Made by a program: the position numbers and the translations under genes | Source of the DNA: Siphlonurus alternatus | Lineage: Eukaryota > Arthropoda > Insecta > Ephemeroptera > Siphlonuridae | DNA length: 64,000 bases | Reading direction: 5' to 3' | Assembly: GCA_949825025.1 (NCBI GenBank) | Contig: OX463788.1 | Location: 27,103,036 to 27,167,035 of the forward strand | Notes under the pieces: generated by a model | What the model saw: the letters and a program-made list of their open reading frames with translations, nothing else | Told to the model about the DNA's origin: nothing | Databases searched by the model: none | In this document: piece by piece, positions 1 through 64,000 of the stretch | Layout: every line of letters starts with the position of its first letter | Position numbering within the stretch: the stretch's first letter is position 1

Positions 1-1114
1 GGAGTCTTATAGGCGAAAACAGGAACTAGCTCAATTAAAAAAAAAAAATAAATACTGTTGATTTTTTTTGCATTTTTTCTCTTTAATACCGCATTATACC
101 TAAAATGGACATTTAAAAAAGTTTACGTGACTTGGAGGCCCAGTCCAACACACCTGTAATATCATTTTACATTCCTTGGTCAAACAAATGATCAGTTAAA
201 TAACACTTGTGAACAATTAATTTTATTTTTTAATTTATTTTAATTTTATTTACAATGTTAGCTACTACAGGATTCTCTGCTATTGGTGTAAGTATTCAAA
301 CTTAACAACAGTAAGATACTAGGATAGGAAAGGAGACGGCTGTGGCCTTGTGTTTAGAAACTGCCCCGGCATCCGCCTGGGGGTGACAATGGGAAACAAC
401 AGAAAATCATCGTCAAGGCAGACGGCACCAAAGTAAACTTTAACACCTCCCAATACAGTGTTTGACTTGCACGCTGAGGCCACCTGGCGCAAGCGCACTC
501 GGAGATGCTACAATCTACATACAGTCGGCGGTGAACCCAAGCGTCTGGAGACGATCCAGATTACAAGTCCAACACTTAAATTAATCGTGCCACACTGCTC
601 GGTAAATGAATTGTTCCCTGTTTATTATTTGTTCGACCCATATAGCAATGTGATTATTTAAGTATTTTATGTATACTTTGATTGTTTGTTTTGACCAAAG
701 AATGTAGTGACGTCATAGGCGTGTTGGATTAATTGAATATATTGATGTATTGACTTGGAGTCTCTGGACCAAGCAGTCATTGTCCGTAAAACAAGTGTGT
801 CGGTAAGGAGCTCAGGTCACATAAGCTCTTTAAATCTCCATTTTAGATATGATGCGGTACTAAAAAAGGTGTCAAACAAATTCAAATGGGTATTTTTCAA
901 TTAAACCGGCTCGGCCAGTAAAATAATTACCCCCCTTAAGTTCATTACCTAAAAAAAGCCTTGCATATGGATAATTATAAGTATATTGAGTTGTGTGAAG
1001 GTCTAAATGTGGATGTGTTAATAATGCTGCTAACTTAACCCATAAGAGATATGGCGTTATGTGTGTATGTTGTACACATACACAGTATATAATAATATAT
1101 ATATATATATATAT
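1..1114. other. Upstream/intronic DNA without recognisable gene
   Basis: This stretch lies 5' of the first visible HMCES exon and is probably intronic. Most of it is AT-rich. A less AT-rich patch at about 330-620 contains a 67-codon open frame (458-661) that matches no family I recognise; it may be the remnant of a retroelement. I searched it for the missing HMCES 5' exon (initiator Met followed by Cys, and the RWGLVPSW-like segment) and did not find it. The right end runs into an (AT)n tract that is the target of the hAT-like element. Confidence 0.4.
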
Positions 1115-1671
1115 CAGGGGCGGCTCGTGACCCTTTTCTCTGGGGGTGCTGTCCGACATGGGACCAGCAGAACATCAATGGGGGGCGGAGCCCCCCAATG
1201 GCCCGCCGCAGGCGCGATTTTTTTAAGGACACGCCCCTTTTATGGGTAAAATTATATGACAAAATCATATAATTATATAATAATGCTCCCAACAAAGAAG
1301 CATGCAGAAATTATATAAAAACAAAAAATTAATCATTTTATTTATAATTTGTTATGACACGCACTTAATTATGCGAGCGTATGACCCTTTTGAAATCGTG
1401 ATTTAATGTTTCAAACTTAATAGATGTAATTTCCAATTTTTAATTATTTTTTTAATTCATAAGTCTTCACGTGTGTGGTAAGAAAAATATATAAAAAATT
1501 GTTTTTAGCCTTTTTTTTTTAATAAAATAGTGTCAACCAAACTGCATTGTTAATATGTTAGTCTGTTTTTTTAATAAATATAATAAATAAATGATGAAAC
1601 CTGAATGTCTGGTATAATTTTTACGCAATGTATATTATGAATCATGAAAATGTAATGCATACTTTTTTTAA

Positions 1672-2043
1672 GGTAGAGGGTAGAGATAACACGCCCATCT
1701 TAATAAAAATCCCATTCATGAAAATTATAACAATAAAATGTTCTCCCCTACATCCCCTATCAGTAGCTAAAATATCAGGTATGCAAATTCGAGCTAGTTT
1801 TCGAATTATTAATTTTTAAAGTTGGCCAATTTTGCATGGAAGTTCCATTTCTCAATCTCCATGTCAAATTAGTCAACTTCAAAAATTAATAACTCGAAAA
1901 CAGCTCATTTTCGCAAACCTGATATTTTAGCTACTGCATGATAGGGGATGTTGAGGAGAAAATTTTATTTTTTTTTTTTCGTAATTTTCATAAATGGGAT
2001 TTTTTTAACATTCTTGGATCACCTGATCCGTGTTATCTCTACC
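1672..2043. mobile_element. TTAA-flanked palindromic MITE, copy 1
   Basis: A near-complete palindrome. The left arm starts GGTAGAGGGTAGAGATAAC and the right arm ends GTTATCTCTACC. The arms share blocks such as CCCCTATCAGTAGCTAAAAT and TTAATTTTTAAAGTTG in inverted orientation. It is flanked by TTAA on the left (1668-1671) and TTAC on the right, presumably a mutated TTAA. It is closely related to the copy at 11253-11625 and sits inside the hAT-like element, so it inserted later. There is no coding capacity; TTAA duplication suggests piggyBac- or Kolobok-type mobilisation. Confidence 0.75.
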
Positions 2044-3042
2044 TTACCAGGATTATGATTATTTTTTCTTAAATAAATAAATACTAATAATAATGAAATA
2101 ATGTTTGATAAGGCAATTTTTTCTTATAAAATAAATTTCATTTGTTATTTTTTTATTAAATTTTGTCTTTAAAAATTTATATTAGATTCTGGTTGTTGCC
2201 AAATTTTGTACAAATTATATATTCTATGATCGATTTATTTGATGTTCAGTTCTGATGGGTGATTACGACACGTCAGTATAATTGGCTTGACCGCACATAT
2301 GAGAGACCTCTCGAGCGGTATGACAGATCAAAGATCCCAATTTTTTATTATTGTTTTATTTTTTAATTTTTTTTTAGCCATGCAATATTTCTTTGATTGC
2401 TCACGCATATTTGCTGCTAAATAATGTACTGCCAGTACACACAAAACCGGTAAAATAAGCTATTTTTCTCATCCTGGAGTAGTTAACGTTTTTTCTTATA
2501 TTTTGTACTAACTCGTACACTTCTACAACTTGTTTTTGTTTTATTTTTATGTTTGAATTTTCACATTAATGGTATAAAATGCTTTAGTGAATAATTAATA
2601 AATCTAGCTCCCATGTATATATATCAACTTGTTCCTGGTAAACTTATAATAATGCATGGTCGCGATTCACGAACGAATTATGTTATCCAGATTTCTCAAT
2701 TAATTCGATCGACGTTTAGTGTCATCGAGTTAGACTGGCGCTAACTGCTGTTATTGCCGTTGTTCGAACGTGAGATCTCACGATTGTTTACATGCATATA
2801 TGCATGCACCACTTAATTTTCAAAAGACATCAAGTATTGGTTCTTTTGGTACATACATATTTTTTATTAAAGTAAAATAAAAGTGCTGGTCTCCATTTCT
2901 TAGATGCTTCAATATATTTAGTCAATCTATGTTAGTATATTCACTGATGAATGTAATTAAAATTTAGTTAATCTGCTCAATGAAGCCATATTACAGGAAA
3001 TGTCTTAGAAGTGTTGTTCAAATTATTCCCGCGTGTCAAATA

Positions 3043-3082
3043 CCGCAAGCTCATTGGTTCTGTTGAACCAATGAGCTTGCGG
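3043..3082. repeat. Perfect 18-bp stem hairpin
   Basis: CCGCAAGCTCATTGGTTC is followed by a 4-nt loop (TGTT) and the exact complement. It lies in the right half of the hAT-like element, just before a GC-richer segment with GCAGTAC motifs. The role is unknown. Confidence 0.8.
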
Positions 3083-3398
3083 GTACTGCCGACAGCACAG
3101 TCCTCGATCGCTCCAAAATCACACGGCTTGGGTGGGAGTTGAAGAGGAGGAGAATGAGGGAGGGAGCATTGCCTTCGATACTGCTAATAGTGGCAGTACC
3201 CTCCGCTAGACAGCGCTGAGGAAGTAAATTTACGCGGCAGGGGCAAAATTTTGATGATTTGAAATGTTAGAACTGATAAAAATTTGCTGGAAAGTTCAGA
3301 AAAATTATAGGATTATTTGATATTTCTAATTGTGTGTTTGTTCCCAAAATTTCTGGGGGGGCTGCAGTACCGCAGTACTACAGTACGAGCCGCCCCTG

Positions 3399-3403
3399 AT
3401 ATA

Positions 3404-3445
<42 letters not shown>
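3399..3445. repeat. (AT)n microsatellite
   Basis: Alternating AT directly outside the right end of the hAT-like element; it matches the (AT)n on the left side (1091-1114) and is probably the split insertion target. Confidence 0.8.
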
Positions 3446-3447
<2 letters not shown>

Positions 3448-3648
3448 ATATAAATATTATAGTATAGTTATATATTATACTGTGTGTGTATGAAATATAG
3501 AGGACAAATCAGTTGCATCTTATACCTTTTTTTCAAGTTATATTATAAATATATCCCATTGACTATCCTGCCTATTGAGACCCAGGTTTATTTACATACT
3601 ATTAATTAATTGTGTATTATTTTTATTAGTAAATTTAACATCTTACAG

Positions 3649-6600
3649 GGTTCCATCAACGATCATGGTATGAAGACTCACAACAGCAGATCTGAGCGCA
3701 TTCAGCAGTCCCCATTCTACTCTGGTTCTCTGCGAGAAGGAAAGCGCTGTGTTGTCCTTTGTGACGGCTTCTATGAGTGGACTCAAGCTGAAAAACAGCC
3801 ATACTTCATCTATCTGACTCAGCCTGATGGGGTAATTTATAGTGAGGTGCTTTCACATACTCAAAAATTTCTATAGACACTCTCGCGGCATTGCTATGAG
3901 GTGAGCAATGTAAGTAAGTGCCGCAACATTTGCTTGTTAAGGTTTCCCAGTCAATTAAATTTTACTTTTTATTTTTTTACTGGCTATTGATATTCTGTAG
4001 GTCATTTTTTGATTACTTCTAAGTATTTGAGGGCCCTAATATCAAACTATTTAAGGTAGAGATAACGCCAAACAGCTGTTTGATGTACTCTCCTTTGATT
4101 AACATGTATAAACCTTAGCAAATTCACAACAATTCTGAAATTTTTTTCAGAGACAGATATTATATAGTGCCTAAAAGTCACAGAAAAAAATTCCAAAACA
4201 ATTTTACTAGACGATTTTTTTTAATTAATTTTTTTAATTTTCAGCATATAGGGCTTTCCCATGGAGAGACAAACTAAGAAATTGATTTTAAAAAATCGGC
4301 TCGTTAAATTGTTTTGAAACTTTTTCTGTGGCTTTTAGGCACTAATATCTGCCTCTCAAAAAAATTTCAGAATTTTTGTGAATTTGCTAAGGTTTACATG
4401 TTAATCATATGGGATTACGTCAAACAGCTGTTCGGCGTTATCTCTACCTTAAAAATCATTTTCACTGCAGTAGGTCAACGAAGTGAGATTAAAAAACTAA
4501 CTTCTTCTAGGATGTTTTAACCAGTCAGATGTGTTGTTTAGGTAAAGCTGGAAGATCGTGAAACATGGAAAACTCAATGGAGTCAAACCAATGGATGGAA
4601 AGGACCTCGGCTCCTGTCTATGGCTGGAATTTTCTCTGAGTGGACTTCTCCTGAGGTACATTACTATTTGAACGATTCAAACCATACATTGAAATACAGA
4701 GTAAGGTTGTGTGCATCCACCTAACAGTTACACATATAATATAAATTATATATCTCAATCTCAATTTTTTTAGCTAGGTGATTTAGATTGAAAATGTACG
4801 CTTTTTGTAGTTTGACCTCTGACTCTGACTTTTGACCTAAATAAAACTTCAAGGTCAGCATTGTCAATGCAAAAAAAGTTTAGTGATTCTACTATCTCTC
4901 AATATTACCATCTTTATTGATTTTTTTTTTTTTTTTTTTAATTGAAAAAATAATATCCAAACCTCATGGCATCAACCTAGGTTAGATGTATAACATGTGA
5001 AATTCATTGAAATCTATTTAACGCTCTCCATTTCCTTATTAATCTGACGTGATTTTAACAATACATCTCTTTGTACCATTATTATTTAAGTATGCTTCTT
5101 TAACATTTATATTGCATTACCTCAACTAGGGCAAAAAAGTATTGAACTGCTCAGTGCTTACCATGGAATCATCAGGACCTTTTTCAACCATCCACAACAG
5201 AATGCCTGTGATTCTAGACACCGAAGAAAAGATCAGTGTAAGTTTTCAATATGTATTCCTTAAACTCTCTGGGTATAAATCAGAGTGGATCAAATGGGAT
5301 AAATGGCCATTTTCACTACAGGTCATTATCATTTAAATGAAATAAGAAATTAACCTTTATCTGTAATGGTTTTTATTCCTGTTTGATCCACAGGCTCTCA
5401 GAAATATTGTTAGCAACGAATCTGCTTCATTGCAGTGTATTAAATGCAATAGAATGCCTAAAGTATCTACCTAGGTTTATAAAAAAAATCCATAATTTTA
5501 GCAAAAAAATATATGCATAGTTATATAATATATTGCTCTGTGGTGTAGTTTTTAGAGCACCTAACTTTGGTCTGAGAGGTCCCCAGTTCAATTCTCGAAC
5601 ACGGCAGACTTTTCGTGACTTGGGATGGGTGTGGCTGATTACTAGATGATAGAGTTGGTAGGAGAGAATGGCAGCTTCCCGCTGTCTATACTTCACTACC
5701 TTGCAGTGCTTGTACTGCAAGCTGAACAAATTTGGTAGTAGGAGTCCAGAAGAGTACAGGAAAGGGTTCTGGGGTCTGGTAAGCCTCAGCTCGGTCGCAA
5801 GATAACTCTTACACACGAGGTTAAATACCTGGCCACACCCGAAAGGGTAAAATGGTGTCAAGGATATTATTAACTTTTTGATACATGTATATTGCATGCT
5901 TGATAACCATTAATTAAAAGCATTTAACCATGAAAAATCATCATTTTACCGTGGTTTAATTATGGCATTGCTTCTGTAATGCTAAAATGGTAATTTTATT
6001 ACAATAATGCCACGCTAAAATGGTGGATTTTTATGGTGGGGTGGGGAGGCACTGCTGGGCTTGTGTAACAATAGTATTTTTTTTTTTTTTCTAATACTTA
6101 AATATGTGTATGCTGCAGGACTGGCTGAATTCTCGTACAGTAAAGGTGGTGGAAGCTATGAAGATGGTGCACGTCACAAAGCAACTTGTGTGGCACCCTG
6201 TTAGCAAAGATGTCAACAGCTCTAAATTCAATAGTATTGTTTGCATCAAGCCTATAAATATCATGTAAGCAATAATTTAAATTAAGAAATAAAAAAAAAA
6301 AAAAAGGTTAAGGGAAAGGTAATGCTAGAGTTGCGCCGCGATCGCAGCGCCTCTATATCAATATTCAAATTGTCCCACTCTAAGATACCACGCAAGTCAC
6401 GCCAGTCACGCAAGTTTTTATATTCAATTTATTTGTAAATAATGAGTTAAATTGTAATTTTATGGTTGTTTTATTTATAACACTTTCTTTTCATTACTAT
6501 AAAACATTTTTGGAAAGTTTTTAGTTTAGATGGAGTGGATTATAAGCGTTGTTTTGGTTCATTAGTCAGCCTGTTTCATTCGACAGTTGTTTAATGGCCG

Positions 6601-9600
6601 ACAAAAAAGGGGTGTGTGAGACGTGCGAGTGTTAAAAATCGTGCAGTTATTATTAATTTACGTCGCTCCCACTCTCATAGTTGTCTTTTTTTTTTTTTTT
6701 TTTTTGCTGTGAAGGTTTGTCCTAGTGCATTAAGTTTGTTTCTAGTTTTTTTTAAAAATCGGACGATTGGATTATATAATTTTTCTAATGTCACTGAAAT
6801 GCAGGGTATGCTTGTTTAATAAATGGGTTCAGTTTCAATCCACATAACTCGGAAACTGGATCGTATTTGTACTGGCGATATTTTAAGAGCTAATAAACGA
6901 CATAGAGGAGAACATTTTAAGATATGTTCACAGGAAATGAGAGTGGAAAATTTAACATTGGTGGCGTTATCTTACCCTTAACAATGTTGGTATGGGACAA
7001 GGAATTATTCTACATCTTTAATGTACTTGCTGTATTCTTTAAACCTTAAATTTGTATCAATGTAAGATGGATAGCTTAATAGGCTACTACACTACGTTAA
7101 ACAAAATATGAAAAAAAGGACATGCAGCAGTGAGAGGAAAATAATTCCTCAACCTGCAAAAATGTGAATAATCAAAGTTCTACAATTTTTAACACTATTC
7201 ATGCATGTATTTGTTCCCAAAAGATGAGTTTGAACCAAAGACGAGAAAATACAAAATTCCATCTTTTAGTTGTTCAAATCAATGGAAGCAAATACCGAAG
7301 ACTATTATTCTGGCTTTGGTTCATTTATGTTTGAGCACCTTGTAAGCAGCATCACCTCAAACTTTCTCTTCTTCCTTCAATACAAACCTTATAGAAAGGT
7401 CTTGCGACCTATGACAATCATACTATATATGACAGTATAGGTAGGTTCCTGTAGGATGTACAAATTTTGGTACAATTCTTAAAATCTTATCTTTTTTATT
7501 TTGTTGATTAATTTCTACTCTGGCTGCTCCACTATCTGATGACCAGCTCTGGTGGTGGTATCTACTTGGCTAAAATGGCTACTATAAAGTTGTAATTAAA
7601 TTTTAAATCAAAAAGATTCTATCAAAGTGCAAGATTTTGTTTTAATTGTTTGTGCCAATCCTGAGAGTGTGTTCTGTTTATTAGCGTACTATAGCAATAG
7701 CTGCAATACAAACAACATTTTGACAGACATTAAAATTGTGCACATTCTGGAATTATTAGTTAATTGTAAATTAATTCATAATTCATAATTATTTATTGCT
7801 TTTCGATTGTACAACAATATAAGCACGTCAGATACATAATCACAGTAAAAGTTAAGGATCGTCAATTCATTATCACATAAAAAAAACATAACATTGGTAC
7901 AAAAAAAAAAAAAAAAAGAAAAAAATTGCACTGCATTCCCTTGTAAAAAAAACTTATGATTTAGTATACTTTATCATACATTAATATAGTATAATTTAAT
8001 AAAAATAGTATACTTCCAGCTTTAATAAAGTATACTTTAGTATAATAAAAAAAGTATAATTATAATACTTATTTCGTATAATTTAGTATACTTAGTATAC
8101 TAAATTTATTATAATAAATGTTTGATATATCACAAATTTATTATACTTAATTATATTAAATTTATTATACTAAATGTACTAAAATTATTATACTTAGTAT
8201 AGTTTCTATAATTAAAATAGCATAAAAATTAGTAAATCGTCCCCGTCTGCAATAATGAACAATAATAATATGTTACCAAGATCTTGTGTGAAATAATAAT
8301 ACATCTATGTCTTCTATTTCATGTACATGATTGCAACAATGAGCTTTATTTTATATATTTTTCAAGCTCCTAATTGCATTCATCTGATATAGCAGATAGG
8401 TCAGTATTGCACATAAGATCATGGTTATTATCCCCGTTTGACTTTTGTCGCTTTGGCACAAAAAAATAATTTGTCCGAGTACACGTCATGAAAATTTTCA
8501 AAATCTGTTTTTTTTTTTATTATCAGCCAAATAACTATTCATACATAAGTTTTTTTAATGCAGCAACTAAAAGTATATATATTAGCATGGCGTAATATAA
8601 AAAGATGAAAAAAATATATATAGAACAAATGAAAATTATGCACTAACGGAAAATAAAAGACCAATATTATATATAATATATATATATATTATATATGTAT
8701 TATATATAATAATAAATAGTACAAGAACTACCAGATACCAGAAATTTTGAACCAAGATCAAAATTGGAGCAGTTAGCAATAATAGCATATATATATCATG
8801 CAATGTTAAATTTATAGAGCAAGCTAGCGTGCATGGATCAAGGATCGAGGTTTGGGGTCGTGACTAAACTTGCATTGTAAAATCTCTCAACAAAGCTCGA
8901 ACTTTAATTATAAAAGAAAATCATCAAAAAGTATCCTTTTACCTTAATGAATGTAAATATTAACAAGAAGAAAATCAATTATGGATACTTCCCGTCATTT
9001 TTCTGTATTTTCATCAAAAGACGCCATCGTCGTGCTCACAGAAACTTCCCATCAGCTGACTAAATTATTACAACGCTTTCTGATGCTCATTTGTTTTTAA
9101 TGGTAGCCATCTTGTATAATAATAAAATTATACTTCATTATAATTTAGTATACTTATTTTATTATAATCCTGTAATATTATAATTTTTATGATTTAATTA
9201 GTATAATTTATCATTAATTTATTATACTTTTTTCTATGCTTAGTATACTTCTAAAGTATAATAATATATACAAAGTTATTATAATAAAATAATTTATAAT
9301 ATATTATACTCTAGTATACTAATTATACTTTGCAAGTATACTTGAGTATAATAGTGTTTTACAAGGGTTGTCATAAATAATGTTCCAGCTAATATGCAAC
9401 TAATTTGGCAATTTCCAATTTCTGTTATTCTATTCAGATATATATGCACAGTAGTTAAATTATGAGGCTAGCTAGTTTACAAATGATCTAGCAAATTATG
9501 AATGTATTTGAAAACTTACAATTGTATTCTTTTTCTTTTCATAGGTCAAAGTTGAAAAGTCAAGAGGGAAGCAAATTATTGATGCAGTCATGGCTACAGA

Positions 9601-9842
9601 GAGCAAATAATTCAAAATCTGTGCAGCAAAAGGATGAGGACAAGGATGTAGTGAAATGTTCCAAACCAGCTGCCTCTCAAGATCTTGTAGTGTTTTCTGT
9701 TAACCAGCATGAGAAAATGGGAGATATCAAGAGTAAGGTAGCCTCTAAACACAATCTTGGTGTTGGTGAGGAGCTTGGTGAAAGCCAGGACAACAAAGGC
9801 TCCAAGAGGCAAAAAATTATCAAGGATGAACATGATATTTAA
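3649..9842 (+). CDS. HMCES: HMCES: SRAP-domain abasic-site DNA-protein crosslink protein (5' exon(s) missing)
   Basis: HMCES shields abasic sites in single-stranded DNA at replication forks by forming a covalent crosslink through its N-terminal Cys. Five exons fit in frame: 3649-3831, 4542-4655, 5130-5237, 6119-6264 and 9545-9842. All have AG acceptors and GT donors. The phases are 0, 0, 0, then phase 2, with a Met codon split between the last two exons. The visible SRAP motifs are HNSRSE (the Asn active-site position), CVVLCDGFYEW (the Glu), LLSMAGIFSEW and IHNRMPVIL (the His). The last exon encodes a lysine- and serine-rich tail with GSKLLMQSWLQR near its start, and stops at TAA. About 283 codons are visible. 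The exon with catalytic Cys2 and the RWGLVPSW-type segment is not in the window. Introns hold a TTAA MITE, a SINE, a foldback and element G. The frame is intact, so the gene is probably functional. Confidence 0.93.
4055..4448. mobile_element. TTAA-flanked palindromic MITE, copy 2 (HMCES intron)
   Basis: Starts GGTAGAGATAACGCC and ends GGCGTTATCTCTACC, flanked by TTAA on both sides (4051-4054, 4449-4452). The arms are inverted copies throughout, for example CAGCTGTTTG, AACATGTAAACCTTAGCAAA-like and GCCTAAAAG blocks. The terminal motif is shared with the copies at 1672 and 11253, but the interior differs, so it is a sister subfamily. It lies between HMCES exons 1 and 2 of those visible. Confidence 0.85.
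5533..5862 (+). repeat. tRNA-derived SINE (HMCES intron)
   Basis: The head GCTCTGTGGTGTAGTTTTTA resembles a tRNA D-arm/A box. It is followed by AGTTCAATTCTCG about 40 bp downstream, a degenerate pol III B box. The body runs to GGCCACACCCGAAAGGG near 5848 with no coding sense. Spacing and order fit a tRNA-derived SINE inserted in sense orientation in an HMCES intron. It is too diverged to be a working tRNA gene. Confidence 0.6.
5927..6039. repeat. Short foldback element
   Basis: CCATGAAAAATCATCATTTT and CCGTGG at the left pair imperfectly with CCACGC and AAAATGGTGGATTTTTATGG at the right, giving a roughly 110-bp hairpin. It lies in the same HMCES intron as the SINE. It is probably a miniature inverted-repeat remnant. 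Confidence 0.6.
6312..6977. mobile_element. TTAA-flanked TIR element (HMCES intron)
   Basis: TTAA at 6308-6311 is followed by GGGAAAGGTAATGC; GCGTTATCTTACCC precedes TTAA at 6978-6981. The terminal repeats are imperfect but clearly related to the GGTAGAGATAACGCC ends of the other TTAA MITEs here. The interior is not palindromic and holds a GCCGCGATCGCAGCGCC patch at about 6336 and a poly-T tract. An open frame at 6616-6819 spans the poly-T and is not credible as a gene. The flanking HMCES intron continues on both sides. Confidence 0.65.
6982..7937. other. HMCES intron sequence, nothing recognised
   Basis: AT-rich intronic DNA between the TTAA element and element G. It contains no open frame of note, no terminal repeats and no RNA-gene motif that I can see. 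Confidence 0.5.
7938..9367. mobile_element. Element G: CCC/GGG TIR element with AGTATACTT repeats
   Basis: Left end CCCTTGTAAAA, right end TTTTACAAGGG (11-bp perfect TIR), in a 2-bp duplication TT (7936-7937, 9368-9369). Both arms (about 7960-8215 and 9120-9360) consist of degenerate TAGTATACTT/TTATAATA words. The core is unique. It holds a 39-codon open frame (8981-9100, starting MDTSRHFSVF) and an AAGATGG motif read on the minus strand near 9110. There is no transposase. It sits in the last HMCES intron. Layout matches elements B, C, D, E, F, H and I. Confidence 0.75.
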
Positions 9843-9873
9843 TGAAGCTTTGTGCTGTTCTGAATGACATATG

Positions 9874-9959
9874 TGTACACTCCATTAAAATAAAAATGTC
9901 CTATCCGGCTATACTTTAACATTGCTGGATTAGACATTTTTATTTGAATGGAGTGTACA
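9874..9959. repeat. Hairpin in HMCES 3' flank
   Basis: TGTACACTCCATT begins a stem that pairs with AATGGAGTGTACA at the right end, continuing through AAAATAAAAATGTC and GACATTTTTATTT with about two mismatches. The stem is about 36 bp with a short loop. It starts 32 bp after the HMCES stop codon, so it probably lies in the 3' UTR. AATAAA-like AT-rich sequence is embedded in the stem (TTAAAATAAAAAT). It may be a MITE supplying the transcript end; that is inference. Confidence 0.7.
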
Positions 9960-10211
9960 GTTTCACACTTTGTATTATCTTCACTTTTTGTGCAAATACA
10001 TACATTACATATGAAGCTATAATCCTTACTGAGTATCGCAGTGGTGCAAATAAAAAAAAATTACCAGCGCCATCCGCACCACGGTCATCCATATATTTTT
10101 GATCAATTGGGGTTTTGTGAGTACCCCTAGCTGTTGTGTGAATCCTGCCCCCTCCCCCTCTGGTTGTACAGACAAGATGGTTTAAGTCAAAAACTGAAAT
10201 TAAAAATAAAT

Positions 10212-10436
10212 AAACTATTTGTGTTTTACATACCATTTGATGCATGCTGGGCAGTCTTCGCCGATCCTTTGTTTTATGCGACACTCCACAATTTTAATAG
10301 CACTGATTTCAATAATATATAAACTAAGTATATTATTAAAATAAGTGCCACTTGTGGAAAGTTGCATGAAACAAAGAAGGATGGGCAAAGACTGCCCAGC
10401 ATATACGTCAAATGGTTTGTAAAACACAAATAGTTT
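10212..10436. repeat. Foldback (palindromic) element
   Basis: AAACTATTTGTGTTTTAC, then CCATTTGATGCATGCTGGGCAG, are repeated in inverted form at the right end (CTGCCCAGCATATACGTCAAATGG, GTAAAACACAAATAGTTT). The arms are roughly 90 bp each with a short AT-rich centre. A third, solitary copy of the CCATTGGATGTATGCTAGGC part occurs at about 10849. Open frames across it are artefacts of the palindrome. Confidence 0.75.
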
Positions 10437-11252
10437 AATTATTTTAGCTACTGCGTGTGTTAAGTTTTATATATAACAAAAATGTTTAACATACAATGTG
10501 TTACATGCAACACAGATTTATTTAATTAATAAGTACATTAATCATATATACGTAACTCTTTCACTAATTTTATTACTAAAATATGATTTCACTGAATAGA
10601 ACTCTTTTTCAATCAATGTCTTTTTTTAAACCATTTTTAAAGACAATATCACTTTCAATATCTCTGATCAATACTATTTGGCAAAAATTCATAATTTTTT
10701 GCAGATTGATAGAAAAAACTCTTCTCAAACTGAGAAGTTGTGTCTTTCGATCTGTAGCAACTTTATTTTTGTTTCTTTTGTATCATACAAATGAGAATCA
10801 ATATTGTACATGTGTACAATTCTGGATACCTGTGCTTTTTTGCATACCATTGGATGTATGCTAGGCAGTCTTATACACACACACACACACACCCATATAC
10901 TTCTGTCATTCTGAATAATTTAATATATATATATATATATTAATAAATTATTATATTAATATTATAATAATTATTATTAATAAAATATTAATAATAATAT
11001 ATATACCCACGCACATATAGTTCTGCCATTCTGAGTAATTTTTTGATCTATAGATCGTGTTATAACACTAATAAAAATATATATTTTTGTTTTTACAATT
11101 CTCTTTATGTATGCCATGATTTGAATGATTTTTCTTTAATTATATATTATTATTATAATTTATAATAGTCCCCATTCCTATAGCCACATTTTGTTTATGT
11201 ATTACAAATTAATGATACTTAAATATGTTTTACCATCTCATCAAAAATTTAA
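10437..11252. other. AT-rich intergenic DNA with (AC)n and (AT)n
   Basis: Holds an (AC)n tract near 10874-10893 and (AT)n near 10921-10940. The motif ATACTTCTGTCATTCTGA-ATAATTT recurs at about 10899 and, diverged, at about 11018. There is no supported gene. Confidence 0.5.
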
Positions 11253-11625
11253 GGTAGCGATAATACAGATCAGCTGGCCCAATGCTAAAAAAATCCCATT
11301 CATAAAAATTATGAAAAAAAATTAAAGTGTTCTCCTCTACATCCCCTATCAGTAGGTAAAATATCAGGTATACAAAAACGAGCTAGTTTTCGAGTTATTA
11401 ATTTTTAAAGTTGACCAATTTAACATGGAAGTTCCATTTCTCCATGTTAAATTAGTCAACTTTAAAAATTAATAACTCGAAAACTATAATAATAGCTCGT
11501 TTTTGTATACCTGATATTTTACCTACTGATAGGGGATGTAGAGGAGAACACTTTAAATTTTTTTCATAATTTTTATGAATGGGATTTTTTTAGCATTGGT
11601 CCAGCTGATCCGTATTATCTCTACC
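11253..11625. mobile_element. TTAA-flanked palindromic MITE, copy 3
   Basis: Flanked by perfect TTAA duplications (11249-11252, 11626-11629). Ends GGTAGCGATAATAC and GTATTATCTCTACC. The two arms are near-exact inverted copies with a centre around 11430-11450. Blocks are shared with copy 1 (TACATCCCCTATCAGTAG, GAGCTAGTTTTCGA). Confidence 0.88.
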
Positions 11626-11814
11626 TTAACTACCATCAGAACCCAAAAAATGTACTCCTCTCTCCTCAGGGTACTTTTATATGTTATTCAAGGGTACACC
11701 TTTTTTAATCCGATGGTATGTGTAACTTACTGACGTTCCCTGGTTATGAGTTTTCCAAACTCTTGGGGTTTACTGTACAACTTAATGTAATGTAATATGT
11801 CATTATATACATGT

Positions 11815-11823
11815 CAAGGATTT

Positions 11824-11868
<45 letters not shown>

Positions 11869-12054
11869 AGCCTCTGGATAGGACATTTCTATACCAATAG
11901 CATTAAGAGCTACTGAGGCAAATCTCCAACGTAAGATGGCGGGCATTCCATATTATAGTTACTGTTGTAACCGCCACCCACTTCCTCCTCACGACTGTGC
12001 CTCACCGACGGCAGCACCATCACCTATCCAGAGGTTATACATAAAAAATCCTTG
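11815..12054. mobile_element. Small TIR element split by (AT)n
   Basis: CAAGGATTTT at 11815 and ATGTATAGCCTCTGGATAGG near 11863 are both matched inverted at the right end (CCTATCCAGAGGTTATACAT, AAAATCCTTG). The left TIR is interrupted by an (AT)n expansion. The core contains a CGTAAGATGGCGGGC patch (YY1-like) and no open frame. Target duplication is not clear. Confidence 0.7.
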
Positions 12055-13486
12055 ATATATAAATAATGTCTGTTATTTTTGAATAAACAAATTATCTTCT
12101 AATTTCAATACAGTAAATTGTATAATATATATTTAATTCAATCTTAGATTTTAATTTTTAACAAAATTAAACACCTTTTTCCCAGACAAAATGTGTACCT
12201 TTTAAAACTTATCTTTAAATAGAGTTTTAATTTGAAAAATAGAGATCATAATCGATCTAACATGAATCAACTCTTATTCTAGCTAACAATTAAAGAGTCG
12301 CGCTTCTATATTGATCATATATGTATTTATCAAATCTTTTAGCAGTAGTAAAATTGAATTATAATTATGTAGTGCCCAGCACTCTTTTCTATGATCATTA
12401 TGCAATAAAAAATGTTTTTAACAAATGCTGCAATTAAAAACTCTATTTAACGTATTGACTGCATCCATATATGGCGCCGTATGAGCTGGTTTTAGTAAAG
12501 TTTCGGAAATAATTATTTAGTAATTTTATGAGGTATTTAAATTTTTTCTTATTCAAAATTGTTATATAAACAACAAAATTAATATAATATTTATATTTTA
12601 TCGGGTAGTTGTGATTTAGTTGATGGGCAGTTCTACAGGTGACTTGGCGGGTAGCTCTGATCATATGGCTTTGGGCAGTAACTTTTAAAAGGTCTCAAAA
12701 TAAGGGGAGACAAGGAAAAAAAGAGGAGAGGGACAGGAGAAAATCGGTTCAATTTCTTGTTAAAAAATAATTGCTATGGGCTGCAATGCTATTAATACAA
12801 TTATTATTAATATTTTACACCATATCCAAAGTCAGATTGAACACGTTGCTTTTTAATTAACATATGTGGCCTTTTCCGACAAAAACACTCGAATTATCCA
12901 TACGCATAAAAAAATTCATCGTTAGGTGGAATGAAAAAGTTATGTATTAATTAATGTTCTACGACCCAAGCTTTAATTAACCAAGAATTTATTTAAAAAA
13001 AAAAAAATGGATCGAATCCATTTTTTTTTTTTTTTACTCGGATTAATTTTGGTTAAAGCTATTATAGCTCGGATCATATATACGTACGACAAAACGCTTT
13101 ATATTTGTTTTATACCACCTAATTAACAGTGTATTTTTTTTAGGCATTAGAGGATCTTTGACAGAGGTAAGGCACCAATGTTTGATATAGAATATTTTGG
13201 ATTTCGATTCAATAATATATGGAGCAAACTGCTTGAACTATTTTTAAAAAATATGAACACATTTTACCCCCAATGTAAACATTTATACTTCAAAAATTGT
13301 GAACAAAAATAATAAAAAAAAAATGTGTTATATATATAGTATAGACTTGAAAAAATTGTCCCCCGGCCACTATAAAAACATTGCATGTCAATAAATTAAT
13401 TAAATGAAAATTTTGATCCAACAATTTTTTCGACCCTTAAAAAGGTCCAAAGAGGAAATTTTGGGGTTATAATGTGAAAGTAGTCT
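12055..13486. other. Intergenic DNA, nothing recognised
   Basis: AT-rich DNA without supported genes. There is a weak inverted repeat around AAGCTTTAATTAACCAA (about 12970) and GGTTAAAGCT (about 13050) flanking homopolymers. A 73-codon minus-strand frame at 12443-12664 has no recognisable features. Confidence 0.4.
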
Positions 13487-14213
13487 CCCAGCTAACACGC
13501 AGAAGCTGGGCCAAGACCTGGCCAGATTCTGGCATGCCAGATTGGCAGACGCTTGGTCAGCCATTCATGGGCCATTTAATTTATGGCAATCTGGGCTTAA
13601 AACGGCCAGAGGTTTTTGCCGTTCTTGGGCCATGCAGGCTTGGCGGGCAAGGGTCATTGCATTTCACCTTTATTTTAGTAAAATTTGCTTCCCCCCCCCT
13701 TTTTTTTTGTATTTATTTATTATTTTCTACGCATTTGGGTCCCAAAAAAACAAAAAAAAAATTAAAAAATTTGGATGGGGAGAGAATCGAACTCGGCATT
13801 GCACCTTTGGATCCGCAGCTGAAGGTCCTTACCGCTAGGACACTGCCTTTCTTAGAGGAGAATGGTAAATTTAGGTTTATAAACTTTACATTTGGAATAC
13901 TTAACAAAAATATTTTTATTCCGACCTAAGTTTTCAGCTACATTTATTTTTTAAACGTTAATAATTATGTAACAACGATATGTTAATTACTTATTATTTA
14001 TTATGTGAATATGTTATTGAAAATATTCTAAGTCCCTGTTACGGCTTGTTGTTTGAAGCCCCAGTCCGGCCCAGGTCTGGCAAGCCATTTACGGCTGACA
14101 GTAAGACGGCCAATGAATGGCCCGCTTCTGGTAGGCCATATATATAGCCAGAAGCTCGCCAAGACGGCCACCAGAGGGCCAGCTCTGGCCCGGCCTGTTC
14201 GTGCTAGCTAGAA
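13487..14213. mobile_element. Element with GCC-rich subterminal repeats (possible CCC/GGG member)
   Basis: The left end CCCAGCTAACACGCAGAAGC and inverted right end CGTGCTAGCTAG share about 10 bp of terminal similarity. The right end lacks a clean GGG, so the edge is degraded or misplaced. Both arms carry CTGGCCAGA/TCTGGC/GGCAAGCC words, much more GC-rich than their surroundings. The core contains a minus-strand tRNA-like SINE. Open frames over 13474-13929 have no family features. Confidence 0.5.
13680..13860 (-). repeat. tRNA-derived SINE, minus strand
   Basis: Read on the minus strand, GGCAGTGTCCTAGCGGTAAGG (A-box region near 13845) is followed by GAGTTCGATTCTC (B box near 13787). An A/T-rich tail then reaches about 13680. 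B-box agreement with the pol III consensus is good. It does not fold into a complete tRNA by eye, so I call it a SINE head. Confidence 0.55.
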
Positions 14214-15111
14214 CAAAAATTCTGTCAGATCTATACATAAAAGTTTATACCCTGCTCAAAAATCTTGAGCCAAGATCTTGTAAGATCTTGGCAGATCTTG
14301 GCAAGATTATGCTCATGATAATCTTGCAAGATCTTGCAAGATCTTTCCCAAGATCTTGCACAAGATCTTGCAAGATCTTGCAAGATCTTAAGTAAGATCT
14401 TGAGCAAGACATATCATAATATCTTGAGCAATTGTTATCTTGCTTAAGATCTTGCAAGATCTTGCAAGATCTTGTGCAAGATCTTGGGAAAGATCTTGCA
14501 AGATCTTGCAAGATAATATTTGCTCAAGATCTTGTGATATTATCTTGCTCAAGATAATATTTGCTCAAGATCTTGTAACAGCATCTTGCTCAAGATCTTG
14601 TAAGATCTTGCAAGATCTTGTGCAAGATCTTGGGAAAGATCTTGCAAGATCTTGCAAGATAATATTTGCTCAAGATCTTGTGATATTATCTTGCTCAAGA
14701 TAATATTTGCACAAGATCTTGTGACAGCATCTTGCTCAAGATCTTGCAAGATCTTGCAAGATCTTGTGCAAGTTCTTGGGAAAGATCTTGCAAGATCTTG
14801 CAAGATAATATTTGCTCAAGATCTTGTGATATTATCTTGCGCAAGATAATATTTGCTCAAGATCTTGTGATAGTATCTTGCTCAAGATCTTGCATGATCT
14901 TGTCAAGATAATATTTGCTCAAGATCAAAATAATTGCGCAAGATCTTGTGCAATGCTGTCGGTTGGTTTAAATCCGTTGAAAGGCAGCCATGTTGGGTCA
15001 GTAATGTAGCGGCAATTCCAAGTAGCAATCTCCGAGTCACGTAGCCAACATAACGTACTGAAAAAAAAAACAAACAAACAAAGTTAGTATTCTGTTAGTT
15101 GCAGCTAGTTT

Positions 15112-15815
15112 TCGTTAAATAAGGAAGTCTCATGATGCATGGTTTCATTTCTTTATGGATATGTTCATCATCTTTGCTTTCTTCCACCTCTCCGTTCAAT
15201 AATTCTTTTACTCCGCGGGCCATGCCATGTATTTTCTCCTTCAGCTAGGCTCGGTGGAACCTGGGGGTCAAAAACAAAGAAACTCGTCAATAAAATTAGG
15301 CACAAATCTAGAAAGTTCTTGTTTAAGACATTTCCTTTAGAAATTTAGCAAATCTTGCACAAGATCTTGCAAGATTTTGATCAATTTATCATACATTGCA
15401 GTATTTTATACATACCTGTTTCAAAATATCACAAACAAAACCCTGCATTGCAAATAATCTCTATGACTTGTTGCTTTATGCATACAACAGCAGCAGGTTG
15501 TCCTCAGTATATTCGCGTCATCATATTCCAGGTTTGCAAGCAGTTGCAAGGCAAACAGGAAGCAGGTCCGGCCATCCGAATTTCATGAAAAAACATAAAA
15601 TATTCTATGAGCTTAACAATATATTAAACAAAAACAACTAAACATAAGTTTAAGCTTACCTGGAACTGTGTATAAAGTACTAAATTAGCACAAATGAACA
15701 CAAAATCTTCATGTTTCTTCTTCAGCTCTTACGTTCACCAACCGTCCATTTTCAGTTTCAACACATGTTATAAAAACGCGTATCGCATTGCATTTGTTTC
15801 GCCATCGCGCGCAAT
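15112..15815 (-). pseudogene. Candidate spliced gene fragment in core of element F
   Basis: On the minus strand the core shows an ordered set of gene-like signals. There is a GCGCGATGGCGAAAC start-like patch near 15807. A donor TTCCAG|GTAAGC has its exon ending at 15660, and a donor GAAACAG|GTATGT has its exon ending at 15416. An acceptor TTTTTGACCCCCAG opens an exon at 15260. Exon-like segments are open in one or more frames, for example a frame with LQLLANLEYDDANIL at about 15480-15540. I do not recognise the protein. It could be a captured host gene 5' end or the remnant of an original transposase gene. The phases were not fully reconciled, so confidence is low. Confidence 0.3.
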
Positions 15816-16129
15816 TTTGAAAACGAATAAAAATGCACCGATCAAGATGAAAACTTGTATCCAAGGGTTAATTGGCAAGCTGAATTTAATGAAGGTGATT
15901 AAATTACCCTGACTAATTATTGGGGGTGCTGTTACCCTTATTTAAAAAAAATTGAATATTGCGATTCTGAATAGAAAAAAATCTGCAAACGGGTGCGATC
16001 GATCGGCAAAAAAATTATATGACCATGGGAAGGTTTTCACACTTACTAAAATCTTGCGTAAGAAATTACTTCTTGAACAAGATTGCCATTTTATACAAGA
16101 AAAATTTTGCCATAACTATGAAAAGAAGT

Positions 16130-18060
16130 GTTAAGTTTTTTCTTGCTCGAGTCTGTTACTTGCTCAAGATGGAAATCTTGGGTAAGAAAAGACATGTTGG
16201 ACAAGACTTCCATCTTACGCAAGACGGTAACTTGTCCAAGAAATAATCTTGCAAAAACCATGAAAATAAGCATATGATTTTTTCTTGCTCGAGTCTATTA
16301 CTTGTCCAAGATGTAAATTTTGGGTACAAGATGTTAGTTAATCTTGGGTAAGAAATGATTTTTTGGCCAAGATTGCCATCTTACGCAAGATGGTAACTTA
16401 CCCAAGAAAAAATCTTGCGATATCTATGAAAAAAAGTGTAAGATTTTTTTCTTGCTCGAGTCTATTACTTGCCCAAGATTAAAATCTTGGGTAAGAAATG
16501 ATTTCTTGCACAAGATTGCCATCTTACGCAAGATGGTAACTTACCCAAGAAAAATTTTTGCGATAACTATGAAAACAAGCGTAAGATTTTTTCTTGCTCG
16601 AGTCCATTACTGGCCCAAGATGGACCTCTTGGGTAAGAAATGATTTCTTGGACAAGATTGCCATCTTACGCAAGACGGTAACTTACCCAAGAAAAAATCT
16701 TGCGACAACTATGAAAACAAGCGTAAGATTTTTTCTTGTTCGTGTCTATTACTTGCCCAAGATGGAAATCTTGGGTACAAGATGGAAATCTTGGGTACAA
16801 GATGGAAATCTTGGGTAAGAAATGATTTCTTGCACAAGATTGCCATCTTACGCAAGATGGTAACTTACCCAAGAAAAAATCTTGAGAAAATTTTGAACAC
16901 GCGCGCAAGATTTTTTCTTGCTTAAGTCTATTACTTGCCCAAGATGAATCTCTTTGGTAAGAAATGATTTCTTTGCCAAGATTGCCATCTTACGCAAGAC
17001 GGTAACTTACCCAAGAAAAAATCTTGCGTTAACTATGAAAACAAGCCTAAGATTTTTTCTTGGTCGAGTCTATTACTTGCCCAAAATTGAAATTTTGGGT
17101 AAGAAATGATTTCGTGCACAAGATTGCCATCTTACGCAAGACGGTAACTTACCCAAGAAAAAATCTTGCGATAACTATGAAAACAAGCGTAAGATTTTTT
17201 CTTGCTCGAGTCCATTACTGGCCCAAGATGGATCTCTTGGGTAAGAAATGATTTCTTGGCCAAGATTGCCATCTTACGGAAGACGGTAACTTACCCAAGA
17301 AAAAATCTTGCGATAACTATGAAAACAAGCGTAAGATTTTTTCTTGTTCGTGTCTATTACTTGCCCAAGATGGACCTCTTGGGTAAGAAATGATTTCTTG
17401 GCCAAGATTGCCATCTTACGCAAGACGGTAACTTACCCAAGAAAAAATCTTGAGATAACAATGAAAACAAGCGTAAGATTTTTTCTTGTTCGTTCTATTA
17501 CTTGCCCAAGATGGAAATCTTGGGTAAGAAATGATTTCTTGCACAAGATTGCCATCTTACGCAAGACGGTAACTTACCCAAGAAAAAATCTTGAGAAAAT
17601 TTTGAACACGCAAGCAAGGTTTTTTCTTGCTGAAGTCTATTACTAGCCCAAGATGGAAATCTTGGGTAAGAAATGATTTTTTGCACAAGATTGCCATCTT
17701 ACGCAAGACGGTAACTTACCCAAGAAAAAATCTTGAGAAAATTTTGAACACGCGCGCAAGATTTTTTCTTGCTTAAGTTTATTACTTGCCCAAGATGGAA
17801 ATCTTGGGTAAGAAATGATTTCATGGACAAAATTGCCATCTTACGCAAGACGGTAACTTACCCAAGAAAAAATCTTGCGATAACTATGAAAACAAGCGTA
17901 AGATTTTTTCTTGTTCGAGTCTATTACTTGCCCAAGATGGAAATCTTGGGTAAGAAATGATTTCTTGCACAAGATTGCGATCTTACGCAAGACGGTAACT
18001 TACCCAAGAAAAAATCTTGAGAAAATTTTGAACACGCGCGCAAGATTTTCAATCTTACGT
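16130..18060. repeat. 142-bp tandem array (right arm of F)
   Basis: The unit contains TCTATTACTTGCCCAAGATG, AAATCTTGGGTAAGAAATGA, TTGCCATCTTACGCAAGA and CGGTAACTTACCCAAGAAAA. Equivalent points recur at 16452, 16594 and again at 17060, 17202 and 17344, exactly 142 bp apart. About 13 units are present, some with internal duplications. Because 142 is not a multiple of 3, the same peptide recurs in separate frames, each ended by a stop; this argues against coding. Confidence 0.85.
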
Positions 18061-18503
18061 AAGATTTTTTCTTGAGCAAGTTAATTACTTGCCAAGATGT
18101 CTATCTTGCGTAAGAAATGACTTCTTGAGCAAGATTACCATCGTGCGCAAGCCATAAACTAGCTCAAGAAATAATCTTGCAAAAAATTCGAAAACACGCG
18201 CAAGATTTTCTATCTTGCAAGATATTTTTTCTTGCGCAAGTATGTTTCTTGCCCAGATGTCGATCTTACGTAAGAAATGACGTCTTGAACAAGATTATTA
18301 TCTTGCTCAAGATCTTTTTAAACCAAAAATATCTTATTTTTTTATTTTTCCCAAATTTTTTGCTTAAATATTATTTTTAGAAGCATAATATATATTCCTG
18401 ACCAGCATTGATTACTGTCTTGCCTCTGTTTTGGACTTCTTGAGTTCACTTGACAAGATCATAAAAGATCTTGTAAGATATTGCTCAAGATTTTTGAGCA
18501 GGG

Positions 18504-18714
18504 TATCTTTATAGGTTTGATCCTACATCTATATTTTGTAATTAAAAAGCTCTCGTCGTCACGTGTACGTGCAATTTAATTTATTTAATATTGCTCTGAA
18601 TATAATTAAAAGGTCCATTGCAGAAATAAGAAATCAACAAATTTATAAGAGAAGCTATAAATAAAAAAAAATGAATTGCATGGAATATATGTATATAATA
18701 TATATATACAGTAT

Positions 18715-18810
<96 letters not shown>

Positions 18811-19255
18811 TCTGGGATATATTATAAAATAAATTTTGTGTATAATTTTATTCTGCCTTTTTGCCTTTTTTTTTTATATTTTTCTATAGGTACAAATTTT
18901 AATTTCAGTTATATATGCACATGGCATATATTAATTCGATCGAGAAGACTTGATTATAATTTATAAAACTGAATCTTAGAAATTTTAAGCAATAAATATA
19001 ACTTTTTTTTTCCGAAATAATATCCGAATTGCAGCTTAATTTTAATCTCTAAAATACTAGCTGTACTATAAAAATGTGTATATAGTATATATGTATATGT
19101 ATACATCCGATAGTAATTATGAAACTATATATAATAAAAATAGTAAAATTGTTTAGATGATCGAATTATATATACTTTCTTTGTTTAACTAACATGTTTT
19201 AGTCAATGCTTTATTTATTACGTTATTACTACATTGCACATATATGTAATATTTA
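18504..19255. other. AT-rich spacer with long (AT)n microsatellite
   Basis: The main content is alternating AT at about 18700-18812, followed by A/T-rich DNA. No gene or terminal repeat is seen. Confidence 0.6.
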
Positions 19256-19741
19256 GAGAGCGGAAAAAAAGTGTCGCCTTTTTTTTGGAATAGCTATATT
19301 ATATAGTCTACAAAAAGTCACTATTTTTTTTAGAAAAAGCAGCAAATAGGCATTTTAAAAGTATTATCGATAAAAAATATTTTTATTAGTATTAAAAGAT
19401 GTACACACGTACTGTACATTCATAGCTAGAAGATGGCATATGGCATGCATTGTAAAAAAAAAAAAAAAAAAATCTGTGTTTGTGAGTTTTATTTTTTACT
19501 ATATTTTCCTAGTTTTTAATGACGATTTGAATTAAGTAAATAGCTTAAATTCACTAAGAAGTGTCAAAAAGTTACAATTTTGTCAAAATATAGTCGCAGA
19601 AACAAAAAATAGTCTAAATAGTCATTTTTTTTATAGGCTTATCTTAATCCACGTCCGGAAATAGGTGGACATCCTAAATGACAACAAAATAGTCCTCATG
19701 CATGTGCACAAAAAGTAGAAATAACTTTTTTTTCCGCTCTC
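19256..19741. mobile_element. TA-flanked MITE (GAGAGCGGAAAAAAAGT ends)
   Basis: Left GAGAGCGGAAAAAAAGT and right ACTTTTTTTTCCGCTCTC are inverted repeats, flanked by TA on both sides (19254-19255, 19742-19743). It is 486 bp with no open frame. Internal AAAATAGTC/AAAAAGTCACT words recur. TA duplication suggests a Tc1/mariner-type MITE. Confidence 0.7.
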
Positions 19742-19892
19742 TATATATAGTCATATTAAAAATGGGTCTCATAGGTATTTTCGTCGAAAGACATTTGGTC
19801 ACAATTAAGGACGTTTGGTCATAAGGACATTAAATTAGTCGCACGGACATTTTTTGGTCGCAAGGAAATTTTGTCGCACGGACATTTGGTCG

Positions 19893-19909
19893 CAATATAT
19901 ATATATATA

Positions 19910-19942
<33 letters not shown>
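19893..19942. repeat. (AT)n microsatellite
   Basis: Alternating AT inside the remnant of the outermost nest element. Confidence 0.8.
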
Positions 19943-19945
<3 letters not shown>

Positions 19946-20329
19946 TCGATATAATTATAAAGTATAGAACTAAAATATGTAATATAATGATTCGTAAATT
20001 AAGCATTGAGTTTTTGTTTATTCAATTTTATCTTTTTTTTTTCTCTATATATTACATACATATTATTATTTATTAAATAATACAATATCCCAGTGACCAA
20101 ATGGACGTCCCCGGGACGCCCCGGGGACGCATCCCTCTAAGGTCCCCGTTGGACATCCCCAAGGACATCCCCCATGTCCATCAAAAAAGGACGTCCCTGC
20201 GGACGTCCTGTGGACATCCCTCGGGGATGTTCCCTAATTTTCACTTAATTGCCAATTATATATTAATTCATCTTAAAATTTATATTAAAGAAGTTTAGGG
20301 TCTTTTAGAATGAGGACTACAAGATTACC

Positions 20330-20420
20330 AAATAAAAAAATTGGGTCCGTCGGGAATCGAACTCGGACCTTTTGGTTGATAGACGACGTCGTAGACAACT
20401 TGGATATTGCTCTTCGTTAC
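20330..20420 (-). repeat. tRNA-like SINE fragment, minus strand
   Basis: On the minus strand GAGTTCGATTCCC (near 20351-20363) is a near-perfect pol III B box, followed by GACGGACCC. An A box is not clear upstream. It is the third tRNA-derived SINE head in the window and lies inside element I. Confidence 0.5.
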
Positions 20421-21894
20421 TAAAGTGTGGTTTAGTTAGGTATATAAATTGTAGAGTTTTGGGTGTTGTATAATATTTTACGAGCGAAGTTGCGTTTTTT
20501 TATTTTTTTTAAGCAAACTGGTACATTGGGAGATTGTTATTATTTAATACAACATTAAATATATTGAGATTTAAATTTTTTAAAAATAAATTAAAATAAA
20601 ATTTTATAATTCTAATAAAAACATGTTTATACATTAATTAATTATAATTTGCAACGCTCAAATATGCATCTCTAATTGTTAACAGACTTCGACATTAAAA
20701 AAAAATTTTTTTAATTTTTTAGAAATTTTGAAAGGTCCCTCCGAGGACACATTTGTGGGACGTTCAAGCGTCCCTCTAAAATCCCCGGGGGACTTTGATG
20801 GGACCTTGTTTATTTTTCATATATATTTTTTTCTACGAGGATATTTTATTAAAAAAAATTAATATTCCGTGCAAATAACGCAATTTAATATTAAGTAAAA
20901 TTTCACGTCTTATTATAAATATTAATATTTTCATATAATATTTTAAATAATATTAACTAAATTTGTATATTTTTAAAATCAGTACATAATAATGAACAGC
21001 ACATATTATGATTTTAATGAAAACATTGACTAAAGGGTCCTTTCAAAGTCCCCCGGGGATGTTCAAGGGACAGCCGTGTTTTGCATCCCCAGGGGATGTT
21101 CTGAGAGACATTCATAAAAATATTAAAAAACCTAGAAATTTGTTTTCGAAGTGTAGCTAAAACCTTTTTTAGAACACGGAAAACATGTTCAAAGTTAAAG
21201 GGTTTTGAAAACTAGCACGTAAAACGTTCAGGGATAATAATAATAATAAATATTTTATTGAGCAGAAACAGACAAATTACAAATGTCACAGTCAATAAAT
21301 GAAAAACTGCCCAAGGGGATGTAAAAAAAGGCAAGGCCCATACCTAAGTTCTACACCCAAAATAAAGTAAGAGCAACTAAACAAAAGTTGCAAAAGTATA
21401 CAATATGTAATATATATATAAGCTAACTACAAAAGTAGATGTAAGAATAATAAATTTACATCATTGCCTTAAATAAGCTAGTTTTTAAAGATTTAACATT
21501 AGGATGAAGCTTATTATATGCCCTTACAACACGTGGAAAGAAAGAATTATTATAACAATAAGAGTTACAAACAGGAAAAATGAACTCAGTACTTTCTTTA
21601 TTACGTAGCATACTTGGCTTTGTACGTAATGTAATCCTGTCATCTGAAAAAATGTTCATATCAACTTCACCACGCAAACACTTGTGAAAAAATACCAAAT
21701 CATTACGGCGAAGCACATCAGAAATAACAGGTATATTACATAAATCACCTCTTTCTTCACCACTATATTTACACTTAACACCATTATTATAGAAAAATGC
21801 ATCCCTTCCAAGTATAAGACGGGTAGCACGATTTTGAACCCTTTGAAGTTTCTTAGTGTTAGTGACAGTAACAGGATGCCAAGCAGGAGTACCA

Positions 21895-23302
21895 TGTTAC
21901 GGACCCTTGCTTCCTACCCTCGATGAAACTGAACGATGGGCCTCAGGTTGTCTAGGGGTGAGAGTAGGATGGGCGAGAGTCCGACAACTCCGTCAAATTA
22001 CTATGAGCCACTAGCTTAGCTTTAACTAAGCCTACTTCTTCCTATTTTCTTTGTTCTATTTTATTATAATAGAAAAGATATTATAGATTGTAAATTAAGA
22101 AGATTGAAATTTAAAATTGACAAACACTGACTCTATTTTATTTCATATATTTTGTAAACAAAAGGTTGGGAAAATACATTATGGACAAATATTATTGTTA
22201 TGTGGATTTTTGACTGTAGAAAACGTTGGATTAAATAATTATGTTAAGCAGACAGTTTAATACTTAGGTGTGTTGTTGAAATAATAATTGCGTTGAATTA
22301 TCTTGAGGTTATCTGTAGACTCTGTAGTAAAACACAACGAAGATCTTAATTGTCGCAGACAGCCGTGGACACTACCAGCTGGTGTTTCGCTGATCGTCGG
22401 CAGGTTGACGATCAGCTACTGCCATCTGTAGCCGGACCCATGCACTAGGCCACCAAACAAAGGATTTTGAGAATCCGCGAGCGCGGCGGCAACATGTTTC
22501 ACCGCTGACACTCAAGCGAAGACTGACGAGAATTTTCTTGATGCGCGCCTTTGTTCCATATGGTCACATGGTACAAAATGACGTAACATTTATGAATTTC
22601 GGTGCTGCCACATTGTGAATTTTGTTCCTGTTATAACACTTTACTAATTTTTAAGACAAGTTTTTATCATAAAATTAAATTATAATTTACATAAAAACAG
22701 TAGATAACATAATTATTATTAAACAGCGTTATTTTTATACAGAAAGGTAAGCAAATTTGACGTTAAATATTAAATTATGGCGTGTTTTATGAGCCGGCAA
22801 AAGAGCAATTTTATATTATTTATATTAACACAACAAATAGCTATTATGATTAACTGCATACTTCTATGCACACTTTGAAAAATAATCTATTGAAAAATGC
22901 CATTAGTTTTACTTGAAACAAATAATTTATGGTTAATTTTTAAGACATTTGCACGAGGGGTAATTTTGGTTCATACGAGATTACATAAAAAATACATATG
23001 TTATTTACCTTGTAAGCAGCTTAAATGAAAGTAGATTTAACATATTATCAGATGTGCTAATAGGTTTAACTCGGGAATTTTTTCCCATTGTGTAGTTTTA
23101 ATTTGAAAGAAAATTTATTAACATTTGGGCGTGATTAAAAATGTCGGCAGTTCGCCCGTACCAACCGTAAAATTTCAAGGAATTTTAAATTGGAATTTAA
23201 GTTGGTAGCTTACAAACAAAATATTGAGCGCGTAAACCTTGAACGCAATTTGGAAAAGGAAAAGTAATTATTAATAATATGAATAAAAATGGGGATGTTA
23301 TA
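21895..23302 (-). repeat. LTR (left copy) of the minus-strand LTR element
   Basis: 1,408 bp, beginning TGTTACGGACCC and ending GGGGATGTTATA on the plus strand. It is nearly identical to 24911-26651 apart from the MITE in that copy. It contains CCATATGGTCACATGG and AATGACGTAAC patches that may be promoter elements. Confidence 0.85.
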
Positions 23303-24910
23303 ATTGCCCCCTCTTAAACAATTTTTGATATACTTATCAAAATTTTTAAGCAAAAGAATTAACGAAACCATTTTTATGAATTTAAATAAATGAAAAACAC
23401 ATACAGTAAATACAGAAATTGTCCCTTTAGTCCTTCATTATACAGTAGCGATAGTCACCCTCCGTTGTCTTGTTTTGATTCGGCAGGGCGGATGGATCTC
23501 CTCGACATATCTTGGCTCTTGATTGCGTTTATAATATGGGTGAGCATGCCTTTATATTTGACGTAAAGTGTGGGACGGGGACGGGTAAATTTAAGTGTCT
23601 CAGGCGTCGTATTCGCCGCCAAGCTTCCCAAGCATAAACCGGGATGATGTAAAAGTTAGAAAATAATTACACAAAAATTTTGTGCAGTTAAAAATAAAAA
23701 ATACAGCTTAATAGCAACGGGCGATAAACAGCTAGTCGTTGACTTATTTCGGGGTTGTAGCTCGTCGAAGATATCATAACTATACTTTCCGATGTAAGAG
23801 GGGTAGCTGCCCCCTGTGACGTTGGTTGCCCCCCATCGAGGGCAGTGTAGTACATGATGATGTAGTATTTTGCATGCTGGCTTCTCCCTCTAGTATTGCC
23901 AGCAAGCGATGAATTGTGATGATTCTCTCTCCTCCTGGTGTAGTGGAAATATGACGACTTTGGTGTAATTCTGATGAATGATGGCGGCTAGCTGGCACCT
24001 TGCAAGGCCAGCTTGGAATGCAGTGTGATAGCGATCGCCTGCCACTATCATGCTGTGACGATGATGACGTGTGAATAATTTTAGTTACTCCAACTTGATT
24101 AAAATTTGCAAATATCGAAGCACTTATTAACTATATGTACAGGTTGCTCTATTTGCACTTAAAACTATGCCGTAATCCTAATCTTCTTAATTACTAATGG
24201 TTAAAATGCTGTAGTTCGTCTTCCCTCTCAGCTGTTTCTAGCACTTATACGGCTCCCTTGCTGATAAAGGTCACCAAAGTGCGTAGCAATCGCATCAGGT
24301 CCGACATTGCGATCCCTACCGGCCTCCTCACGGGGTGGCCAACGGCACATCCTCCCACCCCCGCCTGCCAGCGGTTGTAAGAGAAGTCCGTGCTCCGTCA
24401 AGACTTACTGACTCCCCAGGCGACCGTGTCACCTGCGCGTGACCGTTCGCCCAGGTTCTTGGAACCATGATGCTCCCTACTCGTCGCATCAGGGGATCTT
24501 GCTTAACGTGCCGTTGTGGGGCTCATCCTACTCGACTTGCCCCCTGGGTGCCTCTTCGGTTTCTTCCACCCCCGGGAAGGATGAAGCACCACTCTTTGTC
24601 GTCCTAGCTGTGGGACTTGCTAAATATATTCTGTCAACTCGAGGTCGATGATAAGCGGAAGAAATTAAATGCAGGTATAATATTTGCCCTGCAAATTCAA
24701 CCCTTATCTGCAGAAAAAAATTAGACGAAGAAACTGCTTTCACTTGTTGTGTTTACTTATCTTGTAATGAGAAGAAAATCGTACTTGAAGCTTCGGCGTG
24801 AAGAAACTGTACACTCTTGCGAGTGTAAATGAGACGCTCGGCCGGGCAGCAACCTGCGTGCAATTGCACTGCCGAGGTCGGCCCTTCATCCCGGACACGG
24901 CCACCAGGTT
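23303..24910. other. Interior of the LTR element
   Basis: Non-coding or eroded interior. The part at about 24220-24620 is distinctly GC-richer than the LTRs, which suggests a different origin, perhaps degraded gag. No zinc knuckle, protease or RT motif is visible on either strand. Confidence 0.55.
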
Positions 24911-26651
24911 TGTTACGGACCCTTGCTTCCTCCCCTCGATGAAACTGAACGATGGGCCTCAGGTTGTCTAGGGGTGAGAGTAGGATGGGCGAGAGTCCGA
25001 CAACTCCGTCAAATTACTATGAGCCACTAGCTTAGCTTTAACTAAGCCCACTTCTTCCTATTTTCTTTGTTCTATTTTATTATAATAGAAAAGATATTAT
25101 AGATTGTAAATTAAGAAGATTGAAATTTAAAATTGACAAACACTGACTCTATTTTATTTCATATATTTTGTAAACAAAAGGTTGGGAAAATACATTATGG
25201 ACAAATATTATTGTTATGTGGATTTTTGACTGTAGAAAACGTTGGATTAAATAATTATGTTAAGCAGACAGTTTAATACTTAGGTGTGTTGTTGAAATAA
25301 TAATTGCGTTGAATTATCTTGAGGTTATCTGTAGTAAAACACAACGAAGATCTTAATTGTCGCAGACAGCCGTGGACACTACCAGCTGGTGTTTCGCTGA
25401 TCGTCGGCAGGTTGACGATCAGCTACTGCCATCTGTAGCCGGACCCATGCACTAGGCCACCAAACAAAGGATTTTGAGAATCCGCGAGCGCGGCGGCAAC
25501 ATGTTTCACCGCTGACACTCAAGCGAAGACTGACGAGAATTTTCTTGATGCGCGCCTTTGTTCCATATGGTCACATGGTACAAAATGACGTAACATTTAT
25601 GAATTTCGGTGCTGCCACATTGTGAATTTTGTTCCTGTTATAACACTTTACTAATTTTTAAGACAAGTTTTTATCATAAAATTAAATTATAATTTACATA
25701 AAAACAGTAGATAACATAATTATTATTAAACAGCGTTATTTTTATACAGAAAGGTAAGCAAATTTGACGTTAAATATTAAATTATGGCGTGTTTTATGAG
25801 CCGGCAAAAGAGCAATTTTATATTATTTATATTAACACAACAAATAGCTATTATGATTAACTGCATACTTCTATGCACACTTTGAAAAATAATCTATTGA
25901 AATATGCCATTAGTTTTACTTGAAACAAATAATTTATGGTTAATTTTTAAGACATTTGCACGAGGGGTAATTTTGGTTAATACGAGATTACATAAAAAAT
26001 ACATATGTTATTTACCTTGTAAGCAGCTTAAAGGCATACAGGCCTCAAATTGCAAATTAGATAGTCACCAAGTGGGTTTAGAGTAAATAATCAACATTCG
26101 CATCATTTTTTTCCACGCGTGATGCATCCGTGCGAAGTCGCAGTTCAAAGTAAGAAATTTAGTCCTTGATGACGTCATGAAGTCCTTGATGACGTCACAA
26201 CTCAATGCTAATCGGTGCCAGCTGTGAGTTGTGACGTCAGCAAGGACTTTCTTTGTAGCGCGACTTCGCACAGTCGCACCGCGCGCATGTAAAAATAATA
26301 CGAATGTTTATTATAAACTCGAGCAACACTTAATGTCTGTCTAATTTGTAATTTGAGGCCTGTATCCCTTTAAAAGAAAGTAGATTTAACATATTATCAG
26401 ATGTGCTAATAGGTTCAACTCGGGAATTTTTTCCCATTGTGTAGTTTTAATTTGAAAGAAAATTTATTAACATTTGGGCGTGATTAAAAATGTCGGCAGT
26501 TCGCCCGTACCAACCGTAAAATTTCAAGGAATTTTAAGTTGGAATTTAAGTTGGTAGCTTACAAACATGATATTGAGCGCGTAAACCTTGAACGCAATTT
26601 GGAAAAGGAAAAGTAATTATTAATAATATGAATAAAAATGGGGATGTTATA
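24911..26651 (-). repeat. LTR (right copy), carrying a TTAA MITE
   Basis: Same sequence as the left LTR but 333 bp longer because of the MITE at 26032-26369; without it and its duplicated TTAA the length is about 1,399 bp. Left-LTR sequence GCTTAAATGAAAG is the empty site. Confidence 0.85.
26032..26369. mobile_element. TTAA-flanked MITE in the right LTR (AGGCATACAGGCCTC ends)
   Basis: TIR of about 40 bp: AGGCATACAGGCCTCAAATT on the left against AGGGATACAGGCCTCAAATT on the complement of the right. TTAA duplication at 26028-26031 and 26370-26373 is proven by the uninterrupted left LTR. It carries three TGACGTCA-type palindromes (about 26170-26240) and inverted GCGAAGTCGC/GCGACTTCGC. PiggyBac-type MITE is the best label. 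Confidence 0.9.
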
Positions 26652-27697
26652 ACCATACATTATTACAGGACGCACCAAAGTAAGATAAGCTGTCCTTAAT
26701 GATTTACGCCTGGCACCAGATAAACTTCTACATAACATTCCAAGTATTTTAAAGGCTTTACATGTTATTATGTCCGTATGCTTGTTCCACTTTAAGTCAT
26801 TAGTAATATTTATACCAAGTAGTTTTACATCAGATTTACTAGGAATTACTTCATTACCAACACTATAACTCTCCACTAAAGGAGAATGAGATTTGCCTAA
26901 CATCATGTGTGTACTCTTGCTCGCATTTAGACACATTTTATTGTTTTTACACCAATAATTAATGGATACCAAATCATTATGCAAAATTTCCACATCAGAT
27001 GAATCACGAACAGCTCTGTACAATGTACTATCATCAGCATATTGATAAAAAGATGATACTACAGAATTTGGTAAATCAAGCATATAAATTGAAAATAATA
27101 GTGGGCCAATGACTGTACCTTGACACACTCCTGAAGTTACATTGACTAAATTGGAAGAAGAACCCCTAAATACAACTTTTTGGGTTCTATTTGTAAGAAA
27201 TGATTCTATCCAACTTAACATATGTCCTCTTATACGGTAACTCCAGAGCTTGGATATTAATCTTTTATGTGGAACAGAGTCAAAAGCTTTTGCCCAATCC
27301 AAATTTATTATATCCACCTGCTTCACACCTCTTTTACTCAAATTGAAGGCCCATTCATCCAGCACTTACGATAACATTGTTACACAAGAACGTTTTGGAA
27401 TAAATCCGTGCTGATTTTCATGAAGCAGGTTGTTACACTTAAAATGATTCAACATTTCATGGGCAACAATCTTTTCTAATACTTTGCTAGGAAGGGAAGT
27501 AAGAGATATGGGTCTATAGTTGTTTATGTCAGCCCTGTCACCAGATTTAAAAACAGGTATAACTCTTGCCTCCTTCCATAGCTTAGGTATTTCACCCTTC
27601 TGCAAAGTAAAATTATAAAACAACATAAAGACCACGATGTTGGGGGATCTTACGGGGATGTTCGCAAGGTCCCCGGGATGTCCGTGTGTTCACTGGG

Positions 27698-27780
27698 ATA
27701 TGGATGTATGATTTTTTGTTTTATAATGTTCTTCGTTGTATCATATAGTTATTATTAATTGATTAATTAATAATTATAAC
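27698..27780. other. Remnant of the outermost element between I and the copia-like LTR
   Basis: AT-rich sequence belonging to the enclosing element; ends in ATAAC (27776-27780), the left target duplication of the LTR retrotransposon. Confidence 0.5.
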
Positions 27781-28019
27781 TGTGGTAAACTAGCATAATA
27801 TAAAATTATGTCTTATTTTAATTGTGAACCTAATGAATGTAGTTCAATGAATCTACACTAGAGGCGCTCTAGCATAGACATATATTAATGTGATATTATC
27901 ATAGTCGATTATCGATCCTCACTCTGATTCTTACCTCTGTACCCATCAGACGTATAAGTAAAACCTACGCTCATATTATAAAGTTATCTTTTATTTCATT
28001 ATTAGATGGCAATTAAACA
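27781..28019 (+). repeat. 5' LTR of the copia-like element
   Basis: 239 bp, same length as the 3' copy. Contains TAGAGGCGCTCTAGC and a TATAAGTAAAA-type TATA candidate near 27953. Confidence 0.88.
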
Positions 28020-28306
28020 TGGTGTCAGAATTGTAGTAAAATACTTAATCTGTTAAAGTAGAAAATAAAAACACGTCAAATAACGAGTGGTAAGCGGATG
28101 TCTGCTGATAAAAAAAGTTCGCGAAGAAAAGTCTGCACGTGCACACCATTTTTGAAGACAATCGTCACAACAAAAATCGGCAAAAATCTTCGTCATCCTG
28201 CAGTAAAACCAGAGGGATAGAGTCAGAGTCAACGAAAAGAAGGGAGTGAGAGCCACGTTTGTCCATTTTATGTAATAATTTTGCATATTACAGCTAAGTA
28301 AAAATA

Positions 28307-29986
28307 CCCTAGTCGAAAAATAAAGGCAGTATAGTCAAGTGGTGACTACTGCTAAGTGATAATTTGAGCAGTGGTCAAGTAGTCACTGCCCAAGTGGTCG
28401 CAAGTAGTCACTACTTTCAAGTAGTCTCCAGTAGTCACTTTCATGTAGTCCCCAGTAGTCACTTTCATAAGTAGTCACCAGTAGTCACTTTCAAGTAGTC
28501 ACCAGTAGTCGATTTCAAGTGGTCAAATTAAACGGTTGTTTAGTATTTTCTCGCGATATATCCGTCCATCATCACGATGCAGTTTTTTCCCGTTTAAGCC
28601 AACAGATAGATAAATTATAACTGGAAGAAGTAAAGAAATTATTCTTTCACATTTTTAACTTGAATTATTAATATTTAATTATAATACTTTGTAATAATTC
28701 AAGATAAAAACTTGACAAACAAATAGGACGAAAAAGTTTAACATCTATAATATACGCGACATGCCAATTTTATGTTCCATGCAATATAAAGCACTTTTTA
28801 AAACATTTACTTTATTAAATTATTCCTAACTTATTAATTTTAATTTAATTTCTTTAGTATTTTTTTTTTAATTTTTTACAGCAAAATGAAGGAATAATAT
28901 TTTTTAATTCATATACTTAATAAATAAAAAAATATATATATGAAAAAAAAACACGTTGATTATTAAAGATTTATAATTATTATATAATAAATAAAATACA
29001 TAATAAAATATGAACATCTTTGAAGAATAATTACCAACGGCTTTCATCTCGGCGTCTTTTTTATCAAGTTCCAAGAGCCGATAAACATTGACTGTTTAAG
29101 GCTACCTAGAACAAATAATTTGACACAAAGTAACGAGAATTTTAATTAATAACATTTCATAATACGTTTTAGGTACTGAAAAGGTACTTATCTGATGTAA
29201 AACTGCTTGAAAAAGAAATTGTTCCGGGAGCTCTGCACACACAACCCCGTCTCACACGTGTTTAGTTCCACCATTTTAGATAATTTTCTTCATCACGAGA
29301 ACCCTGTACAATTGACTACTTGGTAAGTGATCACTTTCTTAAGTAGTCGGAATTTTGTGACAACTATATAATTAAGTATTCAAGTGCTAAGTGGTCATGA
29401 TGTTTCGACTACTTGCATAAAAGTAGTCACAAAATTCTGACTACTTACCAAGTGATCAAGATTTTATGAACACTCAGCGCCAACTACTTGCATAAGTTAG
29501 TCACAAAATTCTGACTACTTAACAAGTGGTCGAGATTTTATGAACACTGAGCGCCGACTACTTGCATAAGTAGTCACAAAATTCTGACTACTTACCAAGT
29601 GGTCGAGATTTTTTGAACACTGAGCGCCGACTACTTGCATAAGAAGTCACAAAATTCTGACTACGTACCAAGTGGTCGAAATTTTATGAACACTGAGCGC
29701 CGACTTCTTGCAGTAGTAGTCACAAAATTCTGACTACTTACCAAGTGGTCGAGATTTTATGAACACTGAGCGCCGACTACTTGCATAAGTGGTCACAAAA
29801 TTCTGACTACTTACCAAGTGATCGAGATTTTATGAACACTGAGCGCTGACTACTTGATTCAGTGGTCCGACTACTTAGCAAGTGGTCAAGATTTTGAACA
29901 CTGAGCACCTGAGCACTTGACTCGGTAGTCTGACTACTTGTTTTAAGTCGTCAACCACTTGACTACTACTCATTTTTTGACAAGGG
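28307..29986. mobile_element. Element B1: CCC/GGG TIR element with AAGTAGTCAC repeats
   Basis: Left CCCTAGTCGAAAAATAA, right ...ATTTTTTGACAAGGG; 2-bp duplication TA (28305-28306, 29987-29988). The left arm (28320-28525) and right arm (29310-29970) contain AAGTAGTCAC/AAGTGGTC words in opposite orientation. The right arm has a roughly 73-bp higher-order unit (GAGCGCCGACTACTTGCATA...). The core shares CCAAGAGCCGATAAACATTG and AAGGCTACCT with B2, so it is the same family, and it supplies the empty site for A2. No coding sequence is supported. Confidence 0.85.
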
Positions 29987-29988
29987 TA

Positions 29989-31250
29989 CGTAACTAGCAC
30001 GTTTGGGCATCCCGAAATTTGGCCTACCTTCGTTTTACGACAACTAAACCGCTGAGAATCGGCAAGACCGGCATATGAAGACAAGAATCCAGCATACTCC
30101 AGTGAAGAGGTCTGGATTTCATCATTTCAACAATCTTGTATGCAGTCAAAATGAATCAGCACGAGGTTTAGCAACATCGCATCAGAGACGCAATACACGG
30201 ACTGTATGCATACCGTCGATTCATCACCCGCAGCCTAGCAAACAGAAGCGGAAAGCAGCAGTCACCAGTCACCTTGAGGAAATCTTCTGTAAAGGAGACA
30301 AGCCACCCATCTACATGACATGGCGCGTACCATCTAAGCAACGCTAAATATTGGTAAGAGTTGGGCACAAGGGTCCTCGAGCGGAGAACCACACGACAGC
30401 AGTTGAACTCCAGCGCAGGGTAAAAAAGCTGTAAAATCGGTATAGTACGTTACAGTATCATATAATCATATGCATACCTGTAAACTGACGGCATTACCGC
30501 AGTAATGTTAGAGTCTCTTTGGATGAATAGGGAACTGGTCGAGTCATATTAATGAAAATCCAGTGAAATACCCAATAATTGTGCAATGTAAATTAAATTC
30601 ATTAATCATTGCATGGTAAAGCCTTGAGAAAAAATGGGGAAATTATTGTGTCCAAATAGCAAATACTAATAATCGAGATACTAGTTCACTAAAATGGTAG
30701 CGGTGCAAGAGACAAAGGTCTCATAAATCACCCTATTACACGACCCTACCAGAGAGCAAGGCTAATATTATCCATGATCGAATCGAAGACGCCTTGTTTG
30801 GCTAATTTTGCAAGTGTCTTTTGGAGGGGAATTGTATGTATAAAATCTTTCAAAGGAAAGAATGAATAAAATATATATACATATCATACTGTTGTAATAA
30901 AGGCTGTCTCTTCAATAAATAATATAGAGTAGCTATGCCAGCCAACGCCGCAATTTAATAGACAAGGTGGTTGGTAAGAACGTAATCTGGTATTGTTTTG
31001 CAGACGCAGTCGAGCGGGCTCGTACTCAGAGTCGCAAGGGACAAAGACCTGTCACACCCTTTCGGAGCAGTAGCTGTGCCGCTTTCGAGGGTGCATTTGG
31101 CAGAGGACGGAAAAAGCAAGGAGGAATCCTCACATCGGGGACACCCGGTACCAGAGGCCCCAATCCGGCTGGAGGACGAGCAGATCGAGGGCCAGGCAAA
31201 GTCAATAACAGTCATGCGCACCCCCCACCCCTTGCTAACAATATACCGTC
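29989..31250. other. Decayed interior of the copia-like element
   Basis: Contains short plus-strand frames at 30075-30347 (basic, ending PSKQR) and 30967-31303 (two overlapping frames), none with a motif I can assign. Position between PBS and PPT makes eroded gag-pol the likely origin. An alternative is captured sequence. Confidence 0.4.
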
Positions 31251-31511
31251 TACCCTATCTCTACGGTCTGGTTGAACCTGGTAAGGTGGCTGGTAGACTC
31301 TAACAAGCACTAAACCAGCAGTGCTGGTAAGCCGTACCTGTTCTTACCAGCCATCATGAAATGCTGATAAGCCGAACCAGGGCATATATACCAGGCAATA
31401 CCAGCCACTGTCTTGTATTGCCTGGTATGATTTACCAGAAGATCTTGTAACTATATTATTATACTAAATTGTTATTATTTTTTAAATATTATTTATTTAA
31501 CATATAAATTA

Positions 31512-31807
31512 TGTTAACTATTAATTTTGTTTAAAGTAAGATAGCGCCCTCTCTCGGTAAATTATAATCATTCAGCTGTTATTTTGTATTAAAACCGGAA
31601 GTACGTAGGAAGTAAAAAGAGAGAATAGTGATGGCGGCATGAAAAGTGGTGGATCTTTTGTGTCATCGTCAGAGATGTCGTGTAAAATAGTTGGTTTTAC
31701 AATATAAAAACCTTAAACTTACATATGCTCTTGTTATTGAAACTCTAGTTAATCCTGAACACTCTAGTTAAGAAGGAAATAGTAGGAAATCACCTCTAAA
31801 GTTGACA
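31512..31807 (+). repeat. 5' LTR of the gag-pro element
   Basis: Contains GTAAGATAGCGCCCTCTC, an ETS-like ACCGGAAGT and GATGGCGGCATG; these may act as promoter sites (inference). TCAGAAGCGGGA immediately after it may be part of the primer-binding site. Confidence 0.85.
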
Positions 31808-32416
31808 TCAGAAGCGGGAAGAAAGAAGATTTGGATGCAAAGCGCCGGCGAGCTCTAGAAAATGTCGCGCGCCCTGTGTTCAGAAAACTTCGTAGTGCCT
31901 TCGTGAAGCCATCATCGCACCAAAGCCTCTAGAAAAATCACGTATCGTTCCAATTAGTTAATATAAATGTTTATTAATATAGATTTTTGGTTAATAACTC
32001 TTGAAGTAACCAAAATATTGATAAATTCTTGTAATTTTGAATACAGTGTTGTCAAAATTCTCTCGTCGTAAAAGTCAGCCATTTTTTTGTCTTTCCCAGC
32101 ACACTGTTGCCACGTATTAGTTGCATAATTTTTGGCGCAACAAAGAGAACTCTTGATTCAAATAAATTTAACGAAATTTTGAATGTTAAAATTAAGTATC
32201 TATTGAATAATTTTAACCTACTTTTGAATGTTAAAATTATAATAAAAATATTGATTTTGAGCCAAATCAAGCTCTGAATTAGTTCCAAAATTTGGCAATA
32301 AACCATTGATTTTCTAAATTTAAATTTATAATTGCTGATTGGTTATATCAGCATAAAGAAACGAGATTTTTGTAAAAAGTGCTGTTGCTGTTACTAATTC
32401 TTGTCGTAACTTTGAC

Positions 32417-34966
32417 ATGTACGGACGGCGCCAAGCACCACCACTCAGCGCACAAGACATCTCCTTTTTTGAACGAAGAAGCGAAGACTCATCGGTGGAG
32501 AAAGACGAAGAGATGCAGCGACGGGCATGCAGCCAACCACTTCGACAGGGCCTAGACCCTAGGTCAGATGATGCTATCCGGTACTCTAGAGCGACGGCAT
32601 CACCTGCTAGTTCCTGCTCGGGTGAGGTTGAAATGTCATTCAGCTCATCCCTCCCACATCAGCCCTATCTAGATCAAACACAACTATTCTCATATGGCAA
32701 CCCTAGGCCAGCAGACATGGTGTACCCTAGTTATGTCCACCCAAGTTGTAATCACGGCTACTCACCATATGCATACCATAGCCTGTCCCGAAATGATGGA
32801 CCCCGTGAACTAAATCAGACTTATGAGGCCTATCAAAACATGACTCCTGGTGACTCTAGATTAAGACCAGACCCAAGATTCTTGTACCCTTGTCAACCCT
32901 ATTCACCGTACCCATATTTTGATCCATATGATCCAAGATATTTTCAACCTATTGGTGATACGCATAATCCAATGATGAATCATGCGCAGTACAGCTACCC
33001 CTACCCTAGACATTTAGAAGATCTATACTTGAACCCACAGTCTTGTCCTAGCTATTGGAATGAAAGACCAGTGCCCTCGTCAAGATTTGAATATTCAAGA
33101 CGTCCGACCCAAGTTGGTCCATCAAGTCGAGAAGACGCTAGCCATCGAGCCTCTCCGGCATCAAGCGTAACAAGTATTTTAGATACTGAGAATGAAACTG
33201 ATCCTAAACAATTATTGAATCCTGTCAATTTTTTAAAAGAAAAGGCTAATAATGTTTTTGTACATGATCTTATTGATTTAAATTCTGAATCAATCATGCC
33301 AGTTCAGATTTTAGATAAACAAACAGATTCTAGTCAACGGAATGTTGAGTTTGTTACTACAGATGACAGATATTCTAGACCAGAACCTATAGTTAAAAAT
33401 CCTGAATTATGAACACTTGAATCCCTCAGTAGAAATACAATGTTTAAACCCGTAAAGCCCACACCAACCAATTCTAGACTTATTCTTATTTTTCAACCTA
33501 CTCAATTCTTTTGTTCTCCAGAATCAGACCAAATACAACCTCAATCTTTAGTCAGCGGAGAACCACAAACTCCTTCAAATCAAATGATAAAACTTATGTC
33601 AATGCTCGTCAACAGTAAACTAGAGTCTGACCAAGTACTGACTACTTTTGCAAAACAAAAACAAATTAGTGTTATGCTCCTACCAGATTTGAACCAACGA
33701 GTTAAAAGTTTCAATGGAGATGAACAGTCTAGTGAAGCGAAAGCTTGGATAAGAGCGTACAAGCGTCTCGCTGACCTCTATAATTAGGACGAGAGGTTCA
33801 AGCTTGACAACGCTCGAGCTCATCTAGAGGGTGCAGCTCAGAAGTGGTTTCGACGTTTAGAACTGAAAGCGTCAACCAGAATAGACACTTGGCAAAAGTT
33901 CGAGTCTGCGTTTAAGGATTCGTTTTGCTCTCACTATAGCAAAAGCGAGTCCTGGACCAAGATGAAGGATAGATCACAAAAGAGAGACGAGTCTGCATTT
34001 AATTGTTTTCAGGATAAAGCAATGTTGTGTGAAGAATGTGGACTTGACTTCCCTGATATAAAGCGAGAAGTAATTCTTGGACTGACTGACCGTGGATTAG
34101 CTAACCATCTAGATGCAAAATCCCACACAGATCTTAGTCAAATGGAAAAAGACATTAGAAATAGAATGTCTCCAGACAAGGAACGAAAACTGAACTCGCA
34201 CCATAGTTTGAGTGTTGCAGAAAAATTTCTAGACCATCAGCAGCAACCAGATGTAAGAGTGAAGGATTTTAATAAAGAAAGCACTGATAATATTTCTTCT
34301 TCCAATAATAAATTTGAACAGAAAAATGAATCAAAACTTAGTGAGCAAGATGCTAAGCAGTCCCTAGTCTACTCTCCTCAAGGTAAAAACCCATTACCCA
34401 GGTACAATGAGAAAAATGAGCCCCTTTGTTTTAACTGTCATCAATATGGACACAAAATAGCAGAATGCAAATTTAAAAGGACTATGTTTTGTGAAATTTG
34501 TAAGCAATCAGGTCATACAAAAAGATATTGCCCAGACAATCCCTGGAATAACAAAAAGTTGCAGGAAAATCCCAAAAGTGTTGAGACTATCCATATGGTA
34601 GAAATTTCCTCCATAAAACCTCAATCAATGTATTAGAAAGATGTCAAAGTCAATAGCGACAAAATAGTCACTGGACTTATTGACACAGGTAGTTCTTGTT
34701 GCACAATAAAGGAGTCCTGTGCAAGCAATCTTGAACTAGTTTCTCGACAAACCAACTGTAAGCTCCTTGGCTTCGCTAGTCGAGAACAGAAGAATGGTCT
34801 TCAACCTATCGGCTCTTGTCAAGTAACTCTAGATATCGACGGAGTCGAAGGAAAGTGTGAGTTATTTATTTTACCTGACTCAGCACAAAGGTATGACCTT
34901 ATGGTGGGATCTTCTTGGTTAAATCTCTCCCATATCATGTTAATTAATCTGGACAAACTTGTATAA
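32417..34966 (+). pseudogene. gag-pro: gag-protease, single frame with three in-frame stops
   Basis: One uninterrupted frame except for TGA (33410-33412), TAG (33785-33787) and TAG (34634-34636). The first part (32417-33409) is a Tyr/Pro-rich gag N-terminus. The second runs through a retrotransposon gag core (AQKWFRRLELKA near 33835, SAFKDSFC near 33909). Zinc knuckles CFNCHQYGHKIAEC (about 34427) and CEICKQSGHTKRYC (about 34490) follow. After the last stop comes a retropepsin with LIDTGSSCCTIK (catalytic Asp) and LMVGSSWLN. All three stops are one C-to-T change from CGA or CAG, so they look like point decay rather than programmed sites. The start Met is the first in frame after the 5' leader. 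Confidence 0.85.
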
Positions 34967-34998
34967 TTGGTAATACAGATAATGAACCCTATAAAAGC

Positions 34999-35574
34999 TT
35001 GTCAAAAGCCTCTATGGAAACAATCGTCAATTCCGTAGAAACCTTACAAAAGACACACTCGGTGAATAGAATAGAAATAGTTACGGAGAAAAGTAACCGA
35101 GCTATCAACACAAGTTCCGCAGCAAAATCTCTTGCAGCAGCTAAAAATGTGACTGAAACTAGAAGTATTTTTTGTATAACAGACAAAAATCTTGAACAAT
35201 CTAGATGTGAAAATCATGTCCCAACTTTGATCAACAAAGTGCCTTCTAGTAACAAACCCAACCCCAGAGCAAGGTTAAAGTGGACAGCCGAGACGGTCAA
35301 AGCAAGAAACCCTAGCTATGCTCCGAAAGGCAATCTGCCTAATTGGGTCAACACAAAAGTATTCCATAGTTCAAATTCCCATGTCCCCTGTTATCAAATG
35401 AACTCAGTGATTTATGACCATGTGTACCAATCCCAGATAAAGCCAATTAGACTGAACTCAGATCAAGCTGAAATCCCTCGTACCAGGAAAATCAAGACTC
35501 GAATGAAAATGCAAGATTTTCAAGTGAGAAGAACAGAAAAAGGAAGACTTGCCTCAGGCAAACCCATGGTTTAG
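34999..35574 (+). CDS. Basic protein of unknown function, 191 codons, in the gag-pro element
   Basis: Follows the protease in a different frame, 33 bp after its stop. Basic, with AKSLAAAKNV, RARLKWTAETVKARNPSYAP and a C-terminal stretch rich in Arg and Lys. The part around VYQSQIKPIRLN could be the tail of a pol or integrase protein, which would mean most of pol was deleted between 34966 and here. No catalytic motif. I do not recognise a family; it may equally be non-coding remnant with a fortuitous frame. Confidence 0.45.
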   Translation: MSKASMETIVNSVETLQKTHSVNRIEIVTEKSNRAINTSSAAKSLAAAKNVTETRSIFCITDKNLEQSRCENHVPTLINKVPSSNKPNPRARLKWTAETVKARNPSYAPKGNLPNWVNTKVFHSSNSHVPCYQMNSVIYDHVYQSQIKPIRLNSDQAEIPRTRKIKTRMKMQDFQVRRTEKGRLASGKPMV

Positions 35575-35916
35575 AGATTTGCAATATTTGAGCAACCACT
35601 TTAATTTTGCATTAAAGTTTAAGACAACTTCTTGTCAATTAATTTAAATCTTGATTTTAATATTAAATATTGTTGTGGGAACTCAAATTATTCTATTGTT
35701 TCAGTTAGGATGTATTTTCTTTGATATTGCAAAGCTGTTCGTAATAAAACTAAAGTAATGTAATTTTACACGGCAGCAAAGTTTATAATTAGTTTTAAGT
35801 TTTAAATCTTGTAACCACCATTTAGATTTGTTGTTGGCTATCCTAGTTTGATTTCACAAAATCTTTTGCAGTAATTTAACTTTTATTTGCAGGAGCAAAT
35901 AGTCCAGGACAGCCGA

Positions 35917-36212
35917 TGTTAACTATTAATTTTGTTTAAAGTAAGATAGCGCCCTCTCTCGGTAAATTATAGTCATTCAGCTGTTATTTTGTATTAAAAC
36001 CGGAAGTACGTAGGAAGTAAAAAGAGAGAATGTTGATGGCAGCATGAAAAGTGGTGGATCTTTTGTGACATCGTCAGAGATGTGGTGTAAAATAGTTGGT
36101 TTTACAATATAAAAACCTTAAACTTACATATGCTCTTGTTATTGAAACTCTAGTTAATCCTGACAATTCTAGTTAAGAAGGAAATAGTAGGAAATCACCT
36201 CTAAAGTTAACA
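35917..36212 (+). repeat. 3' LTR of the gag-pro element
   Basis: Same 296-bp length as the 5' LTR with about ten or fewer differences by eye. The sequence before it (GTCCAGGACAGCCGA) is not a convincing purine tract. Confidence 0.85.
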
Positions 36213-37840
36213 ATTATAATAATATTTTATATTATATTTATACTTTATACATATAATATTTAAATAATTTTTTTGATATACATGCACTGTAAATATAGAT
36301 TAATTATATAATTTAATTTTTATACTGTGTGGATCGACTGTTGATGAGAATTTACCAAAATACTAAAAAAACAAAAAAAAAACAATTTTTTTGCACATTA
36401 ATTATGGAATGAATTGATTTATTTTAATTAATAAATTATTTAAAAATAAATATAAATTTTCAGTCGTTTTTATTAGTCACTGATACCTGGTGGTGAAAAA
36501 GTGAAGCATCATTGCAAAACATATGGAAGTGATTGAAAATCTCAACAACCGTGAAAATGACCTGTTTTACTGTGAAAATTTTGTTATAAAGTGACTTTGG
36601 AGGTAAAAAAACATCTTAACAGTTATAAATAAATCATACTGCTTAGGTGTAGGTATTAATGTTTTACTTTTGTGCTCACAGAAACCCAAAATCAAGGAAA
36701 AACCATAAGTCAACTGCAGATCATTGCAGACACAATGCCAGCAGTTTGTTTTTCCTGCTCTTCATTATTTTCCTTGCATGGTAAGTACATATTTTTATTT
36801 TGAATATTTTATGTTTCTCATCATTCAATTTAAAATCAAATATTTAATAAAAGCATACCGTCATGTTTTTTTTTATTTATTTCTAAGATCGAATTAAATG
36901 ATCAGAATCAAAAGATTGCCACAACATTTTGAATCAAAGTTTTAATGTTTAATGTACTGTGCCCTGCAGGAATTGGCATACTGTGAGCCACTGAAAGATC
37001 CCAGACTACAGTTTTATGGATGGAAGAGATGCAAGAAGAGTCTCTTTAAAAAGTTTCCTTTCATTCCTTAAGTTTATTTCTAAATTTGATTTCTGTGGCC
37101 GCCATTTTACCCGCATATCCCCACCCAGAGCGTATTTGAGTAGGAGGCCAAAACCCAGCCGGTGCGATCGTCATCTGTCGAGACATTAGCCGTCCGGAAT
37201 TTAAAAAATAACTTGCAACGTAATCGGGAGGAAATATTTTTTTTTAAATATTTACTTGATATTAATGAAGGTGTCTTGCAGTGCAACATTACTTCAATGT
37301 AGTCTCCCGTTTGCTAATTATTTTATTTATAGTTCATAAATATCATACTTCTTGAGGTATAAGACGGTAAAGTTAGGGCGGGAAATTGGTTCTATCTTCC
37401 AAGCTTTAGTAATGTATCATGACGTCACGAAATATTGAAAACACAAAAGTACTTGAATCAACTTTCATACATTATTTTCGATGTAGTAAATAACTTTACT
37501 TGATATATACAAAGTATAGAAAATGCAATTAAGTAAAGTGAAAGTCACTCGCTATGAAGAAAGGCTTTCAATGTTCATATGACGTCATCGCCAGTAAACT
37601 GACTTTTATTACTTCGCGCATGCCGGCGCATGCGCAGATGTAACAGAAGTAGCAGAAGTCGGGTTCATAAAAGTTTAATTTAAGTGTATTAATATTGTTT
37701 TTGGGTAAAAAAAAAGGTTGTCCAGTAAGATTAAACTATATTAGAGTTAAACTTGTTTCATTTTGAAAACTCTAGCATACAAGGTAATTGTCGTAAACTG
37801 CAACCAAAGTGAAGCCCTCTCCCATTTGATTACACGCAAA
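36213..37840. other. Core of element H, non-coding, promoter-like motifs
   Basis: AT-rich first half; the second half has TGGCCGCCATTTTACCCGC (about 37096), two TGACGTCA sites (about 37419, 37581) and GGCGCATGCGCAGATG (NRF1-like, about 37626). There is no supported open frame; a 60-codon minus frame at 37107-37289 covers the GC-richer part. Confidence 0.5.
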
Positions 37841-40800
37841 CCCACGAGAAAATAAGCGTGAAAATTGGAGTCAAATTCACTCGCGCATATTGACTCCAAT
37901 TGACCCAAATTTGGCCCCTCGTTTATGTCAATATGCGCGAGTGAATTCACGTGTATTGAATCATTTTGGTGCAGATTGGCTCGTATATATTGACGTATTT
38001 TCACGTATTTTGACAAATATTGGCGTAAATGCCGGCCCAAATCCTTCGTTCGGCCTCACGTACTTTCAGGTATATTCACATATATTGACTCACCTATTTT
38101 CACCCATATTAACCCAAAATTGGCCCCTTTTATGCGTGAATATTCGCGAGTGAATTCACGTGTATTGAAGCATTTTGGTGCAGATTGGCTCGTATATATT
38201 GGCGTATTTTCACGTATTTTGACAAATATTGGCGTAAATGCCGGCCCAAATCCTTCGTTCGGCCTCACGTACTTTCAGGTATATTCACATATATTGACTC
38301 ACCTATTTTCACCCATATTAACCCAAAATTGGCCCCTTTTACGCGTGTATCTGAATGAGTGGGTATTTCACGAATATTCACCCACTTTCACCTCTGTTGA
38401 CCTGCATTGCCCCCCGTACTTGTTTCACTCATTCTCACGCTTTTTGACGCACTTTCACCCATTTGTCAACCAATTTTTTCCATACAGTCCCCTCATGCAT
38501 ATTGACGCATTTTGACATATTTTCACCCATTTGTCAACCAATATTTTCCATACAGTCCTCTCATGCATATTGACGCATTTTGACACACTTTCACCCATTT
38601 GTCAACCAATTTTTTCCATACTGTCTCCTCATGCATATTGACGCATTTTGACATATTTTGACGCACTTTCACCCATTAGTCAACCAATTTTTTCTATAAA
38701 ATCCCCTCATGCATATTGACGCATTTTGACATATTTTCACGAAGTTTCACGCTTTTACCAACCAAATTTTTACACCAAGTCCGTTCATGCATATTGACAT
38801 ATTTTGACGAACTTTGACCCTTTTAGTAACCAACTTTTTCCATAGAGTCCGTTCATGCATATTGACACTTTTTGACATATTTTGACAAACTTTGGCCCTT
38901 TTACTAACCAACTTTTTCCATAAAGTCCGTTCATGCATATTGACACTTTTTGACATATTTTCACGAATTTTCACGCTTTCATGGAACAAATTTTTTCCAC
39001 CAAGTCCCCTCATGCATATTGACGCATTTTGACGCACTTTCACCCATTTGTCAACCAATTTTTTCTATAAAATCCCCTCTGCATATTGAAGCATTTTGAC
39101 ATATTTTCACGAAGTTTCACGCTTTTACCAACCAAATTTTTACACCAAGTCCGTTCATGCATATTGACACTTTTTGACATATTTTGACGAACTTTGACCC
39201 TTTTAGTAACCAACTTTTTCCATAGAGTCCGTTCATGCATATTGACACTTTTTGACATATTTTGACGAACTTTGGCCCTTTTACTAACCAACTTTTTCCA
39301 TAAAGTCCGTTCATGCATATTGACACTTTTTGACATATTTTCACGAATTTTCACGCTTTTATGGAACAAATTTTTTACAACAAGTCCGTTCATGCATATT
39401 GACATTTTTTGACATATTTTCAAGAACTTTCACATAAGTATCGATCAAATTTTGTTATTAAGTTCACTCATGCATATTATACATCACGCATTTTTACACA
39501 TGCATTTTCACGCACAACAGCATACATTTCTCGTCATAGGCTAGCTCACCGAACCGTTGAAGTTAATGCAGTTCCATAGCCTCGTCAGTCCATCGATACC
39601 TGAAATGTGCAAAGAATCCACAAAGAAACACGCTCGCAAATTTTTTACACAATGGAAATTGTTCTCACTTGCCACACCACAATTAAAAATGAAGAGCAAA
39701 ATAAAAATAACAATTAAAAGCATTATTACAAACAGAAATATATAGGCATACAGTAAAATATGAGGCCTCTAATAAAACTTTTACTATAGGGTTGAATATT
39801 ATAGCAATATAAATTTTCACTGATTCCCTCTAGGCTTGAATAATTTAACTGAAAAATAATTTAATTATCATAATATAGGGCCAAACTTTAACTGTTTCAA
39901 TTTAACCATCATAATGAGCGAATTCATATACCTCATAATAGTAATTTTTTAAATAAGGAACTAATTTTACTTATCTGATATACGACTTCTCGTGTTTTAA
40001 TCTTCTTTTTCTCATCTTGAATACACGACTAAACATCCGATTCTGACATTTTGTAAACACGTGCCGTACGGCCGGAGGGAATTCAACATCGCATTATCTC
40101 TTTTTTCATCATTAAAAATGCGGAAAACTTGCAAATTTTAACATTGGACAAACGAATGATTACCTAACTTCACTTTAATTAACAATTTAATAATCAGGAA
40201 CAAGTAAAACTTCACTTAAACACCTCATAAACACCACAATCATGAAGCTTCCACGCACCTCTAGCTATGTCGCCATCTTGTATAGCTACCAACCGCCAAG
40301 TCGAATGACCGGAAGTTCCCCCACTTTCAATTCTTGAACAATTTTTTTACCAAGTCTATTCACGCACATTGGCACTTTTTGACATATTTTCGCGAACTTC
40401 CACGTATTTACTAACCAAATTTGTCTACAAAGTCCACTGACGTATTTTGACCCATTTTGAGCTATTTTCACGAACTTCCACGTATTTACTAACCAAATTT
40501 TTCTACAATGTCCATTGACGTATTTTGACACATTTTGACATATTTTCGCGAACTTCCACGTATTTACTAACCAATTATTTCTACAAAGTTCACTGACGTA
40601 TATTAACCCATTTTGACATATTTTCACGAACTTCCACGTATTTACTAACCAAATTTTTCTACAAAGTCCACCAACGTATTTTGACATATTTTCGCGAACA
40701 TCCACGTATTTACTAACCAATTATTTCTACAAAGTTCACTGACGTATATTGACCTATTTTGACAATTAATCTATACAGGTGAATGGACTTTGTAAAAAAA

Positions 40801-42074
40801 GGTGTTATCTTCCATAAACCGACTTTGTGGGAAGATTTGGTCGATAACCGTGTGAAAATGCTTGAAAAAGTGTAAAAATAGGTGAACTTGCATGAACGGA
40901 CTTTGTGGAAAAAGTTGGTTAGTAAAAGGGTCAAAATATGTCAAAAAGTGTCAATATATGCATGAACGGACTTTGTATTAAAATTTGGTCGATAAAAGAG
41001 TGAAAGTTCGTGAAAATATGTCAAAAAGTGTCAACATGCATGAACGGACTTTATGAAAAAAGTTGGTTAGTAAAAGGGCCAAAGTTCGTCAAAATATGTC
41101 AAAAAGTGTCAATATGCATGAACGGACTTTATGAAAAAAGTTGGTTAATAAAAGGGTCAAAGTTCGTCAAAATATGTCAAAAAGTGTCAATATGCATGAA
41201 CGGACTTTATGGAAAATGTTGGTTAGTAAAAGGGTCAAAGTTCGTCAAAATATGTCAAAAAGTGTTAATATGCATGAACGGACTTTATGGAAAAAGTTGG
41301 TTAGTAAAAGGGTCAAAGTTCGTCAAAATATGTCAAAAAGTGTCAATATGCATGAACGGACTTTCTGGAAAAAGTTGGTTAGTAAAAGGGTCAAAGTTCG
41401 TCAAAATATGTCAAAAAGTGTCAATATGCATGAACGGACTTGGTGTAAAAATTTGGTTGGTAAAAGGGTGAAAGTTCGTGAAAATATGTCAAAAAGTGTC
41501 AACATGCATGAACGGACTTTAAGGAAAAAGTTGGTTAGTAAAAGGGTCAAAGTTCGTCAAAATATGTTAAAAAGTGTCAATATGCATGAACAGACTTGGT
41601 GTAAAAATTTCGTCGGTAAAAGGGTGAAAGTTCGTGAAAATATGCCAAAAAGAGTGAATTTAAATTGTGTCAAAGTAGCTGAAAGTACGTCAAAATGAAT
41701 CAATTTACTTCATATTAATTGTAGAGCAATAAATGCGTGAAAATGCTTGAAACTTTATCAAAATGGGTGAGTGAAAATAAGTCAACAGGCATCAATGTAG
41801 GTGAAGTTCACACCAAATTAGAAATACTTGGATATACGTGAAACTGCGTGAATCTGTACGAGTCAATTGTGTGAAAATATGTAAGTATATGTCAATATGG
41901 GTGAGTGAAACTGCTTGAAATTCACCTATTTTGATAAATAGCTGAAAATTTGTCAATATGCTTGAATGAAGCGTCAATCTGCATGAGCCATACTTCAATA
42001 TATTTCAATGTATGGGAATATGGGTGAGATTTTCAACCATATTGACGAATTATTCACGTTTTTTTTCTCGTGGG
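37841..42074. mobile_element. Element E: CCC/GGG TIR element with TTGACATATTTTCACG repeats
   Basis: Left CCCACGAGAAAATAAGCGTG, right ...ACGTTTTTTTTCTCGTGGG; 2-bp duplication AA (37839-37840, 42075-42076). The left arm (37860-39470) and right arms (40300-40760, 40780-42050) are arrays of CATATTGACGCATTTTGAC-type words in opposite orientation. Parts have a 78-bp unit, and a 210-bp segment (about 38030-38330) is duplicated. The 78-bp period is divisible by 3, so frames such as 41010-41471 and 41141-41698 stay open; they are repeat artefacts, not genes. The unique core is 39480-40290. Confidence 0.88.
39545..40290 (-). pseudogene. Promoter-like and exon-like core of element E
   Basis: On the minus strand the core starts with GACCGGAAGT-like (reverse of 40306) and ACAAGATGGCGACATAGC (about 40270), which are ETS- and YY1-like. 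About 200 bp downstream is ATGTCAGAATCGGATG (near 40050), opening MSESDV, a TAG, then SCIQDEKKKIKTREVVYQIS in the same frame. Near 39602 an acceptor-like GCACATTTCAG|GTATCG opens a short terminal segment ending before 39550. I cannot assign a protein. The layout resembles a gene 5' end joined to a 3' exon, with the middle missing or intronic. Confidence 0.35.
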
Positions 42075-42534
42075 AACCTGCTGCTCAGTAGGACGGCTAT
42101 TGAAAAGTTGGCGCGGTCGTGTTGTGGAGTCCTAATCAAGTTCGCTCTGCCCCACCTTTCAGATGTCAGCACTGCATGAGTCAAAACATGTTTTGAATGT
42201 GTCATTTAAGTACCAAATAAAAATTCTTAATTTATTTTTTCTGTACTTTTTCGTATATAGAAAATTAAAAAATAATTTTTGATACTAAAAAAAATTAGTA
42301 AACAGCATATTTTATGGCAGGAGCAGGGGCAGGGAAATTTTGATCTAAGGTTGCCAGGTAAGACTTGGTATCCCGTACCAGCACACCAGGTAAAATCTTA
42401 CCAGCCAGGCTATGCAGAGTGACCATTTCTTACCAGCCAGGCTGGTACGGATATAATGTTAAATTGTACCTGCAGATGGCCAAGTTTGTTACCAGGCACC
42501 TTACCAGGTTCAACCAGACCGTAGAGATAGGGTA

Positions 42535-44203
42535 ATCACTAATGCCCTATAAATAAAAAAAAACATTGAAATGGCTTAAATGAAAGAGGAAATTGTTCTC
42601 CTGTAATACAAATCAAATACCGGTATTACAAATATACAGTAAATTGAAATAGGAAATTGTAATCCTGTAATATTAAAAAATATATATTAGTATATTACAA
42701 ATATACAGTAATGTGAAAGAGGAAATTGTAAACCTGTAATATTAAATAAAAAAATATATATTACAAATATTATATACAGTAATGTGAAAGAGGAAATTGT
42801 AATCCTGTAAATGGAAAAATGATACGAACATACAGAGTAACAACTAAAGGTTGTAAATCCCAATAAACAATGAAATCTACAGCTACAGCAAATAAAAAAC
42901 AAAGTCAAATGTAGTAAATTTTGTGGCATACCAGTATTAAAAAATTTGACGATGTCAAATAAAATGTACAAAGGGCTGTAAAATTGCATCCTCATCATTC
43001 CTTTACCTATGTTACCTAAAACCTAAGCCCAAGGTAAAAAGGGATATCCATCTTGATCACACAATATCCTGTCTAAAAAAACCTCACAAATCCTGCTTGA
43101 AAGTGACAGTAATTTGGTGCATTAGAATTGACGAGTAAATTCAAATAACGTCAACATCCGTTGAATCATTTGTGGTCCTATATGCAATAAGAAAAAAAAC
43201 TCAAAACTATTATTATTAGAGGGTGCTAAATAATGATAATACACCATAATTGTTAATGTGAAATCTCAAATTATGGAAGAAATACAGTATAATTAAAATT
43301 GTCAATAATAATTCAAAAAATAATATTTTTGCATATACTGTAAATAATAATAGTGCAACAGCAAATTGAAATTCAAGTCTCAAAATAATAGAGCTAGGTT
43401 GTCTTTTGAAATCATAGTGCAAATAACTCTATATAGTTAATTAACTAAAGATACAATTCAAATGTATCAAAAGTCATATAATAATAATGAGTATTCAGCT
43501 CAAATAATTAATCAATGTCAAAAGTTATACCTAAATTTGAGATAAGCTGAAATAGACAATATTTTGTATTCTGTGTGAACACTAATGCAAAAAATAATAT
43601 GGTATTCTTCATGCCAAAATATTTAAATTGCTATGTGCAAAATAAATTATTCCTCCCCCCCCCCCCAAAAGGGGAAAATATTGCAATCGTAGTGTTGACA
43701 AAATCTCAAGTTGTACTGTTGAAGTTTTGAAATATGTAGAAATAACAAGGGGAAAATAATCTTATATAATGGCAAAGTCTTAAAAGTTTTAAGTTAAAAT
43801 GTAAGCTCAAATTATTCATAATTGGAAAAAAAACAATAATGATTGTATATATTATATAAGCAAAGATGATATTGTAATCAGAAATTTCTAAAAGTGCAGT
43901 TCATAAGTAATCACAATAAATAATCATAAATCTTGATTGTGTCAAAGCTGATAATGTGCAGCAGTAAACAAATGAGCAGTTTAGTAAGACAATAAATTAG
44001 CACAATGTTTTGAATAATTTTAATTTGATATGGGAGAAAGTTGTAACTTCCAAGTTTATTAATAAATAATTTGTGCCATATGTCAGCAATAATCATAACT
44101 AATTCCCAATAGTTAATTTCAATGTCAAATTTAACTCAATTAATATTTATTCTTAAAGGGTTAAAAAATAATAATGTGTAAACAAAAAACCAAATTTAAT
44201 ATA
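42535..44203. other. Decayed interior of the copia-like element
   Basis: AT-rich without supported genes. A tandem repeat of about 60-65 bp (unit with GTGAAAGAGGAAATTGTAA and CCTGTAATATTAA) occupies roughly 42580-42815 in 3 to 4 copies. A C9 homopolymer lies near 43656. Confidence 0.45.
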
Positions 44204-45099
44204 TACCCACACAGCACACAATGGATATTTTTTAGATGATATCTAGATATAATCTGTATAGAACTTTTTACTTATCTAAAAATTATATAGATATTATCTA
44301 TGAACTTTCATGGATATTTTCTAGCTAAATGTCCTCTATTTTTTGGATAAAGTTATCTTGTTAATATCTTATCCTATAATTATACAGTTTTTATCTAGCT
44401 ATATTATCCTCCTATATACTATGCTTCTATTTTTAAGTAAAAACACACATAATAATTTAATTTAACAAACATTTTTATTATTTATAACATTTCTCAATCA
44501 ATATACATTAAAGGAATTTTTAAAAAATTTGTGATAAATCATCATACATGTAGAATGATAAAAAAAATAATATTATATGACAAAATTGGTTCTCATTTCT
44601 TAAGAAAACTTAACTGCTGCTGACATATTATAACATAAACACATATATTATATAATACTGTATGCATATTCATTAATATTTCAATATATATTAATAATTA
44701 TAATATTAAATGCATATAGCTAGTCACTGCATGCATGGCATACAGTATAACAAATTCCATATAAAACAATAATTAACTGTATGCCTACAGTATGCATTAT
44801 ATATGTTTTGTTTTAATTGTTATTAAAAAAGTAAAAGAACCTTAATTAATTTGAGCAATACAGATGTACTAAATTATTATAAATATGCAAGAGTATATAA
44901 AAATACAAGGAAAACAACTGCAATTTAGTATGCATACATTAAAAATTATCTCACTTATTCATTTTAAAAACATATACACACTGTTCTCCCTACTTGCTTG
45001 GCTTCTTTTGCTGGTCAGCATTGCTGATCTGTAGTGATGATCTGATGATATTGCCCAATACAGCTGCTGGCTGCAGTTTTCAGGAACCAATATGTTGCA

Positions 45100-46095
<996 letters not shown>

Positions 46096-47922
46096 AATTA
46101 TACCCGCGATGCAAAAAAATCGCTCCAGATAGAGAATAGATAAAATTATCTATAAAATATCTAGATAAAAATATCCTCAGATAAATTATAGATAAAATTA
46201 TCTATAAATATGCAGTAAGTTTTAAAAAGTTTACATACGCATTAATTATTTTAATTTATTAATTAAAGAAAATTTTAATTAATTTAGGTTTCAAAATTTA
46301 ATTAATTCAAAATTTCAATGGAATAAACAAATATGTACATAAAATTTAAATATTAAAATTATTAATTAGAAGTATATAATGTAACATTAAATAATAATAT
46401 TTTGTGTTCATTCTTTTTTTATACATTATATACAATAAATCTATTAAATCTGTATTATTATATTATTTATTATAAATTTTTACTGTCATGTGCATGTTTA
46501 AAATTTGGATAACTTTATCTATGTAATATCTCTTCCAAAATAAGCAAAGGTAAAAGATAGCAGTATCCAATTTTTATCTACATATTATCTCGGCACTTTA
46601 GATAAATATTGTATAAATATTAGATATCGTTATCTTGAATTGTGGTATATCCACTAAATATCTGCATATACAAAATATATCCAAAAAATATCTAGATATT
46701 GAGTTTTGTGTGCTGTGTGGGTATTGTTTTAAGTTAAAAACAACAAATTCCAGCAAAGTATGCAGAGGGAGAGAGAGTAGTGGAATGAGAAGATAGATAC
46801 AGTAATGTTAAATTTTAAATCTAGTATGGTTTGCTCAATAAGGTGCAAATTTATAGTACTAAAAATTACATAGCTTCAGTTGGATATTAGCCATTTTTTG
46901 TAAAATTCTAACATCTCATTTTATTTATCTCTAAATTAAGCAATAACCCTGACTCCACGGCACAGTAGGGCATAATTGGGCACAGTTAGGTAACCTGTAA
47001 TGCCCATGAGTATCCAGTAGGGCACAGTGTTTATATTAGGTACCCCAGAGCATCCTAGTTTTCTACGATTGGCGTAATTTGACACATTGAATACACTCTT
47101 TGAAGTTGTATCGACTGTGAACTAGAAGGGGCTTAAATGATGCTTTAATTGAAATATTATATCCAACTGATATTTTTTGTCATTAAATAAACTACATCTA
47201 ATTACTATCAAATTTATTTGTTTAATTTTGGACTTTGAAAAAATTTATACACGGATGGTAGCGCCATCTGTTTCTAAAAAATTGAAGTAAGAAAAAAAAA
47301 AGCAACATCCCTAGTCAAAAAAATAACTCAATGGTCAATTGGTTGACTACTGCCAGTGGTAAATTGGCTAATGGTCAAGTAGTCTTGGTCAAACTGTCAA
47401 GTTCGTGGTCAAGTTCATGGTCAAGTGGTCGTGGTCCATTTCATGGTCAAGTAGTCGCGGTTTCAAGTGATCCAATGGTCATGTAGTTGCATATATATGG
47501 CGCCACCTCACGCCGTACATCATGAGCAGCAAAAACTTTAGTTAGCCTCAGATATATTAGTAGAGATCGAATGATGCTGGAACATGTGATAAAATTATTC
47601 TTCCAAATTTTTACTTTGAATTGGTAAAAGATAGCAAAAATGCTACAAACAAAACAAATATAAAGAAAAATTTATATTAATTTTTTACGCAATTTCATAT
47701 TAAATTTTATCAATATCATCACAATATTAATTAAAAAAGAAATCAGCAAAACAATTATTTTCAAACAGTCACTTCTTTAAGTAATATATTTACCCATGAT
47801 AGCGTCTCTTTCCGGCGATCTTTTTTATCATGTCCCAAGAGCCGATAAACATTGACCCTGACTCCACGGCACAGTAGGGCACAATTGGGCACAGTTAAGG
47901 TTCACAGTTAGGTAAGCTGTAA

Positions 47923-50900
47923 CCCACGTCTAAATCTGGACTGGTCTGAGCTGATTAAGGTAGTTCAAATCAGCTCATGCAGTTCAAATGAGCTAATATT
48001 CTGGACTGTTTTGAACAGTGAAGCTCAAATCAGTTCAAATGTTTTTTTAACTATTCTGAGCTGTTTCCTGCTCAAAATTGCTGCAGTTCAATGCAGTTTG
48101 AATTAGTTCATATCAGCTCATAACCTTTCTGCAGCTCAAAGTAGCTTCAGCTAGCTCAAACTAGTCCTGTAGTCCAGGACAGTCCACCGCAGCTCAGAAA
48201 GTCCAGTTTAGTTCAAACCAATTCAGCGGCAGTCCAATGCAGCTCAGACAGTCCAGTCTAGTTCAAATTAGTTTATTGAAGCTCAGACAGTCCACTTCAG
48301 CTCAGACAGTCCCGTCTAGTTCAAATTAGTCCATTTAAGCTCAAACGGCCACTGTAGTCCAGGACAGCCCACCGCAGCTTAGACAGGCCAGTTTAGCTCA
48401 AACCTGTTCAGCGAAAGTCCAACGCAGCTCAGACAGTCCAGTCTAGTTCAAATTAGTCCATTGAAGCTCAGACAGTCCACTGCAGTCCAGGACAGTCCAC
48501 CACAGCTCAGACAGTCCAGTTTAGCTCAAAACAGCTCAGCGGCAGTCCAATGCAGCTCAGACAGTCCAGTCTAGTTCAAATTAGTTAATTGAAGCTCAGA
48601 CAGTCCACTGCAGTCCAGGACAGTTCACCGCAGCTCAGACAGTCCAGTCTAGTTAAAATTAGTCCATTGAAGCTCAGACAGTCCACTGTAGTCCAGGACA
48701 GTCTACCGCAGCTCAGACAGTCCAGTTTAGTTCAAACCAGTACAGTGGCAGTCCAATGCAGCTCAGACAGTCCAGTCTAGTTCAAATTAGTTAATTGAAG
48801 CTCAGACAGTCCAGTCTAGTTCAAATTAGTCCATTAAAGCTCAGATAGTCCACTGCAGTCCAGGACAGTTCACCGCAGCTCAGACAGTCCAGTCTAGTTC
48901 AAATTAGTCCATTAAAGCTCAGACAGTCCACTGCAGTCCAGGACAGTCCACCGCAGCTCAGACAGTCCAGAGTCTAGTTCAAATTAGTCCATTGAAGCTC
49001 AGACAGTCCACTGTAGTCCAGGACAGTCCACCGCAGCTTAGACAGTCCAGTTTAGCTCAAACCAGTACAGCGGCAGTCCAATGCAGTTCAGAGAGTCCAG
49101 TCTAGTTCAAATTAGTTAATTGAAGCTCAGACAGTCCACTGCAGTCCAGGACAGTCCACTGCAGCTCAGACAGTCCAGTCTAGTTAAAATAAGTCCATTG
49201 AAGCTCAGACAGTCCACTGTAGTCCAGGACAGTCTACCGCAGCTCAGACAGTCCAGTTTAGTTCAAACCAGTACAGCGGCAGTCCAATGCAGCTCAGACA
49301 GTCCAGTCTAGTTCAAATTAGTTAATTGAAGCTCAGACAGTCCACCGCAGCTCAGACAGTCCAGTCTAGTTCAAATTAGTCCATTAAAGCTCAGACAGTC
49401 CACTGCAGTCCACCGCAGCTCAGACAGTCCAGAGTCTAGTTCAAATTAGTCCATTGAAGCTCAGACAGTCCACTGTAGTCCAGGACAGTCCACCGCAGCT
49501 TAGACAGTCCAGTTTAGCTCAAACCAGTACAGCGGCAGTCCAATGCAGTTCAGAGAGTCGATCCAGTCTAGTTCAAATTAGTTAATTGAAGCTCAGACAG
49601 TCCACAGCAGTCCAGGACAGTCCACCGCAGCTCAGACAGTCCAGTCTAGTTCAGACAGTCCACTGTAGTCCAGGTTAGTCCACCGCAGCTCAGACAGTCC
49701 AGTTTAGCTCAAACCAGTACAGCGGCAGTCCAATGCAGCTCAGACAGTCCAGTCTAGTTCAAATTAGTTTATTGAGAAGCTAGCTTAGTTCTTTTATTAC
49801 ATATTTATAAGATATTATAATTATAAAACACCATCATGACATGCAAATGCTCACAAATAAATTACAAAATTTAATTAAATTACATAATTAGTGAAGTCTA
49901 TAAAAATCAAAGAGGTAGAAATAATAAACTATAAAAACTGAACTTTCGTCGTGCAGCAGCATTTATTTTGAAGAAAGTGGTGTGTTTTCACCATCAATGC
50001 CCATCATGCATTGCGCCAAGAACTGAGCCGCACAAAGCGCCATCTTGTTTTGAAACGGTTTTGAAATTTGTACCGGTCCGACCGGCGACCAGACGCTGCT
50101 ATTATTTTATCTCAATGCTGCTTATAGTTGGCTGCTAGCTAGCGTGTGGTGTTGTGATACAAATTATTGTTTTGTGTACTATTTGACGTATTAATTAAAC
50201 TACTATATTTCAAACTCTTCGGCATGTAATCTATTAGGCTTCTTTCACAATCACGCCGCAACATTTTGCAAAAAAATCAAGCTTCACTTGATTTTCTTAC
50301 GGCGGTACGTTTGTTGCGGCATATTTTTGCAAAAAAATCGGACCATGTGAAAGGAACTTTATAAGGTAAGATATTTTGTGTATTAAGTCCGTATGACAAC
50401 TATCAGGGTTAAATCTGATCGGAATATTTTTCTTTTCCCTGCTGCTGTCCAAGTGGCACTCTCTCTCTAACAGGCCCGAGACGCTGCCAAAGTGTGAATA
50501 TTTGGGAACGAATACTACCTCATCTCACTGATAACGTATACCAGTAAGATCCTGTGGTCAGAGGTACAGTAACTTTCTTTTAAATATTGAGGCCTTGTAT
50601 GCATACTGTATATCATAGTGTATGTTCGAGCCTAACAACTATGTATGCACACTGTACCGGTATGACATGCATACTGTACATATACTGTACTGTAACATTA
50701 CAGTATGCATACATAATACTCTATGCATTATGCCTGTTTTTATTGCTGTAAAAGAGCTTTCACATATTATGCATTTGCATACTACATGCAAAGTCGTAAT
50801 TTGCCACGGCTTTCCGCAGAAAAATTACTTCATTTTCTTTCGGATCTCTATTTATAAGACACTCTGCAGCAATTTTTGATTATGTGTAAGAAGCTTAATA

Positions 50901-52413
50901 CATTTTCTATCTGTATGCATGTTTTTTTTTTTTAGTTTTGTATAATATATACACTATTGTAGTTTTTCTTTGATTCTCTTACTTACACTTTTTCCATATA
51001 AAAATACTTACAGTACTGGGTATGCATAATTATTGATACTGTACATTTGCCAGGGTTTTTAGTGTTAACAGCTATCTATTGAGTTCATTTTCTTCACATT
51101 ACCAGTATTTTCTTTTTGTGTAGCATGAGTGAGTGCATTTATATAATACTTTACTGTTACAACTTTGACGAAGACATGACTGACAGGACACTCCAGACCG
51201 ACACCATGGGGCATGCAGGTAGCTATAAGTGAGTACCGTTTTGTGTGTCGAGATCACCATTTGAATGTTCAGGTAAATGTTGTAGCACTACCTGTGTTTA
51301 GTAACCTGGACCTAGCCACGACCGTCCGGACCGACACCCGGGGGCATTAAGGTAGCGGGTGAGTACCATTTTGTGTGTCAACATTTGAATGTTGTAGCGC
51401 TACCTGTGTGCAGTTCTGAGCTGCTTTAGACAGTCCTGGACTGCGGTAAAGTTACTACATTGCATTGGACTCGTTTGAGCTAGACTGGACTATTCTGAGC
51501 TGCGATGGACAGTCCTGGACTGCAGTACAGCTGCTATAATGTATTGAACTCTTTTGAGCTAGGCTGGACTGTTCTGAGCTGCGATGGACAGTCCTGGACT
51601 GCAGTACAGCTGCTATAATGTATTGGACGTGTTTGAACTAGACTGGACTATTCTGAGCTAGAATGGACAGTCCTGGACTGCAGTACAGCTGCTATAATGT
51701 ATTGGACGCGTTTGAGCTAGGCTGGACTATTCTGAGCTGCGATGGACAGTCCTGGACTGCAGTACAGCTGCTATAATGTATTGGACGCGTTTGAACTAGG
51801 CTGGACTATTCTGAGCTAGAATGGACAGTCCTGGACTGCAGTACAACTGCTATAATGTATTGGACGCGTTTGAGCTAGGCTGGACTATTCTGAGCTGCGA
51901 TGGACTGTCCTGGACTGCAGTACAGCTGCTATAATGTATTGGACGCATTTGAACTAGGCTGGACTATTCTGAGCTGCGATGGACTGTCCTGGACTATAGT
52001 AAAGCTGCTACAGTGCATTGGACTCTTTTGAGCTAGGCTGGACTGTTCTGAGCTAGAATGGACTGCCCTGGACTGCAGTACAGCTGCTACAGTACATTGG
52101 ACTCTTTTGAGCTAGGCTGGACTGTTCTGAGCTAGAATGGACTGTTGCATGTATAGCAGCAATGAACTGGTTTGAGCTATAATGGACTGCCTGAGTATCA
52201 GCGTAAACGAGCTAGTTTGAGCTAGGCTGGACTGTTCTGAGCTGTATTGTCTGGACTGCTATGAGCTATTTACAACTGTGGCCAGTTCAAAATTGGTAGC
52301 TCAAACAGTTCAAAACCGGCCAATTTTATACTATTTACAACTATCTGAACTAGCATAATTTTGAACTGATCTGGACTGCTGCAGTTCAGATGTAGTCTAG
52401 ATTTAGACGTGGG
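47923..52413. mobile_element. Element C: CCC/GGG TIR element with AGCTCAGACAGTCCA repeats
   Basis: TIR of 20 bp with one mismatch (left CCCACGTCTAAATCTGGACT), duplication AA (47921-47922, 52414-52415). A1 is the empty site (CCTGTAATGCCCATGAG near 46991). The left arm (47930-49780) is an array of GACAGTCCA, AGCTCAGA, TAGTTCAAATTAG and GCAGTCCAGGACAG words, with roughly 39-80-bp higher-order units. The right arm (51410-52395) is the inverted equivalent (GGACAGTCCTGGACTGCAGT, TGAGCTAGGCTGGACT; about 80-bp unit). It is the innermost, hence youngest, member of this chain. Frames in the left arm (for example 48589-48780) are repeat artefacts. Confidence 0.92.
49990..51231 (+). pseudogene. Promoter-like patch and short coding exon in core of element C
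   Basis: CAATGCCCATCATGCATTGCG (about 49995, split here by its 20-base core CCCATCATGCATTGCG) resembles the ZNF143/SBS promoter site. GCGCCATCTTGT (about 50038) is YY1-like. Donor-like TATAAG|GTAAGA lies near 50366. An acceptor TTTTGTGTAG opens an exon at 51124, whose first codons are ATG-initiated: MSECIYIILYCYNFDEDMTD and a further 12 residues to a donor GCATGCAG|GTAGCT at 51218. If unspliced it ends at TGA (51229-51231). A diverged second copy of ACCGACACC-GGGGCAT lies near 51329. Protein not recognised. Confidence 0.35.
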
Positions 52414-52734
52414 AATGCCCATGAGTATCCAGTAGGGCACAGTGTTTATATTAGGTACCCCAGAGCATCCTAGCTTTCTAAACTTGGCGTAACTTGGCAC
52501 ATTGAATACACTCTTTGAAGTTGTATCGACTATGAACTAGAAGGGGCTTAAATGATGCTTTAATTGATATATATAATATCCAACTGATATTTTTTTTCAT
52601 TAAATAAACTACATTGGCAATATATCTAATTATTATCAAATTTACTTATTAATTTTGGACTTTGAAAAAATTTATACCCGGATGGTAGCGCCATCTGTTT
52701 CTAAAAAATTGAAGTAAGAAAAAAAAAAGCAACA

Positions 52735-53216
52735 TACAACATATGATATGGGTGTCATTGTCAACAAAAACAGAGATGCTGTCTCTTTTTTATTGGAAAA
52801 GTCTGCTTTGCAGTCTTTAAAGAAGGTAAGAAATATATTAAAAAGTATATTGAAATAGCAAAGTTCTTTTTTTTTCTAATAAATTGCTTCTTTTTTACAG
52901 TGATTATTACAAATTCTAACATCATGAGAGGCCCTATCATAGCTTTTCTTTCTCCAGCCCAGCCCGCCCCCTTGAATTCTCTCTTTTCTTTCAACACTGA
53001 GGAAGTTATGCCCAGGCTAGCTACTTATGTGGTGAGTTAAATATTTACAAAATCTATTCATATGTGTGTTATAATCTCATTTTCATAATTTTACAGGCAA
53101 TGAATTCAACTCTGCTGCATGAAATGCTGATTAGTGGATTCTATCACCAGACATCATGGCCGCCAATATGCGGGATAGAGACAAAAGAGTTGCAGCTGCT
53201 AGCATCAATGTTTTAA
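52735..53216 (+). pseudogene. Spliced gene fragment in A2 (three exons)
   Basis: The exon ending at 52825 (AAAGAAG|GTAAGA) joins 52901-53031 (acceptor TTTTTTACAG, donor TATGTG|GTGAGT) and 53097-53216 (acceptor ATTTTACAG, TAA stop). Reading KVCFAVFKE, then VIITNSNIMRGPIIAFLSPA, continuing through NTEEVMPRLATYV, then AMNSTLLHEMLISGFYHQTS and on to LQLLASMF-stop, the frame is open and the phases agree (1 then 0). About 95 residues can be read. I do not recognise the family. The same three exons occur in A1. It is either a host fragment captured by an A-family ancestor or what is left of its own gene. Confidence 0.5.
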
Positions 53217-53383
53217 TTTTTTATGCTAGAGTACTCTGTTAATTACCATGATAAAATAAAAATATTTAAAAAACTACATCTTTTTAGTAATACGTTAACT
53301 TAATTAGCTTTAATGAAATAAAAAAATAAAAAATTAATAAGGAGAAGGGGCGGGGGAGAGCTACCAAGTCTAAACCATTGGTC

Positions 53384-53436
53384 GAACTGTGATTTTCACA
53401 GTTCGGCCATTTTGTGAGAATCACAGTTCAGCCAAG
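53384..53436. repeat. Inverted GAACTGTGATT repeats in A-family right arm
   Basis: CGAACTGTGATTTTCACAGT, then GGCCATTTTGTGAG and AATCACAGTTC, form a small hairpin. It is conserved in A1 at about 55007-55055. Confidence 0.6.
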
Positions 53437-54356
53437 TGTCTTTGACTAGGTACCTCTGTGAATTTCACAATTGCGCCGAAGCACAAGGGGATTAACAACC
53501 GGGCTGCCAAGTTCAAATTACAATGTTAATAGAACACAAGATTGAACTTGGCACCTAACTGTGCCCAACTGTGCCGTGGAGTCAGGGGAGTGTTTAAGGC
53601 TACCTGGAACAAATTATTCGACACAAAGTAACGAGATCATCACAAAAAAACATTTCATAATACGTTTAATGTACTGGAAAGGTACTTATCTCTGACATTA
53701 AAGTGCTTGAATTTCGATTAATTTCTAGGAACTCGATCTGCTTCTGAGGAACCGGACGCCATTTTAGATGCTTCATTTGATGGTCACTCGAAATGCGCAA
53801 CTGCGCATGCGCGGCATGCGCACGCAAGTGACTACTTTTACCAAATGGTCATAGTCAATGGTCATAGTCAATGGTCATAGTCAATGGTCATAGTCAATGA
53901 TCATAGTCAATGGTCATAGTCAATGGTCATAGTCAATGTTCATAGTCAATGGTCATAGTCATGCAATGGTCATAGTCAATGGTCATAGTCAATGGTTGAC
54001 TACTTGGTGAGATGGTAAATCGTCCTGGTGTGACTACTTTTAATTGGTAAATGGTCGGACCATTTACCAAGTAGTCAGACCAGGACGATTTACCATCTCA
54101 CCAAGTAGTCAACCATTGACCATTGACTATAATATGACCAGTGACTATGACCATTGACTATGACCATTGACTATGACCATTGACTATGACCATTGACTAT
54201 TGACCATGACCATTTGAAAACCATATGACCATTTACCAAATGGTCATGATTCATGGTCGGACTACTGAAGCCAGTAGTCCGACTACTTATTTCAGTGGTC
54301 CGACCATTTATTTTAAGTGGTCAAAGCCTGACCATTAAGCTACTTTTTGACTAGGG

Positions 54357-54836
54357 ATACAACATATGGGTGTCATTGTCAACAAAAACAGAGATGCTGT
54401 CTCTTTTTTATTGGAAAAGTCTGCTTTGCAGTGTTTAAAGAAGGTAAGAAATATATTAAAAAGTATATAGAAATAGCAAAGTTCTTTGTTTTCTAATAAA
54501 TTGCTTCTTTTTTACAGTGATCATTACAAATTCTAACATCGTGAGAGGCCCTATCATAGCTTTTCTTTCTCCAGCTCAGCCCGCCCCCTTGAATTCTCTC
54601 TTTCAACACTGAGGAAATTATGCCCAGGCTAGCTATTTATGTATGGTGAGTTAAATATTTAAAAAATCTTTTCATATGTGTATAATTTTATTTTCATAAT
54701 TTTACAGGCATTCATGCAACTCTGCTGCGTGAAATGCTGATTAGTGGATTCTATCACCAGAAATCATGGAAGCCAATATGCGGGATAGAGACAAAAGAGT
54801 TGCAGCTGCTATATGGCGTAATGCATCAATGTTTTA
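54357..54836 (+). pseudogene. Spliced gene fragment in A1, frameshifted copy
   Basis: Same layout as the A2 fragment: exon ending 54443, exon from 54518, exon from 54708. Exon 2 lacks 5 bp within the CTCTCTTT run, which breaks the frame, and has other changes (ATTATGCCCAGG, TTTATGTATG|GTGAGT). Exon 3 reads HATLLREMLISGFYHQKSWK and ends a little further on than in A2, because of an extra TATGGCGTAATG. Splice signals are conserved between the copies. Confidence 0.5.
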
Positions 54837-55219
54837 ATTTTTTTATGCTAGAGTACTCTGTTAATTACCATGATAAAATAAAAATATTTAAAAAACTACA
54901 TTTTTTTAGTAATATGTTTTAACTTAATTAGCTCTAATGTAATGAAAAAATAAAAAATTAATGAGGAGAAGGGGCGTAGGAGAGCTACCAAATCTAAACC
55001 ATTGGTCGAACTGTGATTTTCACAGTTCGGCCATTTTGTGAGAATCACAGTTCAACCAAAGGTCTTTTACTAGGCACTTCTGTGATATTCACAATTGCGC
55101 CTAGCCACAATGGGATTAACAACCGGACTGCCAAGTTCAAATTACAATGTTAATAGAACACAAGGTTGAACTTTTGGTACCTAACTGTGCCCTACGTACT
55201 GTGCCGTGGAGTCAGGGAA

Positions 55220-56256
55220 TCTAATAATATTATAGTCAATGCAATAATAATAATTAAGTCTACCGTATTTTAAAAAAAATATTTAATAATGCAGACTAAA
55301 TGCAAAATACAAAGACATCATAATTATTTAAAATATGTGTATATAGTTAGTATTCAGACTGATGTGTACCTTGAGTCTCTATTATTTGATATGTCATGAA
55401 TGCAAACTGTGTGCATTCAATTCAGATAGACCATCATCTCATTTTTATGCAATGCAAATTTTTTCAAGCAAAGGTCATGCAATGACCTAATATAATTGTA
55501 ATGGTAACTTACTAAATTAAATATATTTTCATTGTAAGTTATATCCTTGTATTTCAATATAATATATCTGTTGTTCTTTTTGTTTTGTAACAATTAATCT
55601 TTTTGCAAACAAACAAACAAAATAATATATGAATTATTCAAATTAAATGATATTGTCATATTTTAGCTAGCATTGTTAGCAACTAATAAAATATTCATAC
55701 ATGCATTAATTGCTTGTGGAAGATATGTTTTTTTCTGTTCTATGGACAAGTGCATAAATGAAGCACAATAAATAATATATTTACCAAATTATAATTATAA
55801 AGCGACAGATTTAAAAATCTTTAAAGCTGGTTAAGATCAGTCACTTAATGAATATATAGTATTATGTATTTCTTATGTTCTTCTTTTCAGCAAGGGTGTT
55901 ATGTATGTAAAGGAAGATTAATCACTTTTAGCTAGATTTCTTAATTCTGTAATAGAGCAGATATGTTATTTTCAATTTGATTTGTGTAAAAATATCTTAT
56001 AAATAAGTAAAGGGTAAAGAGTCCGAAAACTCTAATCAAATTGTAAGTAAAGTTAAAATAATGTTTAACGGTAAATTATATATGTCATATGGAAAAGCGT
56101 TAAATCATAGCAACGTCGCAATCGGGACGCTTACCAAGTTCTATCGTTAAATTGTTATTAAATATAAAGTGATTGATCGTCCAACGTTTTGGATGGGCAG
56201 AAAGAAACTAATGCAGTTTAATCAAGCATGTAAACACAAAGCTTAAAAGGGGGAGA
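55220..56256. other. 3' interior of the copia-like element
   Basis: AT-rich, without supported frames. Ends in the purine tract AAAAGGGGGAGA directly before the 3' LTR. Confidence 0.5.
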
Positions 56257-56495
56257 TGTGGTAAACTAGCATAATATGTAATTATGTCTTATTTTAATTG
56301 TGAACCTAATGAATGTAGTTCAATGAATCTACACTAGAGGCGCTCTAGCATAGACAAATATTAATGTGATATTATCATAGTCGATTATCGATCCTCACTC
56401 TGATTCTTACCTCTGTACCCATCAGACCTATAAATAAAACCTACGCTCATATTATAAAATTATCTTTTATTTCATTATTAGATGGCAATTAAACA
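56257..56495 (+). repeat. 3' LTR of the copia-like element
   Basis: 239 bp; starts TGTGGTAAACTAGC, ends GGCAATTAAACA; followed by the ATAAC duplication (56496-56500). Confidence 0.9.
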
Positions 56496-56688
56496 ATAAC
56501 GGAAAGTGAACAGAAATTATTTTGCCTTTTTTCTACACCCTATAATATATTATACCTTCCATTATATAATGTAATGTAATTATATATATCCGCATAAAAG
56601 ATTTAAATTCATCAAAAATGAAACTTTAATTGATTGAAAGAAATTTAAAATATAAAAAATACATATAATGTTTAAAATTTAAATCTTT

Positions 56689-56847
56689 TTTGCGACCAAA
56701 TGTCCTTAATTGCGACCAAATATCTATGCGTCGATCCGAAATGTCCTTATACGACCAAATGTCCTTGCGACGAAATGTCCTTATTATACGACCAAATGTC
56801 TGCGACCAAAATTCCTACGACCAAAAATGTCTTGCGACGAAATTTCC
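56689..56847. repeat. TGCGACCAAATGTCC array (right arm of outermost element)
   Basis: About nine degenerate copies of a roughly 15-bp word. The left arm at 19774-19893 is its inverted counterpart. The 67-codon frame across it is a repeat artefact. Confidence 0.75.
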
Positions 56848-57262
56848 GGCTCCAATTAAAAATAAATTAGAAGGTCCTGGGCGACCCGGTTGAAGAGGTT
56901 TTATTTTTATTGTATCATGATACATGCATGCGCAGACATAAAATGTTAATTACAGTTTTGATAATATATTAATTTTTGTATTTGTATTTATTTATTGCAC
57001 ATATAGAACCGTGAGGTACAAAATGCATGTTTACAATATTTTAGTATTGCATTACCTGTAAAAGAAACATTAAATTTAAAACATATTATCATCAGTTTTA
57101 TATTATTATTACAATTACAATCATACATATTATAGTATTATCTAGTCAGTCCACAATACCTAAGAAATAAAACTTTTATATAAAAAAAAAACAAAAACAT
57201 TTTTATTAATAGAAAACAATCTGAAACTAATTCTTAATTATACTACTATATATATTATTAAA

Positions 57263-59139
57263 TCAATCTATTACAAGGAAAGCATTTACATTATTTAAAA
57301 CTGTTCTTTTTCTTGTTATGGCATAAAAATTGTTCTGCAGTAAAAATTCAATCAGTTTTGACCTAAACTGTTGATTACTAGGTAGATGTTTTAAGGTATC
57401 AGGAAGATTATTGTACAGCTTTGGGCCTAATAAATATAAACTTCGCTTTTCTTGTTCAGATTTAGCAACATCTATATAAATTTTTTGAGAATTTCTGGTG
57501 TTATGACCTGTTATTTTTTCATTTGTCGTAAAATTGTCAATATTTTTCCTTACAAACATTATCATGGAAAATATGCATAAACAAGGAAAATTTAGTAGGC
57601 CTAGTTTTTGCCACAAGCTATTACAACTTACTCTAGATTTTGCTCTAACCATACAACGTACAATATTTTTTTGACATTTAAATATTGAATTGTTTTGGCA
57701 CTGATCTGATGATCCCCAAAGAAGTATACCATATGTTAAATTGGACTCAACATATCCATGATATACAACTTTTAGGGTGTCTAAGTTACATACCTTTCTA
57801 AGCTGCTTCATTGCAAAATTTACAGAATGCAGCTTCTTTTTCAAATATTCAATATGTAAATTCCAGCTGAGTTTATCATCAATTATTAAACCAAGATATT
57901 TACAACTTTTTACTAGCTTCACACCAGATTGTGCTTCAAATTGTGCTTTAATTTGTGTCATCTGATCTATTAAACAACATAAAATTTGTTTTGCTATGGT
58001 TCATGATCAATTTATTTTGATTAAGATAAACTTGTAAGAGTTCCATAGCCTTTTTCTTATTTGCAATAAGTTCACTCAAATTTTTGCCAGTTATTAATAA
58101 TACTATATCATCTGCATACAGAATGATTTTACAGCAACATCCTAGTGCATATTCTAAGTCATTAATAAATAGTACAAAAAGCAGTGGTCCTAATACTGAA
58201 CCCTGGGGCACACCATGATAACACCCTAATGTCTCAGATATATATATTACTTTCTCTCCATTCTCATTTATATCACTTATTTGTACATATTGAGTTCTAT
58301 CTTTTAAATAAGATTTCAAAAATTCAAGACAATTCCCCCTAATACCAAGAAAATCAAGTTTTTTTAACAATATATCATGATTGACAATATCAAAAGCCTT
58401 TTTAAGGTCTATAAATACAGCAAGGGTAAAGTTTTTTAGCATATTCTGCTCATTAATTGAATTTACAAGCTCAACAACAGCTGTTGTTGTTGATCTACCA
58501 GGAGTAAAGCCATGTTGACATTTTGAAAAAATATTTTTTGAAATACAAAAATTTTGAATCTGGTTTTTTACACCGATTTCTATGATCTTAGATTTCCCCG
58601 AGAGTCCAGCAATAGGCCTTTGTTTGGTAATATCTGTAGTATTTTTAACTTTTTCAACAGCTGTAAATTTTGAAGTTTTTAATAATCGAGGGAATACGCC
58701 TTCACATAATAAATATGATATAATAACACTTAATGGCTTAGCAATATCTTCCCCTATACATTTTATTAGTTTATCAGATATTTCATCTGCACCAGAGGAA
58801 GTTTTATTTTTCATTTTATTAATTATTTTTAATATATCCATCTCGGAAAAAGGAAAGAAAAACATAGATTCACTTGTTCTAGGCCCATATATTTTAAATG
58901 GTGTATCATTAATATTTAGGAGTGCATCCTCAACTGACGAGATAAAATATGTATTTAACATGTTGGAAATACGTTGAGGGTCTGTGACATTTTCTCCTGT
59001 AAGTGGGCATGTAATTATATTTTTTTTAAATGAATTTTTTTCTCCTTTTCTATTTCCTGTTTCAGTTTTGACTACTGTCCATACAGCTTTGGACTTATTT
59101 TCTGATTCATTTACAAATTTATACAAATAATCCCTTCCT
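57263..59139 (-). pseudogene. LINE reverse transcriptase domain (broken)
   Basis: Starts at the insertion junction with GRDYLYKFVNESENKSK. Motifs in order: SGADEISDKLIK, QRPIAGLSGKSKIIE, CQHGFTPGRST, AVFIDLKKAFDIVNHD (catalytic Asp), HGVPQGSVLGPLLF, IILYADDIVLL (catalytic DD). A one-base frameshift near 57955 moves it to the second frame, with KYLGLIIDDKLSWNLHIEYL and the C-terminal region to the stop at 57263. RT length and motif order fit CR1/Jockey/Rex-type LINEs. Confidence 0.9.
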
Positions 59140-60648
59140 CAAGTAAAACAAAAACGTATGCAACTGGTATGCATCACGTATAAATCTGGTATGGATCGGG
59201 CTAAAAATGTATGCAATACGGTTGGAACACGTATCAGCACGTATGCCCAGCAAAAACGCAAAATCCTCTAGTATGCAACAAGGTTGGACGGACTGGGTTG
59301 CAACACACTTGCACATTCTCTAGTATGCAACTAGGTTGGACGACTGGGTTGCAACACACTTGCACACCCTACTCTCGGTTGGAACTCACTTGCACACAAA
59401 AATCTCGGTTGGAACTTTTTTTTTTTTTTCTCAACTCCCTTCTAGTTTGCAACTCGTATGCAATGTGTACGTGACCTTAAACTTCCTTCAAAAAACCGTT
59501 AAACGTATGGAAACTCGTATGCATCAATTTGAAGATTCATTCCTAGCTGTGTAAAAGATGGCTTGCCATTGGTTTAGAAGTAATGTTAAAAAAATTTCAG
59601 CTCTTTTTAAACCAATAGAATTTGTTGTTGCATACCCTTTAACTTTAACATTCCAAACACGAAGGCAGCAAGCTGCAAGCAAGCAGCAGAGCAGCCATGG
59701 ACTCCGAGCAGAGCGGACATATTATAATGCTGTTGCTATAATATAATATTATTATAGCAAGGAATCAGGTAAACATTACAATTAATATAATTTTATAAAT
59801 ATACTCATTTTAACTTTTATGTATATACATAGTTTAATGCATTACAGTACAATTTATAACTGCATGCAAATTCATTTAAATTCAAACTTTAATTTTTTAT
59901 TTGTCAATTTTACTATTAAAATTGATCATTATAAATATTATTAATAAAAATTACTCTGTAAAATTACATGGATAAATTAAATTTGATCTGATTCTCCATA
60001 ATTATAAGTACTTACTATATTATACCTTTGAATGATTAATATATATAGTAATAATAAAATAGATAATGTAATCAAAGATGTATATTATGTATATTTTAAT
60101 TATCTTCTCTTATATGTTTTTAGTGGAGGAGCTGGAATGCATGTAGTAGCATCTAGCATATTCGAAAAAATAAAATCATCTGATGACCTGATGCTGCAAA
60201 TTCCCATCCATGCAGAAAGAACTCTATAGCTGAAGGCTGGCCGGTCGCCATTATGGCAAAGTTTAGTTGCACGTGGAGAATAAATTGTAGGGGAAACAGG
60301 AAGTAGGCGGGAGGGGCGGAAATGGAGGAGGGGGCAGGGGACGCTACTATTGTGCAAACCAGTTGCAATTGAATTGCAAACCAATCCATACGAGTTTACC
60401 ACGTGGCCAAGGCCCTGTAGTAAAAATGGTTGGAACACGTATGCACGTATGTAAACTGGTATGCACGTATGTAAACTCGTCTGTAACTATTCTGAAATAA
60501 TGTGACGTCATCTGGTATGGATTTGTTTCAATTCCATACTTCGAACAAACCTTTTTCCATACCAGTTTTTGCCATAGCATTAACATAGGATTTCCATACC
60601 AGATTTATACGAGATGCATACCAGTTGCATACGTTTTCGTTTTACTTG
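59140..60648. mobile_element. TIR element T (CAAGTAAAAC ends) inserted in the LINE
   Basis: TIR of about 50 bp (CAAGTAAAACAAAAACGTAT on the left; one or two mismatches on the inverted right end), in a 3-bp duplication CCT (59137-59139, 60649-60651). Removing it with one CCT restores the LINE frame. Subterminal words ACGTATGCA, GGTATGCATC and GGTTGGAAC occur in both arms. The core holds an ATG exon, donor, acceptor and terminal exon. The architecture is like the CCC/GGG elements, but termini and TSD length differ. Confidence 0.9.
59696..60228 (+). pseudogene. Two-exon gene fragment in element T
   Basis: ATGGACTCCGAGCAGAGCGG (59696) opens MDSEQSGHIIMLLL, then a stop within an AT palindrome; the donor AATCAG|GTAAAC is at about 59768. 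An acceptor TATATGTTTTTAG near 60122 opens an exon that stays in frame as GGAGMHVVASSIFEKIKSSD and 14 further residues to TAG (60226-60228). The palindromic TATAATATAATATTATTATA just before the donor may be a later insertion that broke exon 1. Not recognised. Confidence 0.4.
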
Positions 60649-61715
60649 CCTTCTATTATTTCGTATGCTTCTTTTATATTGTTTATTTAATTTTTTAACT
60701 TTTTTTGAATTATATGCTATACCCCTATGTAGATAATTGTGTATTTGTTTTCTTTTATTTTTCAAACCAGATGTGTACCATTTCTTTCTCAATGGGTTAC
60801 AATTTATTTTCTTACGTTTAAGTGGAAAATGTGTATGAAAAACACGTATCAAAAATTTATAGTATTCATCAAACATTTTTTCACCACACTCTTGTTGGTA
60901 AATATGCGTCCAGTCTGTTAACTTTAAGAATTGTTTAAACTTTTGAATATTGTTTTCGTTATATTCTCTTCTAAAACAAACATAGGAATTGACGGGCTTA
61001 TTTACATTTTTAATACAAAGGGTCTGAGCATAATGATCAGACAATTTTGCTTTTACAATAGTTACAGTAATATCATCATCTACTAGATTTGTTATAATAT
61101 TATCAATAATTGTACCCTCATTAGTATCTAGATTCACTCTGGTACATTCATGAATTTTAAATTTAAGTTTATAACTATTGACAATAGTAACAAATTCAGT
61201 AGTTGTCTTTTTTTCAGTTTTGGAGATGTCAATATTATAGTCACCCATAATAATAACTTTGTTTTTTACAACATTGCATTTATCTAACATTTCTGTAAAT
61301 AGATCAAAAAAGTAATTAATTTCACTTTCATTCTCTATATTAAAACTTGTATCATTGTTAATATTAGGTTTTGTACCAGATCTATTATAGATATGGTCTT
61401 GTTTTTCCGTTTATTTACTTGTAATTCTACTTTCAGAGACACACATTCAAATATTTTTTCTCTGCTTAAATTCTGACCTATATCTGTAACTGTAATACAA
61501 TTTACAAGATTCAGTTTTGCAAATATACACACGCCTCCATAACCTTTTTTTCGAGCAAAAACACCAACAAGGTAATACCTTGATAGTTTATAATTATCTA
61601 TTTCACCTGGTTTCAGCCAGTGCTCAGTAAAACATATAATATCAGGATCATTTTCTTGCAAAAATATTTCTATATTTCCTTTTTTATTTCTGACGCTAGA
61701 AACATTTAAATGCAT
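60649..61715 (-). pseudogene. LINE endonuclease domain (broken)
   Basis: AP endonuclease-like domain that nicks the target DNA for retrotransposition. The first segment (61715-61335) has IMHLNVSSVRNK and IICFTEHWLKPGE (the Glu). After a frameshift near 61370 the second (61290 down) has VIIMGDYNID (Asp and Asn) and AKLSDHYAQ (the SDH motif). It continues through a basic linker (KKWYTSGLKNKRKQ) to the insertion point, where the downstream RT frame resumes when the inserted element is ignored. Confidence 0.87.
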
Positions 61716-62045
61716 TATTTTTAATATTGTGTTATTGTTGGTATTTTTGTTCTGTTTAAGAACTTTGTTATGTGGATTTTTGTTCTTCCTTCTAAATACA
61801 TTAATATTACTTATCTGTTTACCATCATCTTCGTCAGACGAGGAAAAGAATCATCAGAATAACCTTCAGAGTCATCCTCTGTTGTATAGCTACAGCTATC
61901 ATATTCTGAGACACTACAACCTGAAATATCCACACAAGCACTTGCACAAAAATCAGTATCACACTCCTCATTCGCACTTTGTTCAGTGATGATCTCTTTG
62001 GATCCAATTTCACTCTCAAAAGTGTCACGATCGAGACTTTAAAAA

Positions 62046-62257
62046 AAAATGCGCCTGCCAAACCACCCCGGGCGTCGTTGCTGCAGTGTTTTGAATATAT
62101 TTATCCTGATGACCCCCCCCCCCTTCCTTGAACAAAAACTGCATGGCTACACGCCACTGGCAATTAATTAATACTTATTCTTTATTCTGTCTATAGTGTT
62201 TAATTTGCTTATTTTTTGGCTTTTTTATTCATATGAATAATAAATATATAAATGTAT

Positions 62258-62261
<4 letters not shown>
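62046..62261. other. Short spacer
   Basis: Nothing recognised apart from a C11 homopolymer near 62106. Confidence 0.5.
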
Positions 62262-62328
<67 letters not shown>

Positions 62329-63492
62329 TATAGTTTATACCAGAGAGTGAGTCGTTCACAATTCGTGTTTGATCATTTTCAGTCTCATGGATTTTGCAAT
62401 GAAGGGTTGTTTGCAGATAGCTTTGAAATTTAACTTTGTACCAGAGAGCTATAGAGGCTGATAGCTGAAATAAATACCTATAGTTATGACTTTGGTAGCG
62501 AATTTTCGATGAAAAATGTTTTTCAACACTTCTGGCCGTTTATTCTAGGGGTCTCGAACCCAAAAATTGCGTTTCGCATCTTTTACGTGATTTAAACTAA
62601 AGTGATACAAACATTTTGTGTTCGATGTGAACCAAATTTATATTTTACGGGATAAGTTGCCCTTTTGAATCCAATACATATATGGTGCTATTGAAAAATT
62701 AACCAACACACCCGGCTTCCCTTCATTAAAAAAAAAAAAATGAGCTCTAGGCTAGCTAACACAACAAATAATCAATTTAGCATCTTTTTGACATTCCCAT
62801 TCATCGATCAGGTTTTATTTTTTATCCCAGTAACAGCTTTCAATTTTTTTTTTATCCGTTTATATTAAGAATTTTAAAATTAAAGGTAGAAAAGAATCAT
62901 CCCTTAATTACATTCAAACATTTCAAACCCTTGATGTGAACCGAATTAAAAAATTCAAAAGCTGTTCCTGGGGTAAAAACCGTAAAAAAAAAATAAATAA
63001 TAAAGCCTATAGGCTGATGATTGAATGTCTCTATGTCAAAAAGAACCTATATAAAATACAAATTGATTATTTGATTCGTTATTCTAGCTCATTTTTTAAT
63101 GAATGGTTTTGTTTTAGTTAATTTTTAAATAGCACCATTTGAATCAGAAGAGCATTTTACTTAATTCTAAAATAAAATTTTGGTGCACATCGATTTTTTT
63201 TTTTTATATTAATTTAATTAAACATGAAAATCCCATGAAAGAAATGCAATTCTTGAGTTGACACACACCACACACGACCCCCCCCCCCAGAGGGTGGAAA
63301 AAAAAATCGAAAACTCGCTACCAAAGACCAAAGGTCATAAACAAAGGTATCATATCACAGAGATTATAGGTACAAAGTTTCAAAGCAAACTCCACAAACA
63401 TTCATTGCGAAATCCATGACTGCATGAAAATAATGAAATTGAAACACAGATTGTGACTCGATCACTCTGTGTATATAACATATATATATATG

Positions 63493-63562
<70 letters not shown>
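62262..63562. mobile_element. Foldback element bounded by (TA)n tracts
   Basis: An imperfect inverted repeat of about 180 bp. The left arm (about 62326-62510) contains CATGGATTTTGCAATGAAGG, TTTGAAATTTAACTTTGTAC and CTTTGGTAGCGAATTTTCGA. The right arm (about 63305-63482) carries the complement with scattered changes. Long (TA)n tracts sit outside both arms (62262-62325, 63479-63562). The interior (62520-63300) is AT-rich and non-coding. The (TA)n may be part of the element ends or a microsatellite target. Confidence 0.7.
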
Positions 63563-63565
<3 letters not shown>

Positions 63566-63566
<1 letters not shown>

Positions 63567-64000
63567 TGGAGGTACGTGTGGCGCAGTGCGCTTGACCGGG
63601 TCTCGTCAGATCACCGAAGTCAAGCAACGCCACGCGTGGTTAGTAGTTGGATGGGTGACCATTTACAACAAAAACCATGTTTCCCACCCAGGGGTAAAAC
63701 GTTGCGCTTTTCCACTATGTGGTTCCCCTGGCTTTGGACCATTGCACTTCCGGTTCATTGACAAAAGCTGTATAGCGTCCATCCTGGCTGAGGTTTCCAC
63801 GTTTCCCTCAGCCGCAGGCAAATGTCGGGATGGATTTGCAAGGCCGTGGCCGCCCCCGTTCCGGAAGAGCCCGCGAAACGCTCAAGTTAGGGTTTCGGAA
63901 GTTTCGTGGTTTCAAAGTAGTACGTAAGAATTAAGTATTATGTAATAGTAAATAAAAGTACCCAATAGGGTTTTATTTAAAAAAAAAATAATAATAATAA
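63566..64000 (+). repeat. 5S rRNA-derived SINE (SINE3-type)
   Basis: 63574-63665 resembles 5S rRNA: GTCTCGTCAGATCACCGAAG, TCAAGCAACG and TGGTTAGTAGTTGGATGGGT correspond to the A box, intermediate element and C box of the type 1 pol III promoter. The 5S 3' end is absent and sequence continues as a body (CATCCTGGCTGAGGTTTCCA near 63780; GCAGGCAAATGTCGGGATGG near 63814). It finishes in GGGTTTTATTT, A10 and (AAT)n at the window edge. These features define a 5S-headed SINE rather than a 5S gene. Open frames across it are not genes. Confidence 0.85.

Follow-up and report, generated by a model that had tools for sequence, protein, structure and literature searches.

Eleven CCC-ended elements with family-specific subterminal arrays, probable non-autonomous CACTA/EnSpm transposons of the animal TRC type, in a 64-kb window

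The stretch of DNA analysed here (64 kb, hereafter the window) holds eleven elements belonging to nine families, all within one 47-kb stretch, which we interpret, with a probability of roughly 85%, as non-autonomous DNA transposons of the animal CACTA/EnSpm "TRC" type, most likely mobilised in trans with the aid of an array-binding protein. All eleven have terminal inverted repeats (TIRs) starting with CCC and all eleven lie between matching dinucleotides, and the CCC...GGG ends and flanking dinucleotides listed for them by a sequence-only reading of the window were recovered without exception. Most of the elements also carry two subterminal arms built from a word of their own family, and self-BLAST bears out that their internal sequences are unrelated between families.

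Ends, duplications and nesting

Five elements stand outside the two nests described below. Element G (7938-9367, flanked by TT) has a perfect 11-bp TIR (CCCTTGTAAAA), and element F (14250-18503, TA) a perfect 21-bp TIR. Element I (20089-27697) has an imperfect TIR (24/29) and is assigned an AT duplication, its flanks (ATAT/ATAT) being also compatible with a 4-bp duplication; a LINE is located within it. Element B1 (28307-29986, TA) has an imperfect TIR (13/15), and element D (44206-46721, TA) a perfect 16-bp TIR. Element H (31253-42532, TA; TIR 39/40) has element E (37841-42074, AA; TIR 20/22) nested in it, and an LTR element is likewise found inside H. The remaining four form a deeper nest, with A1 outermost (46947-55217, AA; perfect 21-bp TIR), B2 inserted in A1 (47309-54356, AT; perfect 13-bp TIR), A2 inserted in B2 (47856-53587, GA; TIR 27/28) and C inserted in A2 (47923-52413, AA; TIR 19/20), from which the order of insertion follows as A1, B2, A2 and C.

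With respect to chance expectation, a scan of the window returned 16 CCC..GGG pairs that combine a TIR score of 11 or more with identical 2-bp flanks; 100 order-2 Markov windows contain 0.1 such pairs on average and never more than 2. Ten of the 16 pairs are elements that had been listed earlier, two fold-backs account for five through their pairings, and the last lies at 20783-21058. Element B1 is absent from the scan because of a mismatch at base 5, and its acceptance rests on its relative B2. At a looser score of at least 8, 18 pairs were observed against a Markov mean of 4.68 (50 windows), indicating that the 11-bp TIR of G is weak taken alone; we accept G only because the palindromic word AGTATACT also fills both of its halves. 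When all 64 starting trinucleotides are compared in the real window for pairs spanning at least 800 bp, CCC ranks fourth (12/12 unambiguous), after ATA, TTT and TAT, all of which are AT-only. Furthermore, equal 2-bp flanks occur in 5/13 CCC pairs and in 330/3977 pairs overall when all inverted repeats are counted, leaving aside any pair whose flanks are self-complementary, for instance TA or AT.

Two fold-backs with CCC..GGG and equal AT flanks, near 11250-11628 and at 1701-2046, are not counted as members, since the palindrome of one and the mutual match of the two extend beyond the CCC: the palindrome of the fold-back at 11295-11583 continues outward (46/60 flanking bases match), and the two match each other past this point (11286-11628 with 1701-2046). 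The pair at 20783-21058 (AT, CCCCGGGGGACTTTGA...) lies inside element I and carries the words of I, and may be either a small relative of I or the inner arms of I itself.

When the two flanks of each element were joined and the product was searched against the same window, an uninterrupted spanning relative emerged for three of the eleven insertions, namely C, B2 and A2. The site of C is present in A1 (46981-47150) with a single AA, that of B2 in A2 (52576-52891) with a single AT and a 5-bp difference nearby, and that of A2 in B1 (29050-29211) with a single GA and one substitution adjoining the dinucleotide. The single dinucleotide copy at these three empty sites indicates that the insertions are genuine transpositions and that the 2-bp duplications are real; the duplication is 2 bp and not the 3 bp of plant CACTA elements. 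Across the whole set the duplicated dinucleotide is TA in 4/11 elements and another dinucleotide in 7/11. Tc1/mariner elements always duplicate TA, and membership in this lineage was rejected with TA in just four cases.

Coding content and class assignment

Six-frame Pfam scans, in which stops were rendered as X, took in G, D, I, H and E, B1 as far as 29780 (all but its final 206 bp), the nest at 46947-55217, the interior of F (14930-16200) between its arms at 14250-14929 and 16201-18503, and a minor part of the non-element DNA; a further ten long reading frames were also scanned. Neither Transposase_21 nor any other transposase domain was found in these Pfam scans of nearly all element DNA, with filters that may overlook strongly decayed or multi-exon proteins. 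Such a result is to be expected of non-autonomous copies, and the earlier statement that no autonomous copy is visible agrees with the scanned element DNA. The Pfam matches above curated cut-offs are reverse transcriptase, gag, endonuclease and a host SRAP domain, and we discounted the weak ones below the cut-offs (e.g., DUF485, TPX2, DUF4021, DUF7726, HC2 and MurD-like_N) as products of chance or of the arrays. Family A contains spliced-looking exons (approximately 52736-53190 and onward in A2, 54357-54800 in A1), and a search with the joined A2 peptide found no relative.

A protein search with the LINE gave 5611 matching proteins. The SRAP-domain match lies in the first 9.8 kb of the window, together with spliced-looking pieces that we take to be HMCES-like. 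Along with the LINEs and the LTR element, this match suggests that the DNA is eukaryotic and probably comes from an animal. Rfam returned nothing at gathering scores across the whole window. DNA patterns of families A, H and C had 0 matches each among viral contigs and that of E had 2, both with at most 31 aligned bases and the look of chance; the family A pattern also had 0 matches in a prokaryote genome collection.

Since no transposase was found in the scanned parts, membership in a superfamily rests on ends, duplications and layout. These features have been described in animals. DeMarco et al. (2006) reported CACTA-related "TRC" elements with CCC-started TIRs from fluke, beetle and mosquito; according to the available text, the fluke copies show 2-bp direct repeats in 7/14 cases, and CCC was proposed as a possible animal core (PMC1636069). 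The Hydra element Spongebob (EnSpm-4N1_HM) was assigned to the TRC group by its CCC ends and 2-bp duplications (PMC4298943). The sequence-only reading had pointed to CACTA/EnSpm elements on account of subterminal repeats and short duplications, which proves to be the right lead. It had also remarked that canonical CACTA ends are absent, which holds for ends of the plant type and falls short for animal members, in which the published TIRs start with CCC (PMC1636069, PMC4298943, as far as their available text goes). Its suggestion of a possibly undescribed system does not survive at the level of the class, as the combination of CCC and 2-bp duplications is already on record as a signature of animal CACTA/EnSpm elements (PMC1636069, PMC4298943); our verdict is that these are new families within a kind already known.

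The comparison of termini with other classes, which the same reading had called for, brought out a fit with animal CACTA and none with Plavaka, ESTA or PHISTA as described in the available text of PMC12730594. Another superfamily, known or undescribed, that has CCC ends and 2-bp duplications by coincidence is a very unlikely source of these elements. It would accord with the transposase-free scans of element DNA, and several lineages produce 2-bp duplications, among them PlavakaA, ESTA and PHISTA (PMC12730594). However, the duplications of ESTA and PHISTA are TA-only (PMC12730594), against which stand the 7/11 non-TA duplications seen here, so that both were rejected along with Tc1/mariner. 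Plavaka membership was likewise rejected, with TGT..ACA ends in PlavakaA and CATCA..TGATG ends in PlavakaB (PMC12730594) versus CCC..GGG in the window, and it is for animal CACTA elements that the pairing of CCC with 2-bp duplications has been documented (PMC1636069, PMC4298943).

Subterminal arrays as a second, family-specific layer

Words were counted in each arm and in 100 first-order shuffles of it, using the words of the earlier reading and GGGCACAGT for family A, with exact matches required of the 7-base word, 1 mismatch allowed in words of 9-10 bases and up to 3 in longer words. The family word exceeds all 100 shuffles in 19/22 arms, a count made with words picked from the same sequence and with arm limits set by hand. 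This supports the earlier description of most elements as having two arms of a family-specific word. The weaker arms are the right arm of I (0 matches), the left arm of B2 (1 match, equalled in 5/100 shuffles) and the right arm of A1 (equalled by 1/100 shuffles).

The arrays have units of 13 to 142 bp and arms of uneven size. The longest are the right array of F (16174-18312, with a 142-bp unit), the left array of C (48288-49761) and the left array of E (38437-39513). The left array of F (approximately 14262-14926) consists of the word CAAGATCTTG, of which the right arm has no exact copy, its 142-bp unit containing related words instead. The two arrays of C, the second at 51414-52146, are mutually inverted (72-80%), and E has further arrays at 40377-40764 and 40889-41659. 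Those of B1 lie at 28413-28525 (24-bp unit) and 29406-29856 (73-bp unit) and those of B2, with a 13-bp unit, at 53844-53996 and 54133-54207. Element H carries the word TACCAGC and element I words of the form GGACRTCC. In G and D the palindromic words are scattered and do not form large tandem arrays, the word of D (TATCTAGATA) having three exact sites. Four of the words are perfect palindromes (AGTATACT, CAAGATCTTG, TATCTAGATA and GGACGTCC) and as such have no orientation; the arms of A, B and C are clearly in mirror orientation and those of E partly so, and in H the orientation is unclear.

Among the elements the words are nearly private. The word AGTATACT is found in G only, GACAGTCCA in C only and the E pattern in E only, and CAAGATCTTG has two stray sites, of which one lies in G and the other in no element. 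The words of H and D have several matches elsewhere, the 8-base core of the D word occurring three times in H.

These observations bear on whether the arrays have a role at all. Arrays that are passive, grown like satellites by slippage or unequal exchange and unconnected to transposition, could account for the spread of unit lengths and the uneven arms, and captured satellite DNA has been reported within CACTA elements of Chenopodium (PMC8978399, from the available text). We nevertheless regard this explanation as doubtful, given that the same word occupies both arms, mirrored in A, B, C and, in part, E, that it is nearly private to each family, and that the words of G and D are palindromic and scattered with no large tandem arrays. 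Under our preferred reading of the elements as TRC-type transposons, a CACTA transposase supplied from elsewhere in the genome would recognise the CCC TIRs and cut and paste the elements in trans, and a second element-encoded DNA-binding protein, a counterpart of maize TNPA, would bind the family-specific arrays and help to pair both ends. We infer the superfamily, the trans-acting transposase and the array-binding protein from this combination of ends, duplications and layout.

The number of such proteins is a separate matter. The sequence-only reading had envisaged one transposase system behind all the families, and in favour of one transposase and one partner protein driving all nine are the CCC followed by A or T and the 2-bp duplications common to all of them, the insertion of families into one another over time, and the motif CCCTnnCTCYACGG common to A and H. 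However, most TIRs differ past the first four bases, and each word is almost confined to its own family, a pattern also seen in CACTA families whose binding proteins are separate (PMC2613891, in its available part). This makes such a shared pair of proteins unlikely. Several related autonomous lineages would explain the differing TIRs and private words no less well, so that the earlier claim of one system is not upheld; a single transposase is possible, and we give it no preference over several autonomous lineages.

Family B offers a view of array change within a family. B1 and B2 have the TIR and an internal block in common (83-86%), and their arrays are largely different, with 24- and 73-bp units in B1 versus mainly the 13-bp unit in B2. 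The word GACTACTT occurs 21 times in B1 and 8 times in B2, and GACCATT 24 times in B2 and 0 times in B1, indicating that the change is large and yet not complete. In end-to-end alignments 680/1268 paired columns match between B1 and B2, compared with 1138/1198 between A1 and A2; the low B1/B2 figure comes from one pair only and arises partly because the arrays do not align. According to the available text of PMC2613891, CACTA transposases are conserved, probably since they act on conserved TIRs, and subterminal repeats and binding proteins diverge. We tentatively suggest that ends and arms may be separate recognition modules evolving at different speeds, the CCC TIR being kept for a conserved transposase and each family having a private array code matched to a DNA-binding protein of its own, with the code of family B largely rebuilt. 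If this were true, one genome would hold many CACTA lineages separated by array-code switching. The B1/B2 pair is a concrete case of within-family array change, and nine families side by side, partly nested and with internal empty sites, bear on the rate at which subterminal repeats and binding proteins coevolve, a question posed for soybean CACTA elements (PMC2613891).

Comparison with known systems

The closest likeness is to SmTRC1 of Schistosoma and the TRCs of Tribolium and Aedes, which start with CCC, have 2-bp duplications, TIRs of 10-54 bp, empty-site evidence and some internal repeats (PMC1636069, in the text available). Unlike the scanned elements of the window, in which no such domain was found, they encode a Transposase_21 protein (PMC1636069). 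A further difference lies in the long, mirrored private arrays in both arms of the window elements, of which the available part of the TRC account contains no description (PMC1636069). A keyword search of the open-access literature, Repbase Reports excluded, likewise turned up no account of animal CACTA elements with long private arrays, which is no evidence of novelty. Spongebob (EnSpm-4N1_HM) resembles the window elements in its CCC-started TIR (CCCAGCCAACATTGAC) and its 2-bp duplications, and its TIR is different past the CCC (PMC4298943, available text).

Plant CACTA elements (En/Spm of maize, Tgmt* of soybean) share with the window elements the combination of a TIR with family-specific subterminal repeats; in plants these repeats are bound by a second protein, TNPA, and non-autonomous copies are mobilised in trans (PMC2613891). 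They differ in having CACTA ends and, for Tgmt*, a 3-bp duplication (PMC2613891, available text), whereas the window elements have CCC ends and 2-bp duplications.

Gene-like sequence at elements G and A

On the plus strand, 3610-9839 holds what are presumably the exons of a gene of the host with an SRAP domain (PF02586, E = 1e-13, frame 1), which we take to be HMCES-like. We read 9492-9839 as the last exon of this gene and, if that is so, element G, a CCC...GGG-ended transposon at 7938-9367, is located inside one of its introns. Family A, a transposon family with the same ends, has spliced-looking exons with GT..AG borders at 52736-53190 and 54357-54800, and to our reading the version in copy A2 is coding, with that in copy A1 shifted. 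A search for a relative of the joined A2 peptide found none; the exons may be a captured gene or what is left of an element protein.

Retrotransposons within and beyond the elements

Element H, likewise CCC...GGG-ended, contains a plus-strand LTR retrotransposon (31512-36212; termini TGTTAAC..GTTAACA) with paired LTRs that are 96.6% identical across 297 bp, the 4-bp flank ATTA at each side, gag and a weak protease match; a pol match was sought in it, and none was found. The minus-strand LINE within transposon I (about 21236-27620), which has a reverse-transcriptase match, carries an internal direct duplication of roughly 3 kb (98-99% identity) that is either genuine or an assembly effect. In a second minus-strand LINE (57263-61850), the endonuclease and reverse-transcriptase reading frames are interrupted.

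Other repeats

Two copies of a 239-bp dispersed repeat (27781-28019 and 56257-56495) are 97.5% identical. The fold-backs at 1701-2046 and 11250-11628, with long, perfect arms, are related to each other (80-83% alike).
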